64,000 nucleotides of DNA, from the NCBI GenBank assembly GCA_032622095.1, contig CP136065.1, positions 65,897,031-65,961,030 of the forward strand, read 5' to 3'. This document shows positions 1-64,000 of the stretch, in pieces. Each line of letters opens with the position of its first letter. The first letter of the stretch is position 1. The notes beneath the pieces were generated by a model. It ran no database searches. It worked only from the letters and a program-made list of their open reading frames with translations, and was not told where the DNA came from. The position numbers and the translations under genes are program-made. The DNA comes from Siphonodentalium dalli. Taxonomy: Eukaryota > Mollusca > Scaphopoda > Gadilida > Siphonodentaliidae.

Positions 1-1129
1 TTACACCACCTGGAATATTTGGCGGCCCAACAAGTATTTGACAAGCCGACCAACATCCTCTTGACACCAAATTGTATTGAACAAAATGATGATATAGGAC
101 ATGTTTTGGAAAATATGATACTACAGTTGGCAGTACATGTACTAGTGGTTAGTATTATTTTTGGATAATTAATCTATTCTGTAACTAAAGTGTCTTTTGA
201 AGATAGTTGTTGTTGTTGGAATCTGATGACACAGGGACCATCGAATCAGATTGTGTACCTTTAACAGAGCACAATTAGTACAACATTGTATAGAAACATG
301 TATATAAACTGTATGTATAACATAACATAACATATTTCTATATATTATATTGTTATGTACATTATATAATATATATCATAATCTGGTTAAAACAGTGTTG
401 AATAAGTGTAGCATAGAATCAGTTGGGTGCACTGTCATGTGACTGAATGTTATCGGGAATAACATACCTGTAATAAGCAGACTGGAGCCCATTTATTTCC
501 ATTATGGTCCCCGGTGCCATCCAGTCACATGAGGCCACAAAACACGTTCTGAACTTCCTACTCTACTCAATCAGGTGTGAAACAGTGTGAATAAACAATT
601 AAATGTACGGCATTGTGAAAAATATGCACATTCTATTGCCATAAACCAGGCTTTGTGTTTAGCAAGTAGTACAGGGCTTGAAAAAAGGCTGTTTTTCCTA
701 TGACGGAGACTACATGGGAACAAATTTCATATGGAATACAAAATGCTGTACATGTATTTCTGAAAAAAGCTCCTTATATTTTGGGGAAAATTGTCAACAG
801 CTTATAATGATTTGAGAAACAATTTCTCTGGGAAATAAGATGTATTATACATGTAGGTCCTCGATTTATGATACTAGTGACATTTTCTCTTGTACAAATA
901 TCATTGTATCAGGCTTAACAATAATTTTATTATCAAATTTTTGGGATTATAAAAAAGTACACACCAAAATTTAATAAATGATAATAAATTGAAACATTTC
1001 AATCACAACTACAATGTAGTAGATGAACAAGATTGTGAATAAAGTATGTACCCAGTTGGAATTAAAATCTGACAGTCCATTATTATACATGGTAATTCGG
1101 AGTACGATAGTGAACAGAGTATATGTATA
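1..1129. other. Non-coding, AT-rich; repeat end at the left edge
   Basis: Bases 1-55 (ttacaccacctggaatattt...) match the inverse of about 21913-21968, so a dispersed repeat crosses the window edge. The rest shows no exon or repeat I can support. Confidence 0.5.
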
Positions 1130-1286
1130 TACAGTAATGCCCTAATTAATCGACTCCTTTAACCACAGCAGAATTATGGGTAACTTTTCAGGATTTAGTC
1201 GGAAATATGGCTTGTTGCCATTCATCGGAAAGCTCTCCATAATTCTGCTGTGGTTAAAGGAGGTGATTAATTAGGGCATTACTGTA
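1130..1286. mobile_element. TA foldback MITE (mariner-like ends)
   Basis: Ends TACAGTAATGCCCTAATTAA and its inverse. The left arm runs to 'catcggaaagctctc'; the right arm is internally deleted. TA plus CAGT termini are known from Tc1/mariner elements. Confidence 0.85.
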
Positions 1287-1311
1287 CCATCGGATTGACA
1301 CAGATCATATG

Positions 1312-1550
1312 CAAGCCTGCAAATAGTGTGTCTGTCATTTGCAGAGGATAAAATGGATAATCGAGGTGAATAATGGGTGAACATCACCAACTTCAACTGT
1401 GGAACTTCAATCTGATCCTAGGTCTCCCATAGCAGTTGATGCCTTAGCAGAATGAGGTCCCCAGAGGGTGAATTTTGTGATGCTAGCCCACTAAATTTAC
1501 ACTCTGGGGGCCTCATTTTGTAAATGTCAGACACATTAAATTCAGGCTTG
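1312..1550. mobile_element. hAT-like MITE, 'CAAGCCTTGAAATAG' family
   Basis: Inverted ends CAAGCCTG...CAGGCTTG with subterminal 'cagaatgaggtccccagagg'. Flanked by ATCATATG (1304-1311) and ATCATAAG (1551-1558), a 7/8 match to an 8-bp duplication. The left subterminal block is deleted. Confidence 0.82.
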
Positions 1551-1588
1551 ATCATAAGTGGGATTAACCAGATTTGATTTTTCTGCAG

Positions 1589-1656
1589 GATCAACAGATG
1601 CAGGTCGAACAGTTAAAAGAATTTTAAACCCTAATTATGCAAAAGATACGAAGTTG
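1589..1656 (+). CDS. Candidate internal exon of an unidentified gene
   Basis: A strong acceptor (TTTGATTTTTCTGCAG, ending 1588) and a strong donor (GTATGTG at 1657) bracket 68 nt. Only one of the three frames is open across the exon. It starts with two bases completing a codon, then encodes 22 residues, STDAGRTVKRILNPNYAKD then TKL, and ends on a whole codon. The composition is charged and protein-like and differs from the AT-rich surroundings. I do not recognise the family, and no partner exon on the same strand could be assigned. It could belong to a gene extending left of the window, or be a chance match to splice signals. Confidence 0.35.
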
Positions 1657-1944
1657 GTATGTGAATTCATAAAAGCATGCATGGAATGAGATAACCTACT
1701 CCTCAATACCATCAATTCAAGGAAAAACACTATTTTTCTTTAAAAAAAAAACATACATGTAACAATTGTTCTTTTTGTTTTGTTTTTGTAATAAATGTTT
1801 GTTTATCTTATAGCAGAAATCAAAATTCATTGGTATTGCTGAATAAAAACTTGAAATTTGATAAGTGTTAAGAGAATTTTGCCCAGTGTCCAGAACTTAA
1901 TTTGTAGTTTACTCTTCATTTGTTCCCAAATAAACTTTCATCTG

Positions 1945-2335
1945 TAGACTTACAGGTCTTACAAGAAGGGCCCCAACAAGAGCATCGTCTGTGGTTTGTC
2001 CAAAATATAGACATAAACAAAGGCCCACCTGATATCATGGTGCATAGAGAGCTCAAAATTCAAATTCAGCATTCAGTTCAGACTTACTAATCATCCGGAA
2101 ACGAAATATTGAGTGCAAATTCCAATAAAAAGGGCCGTAATTCTGGTGAAAATTGGCAGACAGAACCTGAATTCAAACTTGACCAGTATTTTGTGCTAGT
2201 AAACCCAATTACCAAATTTCATCCAATCAGTTCAGATTTACTAAAGCTATCATCTGGAAACCAAAAGCGACCGGACGGACAGTCAGACAGAACAATTACA
2301 TAATATGCCTCATTTTTTTTAAAAACAGGCATATA
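1945..2335. repeat. Bivalve-style intergenic repeat, diverged
   Basis: 'aagggccgtaattctggtga', 'gaaaccaaaagcgaccggac', 'ggacagtcagacagaac' and a closing 'aaacaggcatata' are the order seen in this repeat class. The 64-codon frame at 2109-2303 lies wholly inside it and is not a gene. Confidence 0.65.
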
Positions 2336-2899
2336 TAAATGCCACATGGTTGCAGATCCACAAGTCAAATATAAATAAATTACTAGATTTACATCCAACA
2401 TCCAAGAATGGGGCGGGAGGGCAAATATATTTTTTATATTTTATTCTTCCTAACATAAATGGTCATGAAAGTTCTAGATATTGAATCAGTCTCCTAACTT
2501 ACATGTATATGATACAAGGTGATTTAGATTGTCCAATTTGATCAAAATAGACTGATTAATGGGTCATTGAAATCTAATTTGACGGTTAAGGCAAGAATAA
2601 AATTTACATATATATGTAAAAAGAAACCCAAATAAAAATTTGAGGAGGGGACGAAAACAGGGTCGGGAGGAGATGCAAATCTAGCAATTTTTTTTATTGG
2701 CCTAATGGTACATCCTGCAGATCCTACCCCACATAGTTGGATTGTCATTTCAAAGGCAATTGTTCTGCCAGATATACACATTACATTTAATTCATTTTCC
2801 TATTCAATTTTCGTCAAACTTTACAAAATCCTAAACAAGCAAATCTATTTTTGAACGAGACTTCATGGTTCATGAATTCCCCAAATCCTCTTAAAGGAA
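2336..2899. other. No feature seen
   Basis: AT-rich sequence with T-rich runs; short frames at 2219-2401 and 2542-2781 lack any family signature. Confidence 0.5.
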
Positions 2900-3152
2900 C
2901 AAGCCTTGAAATAGTTTGTCTGTCATTTGTAGAATGAGGTCCCAGAGGGTGAATTTAGTGATGCTACCCCGCATAGTGGGCTAGCATCACCAAATTCACC
3001 CTCTGGGGACGTCATTCTGCTTACACCTCAACAGAATGAGGTTCCCAGAGGGTGAATTTGGTGATGCTAGCCCACTATGCGGGGTAGCATCACTAAATTC
3101 ACCCTCTGGGGACCTCATTCTGCAAATGACAGACACCCTATTTCAAGGCTTG
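2900..3152. mobile_element. Compact foldback of the 'CAAGCCTTGAAATAG' family
   Basis: Two arms of about 118 bases around 'cttacacctcaa'; the usual middle of about 200 bases is gone. Each arm contains its own hairpin (gtgatgctaccccgc/gcggggtagcatcac). Flanks TAAAGGAA on both sides form an exact 8-bp target duplication, the hAT length. Confidence 0.88.
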
Positions 3153-3287
3153 TAAAGGAATACTGCTGATACATCCAGCCATTTATGGGGCTATCATTAA
3201 ATTATCTTAATTTGTTGAATATTTTCTGTTGAATAGAGTAGGAGATGGCCCCATAAATGGCTCGATTTAGATACAGTATCCCTTTAA
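3153..3287. mobile_element. Small MITE with TAAAGGxATACTG ends
   Basis: 'taaaggaatactgctgatac' and inverse 'gatacagtatcccttta' enclose 'ccatttatggggc/gccccataaatgg'. The compact foldback 2900-3152 inserted in its first bases. A relative lies at 31635-31839. Confidence 0.7.
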
Positions 3288-3314
3288 CTCTCCCACAAAC
3301 TAGCTGTTTTGACC

Positions 3315-3537
3315 CAAGCCTTGAAAAAGTGTGTCTGACATTTGCAGAATGAGGCCCCCAGAGGGAGAATTTAGTGATGCTATCCCTCAGGGAACCTCAT
3401 TCTGCTTAGGCCTCAAACTTCTATGGGAGACCTATGATCAGGTTGCAGTTCTCTAGTTAAAGTTGTTGATGTTTACCCATTAAATAGTCACCACATTATT
3501 ATTATTTTATCTTCTGCAAATTAGGGCATATACAGTA
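3315..3537. mobile_element. 'CAAGCCTTGAAATAG' family, left half
   Basis: CAAGCCTTGAAAAAGTGTGT, the subterminal block, and the 'gggagacctatgatcag... ttatcttctgcaaattaggg' middle; right end absent. Confidence 0.75.
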
Positions 3538-4979
3538 AAAATTTCCAACTGATTAAATTTTGTTATCAAATTAGGGGGTCAAAACTCCCCCCTCTACATT
3601 CTCCTCATTGCCCATAATATTGCCCTCATCTACCCCCCCCCCCCCTGTCAGCTTAGAAATAATTTGGAATCTATATATTATACCAGTACCAAACTTGAAT
3701 TCAACAGCATATATACAGGTACATGTAGGGTGGGGTAGAAATCAATCTCTTACCTCTGGCCCTTTTCAACTTCTACTTGAACCAATGTAAATGGTAATCT
3801 ATCTCATAATTTTCAAATGATATATTTTAAGAGTTGAAGTACAGTTAATTTTGCTTTATTGCATAGCGTCGGTGCATGCCTTTTCTCATGCAATTAACCG
3901 AATATGCATAAAGCCGAAATCACCCCATCACCCCATTTTAGGTTTTTAGATTTTTAGTTTGTACCGTACTCCGTAGTACAACGAAATGGCGGAATAGCGA
4001 AATTAGTCTGTCGCCATCTATCAATTTCAAATTTCATCTCACAACTTATTGTAAATTACTATTATGTCAATAAACTGATTCATTAACATCTTTATTTGTG
4101 GTAATAAAATGATTACATACCATCATTATCACACGCAAAAAACATTAAGAAAAAAAAACATTAAATTCATTTTCCTCAAAATATGGTACATGTGTAGTTA
4201 CAAAATTTTGGAAAGTATTATCCCCATGATAGCAGATTTTTCCTTGAAATTATCAGCATAATAGATCTACACCTCATTAGCATAGACAAAAAGAGTTAAC
4301 AACTTATATTTATATAATATTGCAACACCTGTTACATCTATAACTGATAATTTATCAAAGATATGATCACATGAATCAATATATCAGTACCCAACTTGAA
4401 TTCAAATGCTCAAATAATTTGTCTTAAGAAGGGGTTAAAGTATTTTGGATGGGTCGAGGTAGTTTTAAATCCCATAACTCTGTCCCTATTCACATCATCC
4501 AATGACCTCTCGCTGTGAGATCAAATGGTAAAGTGATTTCGGAGAATATGTTTAGGAGTTGAAGTTAACTCATTGGCAGCATAACTCCCTATCTCTGCCA
4601 CTTTTGCCAGCCAGAATTTCAAATCTCACTCACTTCTAAAGAGAAATTATAATTTGTTGGCAAGCCAGAATGCTTAGAACAAAACATGGGATTCCATGAT
4701 GCATTCCATGTCAGACAGATAAGATCAGATCTGACCTGTGTAATAATTTAAGGCATGCTTATATGGTTACTAGTACATGCAAGAGTAATGTTTCATAATA
4801 GGGGTGTTTGTTTTTAAAAAATCAAATAATAATTTTAGATTGAGCAAGGAGTTAAATCTAAATTAGATACCAAAAATGTTTTGTTTTGTATTTTGGTTAA
4901 ATTCAGCAAGGAGTTCAATAAAAACATATATTTTTTAAGAGTTATGCAGGAGTTATGCCATATTTGACCCAGTGAGCCC
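3538..4979. other. No feature seen
   Basis: AT-rich, with a C11 run near 3635 and 'tacagtaaaaattt' near 3532. No frames or inverted repeats worth calling. Confidence 0.5.
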
Positions 4980-5640
4980 ATTTGAACAAATCTGAACCCG
5001 TCATCCCCCAAGAAAGCTCCATACCATATATATAAGCTAAATAGGCCTGATGGTTCTTGAGAACAAGTCGTGTTTAAGAATTACTGTGGTAGGAAAGAGT
5101 TATGGTCCTGGCTTCACAACTATTTGACCTGGTGATCTACCGGTAGCTCATTTGAACAAATCTGAATGTGAGTCACCTAGGGAACATCCACACCAAATGT
5201 GGACCCATTTGGTTTGACCCATTTGGTTTTATGGTTCTAGAGAAGAAGTTAATTTAAGAATTACTATGGAGGGAAAGAGTTATGGCCCAGGATTCACAAC
5301 TACATGTATTTGACCTGGTGATCTCATTTGAACAGATCAGAATGTGAGCCGCCTAGGGAACATCCACATCAAATATGAACCCATTCGGTCTTATGGTTCT
5401 GGAGAAGAAGTAGTTTTAAGAATTACTAATGAGGGAAAGAGTATTGGCTACTCTTTGACCTGGTGACCTCATTTTTAAAAAATCTTATGAGTCACCATGG
5501 GAACATCCAACCAAATATGAACCCAATTGGTCTTATGGTTCTGGAGAAGAAGACAAATGTTGATGGATAAACAGATGGAAGAGGAGTGGTGAGTGGTGAC
5601 TATAGCTCCACCAGAGACTTTGTCTAAGGCGAGCTAAAAA
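4980..5640. repeat. ~170-bp tandem repeat of 'ggttctggagaagaag' type
   Basis: Four diverged units contain 'ttaagaattactatggaggg', 'tttgacctggtgatctcatt', 'gagtcacctagggaacatcc' and 'catttggtcttatggttctg' (periods 180 and 162). It ends 'aaggcgagctaaaaa', a 3' signature I associate with bivalve repeats. Confidence 0.75.
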
Positions 5641-6767
5641 CATTGTTAATTTGAGAGTATAGATTCTACCCAGAAGATGAGGCCTAAGCAGAATGAGGGT
5701 GACCCCCCTCCCCCCCTTTTGATACATGGGATGTAGGGTATAGAAACACAGTGGGTTGGGTGGTAATTTGTTGTGTGGCATATTAATTATTTGTCAACGG
5801 CCACTCTACAATGCTGTTTATTTCTTTTATGACGTACATGTACATCCCACCTGCATGTATGGTTGGAAATTTCTCAACTGAGTAGCGGCAAGGTTATGAC
5901 GAATAAACATCTGCCATATCACGAGCCCTTCAAAATACATGTTTTCTAGGTGTCGTTATTGTCATTGCGTAATTGCATAATCAGTCCATGCACTTGTCCA
6001 ATGTTTATTGGCGAAAAACTTGGATTCCATTAGTATAGGGCCTAGGCCAACTATCTTTTATAGTAACGTACCTTCATAAGATGAGTACATATATGTACAT
6101 GTAGGACTATGATCAGACCATCCATTTTGCAGTTGATGGCTATTAATTATGAGTAAAAATGAAAAATTCAGCATGAGCAATGGAGGAAAGCGGTTGGATC
6201 GAAAGATGCATTGTTTTGTATGACACTCCAAACGCATCTACTAGAACATGTAGAAGCCATGATTTTGTAACTATTAACTCTGAATCAAAAATTTTCCTCC
6301 ATGCACCGGCCCAAACAATGGGCGATACTGGTATATATATTAGTACCTATAACTGGGATGAAATCACAAGAGCTTTGATCTTCCATCACTGACTCTCCAT
6401 AGTATATAATTATACTGCCCACCCCTGTGATATATCCCATTCTCTCCTCGTCAACTCATGTGATAACATCGGTACATGGATCCACGTGAATTTAATTGAC
6501 ATAAGCTGAAACCATATACATGTACATGTACCGGTATGTAAGCTACATAAACTGAGATTTGTGTTCTTCTTCCGATAAAAAATGCAACTCCCTGCAGAAG
6601 GGTTCTGTTGGAATAATATCGCATTTGTGTGCACATGCAGATGAGGATGTCGTTAAAAGCCAATTGACGTATTTAAAAATTAAAACAAGGATATTGTGCA
6701 CAGGTATATTACTAGTAAAATCATGAAGTTAAAATACATGTACTAGTATCTGTTCTGTCATCCTAAG
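5641..6767. other. Mostly no feature; small MITE scrap
   Basis: 5650-5700 is a piece of the 'CAAGCCTTGAAATAG' family (agatgaggcctaagcagaat). A 70-codon frame at 6180-6392 (MEESGWIERCIVLYDTPNAS...) has no splice-supported context and no known family. Confidence 0.4.
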
Positions 6768-7935
6768 CTAGCCTGTTTTGAGTATCTCCTTCTGAAAGAC
6801 TTCCAGGGAGGTGCATGCCACTGCCTCTTCAGATAGGGCATTCCACATCTTTATGGCAGATGGAACAAAGGAGTATGCGTATGCATCTACTAGTACACTC
6901 ACATGATGTTGTGTGTAGTGCTGGTTGTGGTCTCGTGATCTGTCATTGGTTCTGCTCTTCACGAGTGGAGAAGCTTGATTAGTGATGACTAGTCCTTGGG
7001 TACACTTGAAGAACATTGTCAAGGTGGCATCTTTTCGTCTATTTTCAAGTGATTTCCATCCCAGGTTTTACACCATGTTTGTGGGCTGCTCCTCCAGTGG
7101 CAGCTGTTCTGGACCATTCTGTCTGCGCTCAGTTGAACTTTCTCTATTTTCTTGATGTTTTCTGCAGTGTGAGCTCCATACAGCTGATGAATACTCTACT
7201 ATAGGATGCACCATGGCATTGTAACACTTGATGGTGGGGCTGCAGTTGGTTAAATTTCTTCCAATAAAGGCTGTTGTAGAGTTTGCCTTTTTGCAGAACC
7301 TGAGAAATATGGTTGTTCCAACTAAATGTAACGTCCTCCTTGATGTTGACGCTGAGATACCTTGCAGAGTGGTTTCCCAAGAATGGTGTAAGGGTTTCCA
7401 TGACATTTTGTTTCCTTTTGTTTGTTATATGTATGATCTCACATATGTCTGCATTGAACTCCATTTGCCACATCTTTTCCCAAAATTGAAGGTTGTCAAG
7501 GTCTTCCTGCAGCAGTTTAATTACCACCTTCTTTGGATTTTACCGTCCTGTACAGCAAGCAGTTGTCTGTGAACAAGCAGGGTACAGCTCTCACACATTT
7601 GGAAAGGTCATTGATAGAAATGAGGAAAAGTAATGGTCCCGATGTGACAGGTGTTGCGTCGGAGAGATGACCTTCTACATGTAAGATGACTCTCTGGGTT
7701 CTGTTGGAGAGAAAATCCTTTATCCATCCCATTAATCCCAAGATTTTGTCATTAATATCATGTCCTACGCACTTCATCTCTGATGTGGTACCTTATCGCA
7801 CGCCTTGGAGAAGTCGAGTACCGTACTACTGAGTCGATCTGTCCGCCCTTAAATAGTCCTCTTGCTAAGTCATACACTGTCAAGAGAAGTTGAGTTTTGC
7901 AAGATCTTTTCTTTCTGAAACCATGCATGTTGGAA
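6768..7935 (-). pseudogene. Decayed non-LTR retrotransposon (CR1/jockey type), reverse transcriptase and C-terminus
   Basis: On the minus strand several overlapping frames together read through an RT domain. Near 7930-7860 is HGFRKKRSCKTQLLLTVYDLA. Motif A, DFSKACDKVPH, follows near 7810, then WIKDFLSNRTQRV (about 7710), GPLLFLISINDLSKCV (about 7630) and the palm motif FTDNCLLYRT (about 7590). Next come LQEDLDNLQFWEKMWQMEFN (about 7480) and a C-terminal AYSFVPSAIKMWNALSEE (about 6870). The family normally has F-A-D-D at the catalytic site; here it is F-T-D-N, so the second Asp is lost. The 'VPQGxVLG' step before GPLLF is deleted, and at least two frameshifts break the frame. The 5' part (endonuclease) is absent. 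This is a dead, 5'-truncated copy. Confidence 0.9.
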
Positions 7936-8135
7936 TTCTGTTAGTGTGACAGTGCTATTTTATATACTAAAACAGTATATGCCTTTATTACATGCTACAC
8001 ATGTACACATACTAACTAAGTTATTAAACCTAACTCACTATATACATTTTATAGCTGCATTGCAATCATTTCATTCCGCATACTTGGTTCATTTCGTTCC
8101 ATTCTGCACTATTCCGTTCTATACACTTCCCGTTC

Positions 8136-8494
8136 CTACCCTTCTGGACAAAACAAGTGTCCACTTAACTGCGGTGCTGTTAGCATTGCCACCGCGGCTG
8201 AAATGCAACTACACCGCGGCTCCACCGGCTAACTACAGTTGGGCCGCAGTGTAATTGCCATTCGGCATGGTGTATTTGCCACGGTGTACTTTCATCAAAC
8301 CGAAAAAAGACAATACAAACCAGAAATCTAACCACGGTGTACATGCCATTCGACTGTGAGGGCAGTTGCCTTTCGGCCGCAGTGAACTTGCCGTTCGGCC
8401 GCGGTGCTCAACTGCAGTTACAAACTCTGACACCGCAGTCGAACGGCAAATACACCGCGGTGCCAATGGACACTTGTTTTGTCCATCCGGGTAG
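8136..8494. mobile_element. MITE with GGACAAAACAAGTGTCC ends
   Basis: Inverted ends CTACCC...TGGACAAAACAAGTGTCC; possible 3-bp duplication TTC. The interior is unusually GC-rich and built from repeated 'gccgcggtg' and 'gccattcggc' words. A stop-free 108-codon frame (8337-8663) is only a result of that composition and runs out of the element. Confidence 0.75.
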
Positions 8495-9246
8495 TTCGAT
8501 TCCTGTTCTGCATCTTGCTACTTCGTATTTCTACTTTCGCCCAATACCTCATCCACTAGTCTATGTTCTGTATATGTTAGCGCCCAATATTATACCAAAC
8601 TGTCGGACACTATTGGATTTCAGCCAATCACAGGTATCGTTATTTGCCGCGCTTTTCAGTTGATAATTAGCGTTCGAGCAGTCCACATCGTTAGTCTTGG
8701 TATAACACTCAGTGTTAGCATAAATTCTTCAAATGCCTTGAAGAATGTAGAAGTTGATAAAGTATAAGAAATGAATACTACTTAATGACATCTTGACCTA
8801 TGCTCCTCCCAGTATGGTACCGGTATGCGATATTTGTTATGTTCTTACTCGTTAATATCATGTTTTTAATAATATTATTGTCTTCGTTTTGGAAGTTCAG
8901 AATTTGTCACATTTGCATAAATATATTTGCCCAATAGTTTAGGGATGTGGAAATCGCACGCTGCGTTCATAATCTCCCTTTTATACTAGCAATATAGGTT
9001 TTATTTCTAACTGTTCGTCACAGTTAGGATTGTGTCAAAATAGTTGTTTATATCGACAATAGGGAAGTTTGTTTTTGACACAATCACATTTCACATATTT
9101 ATTCATATCCATTCTGGATATGTAACTAGGCAGCAACTACAATCTATGTATTTGTTCGCCAGGGTCATGTTTATTTCGTTGGTCATCTGGATCTCTCGAT
9201 TTGATGCTCGATGTGATGTTGATGTTTCAAGTCAACCTACCTGTAT
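8495..9246. other. No feature seen
   Basis: Unique-looking sequence between the MITE and the second LINE. Confidence 0.45.
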
Positions 9247-9910
9247 ACCTTATGATACCTTATGCTGTTAGTGGACGCTGGCTTCTGCCACTATGTCCAC
9301 ATCTTCTGTGTCTGGCTCTCCGAATTCACCAAATTCAGGCCCTATGTTGTTAAGTCTATCTAACGCCCGACTCGTCTGTGAACTTGTCAAACCCAATTTT
9401 GCTTTAAAATCAAGTCTCACCTCTTGTTCCATCCAATAATCATCTAGTCGATTTTTGAATTGGTTTAAACTGTCGGCGTTGACTACCTCTTCTGCTAATT
9501 GGTTCCAGGGCTCCACAACTCTCTGACTAAAAGTGTGTTTTCTTGTGTCTCTGGTTGCCCCTTCTAAAAACAGCTTGAAGTTGTGGCCTCTGGTTTTGGA
9601 TTCGGAGTTCCGTGTCAGTATATTTGCTACTTCCGGGTCATATGTATTGAAAATTTTGTAGCATTCTATCATATCTCCTCTATGTCGTCTATATTGCAGG
9701 GTGGGAATCTTTAGTTTTTCAAGTCTGTCTTCATATGGTAAGTGTTTTAAAGTAGGAACTAGTTTTGTTGCTCTGCGTTGGACTTTCTCAAGTTGGGTGA
9801 TGTGTTTGATCAAATATGGTTTCCATGCTGGCTGTGAATACTCTAATCTTGGTCGAACCAACCCTTTATACAGTTTCGTCATCATTTCTTCATCTAGATG
9901 TGTAAACTAC
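9247..9910 (-). pseudogene. 5'-truncated LINE (CR1/jockey type), C-terminal part of the ORF2 protein
   Basis: A single open frame of about 205 codons (9885-9268) begins LYKGLVRPRLEYSQPAWKPY. It continues with LEKVQRRATKLVP, LPYEDRLEKLKIPTL, YRRHRGDMIECYKIF, TRGHNFKLF, FSQRVVEPWNQL and FKNRLDDYW. This is the thumb and C-terminal region typical of CR1/L2-like RNA-directed DNA polymerases. The catalytic palm is absent, so the copy was truncated at insertion. After the stop the minus strand shows a 10-bp unit (CATAAGGTAT) twice at about 9247-9266, like the short 3' terminal repeats of CR1/L2 elements. The frame is intact despite truncation, so the copy is relatively young. It is a different family from the copy at 6.8-7.9 kb. 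Confidence 0.9.
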
Positions 9911-11060
9911 CATGTGTATAGATGTGTGTGATGTCATCCTGTGATGTTGGATTGTGTTCACTTTTCCGTTTAGCATGAGTATTGAATAAATGCATGATGA
10001 AGACTTTTAAAGGTAGGCTCAGCTTTCTATAGACCCTGCAAGATCAAGACTCAGAGCCCAATAAATGTTTTGTGATATAGCGACATGGTTCACTAAAGAC
10101 CAACCCCTGTGCTCTACCACATTAGCTGGTCGTTTGATTCCAGGTACATGTACCGTACATGTACAATGTAACTGATTAGATGCGTAAGATGGTGGTGAAT
10201 TATATGTTCTAGAAGTTTGCTGCAGATGGATGTTAAAGATACTGGATGGTAGTTTGATGCAGTTTTGTCTCCTTTCTTGTACAATGTGTGCATACCCTAA
10301 ATGGCAACATATCAAATTTATGTAACTCAATATTATTCCTTTTAGAACTACATGTAGTTATTTTATTATCAGAATCTGAGTGACTTCCATTGGGCCCAGA
10401 AGTTGGCAGAACACAGAAAAACATGTTGTTTTGAATGTAGTATATACATGTACATGTAGTACTAGTATTCAAAAAATATCCCCACCCAGGTATTATAAAC
10501 ATAGGGGATAACCCCTCCCTCATGCTCTCCCCGGACCCTAGGCCATGACCCTGTGTCCCATGGTCAGATAGTATCAGTACCCAGAGTCCCAGACTGTCAT
10601 TATATTTTGAAAAGCAAAAACTGAAACAGTGAAACTGAAAGGAGAAAAATCAGTTGAATCATCATGGGTGATTTCCCTATTCTTGAGATCATTTTATTTT
10701 TATATTACACGGTATTGGTTTTGTGATTTTATTTATTGACATTCACTCAGGAGTTAGGCGTCGCCTGGTCAGCTGCTGGTGTCCACTGTCAGAGTCAGTC
10801 ACAATGTCAGCTGGTCAGGACACACTCGTGACACTCACAGTCACATTCGATAATTTGCGTAATAATATAATATATGGATTAATAATTCATTCAGATATCG
10901 GACTCAAAATTTAATTCATTCAAATTAAGTCAATTCAAGTAAAAATGTATTCCTCATTACCTTTGAAATATACCTGTTGATTTTGTGCACTAAAAACACA
11001 TCACATCCTGCTAAGAAACGTCAAACTTTGGAAATGTGGTTTTCCCCAGTTACCATATAA
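9911..11060. other. Upstream region of the Gab-like gene
   Basis: No repeat family or clear exon. An acceptor-like 'ttgacattcactcag' ends at 10750 and could start a 5' UTR exon, but no donor was convincing. Confidence 0.4.
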
Positions 11061-11306
11061 TACAACAATTGTGATTGGTTGTTATTTTAAGCCAGTCCAA
11101 TCAGGATCGACATGTCTCTCACACCAAGGAAGTAAAGACGAGAGCATCCATTCTTGTCAAAATTCTTGAGTTGACTTTTTCCTTGTGTCTGCATAATTTT
11201 CACCATTTGCGGACTATTTGATTGCTTTTATTTCAACGAGAATATATCAGTTAACTGGAAAATATGTCAAATCACAAGGAAAGACAATTTGTACATTAAA
11301 ACAGAG
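11061..11306 (+). promoter_or_regulatory. Proposed proximal promoter and 5' UTR of the Gab-like gene
   Basis: Two CCAAT boxes in opposite orientation (ATTGG at 11074-11078, CCAAT at 11097-11101) lie about 200 bases upstream of the proposed start codon. Paired CCAAT boxes are typical NF-Y sites in TATA-less metazoan promoters. No convincing TATA box is seen and the transcription start cannot be placed. The stretch is free of the repeat families that fill the surroundings, which fits purifying selection on a promoter. The promoter role is inference from position. Confidence 0.4.
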
Positions 11307-11390
11307 ATGAACCGAGACGACACAGTGATTTATTCCGGTTGGATGATCAAATCCCCTCCCCAGAGAGGATTATGGAAATTGTTTTCGACA
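11307..11390 (+). CDS. GAB: Gab/DOS-family docking protein, coding exon 1 (start of PH domain)
   Basis: Gab proteins are membrane-recruited scaffolds. Their PH domain binds phosphoinositides and their phosphotyrosines recruit SHP2 and PI3K below receptor tyrosine kinases. This exon encodes 28 codons starting MNRDDTVIYSGW. It contains the signature SGW-M-I-K-SPP (residues 10-18), which matches the first PH strand of Gab1 and Drosophila DOS (SGWLxKSPP). The ATG at 11307 is preceded by AGAG, and the family begins a few residues before this motif, which decides the start. The exon ends with a complete codon at the consensus donor GTGAGT (11391). The reading continues exactly in frame with the exon at 61941, where the expected basic KWRKRFFVL strand follows. 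Upstream codons (TAC ATT AAA ACA GAG) are open but have no ATG. The remaining uncertainty is the 50-kb distance to the next exon. Confidence 0.85.
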
Positions 11391-12727
11391 GTGAGTATGG
11401 ATAGACAGTTTTCTGTTCTCCCAAAATGTCACAATCAAGAAATTATGCCAATGTTAGTTCCGTCATATCCTTTTTTTTTGCAGTTTTTTTCTGAGATGTA
11501 ATTATAAGGAACATTTTTCGCAACTGACAAGTCAACTCATTTACATTAAAATTTGGACACAGGCTGTTTTATTTTGTTCTTGAATTCCTGAATATCCAGA
11601 TCAACTGAGTATACATTTGTCTCCTAATTTTGCACTCAACCATAGCCACCCACTGTTATGACTGTAGCCAATTAGGGAGTCGATGTCCTAATGTTCAATA
11701 CAGATAACTGGTAATAGTGGTATTTATGCACATAATTGTACCTGTGTTAGTGTGTATGGTTATGTCCTAAATGTACCTGTATGCAGAAATACCAACCAGT
11801 CCTCGTCGATGTGTGACTAAAATAATTGCTGTCTGCTTCAATCGAAATCAGTTTATTCTGTTACCAGCCACAAAGTTCTTCTAATATAAAATTCTGTCCC
11901 AATAGCAATGGTTACCAGTACCGGTATGAGAATCTAGTAGGTAATTATATCAAAGTTAATATTAAAAACTTATAAAAAGTGTCCGATAAAATGAGCAGAT
12001 GATGCTTGACTATCACAAATAAATAAACAACATATATATACAAAATGTACCTGTACATGCACCTGTGTGAACTCCTGCATAAATCCAAATGACATTCATT
12101 GTAACGACAATGACCTGCCAGTATGTCAATGTCATGTGACATTACAGCTGGTGGGATCAAGTTAATATGTTTTAAAGTTTTTTGCAGTTTTTGACTAGGA
12201 ACCAATCTATCAACAAGAGGCATTGAGTGAGCACAAATAAACATATCGGTACATGAGAGTCACAGAAACCATGACAGTTGGATAGAAATTTTCTTTCACT
12301 GCGAAATTATATCACTTTTGAGACAAAAATATGTTATTAAAATAAATGTACTTTTACTTTCATGAAGTAGAAACAAATTTTATACGTTAGACTGGTCCTT
12401 TCCACAATCGAGCCAGCCACCTGATTTGTTGTAACCTGGCCCTTCTGCGACATTATATACCAGTATACATGTACCGGTAGTATGTGGGAAACCCTATCAC
12501 TGCAACAAGTGTCCACATAACCACAGTGGTTTCAATTTTGCAGCGGTGTACCTGCCTTTCGGCCATGGTGTACTTGCCATACAAAATGATGTTAAAACAT
12601 ACAAATGATGGCATGGTAATATACTGTATCCACAGCTGTATCGAGGCGGTCACTGCGGTGGAGTTAGCGGGTCGTCACACCAAATGTTGAAGATATAATA
12701 CGTCCATGAGGATCATGTTAAGTCCAC

Positions 12728-13147
12728 AGATATAAGAAGAATCACTGCATTTTATTTTTATGTCTGCATGACCGCATGCATTGTGTTGTAACCGCGGTAT
12801 GCGTGATGTTGAAGCAGTAACTTTACCAAGGTATTGGAGGTTACCGTAGTATAATATTTACTGCAGTATTACCTGGATGACACCATGTTAGATGTGGTCA
12901 ATTACTTTAACTATAGCTGTAACATGTACTAGTAGTCAACATCCTACTGTCATAAAATCACAGTGCTACAATCCATCCTGAATAGAAGGAGTCACTGAAG
13001 TCAATTATTAGGTGACACGGGTGTGCGATGTTACCAACAACAAGTGCCCTCGGTTGAATATACCGTACATACTGTACTTGTACATATTGACGAGGAAGCA
13101 GTAATATATCGCAGACATGAAAATAAAATGCAGTGATTCTCCATATT
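12728..13147. mobile_element. Nested MITE with AATCACTGCATTTTATTTT arms
   Basis: Arms of about 38 bases at 12728-12769 (aatcactgcattttattttt...gtctgc) and 13111-13147 (inverse). The interior has 'ccgcggtatgcg' and 'actgcagtatta' words. No coding content. Confidence 0.65.
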
Positions 13148-13328
13148 ACTGGTACTGTGGAACTTAAACGTACGGATGGCCTTTGTTTATATAGCTTATA
13201 ATTTAGAAATAACAGTTACCAAATTATGAAAATTTCCCCCAAAAAATACTAATAGTATATGAATATTTGAATAATGATGGTATGAATACGTTATTATCTG
13301 CAAAACACACTTTGTGTAAGCGGAGCAT

Positions 13329-13578
13329 TTGTTTATATACAGCACGTAAAGAGTGAGTGATAAGCAAAACACTCAACACCGTTGTGATTGTTTTGGAGAG
13401 TGATTCATGGTGACCCATTCAACACCAAAATCTTGAGAGGTGAAGATTAGCGATAGCTATACCGGCTTGTTGTTAACAACTTGGTGGCATTTCTAACCAA
13501 GGTTCAATTGGTGGGGGTCTTCTCAGTGTTGAGTGTTTTGCTTATCACATACTTTTTATGTACTGTTTGTTTACACAA
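13329..13578. repeat. Nested inverted repeat with about 48-bp arms
   Basis: 'gtgataagcaaaacactcaa' (13355) is mirrored by 'ttgagtgttttgcttatcac' (13533), with arms extending over 'tatacagcacgtaaagag' and 'actttttatgtactgt'. Confidence 0.75.
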
Positions 13579-13876
13579 CATGGCATTTGATTGCATAACA
13601 CAGAGTGCTAACATAACAATAACATGCCAATTTACGCGATATTTATGATTGGTATAAGAACAAGGTTTATCTATATTATAACATTATTTCTGTTTATGGC
13701 GGTTTTAACGGATGTGACTATTTTAACAGCAATACCCACTGCCTAAGCTTATCATATCTTTAACAAGATCCTCATGGACGTATTTCTAGTATTTTCTTCC
13801 AACTTTTGTTGTGACGACCCGCTAATAGGCTGTGGTATCATAACCGAACGGTACCGTAACTCCACTGCAGTGATCC

Positions 13877-15683
13877 TGTTGATACCACGGTGGAAACTGC
13901 ATACTACCGATAAATACCGGGGTATCTCCCCTTTTTCAAGTCAATTACTTTGATTTTAGCGGTATACCGTGTATTTATCATTTTATTTTCATCCCAAGAT
14001 TAAAATAATCATTAATAAGTTTTAAAAATGCGTGTATTAACATTAACATGTTCACACAACTGTGTTCTATATTTATTGCGCACTCTAAAGATTGTAGCTT
14101 TTAATGTACGTGTAGTGAAATTTAGGTTGATATTGTTTAATTTAAATGAACAAACGTGTGCTTTATGTACATGTAGACTATAGTTTATAATTTAGTGAAG
14201 AAATTTTCTGTTAAATTTAGTGAAGAAATTTTCTGCTAAAGTTGACATCAATAATGACGTTTTTTATGTAATCAGTTTGTATGGTTCAAGGAGATTAGAA
14301 CAATGTTTGTTGAACGATTTGAAATCTTCTGTATTTTACTGTATTTTGCAAAAATAAATCAATTGGTGTGCAATAAACAAAGGGTTAACAATTAAATGGA
14401 GGAATCTGATTAGAAATTAATGGGCTAATTGGCAGCAGGTACTTTGGAGGGGAGACAAATATGTAGAGCTCAGAATCAACAGAAAACTAGGCAACACATT
14501 GCCATCACACCTGCTGGTTCAAAGCCCTGTATAATTGCAAACATGTCATGTTTTGTCTGCACAGACAATCTTCCACCACTGACAGGGCTGGAGGAATGCC
14601 TATTTCCCCACTCACTCCTACTGTTGGATAGCAGTGCATTTTGTAGGCTTTCATGTATGGCCAAAGAAAAAAAAATTTGTGGATTCCATGGTACTGGTAT
14701 TTAAAAACTCCTACCTTAAAAATGTTTTCATACGGTATTTTCAAGAATTTTTTTATGAAAAAAAAACAAACACAAAATACTTCTGTCAAAGCATTGTGTT
14801 TATTACCGTTTATACAATGATAATCAGAATTAATCTTACCAGTATCACCCCAATAGATCCCACTTCCGGTAAAATGGGGCAACCTGGAAATGGAGCAGAC
14901 ATGCGGCCGATAATACATGTACTAGTACATATATTTAGCACGAATGTAAGAAAACTGACATTTTATGGCTATTATCATTGCATTGCAATCTAATGTCTAA
15001 TTATTGTAGTTACATGTACTGGTACATGTATACATGTATCTAACATACATTTGATGGCACTTTTTCTTCAAATAATCAACAGTGACTAAAGTTACTTCAC
15101 AGGTCATTCAAATTCACAGACAATTTCGAAGCCCCGGCTCTTACATACCGTACATATGCGAGCTAATTAACCCATTATCATGTTGATGTTGGACCCCAGA
15201 CGGACAGCTAGCTTGATGCATTTCCATGAATTTTTTATGAAGTTGTGGAAATATTTGGCCCTCAACCATCTACCCCTTGAATGTTACATGTATGCTACTA
15301 GTAACTTTGCAACTGGACTAAACTTTTGTTTTATATGCTGAAATAAATAGGAGCATATTGCTCCTCATTACTGGAAGCATTATAATGTGATGTTTGTCAA
15401 ACAATAGAAAATTAACCATTCTTTTACAGAACTCAGTCTTTGTCAGTGACATTTTCGAATAGTTAATACACGTAGGTCAATACAATTGAAAAAATATGCC
15501 TTGAAGTGTAGTTATTCATTGCAAGTACCTGTAATCTGATAACTCTATTTTATAATTTATTTCGATGAAGTATGGGACTAGAAATGCAATAAAACGGCCA
15601 ACAATATCTATAAGTCTGTGCACCTTTTGGCTTCTGTTATCTGTCATTCTTCTATTTGGATTTGCAAATACATTGTACTGGTA
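13877..15683. other. Intron 1, no feature seen
   Basis: AT-rich with a 27-bp direct repeat (ttagtgaagaaattttctg, 14192 and 14218). The 60-137-codon frames near 14.4-15.0 kb have no family signature. Confidence 0.45.
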
Positions 15684-16011
15684 CCTCATCTTCTGGGAAG
15701 TATCTATAGTCTCAAATTAATTGTTTTTAGTTACTCTTTTCCCTTCTGTTCATTTTCGATATCCCCTAATTTTCAGAAGATAATATAGATAATCAAGGTG
15801 ATTATTAAAATGGGTGAACATCACCAACTTCAACTAGGGAACTTCAATCTGATCCCAGGTCTCCCATAGCAGTTGAGGCCTAAGCAGAATGAGGTTCCCA
15901 GAGGGTGAATTTGGTGATGCTAGCCTGTGGTGTGGGATAGCATCACTATACATGTATTCACCCTCTGGGGACCTCATTATGCAAATGTCAGACACTTTAT
16001 ATCCAGACTTG
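15684..16011. mobile_element. 'CAAGCCTTGAAATAG' family, right two thirds
   Basis: Begins in the middle block (cctcatcttctgggaagtat), reads 'caccaacttcaactagggaa' and the right subterminal hairpin, and ends ATATCCAGACTTG. Confidence 0.78.
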
Positions 16012-16075
16012 TCCATTGGTATCTTTAGCAACCTCAATAATATCTTTTTCTGAAACTTATATGCTCTATTCAATT

Positions 16076-16730
16076 TTATTGTCCCCCAAAATTTCCAGAG
16101 GACTATTGTAATCAGCCACATCCATCTACATGTAGCCGTCCGGTTCCTTGTATAGACATTAACTCCAGTTCAAATTATCCTATCGAAATGAAACTTAATT
16201 GGTTTGAAGAATAACCAACAAATTATTGAGGTCAAGTTCGATCTTCGTCATTGTCCGATGAATTGTGATGGAGTTATGCCCCTTTTTTTACTTAAAAATT
16301 ACAGTTTTGGGGTTTTACGGATAACTACTAGACATATACATATACATGTATCCAATAAATTATTCATTCATAAACTTGAGCAATATTCAACAGAATTTAT
16401 TGATATTTGGTACCTGATTCTTACTTGAGAAGATGCAGGCCAAGAAATCATAGTTTTTGTATCCAATAAATTATTCATTCGTAAACTTGAGCAATATTCA
16501 AAAAAATTTATTGATATTTGGTATCTGGTTCTTACTTGAGAAGATGCAGGCCAAGAAATCATAGTTTTTGCATTGTTCACATATTTTTGTATGTGGTTCA
16601 CTTCTGAGAAGACGCAGGCGAAGTTTGATTATGGTCATGGTCTGATGATGTTTGATTGAGTTATCCCCATTTTTTAACTGCCTCATTCTTTATTTGCATA
16701 ATACATTTAAATAAAGGTTACCTGCTGAAA
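16076..16730. repeat. Diverged intergenic repeat with a 111-bp tandem duplication
   Basis: 'tgtcccccaaaatttccaga', 'catctacatgtagccgtccg' and 'gatggagttatgcccctttt' order the repeat. 'tccaataaattattcattca' at 16351 recurs at 16462; a third partial unit follows at about 16571. Confidence 0.7.
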
Positions 16731-17280
16731 AGCAAAAGCTTGTGGATAGCATGAACCTTAAGGCTAGACAGACCCACGTTTTGCCTAAAATTCTTGATAT
16801 TTCAAAATGGATTTTCTGAAAATCTATCTGGAATTTAAAAAACAAATTTATTACAATGTAAACCAATGTTGTCAATTGCTGTAAGTTGTATGAAACCTAT
16901 CTTAAAAAAATAGAGAGTGTTCCATACCTACATGTACATACATGTATTATGTACATGTAGCTGTAAATTAGTCACTTTACGAGTACATAATATGAAATAC
17001 CATTATAAGGAGTCGTTAGAAATGTCCAATAATAGATGAATCTAATATCCATATACCGGTAGTCTGGTACATGTAAATCATTCTAGTCATCGTCACTTTG
17101 TTAAGACAGTACTATTGAACTATTGTTTTGTTAGTTTTAGGTACTCTGCATGATTTGTAATTACATGTATAAATTTCTGATCCTCTTGGAAGTTATTCCA
17201 TATTAAATAATTTAATTTAATCTGTGTTCCCTTTGTCCTATTATATTTTTGTATGTACATACATTGTATCTGTTCCCGAT

Positions 17281-17676
17281 AAGTCTGCAAATGGTTTTTC
17301 GTTTTCAGAATGAGGTCCCCAGATGGCTAGCATCACCAAATTCACCCTCTGAGAACCTCATTCTGCTTTGGCCTCAACTGCTATGGGAGATCTAGGATCA
17401 GATTGAAGTTCTCCAGTTGAAGTTGGTGATGTTCATCCATTAGTAACCTCGATTATGCAATTTATCTTCTGCAAATTAGGGGATATAGAAACTTTCTAGA
17501 AGGGAAAAAGTAACTAAAAACAATCTTAATTTGAGACTACTAGTATAGATACTTCCCAGAAGATGAGGCCTAAGCAGAATGAGAGAGGGTGAATTTGGTG
17601 ATCAGGGATAGCATCACTAAATTCACCCTCTGCGGACCTCATTCTGCAGATGACAGACACACTATTTGCAGGCTTG
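17281..17676. mobile_element. 'CAAGCCTTGAAATAG' family, nearly full length
   Basis: AAGTCTGCAAATGG to GCAGGCTTG with both subterminal blocks and the complete middle (gagactactagtatagatac). The left block has lost its gaatttagtgatgc part. Confidence 0.8.
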
Positions 17677-18253
17677 CATACCGGTATTACCAGCAGCTAG
17701 TAGTACAGGTACTAGTATGACCAAATCCGGGTTGTTTGTTTTATTTGTCAGCTTTCCACAATTATGATTGATAGCAGTCAAATAAGGCCTGAACTCGGAA
17801 TTAAATTTAATTGATTTACAATGAACAAATGCCTTTTAATTACTGTACATGTATGTTCACAATTTAGTTCAAAGGGAATACAGGGATGTAGTTTTGAGTT
17901 AATCAGAGCGTGATCATCAAGGAACTGGTGTACGCTAATAAACAACATCCCCCTGGGCAATTCCGTGTGTAAAAACTGCTCTCTTTAAAATGTGCAAACA
18001 ATTTCATGACAACACTGAAAAGATTTCACATCAGAGATTTTAATAACATTCACTAGCAGGCCTGCAAATTTCATAATTTTGTGTAACCTACAGGGTCTTT
18101 TTCGTTCGCCAGTTTGTGCATAATTCAGGCTAATTGGTAAACCATAGGTTATTAGAAGTGTTTCAAAAACAGTTATATATCACTACTACTTGTAATAATA
18201 CCTAGCAATGTGTAACTGATTGAAGTATTAATTTGAATTGTCCATTTTGGGAC

Positions 18254-18653
18254 TTAACCCTTTACCCAACAGAAGGGCCCTGTGCCAATGCATTCTCTTA
18301 TATATGCGAGTCGACCATAGGTCGCCTCGCATATATAAGAGAATGCATTGGCTTAACACATTAAAAATTATAAAATTGTTAAAGAATGTAAGAAAAAATG
18401 GTAAAAAGTGTTAAAAAAAGATTTTTTTTAGGCCAATGCATTCTCTTATATATGCGAGGCGACCTATGGTCGACTCGCATATATAAGAGAATGCATTGGC
18501 ACAGGGCATAACTGTAACCATCACAATGTGGTCAATGAGCCGGTTCCAATGATATCCATATTTGTATGGTTTTATTGAGACAGACCCAAGATAATTTAGG
18601 CTGTTGCAGCTTTATTTGGCCGTTTTTGGCCGGTTTGTTGGGTAAAGGGTTAA
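18254..18653. mobile_element. TTAA (piggyBac-like) MITE, 'ACCCAACA' type, 400 bp
   Basis: TTAA at each end with inverted termini CCCTTTACCCAACA. Two near-perfect palindromes of about 67 bases (18280-18352, 18433-18499; ccaatgcattctcttatata...) flank an A/T-rich middle. 'gcataactgtaaccatcacaatg' follows the second. Exactly the same length as the copy at 49290-49689. No coding content. Confidence 0.92.
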
Positions 18654-18711
18654 GTAACCTCCAGGTGAACTGAGCGGTTGTTTGCCTCAAATTTGCAGGC
18701 CTGCACTACCT

Positions 18712-19345
18712 TACCTTATGCTCTTAATGAACACTGGCTGGGGCCACTACATGTCCATGTCTTCTGTACCGAATTCCTCCCCAACATGCCTTAGTCAAGC
18801 CAGCACCCGTCTCATCTGTGAACATATCATTTCAAGTTTAATTTAGTTTCACGTGTTGTCCAGTCCAGTATTCATCCAGTTGGTTTTTAAATTGATTTTG
18901 GGATTTCACATTGACTACATGTACTTCATTTGCCAGATGGTTCCGTAGATCCACAACTCTCTTACTAAAGGCATTTCTTCTTTTCTCTTTTCTTCCTCCT
19001 TCCAGATACATGTTGTTTATGTACATGTATAGTTTGAAATTGTTTCCTTTTGTTTTGGAAATAGTGCTCCATGTCTAAATATTGGGTGTACTTCCCGGTC
19101 ATAACTGTTGAACATCTTATAGCATTCAGTCATGTATGGTATCCTCTGTTCTGCAGTGTCAGGATTTTCAGTCTTTCAAGACGGTCTTCGTATTATAGGT
19201 TTTTCAATGTTGGAACAAGTTTGGTAACTCTCCATTTTCTATTGAGTTATGTGTTTCATCAGATATGGTTCCCAAGCTGGCTGTGAGTACTCCAATCATG
19301 GCCAAACCAGTCCTTTGTACAATTTTGAGAACATATAGCCTCGTT
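18712..19345 (-). pseudogene. Older copy of the same LINE family as at 9.25-9.9 kb
   Basis: Base-by-base similarity to 9247-9910 runs along the whole segment in the same orientation, including the short 3' terminal repeat (CTTACCTTATG at 18714-18723). The frame is broken many times. The longest readable piece encodes FSKRVVDLRNHLANEV and QFKNQLDEYWTGQ. It extends through the counterparts of LEKVQRRATKLVP and VRPRLEYSQPAW as scattered frames. It is a degenerate, 5'-truncated insertion in intron 1. Confidence 0.85.
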
Positions 19346-19425
19346 GAGATGGGTGAAGAATATTCTTATCACCACATTTCCAAGTATAATGACTATCATT
19401 CGGTCAAATTCTAGCTGGCTGATAT

Positions 19426-19444
19426 GGGGGGGGGGGGGGGGGGG
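19426..19444. repeat. G19 homopolymer
   Basis: Nineteen consecutive G followed by 'ctacaggccatcagggaag'; assembly length may be unreliable. Confidence 0.9.
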
Positions 19445-20160
19445 CTACAGGCCATCAGGGAAGTTTAGCCCCCAATCAGGGAGATCTCCAATGGTCAGCC
19501 CAGTAGCTACATGTATAACCCCCTCTGGCGGTTGATCGTAGACCATTTGTCAGACAAATCCTGGCGCCACCCCTGTTCACATACTAGTATACTGCAGGTG
19601 CCATTTGAATATTTAGAAATTTGTTAACAATTTATTTTTCCTTTGGAGAATTTTGGATACGGTAGCATTCCCTTATCATGACACCGGTACATGTTTTTTC
19701 ATTATCAATTGTTAGAAAAATTTAAAAATTGCTTCGGAAAGTGCAATGCCCTGAAGGCTGATTGACTGCTGGTTCAGAAATCACATACATTGTATTGTCT
19801 AGCATACTTGATACATTTAGTACCCCACAGTTATGCATGTTCACATGCAATCGCCGGACATAAAACAATTGACTGTACTGTTGGTATTGCATATCTGTGT
19901 GTCCCCTGCACTCAGTACAATCCATCATGACATTCAATTACATAAATCAGTCCTATTGAATTGGTCCCTACCACTGTGTGTGTTGACTCTAATGTTAAGC
20001 ATTGTTTAGATAAGTACTTTGCCTTACACTATTGAGGTATTTAGTCTATTTGTTTCAAACTCATATGTACCTAAGACTGTTCCTGGGTCTTACAGTCATG
20101 ATCAAAGTTACATGTATATATATATAATACATGTACATGTATGTACTCTTCACCTACATG

Positions 20161-20383
20161 TACAGTAATACCCGAAGTACTAGTATATGATCCTTTAACC
20201 ACAGTAGAATTTTGGGAAATATGTCACGATTTAGTTAGAAATATGGCTTGATGCCATTCATCAGAAAGCTCTCACCGAGAGCTTTCCGATGAATGGCAGC
20301 AAGCCATATTTCCGACTATATCTTGAAAAATTTCCCATAATTCTGCTGTGGTTTAGGGGTCGATTATTTGGGACATTACTGTA
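20161..20383. mobile_element. TA foldback MITE, full length
   Basis: Two arms of about 110 bases meet at 'gaaagctctcaccgagagctttc'. Ends are TACAGTAATACCC and GGACATTACTGTA. The left arm is more diverged (agtactagtatatgatc). Confidence 0.88.
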
Positions 20384-20754
20384 CTTTATTACACGCTTGT
20401 TCCTAGAAATACTATAATAATGGTGCTTACATGTACATGTATATACTAGTAGCGCATATCCCCAATGCCGAATGGGCCCTAAGTGCATCACATTTCTGTG
20501 TTATTGCTGTTCCATATTTACAAATCCGTATGGAACGTTGGTTCCATACACATCTCGTTGACATCAAATGACGTAAATAATGTTCGCCTCAACCATGAAA
20601 CCAGAACTATAAAATAAAAGCATCATCACACATGACAAAACAATTAAGCCTTGTACATGTACCGATATCTGCCTAAATAAACATTGTAAGCCTGTATTTT
20701 TTAATGCACAGATTCTAGGATGGGTGATTTGTAATAAACACAGAACGACACATA

Positions 20755-20878
20755 TGTTAATGGGTTTGTTGATATGCACTTGTGCCATCGTGGAAGTATA
20801 CTGGCAGAACTCGATGTGGCGCCTCTCGTTCAATCCTTCCGCGTTAAGACTTGTGCCGTATCAACAAACCTATTAACA
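20755..20878. repeat. Small inverted repeat, 20-bp arms
   Basis: 'tgttaatgggtttgttgata' versus the inverse of 20859-20878, with one mismatch. Confidence 0.5.
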
Positions 20879-21053
20879 CACTTGTGTCATTCTATGTATG
20901 TATGACACAGTCATTTAAGAGGTTTAACTAAGTGGCCAGCACTTGTGCTCTGATCATGTTATCAATGATATGTGTATTACATTTGTATATAGCCCTATTA
21001 ATTATGATTGGCTGAGTTGAGGCAAATGCCTACGCAAAAAGAAATTTTGTCGG

Positions 21054-21553
21054 CAGGGACCAGCCCAGAAGTTTCAAATAAAGAGAAGTCACTTCTCCCT
21101 AATTGATTATGTGGGAGAAGTGGGCTACTATCAGGGAGAAGTCATGAAGTTCAATTTCCACCCAAACATCACCCTCATACATGTATGATCCAATAAATAT
21201 ACCGGTATGCAACACAAGCGTGTAATTATAACACCATCATAGTGAGTAAGAACACCATTATAATCAGTAAATACACTTCAAATATTCTACTTTGAAATAC
21301 AGTAATACCCTAAGTAATCGACTCCTTAACCACAGCAGAATTATGGGTAATTTTTCAGGATTTAGTCGGAAATATAGCTTGTTGCCATTCATCGGAAAGC
21401 TCTCAGTGGGTTAAGGAGTCAATTACTTAGGGCATTACTGTATGCATACTGGAATATGAGTGAGAAATCACTTCTCCCTGGGACAAAAATAGGGAGAAGT
21501 GGCACAATTTAGAGAGAAGACATATCTCAAGTCGCCCTCTAGACTGGTCCCTG
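21054..21553. mobile_element. hAT-like MITE, 'CAGGGACCAG' family
   Basis: CAGGGACCAGCCCAGAAG to CTGGTCCCTG with 'gagaagtcacttctccct' inside both ends. Flanks TTTGTCGG and TTTGGCGG match 7/8. CAGGG-type ends and 8-bp duplications are hAT features. Interrupted by the foldback 21298-21442. Confidence 0.85.
21298..21442. mobile_element. TA foldback MITE nested in a hAT-like MITE
   Basis: TACAGTAATACCCTAAGTAA to GGGCATTACTGTA; the right arm is reduced to about 30 bases. It interrupts the element 21054-21553, whose relative at 33307-33648 lacks it. Confidence 0.85.
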
Positions 21554-22431
21554 TTTGGCGGCTATTTTTATTTTTAGCTGAGTGCAACTACCAGTATATT
21601 AAAGACATATTATGTGCTTATTTTATGACTTTAAACTAATACCCGGTATTTCACTACTGAGCCACTACACCCATTTGAAGAATTAAATTATTATTTCAGA
21701 AAATTCAACAACAAAGAGTGTACCTTTTCGTAAAACACAACATCTGAACTACGCAAAAATGTAAACAACAGTCCACCATTCATCCTGGACAATTCGCCAA
21801 TAAACAAACGAGAATGATTTTGCTAACGAGATTTACAATATTTGATTAAAAATTGCTGCCAGTTTTGATGCAAAATTAATTAAAATATCAGCTTTGAGCA
21901 AGTAATTGATCGGCTCAGTCGGCTCGTCAAATATTTGCTAGGCCACCAAATATTCCAGGTGGTTAAAAATAACAGATTTTCAAAAATCAATATCTGATAA
22001 CCGAGCTTTAATGGGTGGGTTCCTCTACTCAAATTAGATATTTTTGATTAGATATTTTTGACCTCCGAAGCCAAAAAATAGTAATTTAGGAGCGTTAATT
22101 CGGATTATGTATCTTTAAACAGACTCTTCTACAGTCTACATACCTGGCATGTATTGCTGGATAACCAGTCCATGTATATATTAATTAAAAGATCGAAACA
22201 CATACTGTTCTGGTGCATTTAGATTAGTGTTGGAATGGTGGAACATGGAAAATGTGGACTCATCCCACATTGAGAGCATCACATGCTGATTACTCATGCA
22301 TATATTTAGAACAACACTCTCAAGCATGAAACATATCTATATAAAAAAGTAAACAATAAGTCTTCTTTTAAGCTGGAATAATACCAGTAGATCTGTATTG
22401 TGGAAAATTGTATGGGGTCTATAAACTGACA

Positions 22432-22662
22432 TTAAGCCTTTCTTTACTAAATGCTCATTGATGGTTACTTCCCTTAGGAAATGTTCAATAAATGGCCACT
22501 TGTTATATGAACATTTCCCTCCAATAAATATTACTCCTTCATCATTTGTATTATCTCTTGTCTGCTTGTTTTTCCTGAACATCCCTCCAAATGAATAATA
22601 GACCATTCCAGTGTATGCTTTTATAACTGATGGGAGAATCCATTTAGTATAGTCTGAGTAAA
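22432..22662. mobile_element. TTAA MITE, 'CCCTTTCTATA' type, right end degraded
   Basis: Starts TTAAGCCTTTCTTTACTAAA, with the same inner order as 57662-57900 in reverse (ttcctaagggaa-like hairpin, 'atccctccaaatgaataatag'). The right end stops near 'tttagtatag' without TTAA. Confidence 0.6.
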
Positions 22663-22764
22663 TATGCATTACAGTAGGTCATTTATTATATCAGGTTGAA
22701 GAATTAGTGTTGTCCTGTTATCTTGTTGATGACATCAATACAATATATGTTATCAGGTACATAC

Positions 22765-22985
22765 TACAATAATGCCCTAAGTAATCGACTCCTTTTAAAA
22801 CCACAGCAGAATTATGGGTAACTTATCAGGATTTAGTCGGAAATATGGCTTGTTGCCATTTATCAGAAAACTCTCGGTGAGAGATTTCCGATGAATGGCA
22901 ACAAGCCATATTTCCGACTAAACCCTCAAAAGTTACCCATAATTCTGCTGTGGTTAAGGAGTCGATTATTTAGGGCATTATTGTA
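22765..22985. mobile_element. TA foldback MITE, full length
   Basis: Near-perfect arms of about 108 bases meet at 'aaaactctcggtgagagatttc'. Ends TACAATAATGCCC and GGGCATTATTGTA carry matching changes at the same position in both arms. Confidence 0.88.
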
Positions 22986-24009
22986 CATACTAGTATACCG
23001 GTAAGACCACACAAAGTTAATTGTTTGTTTCTCAGACACTGTCAAATTGTGCAGGCAGGCAAGTTTTTATTCCCAATTTTAAGACCAAAATTTCCAATTT
23101 TTAATAAACTAATTTCCAAAACATTTACTATTGAATTATTAAAAAACATTGTTGGATGTAAAAAATGATTTTTCATTTAATATTAAAAGTGATAATACTA
23201 TTTTATTTGAAGTCTGCTGTACAACCCAAGTACAAGTACATGTATATACAGTTTAGACAAGCCAAAAAGAAAACTTCAGAAAGTAGATTAAAAAGGAAAT
23301 ATCAAATACAAGTTGAAATGTGTCTAGCTTTAAATTGATTGTCAGTAGTCCATTGTCACTGAGCAGTAGAATGATTTACATCTTATATAGTATTAAAATA
23401 ACATTTATTTTCTGAATGTGGCCTTCTATGATAAACAATTTTCAATTTCTTTAGCATTCTGTCATTACTATAAGGTATGTGCAAACAACTAATTATTTTC
23501 CAAAGGCGACGGTGTTAACTATATTGAAGTCCTACTGGCCATGGGTTAAGCCTGTTTGAACTTCAAGTGGTCAATTTTCCCTCAGAACGTCATCCGGTAC
23601 ACCAGTCTGTCACAACAAACGTGCCCTTTTCGGTATTTTTTCAAATGATAATCTTGCATTTCCACAACTACCCCATTTACTGCACAAAAATCAGCAGCAT
23701 AAAAATACCCAGACCACTTCCTACCAGACTCTTCATGGTCACCTGAACAAAAATTATTGCCATATTTGCTTAGGCTATGATTTTCTGTTCCGGCTAAGGG
23801 AATTTTCCCTCGATGATAATCAATCAATCAGCAGCCAGAATTTTTCCCAGCACAATTTCAAGACAAATTCAAGAAGAGTAACTCTATATAATTACTTGCT
23901 TGTAATCTATTGATCCATAACTAGATCCTATTATTTATAGAGTTACATCTCTTGAATTGAGAATATGTTACATCACTGTGAACCGGTGTACACTGTAGTA
24001 GCTTTGGCT
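22986..24009. other. Intron 1, no feature seen
   Basis: AT-rich, few repeats; the 81-codon minus frame at 23582-23827 has no family signature. Confidence 0.45.
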
Positions 24010-24447
24010 CAAGTCTGGACATAGTGTGTCTGACATTTGCAGAGGGTGAATTTAGTGATGCTGTCCATCACAGCGGGCTAGTATTATCAAATTCACCCTC
24101 TGGGAACCTCATTCTGCTGAGGCCTCAACTACTATGTGAGACCTAACGATCAGATAGAAGTTCTCTTTTGAAGTTGGTGATGATGTTCACCCATTTATAG
24201 TCACCTCGATTATGCATTTTATCTTCTGCAATATTAGGGGATATAGAAACTGAACAGAAGGGAGAAAGTAAATAAAAACAATGTTAATTTGAGACTATAG
24301 ATACTTTCCCAGAAGATGAGGCCTAAGCAGAATGAGGTCCCCAGAGGGTGAATTTGGTGATGCTAGCCCATTGTGCTGGGTAGCATCACTGATTCACCCT
24401 CTGGGGACCTCATTCTGCAAATGTCAGATACACTTTATCCAGACTTG
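24010..24447. mobile_element. 'CAAGCCTTGAAATAG' family, full length
   Basis: CAAGTCTGGACATAGTGTGT to TTTATCCAGACTTG, 438 bp. Flanks CTTTGGCT and CTTAGGCT are a 7/8 match for an 8-bp duplication. Confidence 0.85.
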
Positions 24448-24461
24448 CTTAGGCTGTACTA

Positions 24462-24505
24462 TTAACCCTTTCAGTGCCAAGACCGATTTTTGTATCAACG
24501 GTTAA
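24462..24505. mobile_element. Left-end fragment of a 'GTGCC' type TTAA MITE
   Basis: TTAACCCTTTCAGTGCCAAG followed by 'accgatttttgtatcaacg', then broken off. It is the same end as at 42695. Confidence 0.7.
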
Positions 24506-24520
24506 ATTCTTTGTTCGCCC

Positions 24521-24628
24521 TGAGAGCTTTCCGATGAATGGCAACAAGCCATATTTCCAACTAAATCCTGAAAAATTATCCTTAATTCTGCTGTGCTTAA
24601 GGAGTTGATTATTTAGGGCATTACTGTA
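24521..24628. mobile_element. TA foldback MITE, right half only
   Basis: Starts at the fold point (gagagctttccgatgaatgg) and ends GGGCATTACTGTA. A fragment of a TTAA MITE lies where the left arm should be. Confidence 0.8.
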
Positions 24629-24629
24629 C

Positions 24630-25086
24630 TTAACCCTTTACCCAACAGAACGGCCCTGTGCCAATGCATTCTCTTATATATGCGAGTCGACCATAGGTCG
24701 CCTCGCATATATAAGAGAATGCATTGGCTTAACATATTAAAAATGATAAAATTGTCAAAGAATGTAGAAAAATATTATAAAAATTGTTAAAAAATGTAAG
24801 AAAAAATTATAAAATTGTTAAAGAATGTAAGAAAAAATGGTGTTAAAAAAAAGAATTTTTTTAGGCCAATGCATTCTCATATATATGCGAGGTGACCTAT
24901 GGTCGACTCGCATATATAAGAGAATGCATTGGCACAGGGCATAACTGTAACCATCACAATGTGGTCAATGAACCGATTCCAATGATATCCATATTTGTAT
25001 GGTGTTATTGAGACAGACGGAAGATATTTTAGGCTGTTGAAGCTTTATTTGGGCGTTTTTGGCCGTTTTGTTGGGTAAAGGGTTAA
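24630..25086. mobile_element. TTAA (piggyBac-like) MITE, 'ACCCAACA' type, 457 bp
   Basis: Same ends and both palindromes as 18254-18653. It is longer because the middle 'attataaaattgttaaagaatgtaag' block is repeated. It is inserted directly after the TA foldback half at 24521-24628. Confidence 0.92.
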
Positions 25087-25145
25087 TAGCCAAAGAGAGA
25101 GTAGTGACTTCTCAAAATTTTAATCCTCTAGGATAGTCCCTGTAA
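25087..25145. mobile_element. Right-end fragment of the 'CAGGGACCAG' family
   Basis: 'agtgacttctcaaaatttta' then 'ctctaggatagtccctg'. It abuts the TTAA MITE 24630-25086. Confidence 0.55.
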
Positions 25146-25538
25146 TGAATACTCCGCTCTTCATAGAAGATGACAAAATATGCATATAATCAAAGTTTAA
25201 TTATGATGAACCACCGGCTGAACAATAAATATAAAATTTCATTTCTGATAAAAAATTTCAAGTAGGGGTCTTTTTTATTGGGTAGGTAGGGGGACTAGGG
25301 GCTATCGGCTGAGCCAAGGCTAAAAGAAATTTAATCAAATATTTTTTAACCTAACTACTATCAATATCCATAAGCAATTTTTTTTCTTAAGATTTTTTGC
25401 GGGTTAAATATCTTTTATGGGGATGGGCAGAGGTCTGGTTACCGGAAACATCACTATTTTTTTCTTAGGCCTTAGACATTGCTTTCATTGTTGCTTTTAT
25501 GTTGGCAGAAGAGTGAAACACTGCACTCTGTTTACATG

Positions 25539-25736
25539 TAGAATAATGCCAAAGTACATGTATATGACCCTTTAACCACAGTAGAACTATGGGAAATTTT
25601 TCAGGATTTAGTCGGAAAGATGGCTTGTTGCCATTCATCAGATGAATGGCAACAAGCCATATTTCCGACTAAATCATGGAAAATTTCCCATAATTCTGCT
25701 GTGGTTTATGGGTTGATTAATTAGGACATTACTGTA
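25539..25736. mobile_element. TA foldback MITE
   Basis: Both arms present, meeting at 'ttcatcagatgaatgg'; ends tagaataatgcc and ggacattactgta. Confidence 0.82.
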
Positions 25737-26039
25737 TATTTATGGATAGACCACACTATGAATATCTACTCTGGCTGCACCTGTAGAGATCATGTTCCAC
25801 CAGTTCAAAACCTGAACTTAAACATCAAAATAGTAACACACGTAATATATTTCACAGCAGGTGAATATCTCAGCTTGAGGTTGCATGATTTAGGCATCTT
25901 CTGTGAGCCAACATCGCAATAAACATGACAGTCTATTTCAATAAAATTGGGCAAGTTAAATCACCTTTTATTGAATATAAATGATCATGACCATTTAAAA
26001 TATACATTGGAAGGGTCTAATATTCACCTGGATAAATGC

Positions 26040-26212
26040 TTATGGAAAATGAGCAGACGACAGTAAGACCAACAGATAATGCAAATCTTATACATTGGTG
26101 GGAAATGTTCAGATAATAAGTTCAACAAACGACCTATGGTTATTGAACTTATTATCTGAACATTTCCTAAGGGAACTAATAATCAATGAGTATTTAGTAT
26201 AGCAAGGGTTAA
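26040..26212. mobile_element. TTAA MITE, 'CCCTTTCTATA' type, partial
   Basis: Hairpin arms 'ggaaatgttcagataataag' (26101) and 'cttattatctgaacatttcc' (26148). The right end is TATAGCAAGGGTTAA (TTAA 26209-26212). The left end is lost. Confidence 0.6.
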
Positions 26213-26948
26213 GAATAAAATTTGCCTGCCCCAATTTTCCAAAAAAGTTTTATCACAATCTAGTAATTTATTTCTATTGGTGTAATTAACTGACCAAAAT
26301 TGCATGATTTTAACTGACTCCAAGTTTTTATGTCTTTCATATCACAATTCTGACAATGACTTCACTCTGAAAATATTTATTTATTGACTGAATTTGCAAA
26401 GCGACGGCAAGCACATGCCCTCCTCCATAATTCCCATATATCACCCAGGAGAATCACACTATCTTGACCGTATAGTGAACATGAATTGTAATTCAATTCA
26501 AATATTTGTCACTGTATACAGGCATTCTGATTGGCCGAGATCTGCTAACTTTTGTTTTGATTCACCAGCATTGGTTGATGAAGTGTGCACAAATTTTGAA
26601 TGGAGCATGGTGTCACTGACAAAGCGCATAACGTATGCCCCTGTGGAGTCTTGTAATCAAGTCAAACGTAACGTTGTTCTGTAGATATGGTTAATAACAG
26701 GAAGATGTTCTGGCAGTGTTTGAACTAACCCCATGGAACATACCCAGAGATTTGATCACTGCAAAAAGGATATGTTACTTCAAGGCATCTATGTCGATAA
26801 AAAGTGTTTTCCGTGAAGATTCTTTTAAATGTTTTGATGGATTAAATTATGATGGGGACAAAGGTACCCTGTTTCATTCATTGGCTCGTTCACAAATTGT
26901 GTTCATGCTCAAATCCCCGAGTATCCAACTCAACTGATTATTGTCAAA
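26213..26948. other. Intron 1, repeat-free block with two short frames
   Basis: Free of the recurrent families and less AT-rich than its surroundings. Open frames of 96 codons (26394-26684) and 73 codons (26716-26937) are in different phases without splice sites to join them. An enhancer or a decayed exon pair is possible; nothing identifies it. Confidence 0.35.
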
Positions 26949-27402
26949 TGTGACCCGCCATATCAAATCCAGTCGTAAGATTTTTTTACCCTGTGCCGAT
27001 GCATTCTCTTATATATGCGAGTCGACCATAGGTCGCCTCGCATATATAAGAGAATGCATTGGCCTAACAATTTTTTACAATTTTAATAATTTTTTCTTGT
27101 ATTCTTTAACAATTTTATAATTTCACCCATACAGAGCCCCAGACAAACATGAGCAGACAACACTCTTCTATATGCTTCTATATATGTGTGGGGCTCCCTG
27201 CAGGGTAATGGATGTTTTTTATTTTATGTCCTAAAAATTGTAAGAAACATTTATTTTAAAAAAATGATAAAAAATTGTTAGGCCAATGCATTCTCTTATA
27301 TATGCGAGGCGACTTATGGTCGACTCGCATATATAAGAGAATGCATTGGCACAGGGTAAAAAAAATCCCGACTTAGGACTGGATTTGATATGGCGGGTCA
27401 CA
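26949..27402. mobile_element. MITE with TGTGACCCGCC ends and the shared palindrome
   Basis: Long inverted ends TGTGACCCGCCATATCAAAT extend for about 45 bases. Then come the same 'ccctgtgccgatgcattctc' palindromes as in the TTAA families, one next to each end. A different hairpin (gagccccagac...gtgtggggctc) sits in the middle. Flanks give no TTAA and no clear duplication, so the superfamily is undetermined. Confidence 0.85.
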
Positions 27403-27666
27403 AATCATTTGCTTGTTATTTTGTTATAAATGTAAAATTGTAAATATTCTCCTCGTTTGTCAATTTTCAGTGTTATGTTTATGGCATCTGTCTATCTACC
27501 AGGTATCTGTAATCCCAAGCTGTACCTTTCACCTAATGTGAAACACATTATTAATGAACAGGTATTAACTAAGAAATATATTACTCATGATAATTCTTCA
27601 ATGTTATAATGTTCCCCGTCAGATCTTTAAAAAGTTCCCAGGTTTTGAAATGGGCATAGTCAAAAT

Positions 27667-28482
27667 CAAGTCTGGATATAGTGTGTCTGACATTTGCAGA
27701 ATGAGGTTCCCAGAGGGTGAGTTTAGTGCTGCTACCCTGCAGTGTTGGTTCGCATCACCAAATTCAACCTATGGGGACCTCTTTCTGCTTAGGCCTCATC
27801 TTCTGGAAGTACCGGTATCTATAGTCTCAAATTAGCATTGTTTTTAGTTTTTTTCTCCCTTTTATTCAGTTTCTATATCCCGTAATTTGCATAAGATAAG
27901 ATGCTTAATCGAGCAGACTAATATCACCAACTTCAACTAGTGAACTTCAATCTGATCCCAGGTCTCCCCCATAGTAGTTGAGGCGTAAGCAGAATGAGAT
28001 TCCCAGATGGTGAATTTAGTGATGCTATCCCGTTGTGCAGGATAGCGTCACTTATTGAACATTCAAACGACCATGATTCAATCGTAAGTGGAAAGATGTC
28101 CGTCGTAGGAAGTAACCTGTAGTTGGACTGCACCTGCTCACATCAAAATCGCAAGTCAAAAAATAATATCAAGCACCGTTTGATTTTAGGTACGAAATCG
28201 TGACATATCCTTCATTACCTCCACTTGCAAAGTAATCGCAGTCATGTGTACGTAAAAATGAAAGCTGGAAATGATCGTAGGGTAGTCAATCACAAGCTTA
28301 CAAACAACCCACGATATCGTCATCTACGACAACATCGCAATCGTGTGAACAAACTATCCATGATTTTGTCGCACATGATTCCTCCACTTACAATTGAATC
28401 GTGGTCCTCTGAACTTTCACTTAATTCACCCTCTGGGGTGTGGTGATCTCATTCTGTAAATGACACACTATTTCATGGCTTG
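27667..28482. mobile_element. 'CAAGCCTTGAAATAG' family copy interrupted by another MITE
   Basis: CAAGTCTGGATATAGTGTGT at the left; the right terminus 'ctatttcatggcttg' ends at 28482. A 362-bp element (28055-28416) splits its right subterminal block. Confidence 0.8.
28055..28416. mobile_element. Nested MITE with 7-bp target duplication TCACTTA
   Basis: TCACTTA at 28048-28054 and again at 28417-28423. Removing the insert restores the family sequence 'agcgtcacttaattcaccct'. Imperfect inverted ends read 'ttgaacattcaaacgaccat' and the inverse of 'gtggtcctctgaactt'. The interior is rich in 'aatcgtg/cgtcgt' words not seen elsewhere here. No coding content. Confidence 0.8.
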
Positions 28483-28788
28483 ATAGTTAGGCCCGCAAAG
28501 CTAATATCCTATTTGTCAGGCCAAAAATAATTTTAAAGCATGTGAGCGCGTGGTTTTTAATTAATTTTTTTAATTTCTGGGGCACAAGCCAATGAAGCAT
28601 TCCCACCTGTGTGTCCGCTAGCTCTGGGTTTAAATTCAGTTTCCTGCAGCCATTATTTCCCAAATATATGTCCATAAAAATTAGTTGACAGATTTCATGT
28701 GATTTATTTCGTCAGAACTCATCCCAATAAAGTACCGGTATCATTAACACATTTCTTATCATGTTTGCAGATGCAAAACAACGTGTTT

Positions 28789-28886
28789 TTAACCCTTTGA
28801 GTGCCAGGGGCCGATCTCATCGGCCCTAAACCTACAAAATAAGTCTTTTAAAGAATATAAGAATAAATTATTAAAATTGTAAAAAA

Positions 28887-28921
<35 letters not shown>

Positions 28922-29010
28922 AAGCCAATGCATTCTCATATATAAGAGAATGCATTGGCACAGGGTATATGGGTTGATACAAAAATCGGACCTGGCACTC
29001 AAAGGGTTAA
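28789..29010. mobile_element. TTAA (piggyBac-like) MITE, 'GTGCC' type
   Basis: TTAA duplications flank inverted ends CCCTTTGAGTGCCAGG. The inner palindrome is shortened (ccaatgcattctc...gagaatgcattgg without its centre), and an A28 run lies at 28891-28918. TTAA plus CCC(T)-starting termini are established piggyBac features. No transposase is present. Confidence 0.88.
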
Positions 29011-29519
29011 CACATAGTTTCAAATTACAGTAATGAATTGGAAATTTAAAATAGGAAATATGTCTGTTCTGCATACTAGTAGTTTGTATAAAAACATACC
29101 GCAGTTATTTCGTACAGATTATACTTTTTTCTGACATACAAAATGCAAATAAAAAGGCTGCACATGTTGGTTTCTCGACCAATGCATGCACGGTTTCGGG
29201 ACCATGCACACGGGCCTGAGAAACGGGAAATGGACTTTGCGTCACATTGTGTGTCGTTAGTATTTGCTAAGCAATGTTTCCTAGGTAAAATTATTGAAAT
29301 TCTATTTATTTAATTCCAACTGACTGATAATGATGGACGAGCTTTGATTCTTTTGCAGCCGTGCCGCGACAGCTCAGTAAGTATTGTGACCTGAATGCCT
29401 GCTTGACCGTGTGTCACAAAACCAGTCACAATATGTTGTCATTTTTTTCCTCTAACCTTATGTTGTTGTGTGCACTGGCACTATTGTTTTTGTGTTACAT
29501 TGTAGTTTATATTCAAATT

Positions 29520-29916
29520 CAAGCTTTGAAATAGTGTGTCTCCTCATTTGCAGAATGAGGTCCCCAGAAGGTGAATTTAGTGATGGTATCCCACACAGCC
29601 GGCAACCATCACCAAATTCACCTTATGTGGACCTCATTCTGCTTAGTCCTCATCTTATGGGAAGTATCTACTGTCTCAAATTAACATTGTTTTTAGTTAC
29701 TTTTCCCTTTCTGTTCAGTTTTTATATCCCTGAATTTGCAGAAGATAAAACGCATAATTAAGGTGACTAATAGGTGAACATCACCAACTTCAACTGGAGA
29801 ATCATTCTTATCCCAGGTCTCCCATAGCAGTTCAGGCCTGAGTAGAATGAGGTCCCCACTAAATTCACCCTATGAGGACCTCATTCTGCAAATGACACAC
29901 ACTATTTCAAGGCTTG
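29520..29916. mobile_element. 'CAAGCCTTGAAATAG' family, nearly full length
   Basis: CAAGCTTTGAAATAGTGTGT to ACTATTTCAAGGCTTG; the right subterminal block is shortened. Confidence 0.8.
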
Positions 29917-30794
29917 AATGCATTTGTTTGATTTTACTTTGATAAAGTGTTGATGGATACAATGCATGTAATATAGAGGTTCTGCAAATTCACAATTTAT
30001 GTTACACAGGGTTTCTGCTTGGGGTTGGGTGTATGGGACCCATATAGCCGATGGGGGAAGATCTCATGATTCCTAAACTCCAGATGGAGGTGATGGAAGA
30101 ATGTAAATGTACAGATTAATATTTATTATAAAAACAGGCATTCATAGTTCCTGTTATTTGACATGTATGTTATCAACTGCCTCCATGTCAGATTGATTGA
30201 AAAATTATTACTCATACCCTGCTAATATGGGTTTCCACTGACAAATACAACTGGTTATGAACTTATTATGAAATTTACCTACATGTTGAATCTCGCAAAT
30301 GGAGAGATCAATTGTTCCATATGAGGTTGATACATGTTCATCCTCACTTCCTCACTAATAACTGTTGAAAATATTAATTGAAATAATAATTAAGACATTC
30401 AGAAAACAGTGAATCATAATCCAGTATTACATGTACCTCAGAACTGACAGGCACCAGCTATTGCGGAGCAAGTTCTGATAAAGCATTTCTGGCCCAAGCA
30501 ATATCTCAGACTGAAAAGGTGCCCTTTTCTGGAAGTTGTGCCCCCCCCCCCCCCCATCCTCGTTTGCTTCCGGGGCCCCTCTAATATATATTCTGCTTGA
30601 GCAATTTTTCACTCTTTCAAAATGGTACTTCTTATACATGTACATTGTATTTCAAAAGAAGAAAAAAATGAATGTTTGAAAAATGCCCCATATTTAAAAT
30701 TCCACCCACTTTTCCCATAACTACCTTAGATAGCAGTACCTTTGTTGCACCACTCACACATATTACAACCATCACACACACTCCGTAAAAGGCC
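29917..30794. other. Intron 1, no feature seen
   Basis: AT-rich, with a C-run at 30541-30555. Confidence 0.45.
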
Positions 30795-31017
30795 TTAACC
30801 CTTTGAGTGCCAGGGGCCCTGAACCTACAAAATAAGTCTGTTAAAGAATATAAGAATAAATTATTAAAATTGTAAAAAAAAAAAAAAATAATTGTTAGGC
30901 CAATGCATTCTCTTATATATGCGAGGCGACCTATGGTCGACTCGCATATATAAGAGAATTCATTGGCACAGGGTATATGGGTTGATACAAAAATCGACCT
31001 GGCACTCAAAGGGTTAA
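30795..31017. mobile_element. TTAA (piggyBac-like) MITE, 'GTGCC' type
   Basis: TTAA at both ends, inverted ends CCCTTTGAGTGCCAGG, and an internal A-rich block. One full ccaatgcattctcttatata palindrome has the cgacctatggtcg centre. It is the best-preserved copy of this type in the window. Confidence 0.9.
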
Positions 31018-31438
31018 CATTAATGGCTGCAGTTGGGTTACATACTGGTGTTAAATGTGTGACCATCAAGTAGAAATCTATTATAAATGTTTATAAATAT
31101 ATATTCAGGATCACAGACATCCATTTACAACAACCACAACATGAACATAATTTAACAGTGTGTCCTCCTTTTTTCTGTTGAAAACCAAATACCATGCATC
31201 ATTCCGTCCTCAAAATTGGCCACGGCAATAAGCAATGTCGTGGAAAATGCCATGGCAACATTTCAAATATAACATGCCACATCAATAAATTTTAAATTTG
31301 CCGTGGAACATTTTTCCTAATTTCGAAGGCTGATCATTTTGTTGTTGAAAAATTAACAAAATAAATTTTGGTGTACCTCTAAAACCTAGGATATGATATG
31401 AAATACATATAATGCATAAATAATTCAATATCAAACAA

Positions 31439-31552
31439 ATAATGCCCTTAATAATCAACTCCTTAAAGACAGGAGAATTATGGGTAATTTTTCAGGATTT
31501 AGAAGGGAAATATGACTTGTTGCCATTCATCGGAAAGCTCTCACTGAGTTTC
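31439..31552. mobile_element. TA foldback MITE, left half
   Basis: 'ataatgcccttaataatcaa' to 'cggaaagctctcactgag'; no right arm. Confidence 0.75.
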
Positions 31553-31634
31553 AATCACCTTATATCTTCTACACTATGATATAAATAAAAAAAATAGGTT
31601 TAATTAAAATAGCCTGGAACCCTGAATAATATGT

Positions 31635-31839
31635 CTTTAAGGAGGAACTGTGCACTAAATCCGGCAATTTATGGGACCATTATAATTACCATGTTGTATA
31701 CATCGTTCATAGAGCGCATGCGTGTATTTTGCACTAATCCATGCCTCAAATTCATTCAATTGTTGCATATATTATGTTGAGTATAAAAGGTGTGATAGTC
31801 CCATAAATGGCCGGATTTAGTGTACATTACCGCTTTAAA
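31635..31839. mobile_element. Small MITE, relative of 3153-3287
   Basis: 'gcactaaatccggcaattta' and inverse 'taaatggccggatttagtg' with terminal 'tttaagg/gctttaa'; TGGGACCAT/ATAGTCCCA inside. Confidence 0.7.
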
Positions 31840-32316
31840 GGCAATAGCTTGCAAAATTAAATAATCAGAAATCAAACTCACCAATAATTCAGTTTAATAT
31901 ACAATGTAAATATGGTATATCACTGTGTCTTCAACATCTGAAAATTACATTCTGGCACAATGATCTCTTTAAATTCAACGAACTTAGCATTTCATCATAA
32001 TTTACAGCACATCCTGATAGACTATGTTTATTAGTATTTAAATTTTATTACACACAATAAAATTGAAGGGCAAGAGATAAAGGATCTAACCATTTTTAAC
32101 CAGTCAAAAGATACCAACTCGAATATCATATTAAATACAGGATAAAGGATATATCACACACATTGTTTTTGTCCTATTAAACGTCACTGTTGATATACAT
32201 GTACCAGGATGTCAACTGATAATCTTTTATATGCTTTTGATATATTAATGGGTCAACAAACATAAGTCCTGTTTTCCTAGAAATAAGATATCTGGTTATT
32301 TTTAGACTGTAGGGAG

Positions 32317-32522
32317 TACAGTAATGTCCTAAATAATCGACTCCTTAACCACAACAGAATTATGGGTAATTTTTCAGGATTTAGTCGGAAATATGGCTTG
32401 TTGCCATTCATCGGAAAGCTCTCACCGATGAATTGCAACAAGCCATATTTCCGACCAAATCCTGAAAAATTACCCATAATTCTGCTGTGGTTAAGGAGTT
32501 GATTATTTTGGGCATTACTGTA
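32317..32522. mobile_element. TA foldback MITE, full length
   Basis: TACAGTAATGTCC to GGGCATTACTGTA with arms of about 100 bases and a short centre 'gaaagctctcaccgatgaa'. Confidence 0.88.
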
Positions 32523-32657
32523 TGGGGTATTAAGGTTTTCAGTGAAGTGACATGTTAAAACTAAAAATACCGGATACTAAAAAAAGCTTTTGAAGGAGTA
32601 TGTAAAATGCATTAGAATACCGGTAAATGCATGAGCATGATGGTAGTGAATTATCTA

Positions 32658-32755
32658 CAAGCCTTGAAATAGTGTGTCTGTCATTAATTAAATTAATTAA
32701 ATTCACTCTCTTGGGACTTCATTCTGCAAATGACAGACAAACTATTTCAAGGCAT
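32658..32755. mobile_element. Minimal 'CAAGCCTTGAAATAG' family copy (98 bp)
   Basis: Only the ends remain, with 'attaattaaattaattaaat' between CAAGCCTTGAAATAGTGTGT and ACTATTTCAAGGCAT. Confidence 0.75.
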
Positions 32756-33005
32756 ACCCATTGATACATAGCAATTGTGGTTCAATTTCTGCTTTTGATG
32801 TTAAGTACTGTGACTTGTTGATTGTAGTTGACTGTTGACTTGTTGATTATAGCCCTATTCAATGTACATGTAACATACTTCTGCATTGTAAATATTTTGT
32901 TGTTGCATGTTATGTGCATTTAAAAAAAAGGCCTATGCTTTTGTTTTGATATAGACCAGCATGGGAATACAATATTCAAATATCACTGGTTTATTCCACC
33001 AACAC

Positions 33006-33260
33006 CAAGCCTGAGTTAAGTGTGCCTGTCATTTCCAGAATGAGGTCCCCAGAGAGTTAATTTAGTGATGCTACCCGCGCAGCAGGCTAGCATCACCAAA
33101 TTCAGCCTATGGGCCATCTGGGGACCTCAATCTGCTAACGTTAAACACAGTATTTCCAGGCTTGGTCATAACAGAGGTGAATTTGGTGATGCTGGTCCAC
33201 GTGCTGTCCCCTCTGGGGACCTCATTCTGCTAAATGTCAGACACACTATATCTATGCTTG
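33006..33260. mobile_element. Two adjoining 'CAAGCCTTGAAATAG' family pieces
   Basis: A short copy, 33006-33165 (CAAGCCTGAG to TTTCCAGGCTTG), is followed directly by a right-end piece, 33166-33260, ending TATGCTTG. Confidence 0.72.
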
Positions 33261-33306
33261 ATTAGAATGTCTTTATATTTAGTGCATTCTCCTGAATGTT
33301 TTCTCG

Positions 33307-33648
33307 CCTGGACCAGCCTGGAGAATTCAAATTGGGAGAATACACTTCTCCCTATTAGAATAAGAGAATATTAGAGAAATCATAAATACTGAAGTTCAAT
33401 TTACTCTCTAACGTCCCCTATCTGTGATCCTATAAGTATTATGCAATACCAGAGTCCATTTATATTACCATGATATGGAGTAAGTACATCATTATACACA
33501 CAGTAGTCAGTAAATATGTTGTTTTTTAATAATAATGCAAACTGGTACATGAGAAAGAGGCCACTTCTCCCTGTGATAAAAATAGGGAGAAGTGGTGCAT
33601 TGTAGGGAGAAGATATCTCCCTCTAGTCGCTCTCTAGACTAGTCCATG
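33307..33648. mobile_element. hAT-like MITE, 'CAGGGACCAG' family, uninterrupted
   Basis: CCTGGACCAGCCTGGAG to CTAGTCCATG; same interior as 21054-21553 without the foldback. Flanks TTTTCTCG and TTTTCACG (7/8). Confidence 0.83.
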
Positions 33649-33707
33649 TTTTCACGGTGCATGATCAGCATGTTGTGCTACAGAATCTTTCATATTCCAG
33701 GGCCAGG

Positions 33708-34570
33708 TACCTACATCACTAATGTAATCTCTAAACCGTCTCTTCAGACGTTCAGGAACCTATGTCACTAATGTACATGTAATCTCTAAACCTTCGCTTC
33801 CTGCGTTCAGGAATATGCATCACTAATGTAATCTCTAAACCGTCGCTTCTGACGTACAGGAACCGACATCACTAATGTAATCTCTAAACCGTCGCTTCAG
33901 ACGTTCAGGAACCTACGTCACTAATGTAATCTCTAAACCGTCGCTTCAGACGTTCAGGGCCAAGAACCTACATCACTAATGTAATCTCTAAACCATAACT
34001 TCAGATGTTCCTGTACCTACATCATTAAAGTAATCTCTAAACCATTGCTTCAGATGTTTCAGGGCCAGCCAGAACCTACGTCACTAATGTAACCGCATCA
34101 GATGTTCAGGGCTGGGGAACCTACTTGTAAACACACAGCAGTAGTAACTCACCCTCTGTCCCTCTCCTTCCATCTCTTCTGCCTCAACTTAATGTTAGTA
34201 ACTTGTTATTTTCATTCCCCCCCAACCTGTTCTCTTTAACTCAGCCTCTTGCCATACGCTCCTTCTACATACTATTCTGCATGCTTTTCTTTTCCGAGGA
34301 GATAACTTCAAATAAGCGGTGACCCGCTTGTTGTTAGATCCTCTTCACCCTCCTTTTCTTCTAACCTGTCATTTAATTTAACTCATATTGTTCAATGTCT
34401 TATTTCATGTATACATGTATTAATTGAGGGTAGAATAAATATTGTTTACACCAACCTACATATATGACACTAATGTAATCTATAAACCATCGTTTCAGAC
34501 ATTCAGGGCCTGAGGAACCTACGTCGCGAATGAAATCTCCAAACTGTCGCTTCAGACTTTCAGATGCCCC
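33708..34570. repeat. 49-bp minisatellite, eight plus two copies
   Basis: Unit 'cactaatgtaatctctaaac' then 'cgtcgcttcagacgttcagg' and 'aacctacgt'. Eight copies occupy 33708-34123 and two more 34466-34570, separated by about 340 bases of pyrimidine-rich unrelated sequence (34130-34462) that begins and ends with TGTAAAC/GTTTAC. The middle copies are most alike; outer ones are diverged. Confidence 0.9.
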
Positions 34571-34808
34571 TGCATTCTGTAATATCAGTGGAGGTACATG
34601 TACCACCCCATAACCCCCTCCCCCACCAACACTGCCCCCATATTCTCTGGTGCCTATGTATCGGCTGAGGGTTCTACACTATGATTCGCCACATCATAAC
34701 ATACCATAATTAGTAGGAGAGAATTGACATTTATGTGACACTTATCACTTTTATCAAAGGTAGAAGATGACTTTATTGCTGTTTGTGTACCGAAATCTGT
34801 GACCTACG

Positions 34809-34961
34809 GTACATGCACTGTATTCCAATTATCTCATGAATATGAGTCAGCGTACAACTTACGACATGGGTCACGACAATTTTATGATTGTAATTTGTTA
34901 AAATATTAATTCTGTCAATATTCTGAGTCAGGGACATATGTCTGAAAACTTAAAGACAGTG
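34809..34961. repeat. Left copy of a ~150-bp direct repeat flanking a composite insertion
   Basis: 'catgcactgtattcc' to 'cttaaagacagtgta' recurs at 36449-36600 with about a dozen differences. The TA foldback carrying the TTAA element lies exactly between them. Confidence 0.85.
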
Positions 34962-36448
34962 TACAGTAATGCCCTAAGTAATCGACCCCTTAACACTTTG
35001 AACCCGACTGGCCGCAAAAGCGGCCAGCCAGAAAACGTTCATACACCCGACTGGCCGCAAAAGCGGCCAGCAGCATTCAGTGACATCATAAACCTATGTA
35101 GCATGTGTATACATGTTATAACCATTGGTATATCCGCTTATATCTATGTAAATGATCCCAAGGAACTTAAGCTGTGCCATGGGTGCATGTGTATGAGTTT
35201 GTTGGCGACTGGTTGGGGTAGAAAAACATGCGCATGCGCACAGCGCAGAATTCAACAAATGTACATTATTTGAAGCGATTCGGGTAAAGCTCTACATTGT
35301 TGCGCGGTTTGCAGGATTGTAGAAAGACACCATTTCGATCACTCTTTTTGTTTTAAATTAGTATTGCATACAAAATCAGTGTTCTGTCATATGTGAGGAA
35401 GGCGCACGCAGTTTCTTATTTGAGTCGATTTGTTTCACGCATGCGCATAGGATAAAATGATAAATGTATGGATTTTTGTGAAATGATACAATCACATCAA
35501 GGATCTCCATAGTACATAAATTTGCGTTATATAGCTGCACATTTTGTCATTGCACCAGAGTAGTACTGTGGAAATGGGTTGCATGGTCACAATACCATCT
35601 AGTCCGATCTACTTGCGCGTGCACATTACAATAGGGTATTGACTGCATAGAAAATGTCGTTTCTTAGCGCGGAATTATACGACGCTATAAGCTATAATCG
35701 CATTATACTTTCAGTTCCGGGTAGTTGCTTAGAAACCGTTATAAGGGAGTGATCGTGTGGCAAAGTATACCGTTTAAAAAAAAATACACAGTGGCCCATG
35801 GGAACATACCTGTAAAATTTCAGACCTGTAGCACCATTTGAACATAACCATGCATCAGCATGTGCATGCCAAGAATGTCTAAATTGGGGCATAATACAAT
35901 TGGATTCACAGGGCAATGGTGTCATTCGATCATTTGGGGTATTTGCTTAGCAACCGTTGCTACCCTTAAATACAAGTTAGGATCAGACTTCTGGCCAGAT
36001 ATATCTCAAATTTCACAATATGGTGTTGACTGCATCAAAAACGCCATTTCCTTGGGCTGAATTACGACCGTAAAAGCTATAATTGTATTTTACTTTAAAT
36101 ATCGGGTAGATGCCTAGCAACCGTTACCAGGGAGTGACCATGTGGCAATGTAACCAGATCGTAAAATAATCAGTGGTCCATGGGGAACATACATCTAAAG
36201 TTTCAGAAATGTGACACCACTTGAACATAAACTACACCATATATACATCTAAACGCTGGCCACAATATAAAACATACCACGGGGAGCCCAGGGTCAGGGT
36301 GTCGATCGTTGTGGGGAGCCAGGGTTCAAAGGGTTAACCCCGAGAGCTTTCCGATGAATGGCAACAAGCCATATTTCGGACTAAATCTTGAAAAGTTACC
36401 CATAATTCTGCTGTGTTTAAGGAGTCGATTAATTAGAGCATTACTGTA
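34962..36448. mobile_element. TA foldback MITE split by the 1,348-bp TTAA element
   Basis: The left end TACAGTAATGCCCTAAGTAA stops at TTAA 34990. The right half resumes at 36338 with 'cccgagagctttccgatg' and ends ATTACTGTA (36448). The rest of the left arm is missing. Confidence 0.8.
34990..36337. mobile_element. TTAA (piggyBac-like) non-autonomous element, 'GAACCC' type, 1,348 bp
   Basis: TTAA at both ends, with left CACTTTGAACCC and right GGGTTCAAAGGG. A 20-bp palindrome (CTGGCCGCAAAAGCGGCCAG) occurs twice near the left end (35008, 35051). Inside, a block of about 390 bases is repeated with divergence: 'ttgactgcatagaaaatgtc' at about 35638 versus 'ttgactgcatcaaaaacgcc' at about 36027. No transposase was found. 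It is inserted in a TA foldback copy. Confidence 0.85.
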
Positions 36449-36600
36449 CATGCACTGTATTCCACCAATTATCTCATGAATATGAGTCAGTGTACAACTT
36501 ACAACATGGGTCACGAAAATTTTATGGTTTTAAATTTTTAAAATATTATTTCTGTCATTCTGAGTCAGAGACATATGTCTGAAAACTTAAAGACAGTGTA
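36449..36600. repeat. Right copy of the ~150-bp direct repeat
   Basis: See 34809-34961. This copy starts immediately after ...ATTACTGTA of the foldback. Confidence 0.85.
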
Positions 36601-36678
36601 TGTCTTCCCAGTACATTCTGTATCAATTCAGGATTACCGGTTAGATCATGTCACTAAACTCTACCACTATAACCAGGT

Positions 36679-37218
36679 CAGGGACATTCTGAATTCAACT
36701 ATTATAGTTATACACTGTTACAGTTGAATTTGACAGCGCTAAATCCACATTTTTTTCCTGTTTTGTAGGAAACTTTGGGATCGCGCATCCCAGTGCACAG
36801 GTCAAATTGCAGTCTTAGTAATATAGCAGAAAATGAAAAGTCTCCAGATATATTTTTTTTGGAACCTCATGCGCCAACTTACATGTATTTCCTTTAATAA
36901 TTAATGCCACAAGTATGCCTTTCTAAATGACATTGCCATGCGACTCAATCACTCCTTCATTACAATATCTAGATTAATTGAATTTTAATTGACTTGATGA
37001 TCATGTGCCATCATAGTTAATCATTCGCACAGATCGAGATATGGTATTCGTCATAAAAACAAACATGGTACTGAATTAGTGGGGCACTGATTTTGAATAT
37101 TTTTTGTGAAATATGATTTAGGATTATCCCTCTTTTATTGAATTCACAAAACGTCAATATCATTATTCAATTGTTATAGTTAAATATAACTATAATAGTT
37201 GAATGCAGAATGTGCCTG
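36679..37218. mobile_element. 540-bp MITE with CAGGGACATTCTG ends
   Basis: 'cagggacattctgaattcaa' with 'ctattatagttata' following, and the inverse at 37190-37218 (tgcagaatgtgcctg). No clear target duplication and no coding content. Confidence 0.7.
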
Positions 37219-37258
37219 AACTGATAACACACGTAGAGATCATATTCCGCCAGTACAA

Positions 37259-37375
37259 ATAATTCTGCTGTGGTTTATGGGTTGATTATTTAGGAAATTA
37301 CTGTAGATCATTCCATGAATCTCTACTCTAGCTTACGCCTGTAGAGACAATATTCCACCAGTACAAAACCTGTGA
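37259..37375. mobile_element. TA foldback MITE right end plus shared flank
   Basis: 'ataattctgctgtggtttat' to 'aattactgta' (37305). The next 70 bases ('gaatctctactctagcttac...cctgtagaga') match the sequence right of the foldback at 25737-25815. The foldback therefore travels with, or lies within, a larger repeat at both places. Confidence 0.65.
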
Positions 37376-39416
37376 ACTGTTTGATGTTCTGACCCGTTCT
37401 GACAGGGAACTTTATAACATTGAACAAACAAGGTGGGGACATGTCAGATGATTAATCATATCCAGGGGTTACGTGAATGCCCAGGTACATGTTCTTTTGA
37501 ATGAAAGTATGTTATAGAAGAGCAACGGGGCAGGACCAGGTCCAAAACAGCATCATACCAACTGATATCCCAAGCTGTTGTGGACCGAAAGACTAACACT
37601 TGGTCTAAAAATGTACTTAAATGATACTCCGTCCCTTTAACATGTGATTTCTAAGCTATTTTTCATGACAACTAGATATGGTTCTATGTTTATTTGCTTT
37701 TTGTGAACTTTCTGTGAATGTAAATTTTATCATAGAAATGTGAGCATCCAATCTTCAAAAATATTGTGACTGGTTTTCACTGTCTGAAGTTTCTTCTTTC
37801 CATAAAATCTGAACTTATTTGATGTGAGTTTCTTCTTAAAATCTGCCTACAATTTTTAAGTTATTCAAAATTTTACCTGTTGCCACTTTACAACTTACCT
37901 CAAATCAACAGTTTGCATGCAACAATGTAATTCCTAATCATTTCTGAAGACTTACTAAATATATGATCTTCCTTGCTAGTTTTGGCTCAAAACCAAATCA
38001 GGGTATTGCACAGTATGTAATGAAAATGCTTACATACAAAAGCTCCGTTCTTGCTCCGGTTGCATAGTATGTACTTCATGCAGGATATATTGTGCCATAT
38101 CAAAATCAACTTTCAATAAGGAAACTCGTTGAACTATGATTCAACACACAATCTTGCTATCAAAGACTAGGTCAGGTCAAAGACTCTTTGATAATTAAAA
38201 AGTATCAAATTAGGCCTTGTCTGGCTTTTATTTTAGAGGTCACTATATTCCATGCTATAGTACTCTCACCTTATGTATATGGAACCTATGCTACTCAAAA
38301 GTCTAATTATGTAAGTCTAAGTATGTTGACTTCAAAAGTCTTAATTAATATTCAAAAGATAGAGCCATTTGGTCGAAGTCAAAGAGTAATCATAATTAAT
38401 AGCACAAAACCTGTGAGGTTCTTAGTATATTTACTGAATAAGGTGTAAATGTATACCCGTACGCCCATACCCATTGATATATAGTGTGTGTGGTATGGTT
38501 CTGTTTATACTTTTAATATTAAGTACTATGCCTTGTTTATTGTAGTAGTTAGCCCTATTCAATGTATTAAACGTACATGTACTTCTGCATTGTAAATATT
38601 TAGCATGTTCTGTGCAGTTCAAATCCAGCTGTTACACTGTTTGAAGTAAGTTCTTTGTTCTCCTGTGTTGATTTGCTTTATTCTTATGTCTTTTGAATAG
38701 GGATATGTCAGTATATAGTTTTTGCATTCTAAAGCATGATAACTTTGACTGCTATACATGTATATGAATGTACTAGGGGATTTCCCATAAAACATGATGG
38801 GTCAAAAGAGTTTCATCAGTTTACTGATGGAAGCGTCATGATTTGATCTTATATCTATCATGCACATGACATAGATCTATATAGAATCCTTTAGTGCTTT
38901 CAACCTTTGTATGCTAAATCGCTCTTATGGTGACGGAAATTTTGCCATCGCGACCCTCGTCGTATTCTAAGATATGTCAGATTGTGTATTCCAAATATGG
39001 GCTTCATTGGACACATGGTTGAAAAGTTATAAATATGCCAAAAGCATGACTGAGTTACAATATAAGGGAAATGATTCATTGATTATTGCGATTTCGACTC
39101 ACAAAAGTAAAAAAAATCATGTAATCTCGAGCTCAGGACCACTCCCGAGATCCATACTGTGGAATAGATTATTATGGAAAAAGTATTAACAAAGAAATAT
39201 AATTCCCTGCGTTGTTTGTTCAATGTTAAAATATTCTCCATCAGAACAGGTCAGACGCAACATAAAAAAAAATCCTATGTTTTGAACATAGAAGTAGAAG
39301 GGTCATGACATGATCTAGCTATAATGTTCAGACAAGCTTATAATGTTCCATAAAAATTTGTCCAAGCACTAAGTGTGCCTTTAACACAAATCCCTACACA
39401 TTGAGTTAACCATTTT
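37376..39416. other. Intron 1, longest stretch without recognised repeats (2 kb)
   Basis: No MITE ends, LINE traces or convincing exons on either strand. Frames at 38188-38448 and 38974-39189 show no family signature. 'ttacgtacatgtacttctgc' near 38572 resembles 32866, hinting at an unlabelled old repeat. Confidence 0.4.
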
Positions 39417-40385
39417 TATACGCCCTTTTGAAAAAAAAAGGCCGTATTATAGTATTGGTCTGTCCGGACGGACGGGCGGGCGGGCGTCCGGGCGGGCTGT
39501 CGGGCGGGCGTCTGTCCGTCCGTCCGTTAACCTGTTGTCCGGATGATAACTTTAGTTGGAGTGAACCAAAATTAGTAAAATTTGGTATGTGGGTTTATTA
39601 GCCGAAAAGTAAGTTCAAGTTCGAATTTGGGTTCCGCCCGGCAATTTTCACCGGAGTTATGCCCCTTTATTTAATGTTTTTTGACTTAGAAAATCCTTGA
39701 AATTTGTTGTCCGGATGATAACTTTAGTATAGTTTATCGGAATGAATCCAAATTTGGTACATTACTTTCTCCCACCAAAACACAGGTCAAGTTCGAACTT
39801 GGGTTCTGTCCGACCATTTTTGGCAGAGTCAGACTCAGAAAATTCAGTTTTTCTTATGTTTTTTGGTTTCCGGATGATAACTCAATTTTGGAATGTTTAT
39901 ACGCAAAACCCGTTTTTTTGTGGATTACATATATCAAAATACAGCTCAAGTCCGAATTTCGTTTTAATCTGATAATTTTTGCGAGAGTTATGACTCCTTT
40001 TTTGACGTAATTTTACTTAGAAAATCCCTGAAATTTGTTGTCCGGATGATAACTTTAGTTAGAGTGAACCGATTTCAATCAATTTTGGTATGTGGGTTTA
40101 TTAGGAGAATTTGGGTTCCGTCCGCCAATTTTCACCGGAGTTATGCCCCTTATTTGACGTAATTTGACTTAGAAAATCCCTGAAATTTGTTGTCCGGATG
40201 ATAACTTTACTAGAGCTTATCGGATTCAATGATAATTTGGTATATTACTTTCTCCCACCAAAACACAGGTCAAGTTCAAATTTGAGTTCCGTCCGCCAAT
40301 TTTTACCAGAGTTATGCCCCTTTTTTACCAGTTTCCGCCGACCCAAGGGAGGGCGTATATTGCACGCCCAGCGTAGCTCTTGTTG
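39417..40385. repeat. Bivalve-style intergenic repeat with TATACGCCC ends
   Basis: 'tatacgcccttttg' and 'gggcgtatattgcacgccc' are inverted ends. After a 'gggcgggcgtcc' block, about five copies of a ~165-bp unit follow ('ttgttgtccggatgataact', 'ttatgcccctt'). The open frames of 71-76 codons are repeat-derived. Similar 'ccggatgataac' repeats are, to my knowledge, frequent in bivalve genomes. Confidence 0.75.
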
Positions 40386-40394
40386 TACTAAAGT

Positions 40395-40572
40395 ACAGTA
40401 CTGCCCTAAATAATCGACTCCTTAACCACAGCAGAATTATGGGTAATTTTTCATGATTTAGTCATTGAGAGCTTTCCAATGAATGGCAACAAGCCATATT
40501 TCCGACTAAATCCTGAAAAATGACCCATAATTCTGCTGTGGTTTAGGAGTGATTATTTAGGGTATTACTGTA
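40395..40572. mobile_element. TA foldback MITE
   Basis: TACAGTACTGCCC to GGTATTACTGTA; both arms present, the left shortened at 'gatttagtcattgagagc'. Confidence 0.85.
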
Positions 40573-40573
40573 T

Positions 40574-40863
40574 CATCATGACGAGTAGTTATCACATAGA
40601 AAATGTTCAGATTTATTATCTGAACATTTCCTATGGGATAACTAACTACTCATCAATGATGCTTTAATATAGGTCACTTGTTGAACTTATTATCTGAACA
40701 TTTCCCACCTATGAATATGAAGATTTCTGCTCTTGTATTATCTGGGTTTTTTGTATGTTGTCTGCTTGTATTACCTGAACACCCCTCCAAATGAGTAATA
40801 GACCATTCCAATGTACACTATTTTAACTTAATGGGAGAATCCATTTAGTATGGAAAAGGTTAA
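40574..40863. mobile_element. TTAA MITE, 'CCCTTTCTATA' type, partial
   Basis: Contains two 'ttattatctgaacatttcc' copies and 'cacccctccaaatgagtaatag', and ends GGAAAAGGTTAA (TTAA 40860-40863). The left part is rearranged and abuts the TA foldback at 40395-40572. Confidence 0.6.
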
Positions 40864-41860
40864 ATCATCAACATTGACATAAATGAGCAGTGTGCCCTAT
40901 AATCCCTCTGTCAGTCACATCTGTCGGTCTGATTGTACGCCCCTATACTGCACACTCTCATGCATACTATTATCTATATGCTTTGTTTTGTCATCACTCA
41001 ACTATTGCTGGTATGCTTAGATGGACCAGCTGCTGAAATTCATGTGTCTCCCTCCTGGCAAATTCTCACACACCAACACACTGATATATATTCAAAGTGG
41101 GTCATGGGTGGAGGAACATTTCACTATAGATAATTTAAGTGCTGTCTATATTGTTCTCAGTCTCATTCTGAACTGATACACCCTATGTGTTGTGGCTGGA
41201 TTCAATAATATATTTTCTTGTGGTAAGTTTTTATACTAGTAGATTGTATAGTTATATTGAATATTGATACCTTAGAACTGTTTTCTTTTTTAGATTCAAA
41301 TATATCATTGATACAATCAGGAAGTAAAAATCATAAGTTGAAAGTTTGAATTTAAAGTTACACATAATGTTTCATGTATATATATATAGACACATAATAC
41401 CTTATCCCCAAGATAGTGTCACCAGCAGAAATTTGTTCTTCAGTACAAGAAGAATCATGATTACTCTGTACATTAATTACCACCACGAACCACTATATAC
41501 TGGTATTTCTTAAAGGGGTAAGCCCAACTCATTAACTAATTCACAACTTCTGAAGAATTCCTAAGCAATATAGGCCTGTTAGTTTCATTTAGACCAATTT
41601 CGTTGGTTAGCTTAATGAAAACCAGTGAAGACGTCATGACAAGGTTCATGGCGTCATTTTGGCTGTACTTGCCAGAATCCAAACAAGGTTGTACTTGTAA
41701 AATTCATCTCCTCATTTCACCTCTCTAGACACCGGAAAACGACAAAAGTTTGAAATTACTAGGTTTAGTTTGAGAATTGAAGTCTATGGGTCACTTTAAC
41801 TAGAGATGTGGTTGCAGGGGGTGTCATTGGGGGTGTCTAACCGAGTCTCAACACCCCTCC
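40864..41860. other. Intron 1, no feature seen
   Basis: AT-rich; 66-codon frame 40933-41133 without signature. Confidence 0.45.
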
Positions 41861-42248
41861 CCAATGTCACCAACTTCAACTGGAGAACTTAATTCAATCT
41901 GATCCGAGGTCTCCCATAGCAGTTGAGGCCTCAGCAGAATGAGGTTCCCGGGAGACATAGGATCATGAAGTTCCCCAGTTGAAGTTAGTAATGATAACCC
42001 ATTAGTCACCTCGATAAGTATGCAATGTTATTTTCTGCAATTAGGGGATATAGCAACTGAACAGAAGGGAAAAAGTAACTGAAAACAATGTTATTTTGAG
42101 ACTACTACCCAGAAGATGAGACCTAAGCAGAATGAGGTCCCCTGAGGGAGAATTTTGTGATTCTAGCCCACCGTGTGATATAGCGTCACTAAGTTCACCC
42201 TCTGGGGACCTCATTCAGCAAATGACAGACTCACTATTTCAAGGCTTG
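41861..42248. mobile_element. 'CAAGCCTTGAAATAG' family, rearranged copy
   Basis: Starts with 'aatgtcaccaacttcaactg' inverted relative to the following 'cagttgaagttagtaatg' and continues to the right end CTATTTCAAGGCTTG. Confidence 0.75.
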
Positions 42249-42694
42249 TTCAAAAGTATGTAAATAAAATTGGTTTTTAAGTTATAGATATAAAAACAAC
42301 AAAAAACCAGGAAGTGAAATAAAGCCGAAAGTCAATATAATTTCTTTCTCACGCTGTTTACTCTTCTCCTTATCTATATATAAACCATTAGTTTATTTAC
42401 TACATTCCTCTTCAAGTCCATATGAAGAAAAATGTTTACCATTTCAGAGAGTTATTTTTGTTGAGTGATAATGGCTTAATAAGGTTTTAAAGGTAACCAC
42501 AAGTTTGCAGCATACCTGGATTCAAGCCTGAGTTTAATGTTGATTCCAAATGTGCATAATTGCGAAAATTTCACAGCTTAATCTAATATCGTGGCACTGG
42601 GACGTTCTGTTGTCCCAAAGAAAAGAGTTAAATAAAGACTGTCCTCTTCATTATGACCACACTATGACTTTCTAGATAATCAGCATTGCCTGGG

Positions 42695-45600
42695 TTAACC
42701 CTTTCAGTGCCAGGTCCGATTTTTGTATCAACCCATATACCCTGCATATAGGTTACACTGGTGTAAATGTTTCCCATAGGCCTCAGTGCAAACGTTTTAG
42801 CGTATAGTGTTGGCAATATAAATGTTGGGTCCAAAATTTTCTTTAAATCTGAAAAATTGACATTTTGGGAAACTTTTTACACAAAAAAATCATGTCTGTC
42901 TAGCAGGGAATTCGCCTTTAAATCTTATGTTTTCGTAACTAGTGTCAGAACCGCATAAAAAAATACAGTCATATTTTAGACCACACCAAAATATTCAAAC
43001 TTCACTACAAAGGGTTAATTCCTGTGCCAACGGTTATTTTACCTATGGGAAATCATAGGGAAGAGGTGTGATGATTTTTTTATGTAAAAAGCACACAAGG
43101 CTATTGACCAATCAGGGCCCAGTGTCTATTTTATTCTCTCCTATATATTCCTCCCGCATCCGCTAGATGTCACTCGGAACCTTATTTACACCAGTGTAAC
43201 CTAAAGCGATAGCCCGCTTTTTCGCGGAATAATTGTAACTCCCTACATTTCTTCAGAATTGCCCATCAATGGAAAAAATGTGTTCAAAAACAATATCACC
43301 CCTATGGTTCTTTATTTATCACACACAATTTAACCCCACCCCCTTTAACAAATTATTCATCAAAAAGGCACAATTTTCCACCACCAGTCATGTTCAGGCC
43401 CCATTTTCACTCAGTTTTAGGGGTCTGGTGTTGCAAACTTGGATCAGCTATGGAAGACTGTACAATATTCTTTCCATGAGAGAACTTCTGGTGATGTGAG
43501 GTCATTGAGTCCAGATCTGATCAGCTGAGCATCAAGCGCATGACTTTATCAGCACATTGAAGAATAAAATATGACATTTTCAGGTCTGCAAGGGTGATCC
43601 AAGATAACTGGATGTGGGTGTATATTGAATTAGTTGAATAAAGATATGCTCTCTTTGAATTGCTGAAGCATTTTCTTAAATGTGTCCAAGTTTTAGTGCT
43701 ATTAACCTTCAAATGACCATACCCACCAGTGGAAATGACACACTTTTATGATATATATCTGTATATCACTGGCTATCAAATCCAAAATACTTGTTAGATT
43801 AGGTTCTTATAACAATTGATATATGTGTCGTTGACATGCTCATGTTATGGGTCATTTGCATTATCATGTGACTATTACCACCTTGAAATTTTTTGAAAAT
43901 ACCTTGAAAAATTGGCATTTTTTATGAAAAATCTTACTATTTTTTTGGCTGATGTAAGTGAAAGAAGACATCAGCAGCAAGAATAGCCACACCAAGCATG
44001 AGATATTCATTGGACTGAAAGACCAGGCTCTGTAAAATGCATTAAAATGCTTTAAAGTGACTCCCAGGAATCAAAAATGATAAAAAGCTATTTTTTCCCT
44101 TTAGGTTACACTGGTGTAAATGTTTCCCATAGGCCTCAGTGCTAACGTTTTAGCGTATAGTGTTGGCAATATAAATGTTGGGTCCAAAATTTTCTTTAAA
44201 TCTGAAAAATTGACATTTTGGGAAACTTTTTACACAAAAAAATCATGTCTGTCTAGCAGGGAATTCGCCTTTAAATCTTATGTTTTCGTAACTAGTGTCA
44301 GAACCGCATAAAAAAATACAGTCATATTTTAGACCACACCAAAATATTCAAACTTCACTACAAAGGGTTAATTCCTGTGCCAACGGTTATTTTACCTATG
44401 GGAAATCATAGGGAAGAGGTGTGATGATTTTTTTATGTAAAAAGCACACAAGGCTATTGACCAATCAGGGCCCAGTGTCTATTTTATTCTCTCCTATATA
44501 TTCCTCCCGCATCCGCTAGATGTCACTCGGAACCTTATTTACACCAGTGTAACCTAAAGCGATAGCCCGCTTTTTCGCGGAATAATTGTAACTCCCTACA
44601 TTTCTTCAGAATTGCCCATCAATGGAAAAAATGTGTTCAAAAACAATATCACCCCTATGGTTCTTTATTTATCACACACAATTTAACCCCACCCCCTTTA
44701 ACAAATTATTCATCAAAAAGGCACAATTTTCCACCACCAGTCATGTTCAGGCCCCATTTTCACTCAGTTTTAGGGGTCTGGTGTTGCAAACTTGGATCAG
44801 CTATGGAAGACTGTACAATATTCTTTCCATGAGAGAACTTCTGGTGATGTGAGGTCATTGAGTCCAGATCTGATCAGCTGAGCATCAAGCGCATGACTTT
44901 ATCAGCACATTGAAGAATAAAATATGACATTTTCAGGTCTGCAAGGGTGATCCAAGATAACTGGATGTGGGTGTATATTGAATTAGTTGAATAAAGATAT
45001 GCTCTCTTTGAATTGCTGAAGCATTTTCTTAAATGTGTCCAAGTTTTAGTGCTATTAACCTTCAAATGACCATACCCACCAGTGGAAATGACACACTTTT
45101 ATGATATATATCTGTATATCACTGGCTATAAAATCCAAAATACTTGTTAGATTAGGTTCTTATAACAATTGATATATGTGTCGTTGACATGCTCATGTTA
45201 TGGGTCATTTGCATTATCATGTGACTATTACCACCTGGAAATTTTTTGAAAATACCTTGAAAAATTGGCATTTTTTATGAAAAATCTTACTATTTGTTTG
45301 GCTGATGTAAGTGAAAGAAGACATCAGCAGCAAGAATAGCCACACCAAGCATGAGATATTCATTGGACTGAAAGACCAGGCTCTGTAAAATGCATTAAAA
45401 TGCTTTAAAGTGACTCCCAGGAATCAAAAATGATAAAAAGCTATTTTTTCCCTTTAGGTTACACTGGTGTAAATGTTTCCCATAGGCCTCAGTGCTAACG
45501 TTTTAGCGTATAGTGTTGGCAATATAAATGTTGGGTCCAAAATTTTCTTTAAATCTGAAAAATTGACATTTTGGGAAACTTTTTACACAAAAAAATCATG

Positions 45601-46077
45601 TCTGTCTAGCAGGGAATTCGCCTTTAAATCTTATGTTTTCGTAACTAGTGTCAGAACCGCATAAAAAAATACAGTCATATTTTAGACCACACCAAAATAT
45701 TCAAACTTCACTACAAAGGGTTAATTCCTGTGCCAACGGTTATTTTACCTATGGGAAATCATAGGGAAGAGGTGTGATGATTTTTTTATGTAAAAAGCAC
45801 ACAAGGCTATTGACCAATCAGGGCCCAGTGTCTATTTTATTCTCTCCTATATATTCCTCCCGCATCCGCTAGATGTCACTCGGAACCTTATTTACACCAG
45901 TGTAACCTATACAATGCATTCTCTTATATATGCGAGTCGCCTCGCATATATATTAAAGAGAATGCATTGGCCTAACAATTTTTCATCATTTGTTATTATT
46001 GTTTACAATTTTTTACAATCTTAATAATTTTTTCTTATATTCTTTAACAGACTTATTTTGTAGGTTTAGTGCCAGGG
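42695..46077 (-). mobile_element. TTAA (piggyBac-like) MITE, 'GTGCC' type, split by the E-S array
   Basis: The left end is TTAACCCTTTCAGTGCCAGG with 'ccgatttttgtatcaaccca' following. The right part resumes at 45908 with a shortened ccaatgcattctctt palindrome, the A/T-rich middle and 'tctttaacagacttattttg', and stops at GTGCCAGG (about 46077) without its terminal CCCTTTGA/TTAA. It is the same family as 28789-29010 and 30795-31017, in reverse orientation, with the 3.2-kb array inserted into its palindrome. Confidence 0.75.
42751..45907. repeat. Alternating MITE-spacer array E-S-E-S-E, period 1,353 bp
   Basis: Three copies of a 451-bp element E (42751-43201, 44104-44554, 45457-45907) alternate with two copies of a 902-bp spacer S (43202-44103, 44555-45456). 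E has terminal inverted repeats GGTTACACTGGTGTAAAT, and every E end abuts a TA. I found four substitutions between copies: 42790 a versus t at 44143; 43777 c versus a at 45130; 43884 t versus g at 45237; 43943 t versus g at 45296. The period is exact. Open frames of 63 and 76 codons in E and S are identical only because the copies are recent. The outer flanks are both TATA. Confidence 0.93.
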
Positions 46078-46797
46078 AATCTTATGTTTTTCATGGGCAT
46101 CAAAATTATTACAATGAATACTTGGTGATAGTTTTGAGTTGTAACATGTTTATCCAGTTTGCTTTTAAATTCGCTATAGCATGCTAAATTTTATTAGGGC
46201 CGATTTTACAGACCGTAAATTAGGGCTGATGATTCAATTAACCCAGGCCCCTGGAACTGCCTGGGTTAATATCACTTTACAAAACTAAAAAGAGCCTGAC
46301 AGTTTTTTTGTGAGTTATTTGTCAGGAATACGGTCACTGTTCAATATTCACTGCCCGTACATCATTTATATAAATGGCGTTATTTTCTGCCGATTTGAAT
46401 ATTAAAATAATAAAATTAAATAATTTGGGCAAGATTATTTGCTACTTCGTTCTAGCGACCACAGCAGAGTGTTTCACATCACTTTAAATTAATCATATTT
46501 TCCTGTGTTATAAAAAGAAACAGATACTGCACTAAAATGTCAATAAAGTTCAATGCGAGACAGTTTAGAAAACTGATAAACTTGTTTTGTTACGAGGACT
46601 GGAAAATTAATAAAATAAAATCAAACAAAATTGTACTGTGATATTTGTATAAACAATATAAAAAAACATGGAATTAAAGAAGAGATTTCTTTCTATTGGC
46701 CAATAATGGAAATTAAAATTTTCTCAACGTTATACCACCATTTCTGTCAGGCGCGCTTTTGAAAATGTCTGACAAGTTACTGTAATCCTTTCTATAC
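46078..46797. other. Intron 1, little seen
   Basis: A palindromic pair 'ttaacccaggcccctgg...gcctgggttaa' at 46238-46267 echoes 'gcctgggttaa' at 42688-42698, on the other side of the split MITE. Confidence 0.4.
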
Positions 46798-47060
46798 TTA
46801 ACACTTTTATGATGGGAGCTGCGCTGGTGCAGCATTAAAGATCCTGTGCCAGTGCATTATCTTAATGAGAGTCTCACATAGAGAGCCTCACATATATAAG
46901 AGAATGAACTGGCTTACAAGGTTAAGAGAATGAACTGGCTTACAAGGTCAAGATAAATATTGTTGGGGCCAATGTATTATCTTATATATGCGAGGCTCCC
47001 TATGGGAGACTCGCATATATAAGAGAATGCATTGGCACAGGGTTTTCACAAAATTTCAAC
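46798..47060. mobile_element. TTAA MITE, 'GATGGGAGCTGC' type, right end decayed
   Basis: Begins TTAACACTTTTATGATGGGA. It has two palindromes with the ctccctatgggag centre and a partly repeated 'agagaatgaactggcttaca' block. The right terminus has lost its TTAA. It appears inserted in the 'CCCTTTCTATA' MITE that resumes to the right and ends at TTAA 47310-47313. Confidence 0.7.
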
Positions 47061-47313
47061 CATTTCTATAATAAATACTCATTGATGAGTAGTTCTCTTA
47101 GGAAATGCTCAGATAATAAGTTATGACCGTTTGCTGAACTTACTATCTGAACATTTCCCACTAATGGAAAGAAGTCCTTCTGCACTTGTATTTTCATTTT
47201 GCCTGTTTGTTGTATGGTTATATATCCTGAAGATCCCTCCAAAAGAATAATAGACTATTTCAATATATATTTTTATAAGTGGTGGGATAGTCCATTCGGT
47301 AAAATAGGGTTAA
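47061..47313. mobile_element. TTAA MITE, 'CCCTTTCTATA' type (right portion)
   Basis: Contains the subterminal hairpin 'cagataataagtt...aacttactatctg' and 'atccctccaaaagaataatag', and ends ATAGGGTTAA. The left end, 'cctttctatac' at 46788-46798, is separated by the preceding element. Confidence 0.65.
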
Positions 47314-48732
47314 GAGCCTGACATGCGTTGTGCGATGCAAAAAAAAAAAAATCCCACGTTTGGTTCCCAAATTCCTTCCTTTTGATATACGACCTCCATC
47401 AATAGAGAATTTGAATTGGACCAATAATTCAGAGATACTATCAGTCACAAGTATATATAGAAATGCGCCCACACCAAATATTTGCGCATAACAGATTTAA
47501 ATACCACCCTTAGTAGCTGGACGCCCAATAGAAGAGATTAATTCAATGACACGAATATCCTTATCAAGAAAGTATGCTATATTTAAAATATATGATAAAT
47601 TTGTTTGGAACTTTAACATGATTTATTATGTGTACATGAACAAGGAGATCTTTACAACTTCCGGATTATAACGTAAGTATTCATTTATCATCAATCTCCA
47701 CAGTTTCACATTGTATGAGGGTGTCCCACACGTTTTCTGGTATGCAGGATTCAGGTGATTTTTGAGAGGGTTGCAGGATTCATATCCCTGTTAACAAATC
47801 AAATCATATATTGGATATTAACTGAAAGAGGCCTGGAGCCTTTATTCAGCATCAGAGGGGCACATTTTGATCTTTGACAGAGCCTTAATTGAGCAGCCGC
47901 CTTTTTTGTGCGCTTCGCAAATATTTTTATCGTTTAAATAAAAAAAATATATTTAATAAAAAAAAAAATTCGGATTGAGTTCCTTGCTAAATTTAACAAA
48001 AACATTTTTTTTTTACCAGTAATTAAATATTTTAAAATACAAATTTTTGTAAAACTAACATCGTTATAACATCTACCGTGAGTCACCAGTCACCACACCA
48101 AATTTGGTTGAAATCGGTCCAGAAGTCTGGGAGAAAAAACCGGACATACAGACAGATCCTACAATTTTATATATATAAATAACAAAACTTGTTTGCTTCA
48201 TCCCATAAATCGAACAATAAATAGCATGTAACAATAATCAAACAAAGTATATGAAAATAGATTTTCTTCTTAAATTTTTTGATAGGGGGCATTCCAAAAA
48301 TGGTCATTGTGAAAAAAAATTTGTTACTCGCCACTATTAAGTATAATATGTAATGGCATGTTGTAGGTATAAACATTCCCCATATGTTTTCAATGGAAAA
48401 GTGATATAACTACAGTTGGGACTACAATGCTTGTGACCTCCACACAAGGAGATTCCTATATCTATTACATGTTGAAGGAATATATAGTTCCAAGTTGACA
48501 CGTTAATAAACAAAATGTTAGTTATACTTTCATAAGTCTCTGATATTTTGTGACATTTGTGATATAATACATGCAGATTCCCTCAGGTTTCATATGCCTT
48601 TGACAAGTACAGTGCTAATGTACTGAGTTGCCGCGGGGTCCACGAAGGGTTGCAGTGTTTACAAATTTCTTTCAATGTTTTAAGATCTAACTTATGATAT
48701 TATTCGTATCGATAGGATCATGGTATAAACAA
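47314..48732. other. Intron 1, old repeat remains
   Basis: 'gttgaaatcggtccagaagt...cggacatacagacagatcct' near 48107-48160 is a motif frequent in old non-coding transposons. No complete element or gene. Confidence 0.4.
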
Positions 48733-48874
48733 AATACACACATAGTGTTTCTGAATACCAAATTTACACCACTCGTAGAATTGAAGATTTACCGCACTTG
48801 CTGCAGCTCGTGTGGTAAATCATCAAACCCACGAGTGGTGTAAATTTGGTATTCAGAAACACTATGTGTGTATT
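48733..48874. repeat. Perfect-arm hairpin, 44-bp arms
   Basis: 'aatacacacatagtgtttct' onward to ACTCGT (48776) is mirrored exactly at 48831-48874. The 54-base centre contains a second smaller hairpin (gatttaccgcac/gtgtggtaaatc). Likely a foldback MITE. Confidence 0.85.
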
Positions 48875-49289
48875 CTATATATACTGTTTCTTAGCATAGA
48901 GAAACCTTGTGATAACTTTTAGTGTGCGTGGCATAGCAAGCTCCACTGCTGAACGTAGACTCGTTTACGCAACAAGTTGTAATATTTTCAGAATTAATTG
49001 CATCCTAGTTAGGATCTAAATTGAATCACATTTGTTTGATTCTATTGAAAAGTTGTTAGATGTCATTTGAAATATCCCAATTTTGTCCTACAACCCGAGG
49101 AATGGGGCGCTTTACATATATATTCCAGGGTTCAAAGGAGTTAAACTTTAAAATAAATCTGATAATAAATGGTACCGTATATTTGTGTGAAATCTTCTGT
49201 GAAAACATTTTGTATCTGATATGGGCAGGAATCCTGTCTGCGGGTGATGTCATAGCGACTGCAAATAATTATTTCTAAGGAGACCTATT

Positions 49290-49689
49290 TTAACCCTTTA
49301 CCCAACAAACCGGCCAAAACCGGCCAAATAAAGCTTCAACAGCCTAAAATATCTTTGGTCTGTCTCAATAGAACCATACAAATATGGATATCATTGGAAC
49401 CGGTTCATTGACCACATTGTGATGGTTACAGTTATGCCCTGTGCCAATGCATTCTCTTATATATGCGAGTCGAACATAGGTTGCCTCGCATATATAAGAG
49501 AATGCATTGGCCTAAAACAAATCTTTTTTTAACACTTTTTACCATTTTTTCTTACATTCTTTAACAATTTTATAATTTTTAATGTGTTAAGCCAATGCAT
49601 TTTCTTATATATGCGAGGCGACCTATGGTCGACTCGCATATATAAGAGAATGCATTGGCACAGGGCCCTTCTGTTGGGTAAAGGGTTAA
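49290..49689. mobile_element. TTAA (piggyBac-like) MITE, 'ACCCAACA' type, 400 bp, reverse
   Basis: TTAA duplications and CCCTTTACCCAACA termini, with both palindromes. It is the reverse complement of 18254-18653 with few differences, so both are recent. Confidence 0.92.
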
Positions 49690-50003
49690 GGGATTTTATA
49701 AATTTAGTCTTTCTAAACTAAACTTTACAATTATAAGTTACTACTGCAATCGATGAAATGAACTTTGAAGTATTTAGTGATAAGCTACAAATGTACTAGT
49801 AAACTACCCAAACAGAACTGGTTACCAGTGAATAGCCCCAAGGAAGGAATATTTGTCTAAATTCTTTATTCACAGTTTAATAGTGGGCGTATGTCGTTCA
49901 TAGCACAATCGGAATTTCTTTCTGTTAGTTCAACATGCAGGCAGCTATTCTTGTCCTGCATATTGTGCATCATTCAACTTGCAAATAGATACCTGTAAGT
50001 CAT

Positions 50004-50096
50004 GAAGCCTTGAAGAAGTGTGTCTGCATTTGCAGAATGAGGTCCTCAGAGGGTGAATTTAGTGATGCTGTCTCGCACTTGTGGGATAGCAACAAA
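50004..50096. mobile_element. 'CAAGCCTTGAAATAG' family, left-end fragment
   Basis: 'gaagccttgaagaagtgtgt' and the first subterminal hairpin arm, cut at 50096 before the TTAA MITE. Confidence 0.7.
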
Positions 50097-50105
50097 TACT
50101 AAAAG

Positions 50106-50377
50106 TTACACCTTTCCATGACTGGAGCTTCCTGAAATTTTGTGAAAACTCTGTGCCGATGCATTCTATTATTATAATATGAAAGTCTCACGTTGGGAGC
50201 CTCACACATAAGATACATGTAATACATTGGCTTAACAATATTTACCTTGACCTGGTAAGCCAGTGTATTCTCTTATATATGCAAGGCTCCCTTTGGGAGA
50301 GTCACATATATAATAGGATGCACTGGCACAGGATATTTAATGCTGCACTAGCGCAGCTTCTGTCATGAAAGGATTAA
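50106..50377. mobile_element. TTAA MITE, 'GATGGGAGCTGC' type, reverse, aged
   Basis: The left end TTACACCTTTCCATGACTGG is degenerate at TTAA. The right end is GCGCAGCTTCTGTCATGAAA followed by GGATTAA (50374-50377). Two decayed palindromes with a ccc(t)ttggga centre lie inside. Confidence 0.75.
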
Positions 50378-50390
50378 CCAGATGAGTTTA

Positions 50391-50725
50391 TATTTATGTA
50401 ACATTAAAGTGATATGAAACACTCCACTGAGGTGTTCAGAACTGAATAACAAAAAATCATGCCAAAATAAGTTATTTTCTTAAATTTGTTATCAAAATAG
50501 GCAGAATACAGCAATATTGTTATAAACGAATTACTTGCAGTGACTATTGTTGGTGGAATCGTTACTGTAATATTTATGTCCAATAAATTGTCCCGAATAA
50601 GTAGTAAATATTTACATTTATGTGTAGTTCAAGCATTGTGTTCTCTGAAATTGTACAGTCGATGTGTTTGGAATTTTTAATAATCTTAGTTGAATGTTAC
50701 CTTCTTCAAGTGGAGATAGTGTTTG
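50391..50725. repeat. 335-bp duplicated segment, left copy
   Basis: 'taacattaaagtgatatgaa' to 'agtgtttgttaa' recurs at 54533-54890 with scattered changes and a small local duplication in the right copy (54541-54605). Confidence 0.85.
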
Positions 50726-50914
50726 TTAACCTTTCCATCACTGGAGCTTCTTGAAATTTTACAAAAACCCTTTGCCAATGCATTCTCTTATATAAATGCG
50801 AGTCACCCTATATTATAAGGGAATGCATTGGCCTAGAAATATTTACCTTGACCTTATAAGCCAGTGCATTCTCTTATATACATGTATGCAAGACTCTATG
50901 GGAGACTCACATAT
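50726..50914. mobile_element. TTAA MITE, 'GATGGGAGCTGC' type, truncated at the right
   Basis: Begins TTAACCTTTCCATCACTGGA and contains one collapsed and one partial palindrome. It is cut where the TA foldback fragment at 50917 starts. Confidence 0.7.
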
Positions 50915-50916
50915 AT

Positions 50917-50968
50917 GAAAAGTTACCCATAATTCTGCTGTGGTTAAGAAGTCGATTACTTAGAGCAT
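50917..50968. mobile_element. TA foldback MITE right-end fragment, split by the Helitron
   Basis: 'gaaaagttacccataattct' to 'cgattacttagagca'. The last eight bases (ttactgta) are at 54511-54518, beyond the Helitron. Confidence 0.85.
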
Positions 50969-50987
50969 CTATATCTATATTTGCGAA

Positions 50988-50988
<1 letters not shown>

Positions 50989-51030
<42 letters not shown>
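50989..51030. repeat. (CTGT)n microsatellite at the Helitron 5' end
   Basis: About ten uninterrupted CTGT/GTCT units. Shorter runs recur at the equivalent point of the second unit (about 51803-51823) and near 52936-52965, so the microsatellite is part of the repeated unit. Confidence 0.9.
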
Positions 51031-52600
51031 GTTCTATAGAAATTCACAGGGGAACATCTAGATGATGCCAAAGGGGTCTACTAGGAGTAGCTTTTTACGA
51101 GAAAGATAATGGTCGGGGTTAGAATTTTCTAAAGTGACGCCGTTGTTGTCAGGGGCAGAAAAGGGGAGGGGCAGAAAAACAAATTGTCGGCGATTGCCAC
51201 GAAACTTATATATAATCATCCCCATAATATGAGGAATCCAATGGTGTGTTTTAAATATGGCAAAAGTCGCGCCGTTCGCGCCAGGGGTGCCCGGAAGGGG
51301 GAGGGGCAGAATTTTTTCTGTCGCCGATTGCCACGAAACTTACATATAATCATCCCCATGATATGAAGAATCCAACGGTGTGGTTTAAATATGTCAAAAG
51401 TGGCGTCGTTCGAGTCAGGGTTGCACGAAAGGGGAGAGGGGCACCAAAATTGATAAAAAAATAAATAATAATTTTACCGCCCATTTCCACCAAATTGATA
51501 TATATTCTTCCTCATGATACAAGGAATCTAATTGTGCGATTTAAGAACGCCAAATTGTTGTCCAAACGATGAGATATTGGGAGGGGGTGGGCACTAAATT
51601 TGATAATAATTGGTTTAGTTGCCGATTGCCACCACACTCATACAAAAGCATCCCCATGGTATGAGGGGTTTAATGGTGTGGCTTATATTTGTCAAATATG
51701 GCCTCATTCGAGTCAGGAGTGTATTGAAAGGGACAGGGGCACAAAATTGATGCACAATTATTTTGGCGCCAATTTCCACCAAAATGATACACGTTCTTAT
51801 TGGCTGTCTGTCTGTCTGTCTGTGTTCTATAGAAATTCACAGGGGAACATCTAGATGATGCCAAAGGGGTCTACTAGGAGTAGCTTTTTACGAGAAAGAT
51901 AATGGTCGGGGTTAGAATTTTCTAAAGTGACGCCGTTGTTGTCAAGGGCAGAAAAGGGGAAGGGGCAGACAAAACAATTGTCGGCGATTGCCACGAAACT
52001 TATATATAATCATCCCCATAATATGAGGAATCCAATGGTGTGTTTTAAATATGGCAAAAGTCGCGCCAGGGGTGCCCGGAAGGGGAGGGGCAGAATTGTT
52101 TTCTGTCGCCGATTGCCACGAAACTTACATATACTCATCCCCATGATATGAAGAATCCAACGGTGTGGTTTAAATATGTCAAAAGTGGCATCGTTCGAGT
52201 CAGGGTTGCACGAAAGGGGAGAGGGGCACCAAAATTTATAAAAACTAATTTTAGCGCCCATTTCCACCAAATTGATATATATTCTTCCTCATGATACAAG
52301 GAATCTAATTGTGCGATTTAAGAACGCCAAATTGTTGTCCAAACGATGAGATATTGGGAGGGGTGGGCACTAAATTTGATAATAATTGGTTTAGTCGCCG
52401 ATTGCCACCACACTCATACAAAAGCATCCCCATGGTATGAGGGGTTTAATGGTGTGGCTTATATCTGTCAAATATGGCCTCATTCGAGTCAGGAGTGTAT
52501 TGAAAGGGACAGGGGCACAAAAATGATGCACAATTATTTTGGCGCCAATTTCCACCAAATTGATACACGTTCTTATCCATGATACGTGGAATCTAATCGT
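51031..52600 (+). repeat. 793-bp tandem duplication inside the Helitron
   Basis: The segment from 'gttctatagaaattcacagg' at 51031 recurs at 51824 with the same order of sub-blocks (gccgattgccac, catccccat, tttccaccaaattgatac). Small indels and a few substitutions separate the two. A third, much more diverged start ('gttctatatataacttcacg') lies at about 52968. Each unit also has an internal periodicity of about 170-200 bases, each subunit ending in a 'ttgccac/ttccacc...atgatatgaggaatc' block. Short open frames of 60-141 codons here are by-products of this repetition. Confidence 0.8.
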
Positions 52601-54532
52601 GTGATTTAAAGACGCCATAGTGGTGCTGTTTAGATGAGAGATGGGGAGGGAGGGATTGGCACCAAATTTGATAAAAAAAATTGTATATAAATCGCGTATA
52701 GAGATGAGAGGGACACAGAAAGTTATATCTATATGTTTAGTGCCAATTTCCACCAGATTGATACATATTCTTCTCCGTGATACGAGGAATCTTATCGTGT
52801 GGTTTAGATACACCAAATTGGTGCCCTATGGGTGAGAGATATGGAGACCTTCAATTTGATACGAATTTGTATACTCGCCAATTTTCACCAATTTCATATA
52901 TATGCTTCTCAAATGATACAAGAAATCAAATTGTGCTGTCTGTCTGTCTTTCTGTATGTCTGTGTGTTCTATATATAACTTCACGCGGTACAATCGAGAT
53001 GGCACCAAGGCGTTCTAAGAGGGGTAACTTTTAACAAGGAAGATAATGGTGCGGGTTTTAATTAAAATTTAAATGGTGCTGTTGGTGTCAGGGGAAGAAA
53101 AGGGGGAGGTCGTCAAAATAAAAAAAAATATGATGAATTAGTTTTGTCGCCGGGGTGAGAGATGTGGGTTCATAACTATTCTCATAAGTTGTTTAGTTGC
53201 GTATTACCACCAACATATATATAATCATCGACAGTATATCATGCATCCATGAGTCTAATGGGCGTGGTTTAAATATGTCAAAAGCTGATACAAATATATT
53301 TGGCACTAATTTCCAACAAATTCATACATGTTTTTATCTAATGATATACCATGAATTAAATCACATTTGGTGTCGTTTGCGTCACGGATGGCGAGCGGAT
53401 ATGCACTATCATAGATAAGTTTGCTATTCGCCGATATCCACATATAAGTTATATATAGTCACCCAGGCCATCTCCATATCATTTTAAGGCGATTTGGGCG
53501 TTCACATTTCACAATACCGACAAATGGTAACCCACTTATAAGTTACTTGAACAATTATATCTTCTTAACTGTCATATTTATATGGGGATGGCAATCAGGA
53601 CATTCACACTAGCAAAAAGATATACATAGAATAAGGATTAAACGTATATTTATCATTCTATTGAAGAGATACATATATTCGTGCAAATTGAGAGACCTCG
53701 AACCGTCAGAGGATTGCATATTATAACAAAATTGAGTCTGTTCCATTCAATACAGTTTCCACAAAAAAAGTTACAATTTGTCAGGAGACATGGAATGTCT
53801 GTTCAAAAATAGTGGTCACAGTGTGCAGTCATATATAGTTTCTTCTGATATACAATAAAATGCAGTTAGTAGCACATGACTTTTCAGGATCCTCCCAATA
53901 CTGACATCTGACAAGGTTTTTAGAACAGACTCATCAACTGACACAAACAACTCAAAATCTCGCTCTGAGTCTGGCAAATGTAGCTGATATACATGCGCAG
54001 CAACATTTCGTTGAAAGGGAGACAATTTAGCCAATATATAGCACCATGAGCACCTGGAAATTTCTTTGACACATCTGTATCTTCATGGAGATATGATAGC
54101 CAGGTGTCCTCGAGATCTTAGTCCAACCCACTAGATTGATTGATACATCTCAATATGTAAAACCCAATTGTCATCTTTTATTTATGCGAACTAAATTACT
54201 AATGTCTTTATGATGTCCATGTGTCATATTATAAGGTCGGACGTATACGCAGTTGTAAATAAATAAATAAATACTTCATTATTGGTGGAACGGATTAATC
54301 GCGATAAACAGAATGACAATTGACAAGGTGGGCCACTACTTATATTCCATGACTGTAATAATCATGTTTTGTGATGCTATTTGAATATACAATTTATGAT
54401 AAAACGTATAACACTTTAAGCAAGAGTGTTCTCTATTCGCAAGAAATATCCACAGCATACAGATGGTTTCACATCGCATTAACCTGGGCAACGCCGGGTA
54501 ACCCTGCTAGTTACTGTATATATATATTATAT

Positions 54533-54890
54533 ATATGTAACATTAAAGTGATATGAAACACTCCACTGAGGTATTAAAGTGATATGAAACACTCCACTGC
54601 GGTATTAAGAACTGAATAACAAAGAATCATGCCAAAATAGATTATTTTCATGAATTTGTTATCAAAATAGGCAGAATACAGCGTAATTGTTATAAACGAA
54701 TTACTTGCAGTGACCATTGTTGACGGAATCATTACGGTAATATTTATGTCCAATAAATTGTCCCGAATATGTAGTAAATATTTACATTTATGAGTAGTTC
54801 AAATATTGTATTCTCTGAAATGGCACAGTCGATGTAGTTGAAATTTTCAATATTAGTTATTGCTACATTCTTCCAGTGGACACAGTGTTG
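54533..54890. repeat. Duplicated segment, right copy
   Basis: Paralogous to 50391-50725. The two copies flank a TTAA MITE, a foldback piece and the Helitron. A diverged inverse relative is seen near 46460-46560 ('gagtgtttcacatcacttta'). Confidence 0.8.
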
Positions 54891-55284
54891 GTTACTAACT
54901 TATCGGTTTTATTCACCGGAGTAAGTCCATAATATTTCTTCAATTTAAATTTAATACTGACTATGGGAAGTATAACTACTGTTTTGTAAACAAGGAAACT
55001 GATACCTCTTAAGCACTCCAATGATGCAAAATATTCACATTTCTTCACTGTCATTTGCAAGGATTAATATTGTATGAGGGATCAGATTTCTATCTCGGGG
55101 CGACATTCCTTTTGTTATATGTTGGTATGTCTCAGTGGGAATGAGAGCTTTAATAGAGCACATTAAAAATGCGGAATATCAACAAACAAAATTTATGTGA
55201 AACCCCTTTTAAAAGTTTGTTTCAAATATTATTATCTAAAATAATGCATGTGAAACATCATGTGTTCAAGCCTATGGGTGACTT

Positions 55285-55447
55285 GCATAACAAAATACAT
55301 TGGCACAAGGTTTTCGCAAAATTTCTGAATCTCTAGAATATTTACCTTGACCTTGTAATCCAGTGCATTCTCTTATATATGCGAGGCTCCCTATGGTAGA
55401 CTCGCATACATGTATATAAGAGAATGTATTGGCACAGGGTTTTCCCC
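55285..55447. mobile_element. TTAA MITE, 'GATGGGAGCTGC' type, internal fragment
   Basis: Holds 'cattggcacaaggttttcgc', the 'atatttaccttgaccttgta' middle and one full palindrome with centre gaggctccctatggtagac. Both termini are missing. Confidence 0.65.
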
Positions 55448-55635
55448 AGCTCGCGATTGCATTATTTTTGTTAATTCTGTGAGCCGATATCACAATAAAC
55501 ATTGAAAATCCAGGATTGAAAGCGATGCAAATAAATCCTGGCACCACCCCTGCCCGGTGCCCTTGTTTTAAACCTCTGTCCTTGAAAAATAACTGGAAAA
55601 GATGATGCAGCTTTGTATATATACTAGTATATATA

Positions 55636-56701
55636 TGTTACAGTCAGATTGTGAAACCTGTTATTTCGTGAAATGACGAAAATTTTCAGTCATTTCATGA
55701 AATGACTGTGGGGGTCAGTCATTTCATGAAATGACTGAAATTTAGTTATATTCTTTACACAATCTGACTAATTTCAGTCAACTTGTGTAATTTCACATGT
55801 ATACCGCTACAATTCACAAAATGACTGGGTGAGCAGTTTGATCTTAAGAAAACACTTCTGAATTTGTAATCACCTGATCAATATTATTGACCTTATCGAC
55901 ATGCAGTACATGAGTCACAACAGTTTCAAGTGGATCATGGTGTACCAGGACCACTTGACCAAGTTTGTATTCTACGAACACTGACTTCCAAACGAGCCAC
56001 TGAGGTAGCATTCCAGCTATAGCTGACATCTTCCTCCTGATAGGCGCGCCTGTTATTATGGGTGTGATTGTGAGTCGAGACGACAAATACATGTACAAGA
56101 TTGCTACAAGAAGTGGTATCCTGAAAGGCAGCTACATGTATTTCGCGAAACCAATTCGACATTTGTTCTGAACGACTTCTGACTGACAAAGACATTGACC
56201 AAAGCACCGAGCTTTCCCTACGACAGGCCGTTACACAATCTTCGATATTAAAGTAGAGGACAAGGTTTCGTGAAATGTTCCTGTAGTGGTCCGAACAAAT
56301 GTAAGACGCGAAGGTGTAAATATTTCAAGACGAGAACACTCTGCAATAACCGGTGCCACAACAGTTTGAGCTGCTCCAATAAGTGAGACTCTTGTGTGTT
56401 GATACTGCATTTGACTCTAATCATTTGAAACTATTTCAATGTATATATTTATGTTTCTATTACATTTATGCTTTATTATTATGAATATACATGTTAAAAT
56501 TAAATCAAGTCGTAATTTTATGTTCACAATTGAAGTCCCCCGAACCAAAAAAAAGTATTCAGTCATTTCGTGAAATGACTGACCACTGATTTCAGTCATT
56601 TCATGAAATGACTGGCATTTGACCCCCACAGTCATTTCACAAAATGACTGAACATTTTAGACATTTCACGAAATGACCGGTTTCACAATCTGACTGTAAC
56701 A
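55636..56701 (+). mobile_element. Ginger-type (KRBA2-like integrase) DNA transposon, internally deleted
   Basis: Terminal inverted repeats start TGTTACAGTCAGATTGTG and run for more than 100 bases. They are flanked by TATA on both sides (55632-55635, 56702-56705), fitting a 4-bp target duplication. Each terminus carries two or three copies of a 22-bp palindrome with half-site CAGTCATTTC, at 55687, 55716, 56570, 56593 and 56630. Termini beginning TGT and a 4-bp duplication are known for Ginger elements, and the inner coding remnant (see 55872-56386) agrees. It sits inside a unit of the 55.6-60.8 kb degenerate tandem array. Confidence 0.85.
55872..56386 (+). pseudogene. Broken integrase with C-terminal Cys-rich domain (KRBA2-like)
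   Basis: The + strand reads, in changing frames, DLIDMQYMSHNSFKWIMVYQ then DHLTKFVF (55885-55965). These are the first integrase core strands with the first catalytic Asp. They are followed by LTSKRATEVAFQL and DIFLLIGAP (to about 56052), then directly GVIVSRDDKYMYKIATRSG, which is part of the post-core module. LLTDKDIDQSTELSLRQAV follows, and finally RGQGFVKCSCSG through CKTRRCKYFKTRTLC to NRCHNSLSCSNK and a stop (56255-56386), with seven Cys. In KRBA2-like integrases the core would continue after 'GAP' with the second Asp and the Glu; that whole part is deleted here. Stops and frameshifts are also present, so no active enzyme can be made. Confidence 0.85.
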
Positions 56702-56936
56702 TATATACCTGTAGCTGATTTTGTTTATCAAATTGAAGATGGCTCATTAAACATAATTTGCATCAAAAGCAGATGTTCGCTTATTTAAGGGCATGTGCAC
56801 TACACTAATCAAATTTGTATTGGTCTGCTTGACATCTGTTGGAGAGTGTGCATTGTCATCTGCCAAATTGCATAAAACATCTTTATATGAAATTAAATTG
56901 ATGCAGAGATTTAAAAGTGTCCAATAATATGACATT

Positions 56937-57182
56937 TTAACCATGGGAGATGCACTGTTGCAGCATTAAAGATCCTGTGTCAGTGTATTCTCTTATATAT
57001 GCAAGTCTCCCATAGGGAGTCTCGCATATATAAGAGAATGCACTGGCTTACACAGTCAAAGTAAATATTGTTAAGCCAATGCATTCTCTTATATATGCGA
57101 GGCTCCCTATGGGAGACTCGCATATTTTAGAGAATGATTTGGCACAGGGTTTTCGTAAAAGCTCCAGTCATGGAAGGGTTAA
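56937..57182. mobile_element. TTAA MITE, 'GATGGGAGCTGC' type, with paralogous empty site
   Basis: TTAA at 56937-56940 and 57179-57182, with two palindromes having ctccc/gggag centres. The related array unit at 60011-60050 reads 'tatgatattTTAAcgtattt' where this unit has MITE and TTAA twice, so the insertion and its duplication are directly visible. Confidence 0.88.
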
Positions 57183-57661
57183 CATTTTTAAACAATAAAT
57201 TAAATGAGATTTGTAGGTATTTTCAACACGTATTTGATCAATTCTGATAAAAATATAAATAGGTTTAAAAGAGACAAATACATGTAGTAATTTGGAATGT
57301 CTGTCCTTTTTCTAGCACAGAAAAATAACTAGAAAATTTGATGCGGTTTTTTACTAGTATTGTACCTGTTTCAATATCTGTATATTATAATGCCTATATA
57401 TTATAACTAATTTCTTCCATCAAATTGACGATGAAGCAGATGTTTGGTTATATAAGGGCATGTGTACTGTACACTACTTAAATTCTTATAGGACTACTTA
57501 ACACCTGTTTGAGCGATCAGAGTTAATGTACTTTTAGGTGCTAAGTATAAGTATTCAAGTAGTGTCATATGACTTGAGAGTTAATGTACTATTATTATAA
57601 TGTGCTAAGTACTGTATATCTATTCCAGTAGTATCACATGAGCTTGGTCCTTGAAAGCATT

Positions 57662-57900
57662 TTAACCCTTTCTATAGTAAATGGATTTTCCCACTCAGTT
57701 ATAAAAGTATGCATTGTAATGGGCTATTGTTCATTTGGAGGGGTTTTCAGGACAGATAAGAAGACGACACATAATACAAGTACAGAAGGAGGGAAATGTT
57801 CAGATAATAAGTTCACCAAATATGGTCATTTGTTGAATTTATTACCTGAACGTTTCCTAAGGGAAACTCATCAATCAGTATTTTGTATAGAAAGTATTAA
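57662..57900. mobile_element. TTAA MITE, 'CCCTTTCTATA' type, complete
   Basis: TTAA at 57662-57665 and 57897-57900; termini CCCTTTCTATAGTAAATGG and the inverse TTTTGTATAGAAAG. Internal inverted pieces 'gaaatgttcagataataagttc' and 'gaatttattacctgaacgtttc' form a hairpin. It lies in unit 2 of the degenerate tandem array. Confidence 0.8.
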
Positions 57901-58098
57901 AATGTTGTATAATTACCAAAATGTTTCTTTATTCATCATTTATGCCAATACATCTTGCTGAACAATTGCCCTTTTGTGGACATTGGAAGATATTTCCACT
58001 TGCCTTTAGTTGCTCCCGGCGCCTTTGTTCTGTCCTTGGCAATAAAACTGGAAAATGTGATGTAGCTTTGTACATGTACATTATTATCATTGTCTATA

Positions 58099-58262
58099 TA
58101 TAAGGATTAACTGTCATGTGGGCTGTTTTTATGGAGATGTAACCGTGAGGTAAGTGGTCATAACTTGTGTAAAACCCGAAGGGTTTTACATACAAGTTAT
58201 GACCACTTACCTCACAGTTACATCTCCATAAAAACAGTCCACATGACAGTTAATCCTTATAT
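58099..58262. repeat. Near-perfect hairpin, about 75-bp arms
   Basis: 'tataaggattaactgtcatg' to 'cataacttgtgtaaaacccg' folds onto 'gggttttacatacaagttat...taatccttata' with a loop of only a few bases. It lies between array units. A foldback MITE is likely; a structured RNA cannot be excluded. Confidence 0.85.
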
Positions 58263-58608
58263 TTATATACATTTAGCGAAAAAGCCACTTTTGTAAATGT
58301 ATTTAAATCGAAAAGTGTATCGTGACAAAACCATCCCAAAATATCCCATAGCACCCTTGGCAAAAGTTAACAGGAACAATTGAAACCCGCTGATTTATTA
58401 AGTCAATCCTGCGCGAATCCAAATGCGCCCAAAACATTACGCGTTCATCTTTCCAAACCCAAATGACGTATCGATGTTGTTATGAGCTTGGTTTTATGAG
58501 CTGTTGCGCATTCACCGAGAAATAATTGCAACTAGCCACATGGGCGCCGACCAATAGGAATGCTGGATTTAGTGATGACAACACTTAGTATGTAAATATA
58601 TATATATA

Positions 58609-59759
58609 ACTGCAGAGATAATGGTATACATGTACATGTATTATCATTGTCTATATATATATATAACTGCAGAGATAATGGTATACATGTACCTGTAGTT
58701 GTGGAGATAATGGTATACATGTACCTGTAGCTGTGGAGATAATGGTATACATGTACCTGTAGCTGTGGAGATAATGGTATATATGTACATGTACCTGTAG
58801 CTGTGGAGATAATGGTATACATGTACATGTACCTGTAGCTGTGGAGATAATGGTATACATGTACATGTACCTGTAGCTGTGGAGATAATGGTATACATGT
58901 AGCTGTGGAGATAATGGTATACATGTAGCTGTGGAGATAATGGTATACATGTACCTGTAGCTGTGGAGATAATGGTATACCTGTACCTGTAGCTGTGGAG
59001 ATAATTGTATACATGTACCTGTAGCTGTGGAGATAATGGTATACATGTAGCTGTGGAGATAATGGTATACATGTACCTGTAGCTGTGGAGATAATGGTAT
59101 ACATGTAGCTGTGGAGATAATGGTATACATGTAGCTGTGGAGATAATGGTATACATGTACATGTAGCTGTGGAGATAATGGTATACATGTACACGTAGCT
59201 GTAGCTGTGGAGATAATGGTTTACATGTAGCTGTGGAGATAATGGTATACATGTAGCTGTGGAGATAATGGTATACATGTAGCTGTAGCTGTGGAGATAA
59301 TGGTATACATGTAGCTGTGGAGATAATGGTATACATGTAGCTGTGGAGATAATGGTATACATGTAGCTGTGGAGATAATGGTATACATGTAGCTGTAGCT
59401 GTGGAGATAATGGTATACATGTAGCTGTGGAGATAATGGTATACATGTACCTGTAGCTGTGGAGATAATGGTATACATGTAGCTGTAGCTGTGGAGATAA
59501 TGGTATACATGTACCTGTAGCTGTGGAGATAATGGTATACATGTAGCTGTACCTGTAGCTGTGGAGATAATGGTATACATGTACATGTACCTGTAGCTGT
59601 GGAGATAATGGTATACATGTACATGTACCTGTAGCTGTGGAGATAATGGTATACATGTAGCTGTGGAGATAATGGTATACATGTAGCTGTGGAGATAATG
59701 GTATACATGTACCTGTAGCTGTGGAGATAATGGTATACATGTACATGTACCTGTAGCTG
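58609..59759. repeat. Minisatellite, about 36 copies of a 26/32/38-bp unit
   Basis: Core 'ctgtggagataatggtatac' followed by 'atgtag' and zero, one or two extra hexamers (gtacct, gtagct, acatgt). All unit lengths leave remainder 2 on division by three, so each frame cycles through all three phases. No phase contains a minus-strand stop, which creates long frames (up to 413 codons) in all three minus frames. They are not genes. Seed words ('acatgtacctgtagctg') are found in the array units at 56706 and 59745. Confidence 0.95.
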
Positions 59760-60910
59760 ATTTCGTTTATCAAATTGAAGACGGCTCATTGAACATAATT
59801 TTATACATCAAAAGCAGATGTTTGCCTAAATAAGGGCATGTGCACTATCTTAATCAGATTTGTATTGGTCTGCTTAACAACATATGTTGGAGTGTATGCA
59901 TTGTCATCTGCCAGTTTGCATAAAACCGTCTTTATATATAATCTATTTTATATGAAATGATTCAAATTTAATTTATGCAGATCGCTCGAGGTTCAAAAGT
60001 GTCCCAGTAATATGATATTTTAACGTATTTTGAAACAATAATAATTAAATGAGATTTGTAGGTATTTTCAACACTAATTTTGTGCTCTTAATATCTGATA
60101 AATTCTGATAAAATTATACAAAAACGTAACATAATGTGTTTTGAACAGGTTTAAAAGAGACAAATACATGTAGCAATATAGACCGTCTGTCATTTTTCTA
60201 ACACAGAAAAATAACTGGAAAATGTGATGCAGCTTTGTATATGTAATATCATTGAAGACGGCTCATTGAACATAATTTACATCAAAAGCAGATGTTCACC
60301 TATATAAGGGCATGTGCACTACACTAATCAAATTTTTATTGGTCTACTTAACATCTGTTGGAGTGTTGAGAGTTAATGTACTATTATAATGTGCATTGTC
60401 ATCTGCCAGATTGCATAAACCATATGACTAGCAGTATGACTGGAGGTTAACATGTACACTTAGTGTTTATAAACCAGCTGACAGCTGGCTAATAATATGT
60501 TGGGACTTATTCGTTGCATCATATGTTTATCAAGGTTAAAACAAAGGTGCTGGTCAGATAAATGTTCTATCATGGCAGATAGGCTGGGAATATCCAGCTA
60601 CATGTATATACGTACCGGGGAAAACCCTTGGAGACAAAAATTCATGCATCGATGTGGAATATTTCTGTGCAAACGCTTGGGAATGAAGGTATGGTGGGTC
60701 TATGAAAAAGATAATTTCTATAGTTTTAAATTGCAAAATTTCAGGAAGCTCAAGTCATGGAAGGGTTAAACATTTCAATTAGATTCTAATCTATAAAATA
60801 ACATGTTTGCAATGAGAAGTGGTTCATAAAAGATGCTATTTTTAATTGATATTGAATTTTCTATGCATTTATTTCAGATTATTTTGACTCGGCTACGAGT
60901 TATCTTGTAC

Positions 60911-61609
60911 TACACTATATTCCAGGGTGCCACTACTAGTTATCTCGTACTTTATATGGGGTCTAGATATTCTGCTGTAGAAATTTAAGAAATTGAGTTC
61001 CCCACGTAATAATAATTTCAACCATCTTAGGAAGCTCAAATATATGTGTGATGTGAGTGGTGCCACTGCATCGGTGTAATAAAGGAACCTAGTTAGTTCG
61101 TGTATTTGAATAGTAGACATCAATTTTGAAGTACATGTAGCACGATCACACATGTAAGATTGTATATGTCAAAATTTAGGTACAAGATTACTCGTAGTCA
61201 GCACCCAGCACCCAGCACCACCCATCTAAACCTGGAATGTGGGATACAATATTTCCTGGTTGTGATGAGTTATGTTGTTGCTAGAACTAGTGCAGGGTAC
61301 TCCAAAAGGTCAAATGAGCACATGTTTATTATTTACAATATCGAAAATGATCTTCTGATGAAGTACTCATGAGAATAACGTGGTAAAGTGTGGATACGAG
61401 ATAACTCGTAGTCGGCACCCAGCCAAAATACCATGAGGTGGTGCTGCTCTGTGCTGACTACGAGTTATCTCGTAGAGCGTTTATGCCATGTTTTTATGTG
61501 ATCCCAAGCTGATACATGCCCAGTTTTGGGGTTTGAGGTTGGTTATATGGTGCTATCTACCTATTTAATACATAATATAAAGTTGGCACCCTGGAATGTT
61601 ACACTATAG
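60911..61609. mobile_element. 700-bp inverted-repeat element near the end of intron 1
   Basis: 'tacactatattccagggtgc' and inverse 'ggcaccctggaatgttacac'. Inside, the palindromic word TACGAGTTATCTCGTA and variants occur at about 60894, 60935, 61181, 61392 and 61455. A hairpin (gtcggcaccc...gtgctgac) is also present. Just right, 'ggcactcaacgtgttaa' resembles a TTAA MITE end. Confidence 0.55.
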
Positions 61610-61940
61610 GGTTCCGGCACTCAACGTGTTAAACCAGAAGGATTATTTTATAAAATATTTTATAACAAAATGAGAATCTATGTTATTAATACTAGTAGGT
61701 CTAGTTTATGTCTTATTTGGATTTTTTAAAATTTTCAAAGGCACAAAACAGAAAATGAGTTTGTATGTTGTTGTTGTAATTGGATGTCCAGAACCCTGAA
61801 TACATCTTTTAAATTTGTTTGTCCACTGAAAAAAAACATTGTTTCGGGACTATAGAAATGCCAGAGTCGATCCATTTTTCCATCTGTCCAAAACATTTGT
61901 TGTCCGATAATAACTTGAATAATATTTTTAATAATTTCAG

Positions 61941-62238
61941 AAATGGAGAAAGAGGTTTTTCGTTCTCCACAAACCAGCAGGGAGCTTACATGATGAGTAC
62001 AAACTGAGCTACTATTCTGATAAGGACTGCAATCGTCACAAAGGAGAAATCGACCTGGTGCAATGTGAACAAATTATCGAGTCGCTCAACTCAGACCATT
62101 ATCCATATGTGTTGGCGATAAAAACATTGTTCAAAAAAAAGGAAAGGACATATTTTCTCGCAACAGAATCTGAACATGAGATGTCTCTGTGGGTACAGAA
62201 TTTGTGCACAGTCTGTGGGTTAAAACAAGAAGATAATC
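61941..62238 (+). CDS. GAB: Gab/DOS-family docking protein, exon 2 (core of PH domain)
   Basis: This exon has 298 nt (99 codons plus 1 base), open throughout, between acceptor ATAATTTCAG and donor GTATGT. It starts KWRKRFFVL, the basic second PH strand that contacts phosphoinositide. Next come SYYSDKDCNRHKGEIDL and CEQI, matching the family pattern (YY..D...K..G.IDL..CEQ) known from DOS and Gab1. It then has KERTYFLATESEHEM and SLWVQNLC; the Trp is the near-invariant residue of the PH C-terminal helix. With exon 1 the domain spans about residues 8-118, normal for a Gab PH domain. The exon ends in phase 1, and the next exon (63779) supplies two bases to complete a Pro codon. Codon usage is ordinary, with no frameshift or stop. 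Confidence 0.92.
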
Positions 62239-62302
62239 GTATGTTGTGATTTTACCATATTATCATTTTATTGCGCACTTTTTGGCTTATATTTTAGTGA
62301 GA

Positions 62303-62519
62303 TACCATAATGCCCTAAATAATCGACTCCTTAACCACAGGAGAATTATGGGTAACTTTTCAGGATTTAGTCAGAAATATGGCTTGTTGCCATTCATCGG
62401 AAAGCTCTCACTGAGAGCTTTCCGATGAATGGCAACAAGCCATATTTCCGACTAAATCCTGAAAAGTTACCCATAATTCTGCTGTGGTTAAGGAGTCGAT
62501 TATTTAGGTCATTACTGTA
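62303..62519. mobile_element. TA foldback MITE, full length, in intron 2
   Basis: Arms of about 108 bases meet at 'gaaagctctcactgagagctttc' and are near identical. Ends TACCATAATGCCC and GGTCATTACTGTA. Confidence 0.88.
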
Positions 62520-62538
62520 CATGTTTTGGTACAGGCTC

Positions 62539-62960
62539 TAGGGACCAGCCGAGATGTTTCAAATTGGGAGAACTCACTTCTCTCTCTTTAACACTTTCAT
62601 GATGGGAGCTGCGTTGGTGCAGCATTAAAGACAATAGGGCACCTCGCATATATAAGAGCATGCACTTGCTTACATGATCAGTGTAAATATTGTTAGGCCA
62701 ATGCATTCTCTTATATATGTGAGGTGCCCTATGGGCGACACGCATACATAAGAGAATGCATTGGCACAGGGTTTTTGCAAAAAATGAGAAAGCTCCAGTC
62801 ATCAAAAGGTTAAATGTTGTTATAAGGGAGAAGTAACAGCGGCTGAAGTTTAAACCCAACATCACCCGTCTATGATCCAATAAGTATCATGCAACACAAG
62901 ACCCCATTTATAAAACCATTAGAGTGAGTAAAAACAGCATTATAAATAGTAAAATATACT
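62539..62960. mobile_element. 'CAGGGACCAG' family, left part, interrupted by a TTAA MITE
   Basis: TAGGGACCAGCCGAGATG, 'gagaactcacttctctctc', then the MITE 62588-62813. The rest ('aagggagaagtaac... taaatagtaaaatatac') follows; the right terminus is missing. Confidence 0.8.
62588..62813. mobile_element. TTAA MITE, 'GATGGGAGCTGC' type, nested in intron 2
   Basis: TTAA at 62588-62591 and 62810-62813; left end CACTTTCATGATGGGAGC, right end AGCTCCAGTCATCAAAAGG. One full palindrome has centre gaggtgccctatgggcgac. It interrupts the hAT-like MITE 62539-62960. Confidence 0.85.
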
Positions 62961-63255
62961 TTGTATAGTTGAAATTAATGCATAGGCTTTTGCTCAAACA
63001 TAGAATTATCAATTGATCAAGTGCACGTGGCATCATAAATTTGTCGCTTTTGATTGGATAGCAGACAGTGTGCTCACATTCGCAGCTCATGTTTTCCTGG
63101 TAGTTGTTAGTTTCACGCTACGGTGAAATAACGGAACCTAGAGTGAAATAACAAAACGCAATTTCGCTGTAGCTCAGAAGAGATACGACATTCTGTGTTT
63201 TGGTAAATTTCTGCTATTTTGTAGGGAGGATATATTAAAAATGAAGTTTTAGGAA

Positions 63256-63697
63256 CAAGTCTGAATTTAATGTGTCTGACATTTGCAGAATGAGGTCCCA
63301 GAGGGTAAATTTAGTGACACTATCCCGCACAGCGGGCTAGAGTCACAAAATTCACCCACTGGGGACCTCATTATGCTTAGGCCTCAACTTCTATGGGAGA
63401 CCTAGGATCAGATTGAAGTTCCCCAGTTGAAGATGGTGTTGTTCACCCATTAGTCACCTCGATTATACATTTTATCTTATGCAAATTATGGGATATAGAA
63501 ACTCAACAGAAGGAAAAAGTAACTAAAAACAATGTTAATTTGAGACTATAGATAGTTTCCAGAAGATGAGGCCTAAGCAGAATGAGGTCCCCAACGGCTG
63601 AATTTGGTGATGCTAGCCCACTGTGTGGATAGCGTCACTAAATTCACCCTCTGGGGACCTCATTCCGCAAATTTCAGACACATTTAAATTCATGCTC
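63256..63697. mobile_element. 'CAAGCCTTGAAATAG' family, full length, in intron 2
   Basis: CAAGTCTGAATTTAATGTGT to the degenerate TTAAATTCATGCTC. Flanks TTTAGGAA and TTTTGGAA (7/8) support an 8-bp duplication. It ends 81 bases before Gab exon 3. Confidence 0.85.
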
Positions 63698-63778
63698 TTT
63701 TGGAACTGAATGAGTAACACAATGTAACATGTCACTGATGTTAGTGAGCAAATTTAATTTGTAATATTGTATTTTCAG

Positions 63779-64000
63779 CATCTCCGAGTGATATTCCACC
63801 CCAGACAAACGGACAAACTCAGGAAAAAAGACCTCAACGGTCACATGGACATGCCTCTTCACCTCCAGCACAGCCTGCTGTCGCTGCCTCACCTCCGAGT
63901 AAAGTAAATGTTGTAGTTACTCAACCAGTGGCCATCAAGGAGACATATAACACATTTCCGCGCCCCACCCCGAAAGAGGAGTATATTCCGATTACTGAGT
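63779..64000 (+). CDS. GAB: Gab/DOS-family docking protein, exon 3 (proline-rich tail, runs off window)
   Basis: Acceptor TTGTATTTTCAG precedes 222 nt that are open to the window edge in the phase left by exon 2. The encoded stretch is low-complexity and rich in Pro, Ser and Gln (PSPSDIPPQTNGQ, HASSPPAQPAVAASPPSK). It ends with two Tyr sites in a Pro context: TYNTFPRPTP and EEYIPI. A disordered, Pro-rich and Tyr-bearing tail after the PH domain is the known Gab architecture, with SH3- and SH2-binding motifs. Whether EEYIPI is an SH2 ligand (SHP2-like V/I/L at +1 and +3) is inference. The 3' end of the exon and the rest of the tail lie outside the window. Confidence 0.85.

Follow-up and report, generated by a model that had tools for sequence, protein, structure and literature searches.

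Unrelated ends around a common palindromic core suggest that short transposons of Siphonodentalium dalli have swapped ends and middles as separate parts

The window, the whole 64,000-nucleotide stretch of Siphonodentalium dalli DNA that was analysed, contains 23 palindrome modules, part of them truncated, spread over 13 loci of four element types (modules and loci per type: A, 6 and 3; B, 3 and 3; C, 12 and 6; D, 2 and 1). A 20-mer from half of the palindrome had 38 matches in the window at ≤3 mismatches, against an expected mean of 0.01 and maximum of 1 in 100 shuffles of the window. B elements carry one palindrome, and A, C, and D elements an inverted pair. Length is 214-454 bp in the elements of which both ends can be recognised (A1-A3, B1, B2, C2, C5, C6, and D1). 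All of the palindrome loci named in an initial annotation of this DNA are present in the sequence, and a sixth type C locus (C4) was missing from it.

The type A elements A1 (18258-18649, + strand; 392 bp; tips CCCTTTACCCAACA; palindromes 18285-18351 and 18433-18499), A2 (24634-25082, +; 449 bp; palindromes 24661-24727 and 24866-24932), and A3 (49294-49685, −; 392 bp; palindromes 49444-49510 and 49592-49658) each have TTAA at both ends and arms of 20 and 143 bp; the middle of A2 has additional repeats, and A3 lies in the inverse orientation of A1. TTAA is also present at both ends of B1 (28793-29006, +; tips CCCTTTGAGTGCCAGG; sole palindrome 28925-28958) and B2 (30799-31013, +; sole palindrome 30900-30966), and on one side of B3 (42699-46082, −; far end degenerate, end coordinate approximate); the right arm of type B (B_R) is 40 bp long. 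Two of these elements had been described as shortened. The one at 28789 (B1) is of full length, 214 bp vs 215 bp in that at 30795 (B2), and it is the palindrome that is cut, to 34 bp, while the one at 42695 (B3) proves to be split, its right arm (42699-42739) being followed by a ~3.2-kb insertion, after which the palindrome (45911-45970) and the B middle (to ~46060) resume. The insertion fits the layout of KolobokP (PMC9587614); as a source of the palindrome KolobokP was rejected, with nothing comparable described in the accessible text of that paper.

Type C comprises C1 (46802-47064, +; tip CACTTTTATGATGGGAGC; palindromes 46849-46912 and 46969-47035), the right end of which is gone and the end coordinate approximate, C2 (50110-50373, −; flanks TTAC/TTAA; palindromes 50156-50232, degenerate, and 50260-50326), C3 (50730-50916, −; right-type arm; palindrome 50775-50831), C5 (56933-57178, +; degenerate left flank ATGA, right flank TTAA; palindromes 56980-57046 and 57076-57142), and C6 (62592-62809, +; 218 bp; TTAA at both ends; half-lost left palindrome 62630-62668, right palindrome 62698-62764). 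The second palindrome of C3 breaks at 50916, where it is fused to half of a different palindromic repeat. Arms are 40 bp on the left (C_L) and 38-39 bp on the right (C_R), 29 bp in C5. The additional locus C4 (55271-55439, no strand assigned) lacks recognised tips and keeps right-arm sequence, a half palindrome (55271-55304), and a palindrome (55360-55432) that looks like a mosaic, with an outer half of right type (2/2 diagnostic sites) and an inner half of left type (3/3); two of the five sites lie inside the palindrome, and four central sites were left out of the comparison as they split C from A, B, and D rather than left from right.

Type D is represented by a single copy, D1 (26949-27402, +; 454 bp; tips TGTGACCCGCC; palindromes 26996-27062 and 27283-27349), with arms of 40 bp (D_L) and 46 bp (D_R). 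TTAA flanks, the target duplication of piggyBac-type MITEs, are found in types A, B, and C, together with tips that resemble those of piggyBac, though not consistently in C. TTAA lies on both sides at 6/13 loci (A1-A3, B1, B2, and C6; C4, having no recognised ends, is outside the flank tabulation) and on one side, with the other end gone, in C1, C3, and B3. The tip motif CC(C/T)T, as stated for piggyBac-type TTAA MITEs in the available part of PMC2872659, is present in A, B, and the right ends of C3, C5, and C6; deviating C tips are ACCTTT (C2 right), CACTTT (C1 and C6 left), TCCTTT (C2 left), and CATTTT (C5 left). The single D copy has neither the TTAA duplication nor a CC(C/T)T tip, in keeping with the initial annotation of one type without TTAA flanks, and if its tips are taken as GTGACC it is flanked by AAAT on both sides. 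The D tip TGTGA satisfies the TGTNR tip of Ginger1, which is defined in the accessible part of PMC2836005 by that tip and a CCGG or CCGT target duplication; Ginger1 was rejected as the identity of D, the flanks being AAA / AAT and the target duplication neither CCGG nor CCGT. The earlier proposal that the module crossed superfamilies may hold, based on this one D copy. No piggyBac domain turned up in 10 ORFs or in a six-frame translation of 57301-60770, where the only matches, to Csd3_N, were below threshold.

The outer side of the palindrome is CCCTGTG or a near variant in all four types, except in B3R, where the insertion cuts, and in C3L and C6L, where the outer side is gone, which agrees, those exceptions apart, with the CCCTGTGCC junction described earlier. 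In 16/17 modules with an intact centre, an off-centre T.C mismatch points the same way (C5L has T.T), which bears out the constant orientation ascribed to the module; its constant position is contradicted by type A, with tip-to-palindrome distances of 27 and 150 bp vs 45-48 bp in nine modules (B1R, B2R, D1L, and six C modules), the others being 53 bp (D1R) and 36 bp (C5R). The inverted halves of the core differ at 0, 2, and 3 of 67 positions in A1-A3 and at 2 of 67 in D1. The AT-rich aaaattgttaa..aatgtaag middle reported for nearly all elements is common to A, B, and D (7/13 loci), whereas C has a different middle of ~27 bp.

Despite these different ends, the 67-bp palindromes diverge by a mean of 2.5% within A (15 pairs) and 2.8% between A, B, and D (20 pairs, with B2R as the sole B module). 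Arms of different types were alike in 0/36 comparisons (significance set at <5% of 300 shuffles; lowest 5.7%, B_R-D_L), so the four types do have different termini, and within types 0/300 shuffles matched the likeness of A_L-A_R, B_R-B_L, and D_L-D_R. No tree of termini can span the types, because their termini cannot be aligned with one another. For the middle, the pairs A1R-D1L, A1R-B2R, A1R-B3R, B2R-D1L, and B3R-D1L each scored above all 300 dinucleotide shuffles, and the middle, which we assume to be unconstrained, is on these grounds also taken as recent in A, B, and D. The claim that termini were swapped around a common core is thus supported for A, B, and D, with cores no more distant between types than inside a type, arms that cannot be aligned, and a shared middle.

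One alternative is vertical descent of an old family under unequal constraint, the core having been selected as a putative binding site (e.g., for a dimeric transposase domain or a host factor) and the arms having diverged beyond recognition. It would fit the similar arm lengths of B, C, and the left of D, the 45-48 bp spacing, and the pairing within the palindrome kept across subfamilies, where 11 cells had both sides changed (reached by 0/500 shuffles), but the number of both-sides-changed pairs was 3 (reached by 217/500). It would also fit the core tree (17 modules; 2/14 inner branches starred), which in its best form sets A+B+D opposite C across one branch (68/86, not starred), and the subterminal palindromes of piggyBac and piggyBat, bound by paired C-terminal domains according to the text available of PMC11707139. 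We nevertheless consider this descent improbable: in palindrome and AT-rich middle, A, B, and D resemble one another as closely as members of a single family do, which gives the arms too little time to saturate, D lacks TTAA and piggyBac tips, and self-correction of the palindrome could be the source of paired changes without selection. Divergence of a single family does not account for A, B, and D. In an AU test, a single clade of all left-hand modules (picked after the distances had been viewed) was rejected (p 3.8e-6) and a clade of A was not (p 0.44); it follows that A and D left modules do not pair as sisters with those of C.

The likeness begins at a single base, CCCTGTGCC, across seven arm contexts (one copy each), with agreeing pairs per column rising from 3-11 of 21 outside to 15-21 of 21 from CCCTGTG; of the 18 columns inward from the border, a single one is lower (11 of 21). 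Both core ends are exact in every type and the halves are inverted repeats, as would be expected if the core were a small mobile element in its own right, bounded by tips CCCTGTGCC...GGCACAGGG, that had inserted whole into existing A, C, D, and B, the composites being amplified thereafter and the core in B later half lost. One precise event per type would then be enough even with the unequal arms of A, and a TA duplication is possible in D, where TTTA and TAAA border the core. Against this, target duplication was not seen in A or C (no consistent one was found at core edges) and none of the 13 loci is a clean solitary core, C4 retaining right-arm sequence despite lacking recognised tips. Insertion at TTAA was rejected, no TTAA lying at the edges of the core. 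We regard insertion of the core as rather unlikely, and as it is one possible route of exchange, its odds overlap those of the main reading below.

Gene conversion homogenising the cores of long-separate families, with arms diverging normally, could account both for core divergence that is no greater between types than inside one and for a mosaic like that of C4. Conversion would, in every type, need to end at an identical base, and the C cores of this window escaped homogenisation, the five modules compared differing from A1L at 6-13 of 67 positions; we hold this explanation, too, to be improbable.

Unrelated arms meet one nearly unchanged core at a single common base in A, B, and D, and the arms of C adjoin an older version of that core. 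These elements are probably nonautonomous DNA transposons built of two exchangeable parts, and the pattern suggests that ends and middles were swapped separately. One part would be the ends recognised by a transposase, in three piggyBac-like TTAA sets and one other set; the second would be the core, consisting of CCCTGTG, the 67-bp palindrome, the AT-rich middle, the inverted palindrome, and CACAGGG. The core as a block would have changed ends in the recent past, each new combination then being amplified by a transposase fitting its ends. More speculatively, the exchange might have occurred in the repair of breaks or by a strand switch during copying, events that a hairpin-forming sequence would favour; the C4 mosaic could be an instance of such a switch. 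The core is possibly a transposase or host-factor site.

Exchange is favoured because the palindromes of A, B, and D are as close between types as within A and because arms occur without the core. One such B-type right arm (24462-24505, +) adjoins half of a different repeat and is 5.9-9.1% different from B1-B3 over 33-34 aligned columns; a C-type right arm (60727-60769, −) has TTAA, its likeness ending, by eye, ~4 bp short of the core border. Several observations argue against exchange: random exchange does not predict the similar length of unrelated arms (B_R, C_L, C_R, and D_L), the identical border requires a precise event yet the core edges show no consistent target duplication, the core tree is weak and in its best form parts A+B+D from C, D is a single copy, and no coreless element with both arms was seen in the window. 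More tentatively, the palindrome-bounded core may be a persistent passenger that outlived several transposase partners by repeatedly gaining new ends, including those of a non-piggyBac superfamily, with the core lineage rather than the ends as the unit of descent.

A 19-mer of the palindrome had 0 matches in viral_contigs and 0 in genome_contigs, and neither the B tip nor a 27-mer from a different repeat matched viral_contigs. CCTGTGCCAATGCATTC matched seven viral contigs, which are read as chance matches because the palindrome follows in 0/7 and six are near-identical to each other there. The first 25 kb of the window had no match to phage records, and the window had none at the gathering thresholds of 4227 Rfam families. 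Tip and core strings, matched against 5.39 million papers, returned four, off-topic as judged by titles and abstract starts; by keyword, in titles and abstract starts outside Repbase and subscription papers, coral CMITEs were the sole close case among the matches listed.

The classification of MITE families is based on ends. Should ends and cores recombine, ends would not record ancestry, and a family may switch transposase.

Among known systems, a conserved module moved between element classes into an unrelated MITE in the MER6/SINE V case, although there a SINE domain serves as the module, in a Mariner-derived carrier, and the accessible text mentions no palindromes (PMC6887750). The subterminal palindromes of piggyBac and piggyBat likewise lie near the tips, placed unequally at the two ends in piggyBac, but measure ~12-19 bp and are bound by their own transposase in the account available (PMC11707139), whereas the window palindrome, known from sequence alone, is 67 bp long and common to unrelated ends. 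The coral CMITEs, according to the portion available of the 2010 study (PMC2872659), are TTAA-flanked families whose piggyBac-like tips differ but which have a common internal region, more conserved than the ends; the tips of one family recur in a full piggyBac-like transposon whose interior is mostly unrelated, and the origin of the conserved core was left open. Different ends around a conserved internal region are found here too. CMITEs, at ~100 bp including an internal region of 75 bp, are shorter than the window elements, and the text describes no non-TTAA family, unlike D; the published 60-mer does not clearly resemble the A1 core (11/300 shuffles as good on one strand, 129/300 on the other) and folds into no marked hairpin (31/100 shuffles fold equally well). 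By analogy, the CMITEs are a precedent for swapped ends around a conserved core, to which the present elements add paired palindromes and, in a single copy, one non-TTAA set of ends, and this second case, palindromic and with a sharp border, would offer a testable system within one genome.

The window, with a GC content of 36.6% and an encoded PH domain (below), is read as animal DNA. The palindrome CCAATGCATTCTCTTATATATGCGAGTCGACCATAGGTCGCCTCGCATATATAAGAGAATGCATTGG occurs in it far above chance, its matches forming 23 modules at 13 loci; the hairpin predicted for this palindrome is near perfect, with a folding energy, as DNA, of -33.2 kcal/mol (z, -14.2). MITE types A, C, and D carry two modules per element, inverted and facing (denoted L and R after the element name), and type B carries one. 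Between each tip and the border where the core begins at CCCTGTG lie the arms, for which local alignments, each judged against 300 shuffles, gave no cross-type similarity at <5% of shuffles scoring as well in any of 36 comparisons; the lowest values were 5.7% (B right with D left) and 9.7% (A left with B left) of 300 shuffles. By eye, CCCTTT is common to the A and B tips, and the C tips begin similarly. Core stretches of 83 bp from A, B, and D are 95–98% identical to one another, 89–92% identical to the right module of C6, and 81–84% identical to the left module of C5; the type C core is a more diverged form. Within the 67-bp palindrome, divergence is 2.5% within A (15 pairs) versus 2.8% between A, B, and D (20 pairs), a count made without B1R and B3R because their centres are deleted. 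A wider comparison, taking in bases outside the palindrome, gave 3.1% (same side) and 8.2% (opposite side) among A modules, 8.1% between left and right modules within one A element, and cross-type values of 8.1–8.4% (A-B), 7.9% (A-D), and 3.4% (B-D); in this comparison, bases inside the palindrome differ from those outside it, and the two sides of A differ likewise.

The AT-rich middles read from the right module of A1 and the left module of D1, and those of B2 and B3, are homologous beyond what dinucleotide composition would give. Five pairs (A1R-D1L, A1R-B2R, A1R-B3R, B2R-D1L, and B3R-D1L) scored 47–80 versus shuffled means of 25–29, with none of 300 dinucleotide shuffles as good. Comparisons with the D1 right side were mixed (0, 9, and 66 of 300 shuffles as good), and the short middle of C5 had no significant match in 12 comparisons (13–295 of 300). 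The onset of similarity falls at one base across seven arm contexts, and the border CCC carries one substitution in the C left modules and C2R.

A tree of 17 modules, built on 86 columns, unites the C left modules and C4R (support, 98/94) and, separately, the A left modules (95/96); C and A+B+D lie on opposite sides of one branch (68/86, not starred), and the remainder is poorly resolved. A single clade of all left modules was rejected (p = 3.8e-6), as was one of the C right modules with C4R counted as right (p = 0.004), and a clade of A was not (p = 0.44); on these grounds the A and D left modules are placed nearer to right-type sequence. C4R is right-type at outer and left-type at inner sites (five sites, two within the palindrome), which, as one case with few sites, we read as a switch within or beside the palindrome. 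Of five C modules compared, the right modules C6R and C1R, differing from A1L at 6 of 67 positions, come closest to A, B, and D; the core may therefore have been handed on from a form of this kind.

Three base pairs (4-64, 29-39, and 30-38) are altered on both sides in the set of 14 complete modules, of which 12 are distinct. Cells with both sides altered numbered 11 versus 4.0 shuffled (0 of 500 shuffles with as many), and the number of such pairs was 3 versus 2.4, reached in 217 of 500. Because the sequences are related, this is no more than suggestive of palindrome upkeep. The paired changes would suit selection as well as self-correction within hairpins; a T.C mismatch retained in 16 of 17 modules counts somewhat against unrestricted self-correction.

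The tip-to-palindrome distance is 45–48 bp in B1R, B2R, C1L, C2L, C2R, C3R, C5L, C6R, and D1L; elsewhere it is 53 bp (D1R), 36 bp (C5R), and 27 and 150 bp (A). This recurrence, a pattern spotted post hoc, is the best hint of a possible functional spacing. In piggyBac ends, as described in PMC11707139, subterminal palindromes lie at unequal distances. The B1 left arm (28789–28830) holds a small additional hairpin, GGGCCGATCTCATCGGCCC, with a shorter form in B2.

A PH domain is encoded at 61935–62246 (Pfam E, 4.1e-14), its product presumably resembling GAB-type docking proteins. A long array of ~26–38-bp units rich in TACATGTA (58591–59789), open in several frames, was read as no gene. A repeat dispersed over about 12 places (1426–63708) has GCAGAATGAGGTCCCCAGAGGGTGAATTT on one strand, plus its inverted form. 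A second long palindromic family lies at 20130–20400, 22735–23000, 25510–25755, 32280–32540, and 62270–62535, with partial copies; in the copies at 24380 and 36200, the left half has given way to other sequence that contains a TTAA-CCCTTT tip, and at 50916 a half copy adjoins C3. TTAA with the facing tips CACTTTGAACCC and CCCTTTGAACCC at 34990 and 36337, ~1.35 kb apart, possibly marks one further TTAA element. In the insertion splitting B3 (42749–45909), three direct repeats of ~455 bp begin at 42749, 44102, and 45455, each with inverted ends TAGGTTACACTGGTGTAA; the arrangement is (repeat-internal)x2-repeat, with internal parts of ~0.9 kb. A comparison of its units 1 and 2, starting 5 bases outside, at 42744, gave 7 differences in 1353 positions, 4 of them within the first 47. 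The layout resembles the KolobokP multimers described in PMC9587614.

Recombination between core and ends is probably the best account of A, B, and D, for which break-repair capture or strand switching, the core inserting as an element, and conversion would be candidate steps. The crossing of superfamilies raised in the initial annotation stands on one copy of D, whose flanks can be read as AAAT if the tips are taken as GTGACC. The coral CMITEs, as PMC2872659 describes them, represent the same kind of phenomenon as this probable exchange of core and ends, though the sequence given there has no clear relation to this core.
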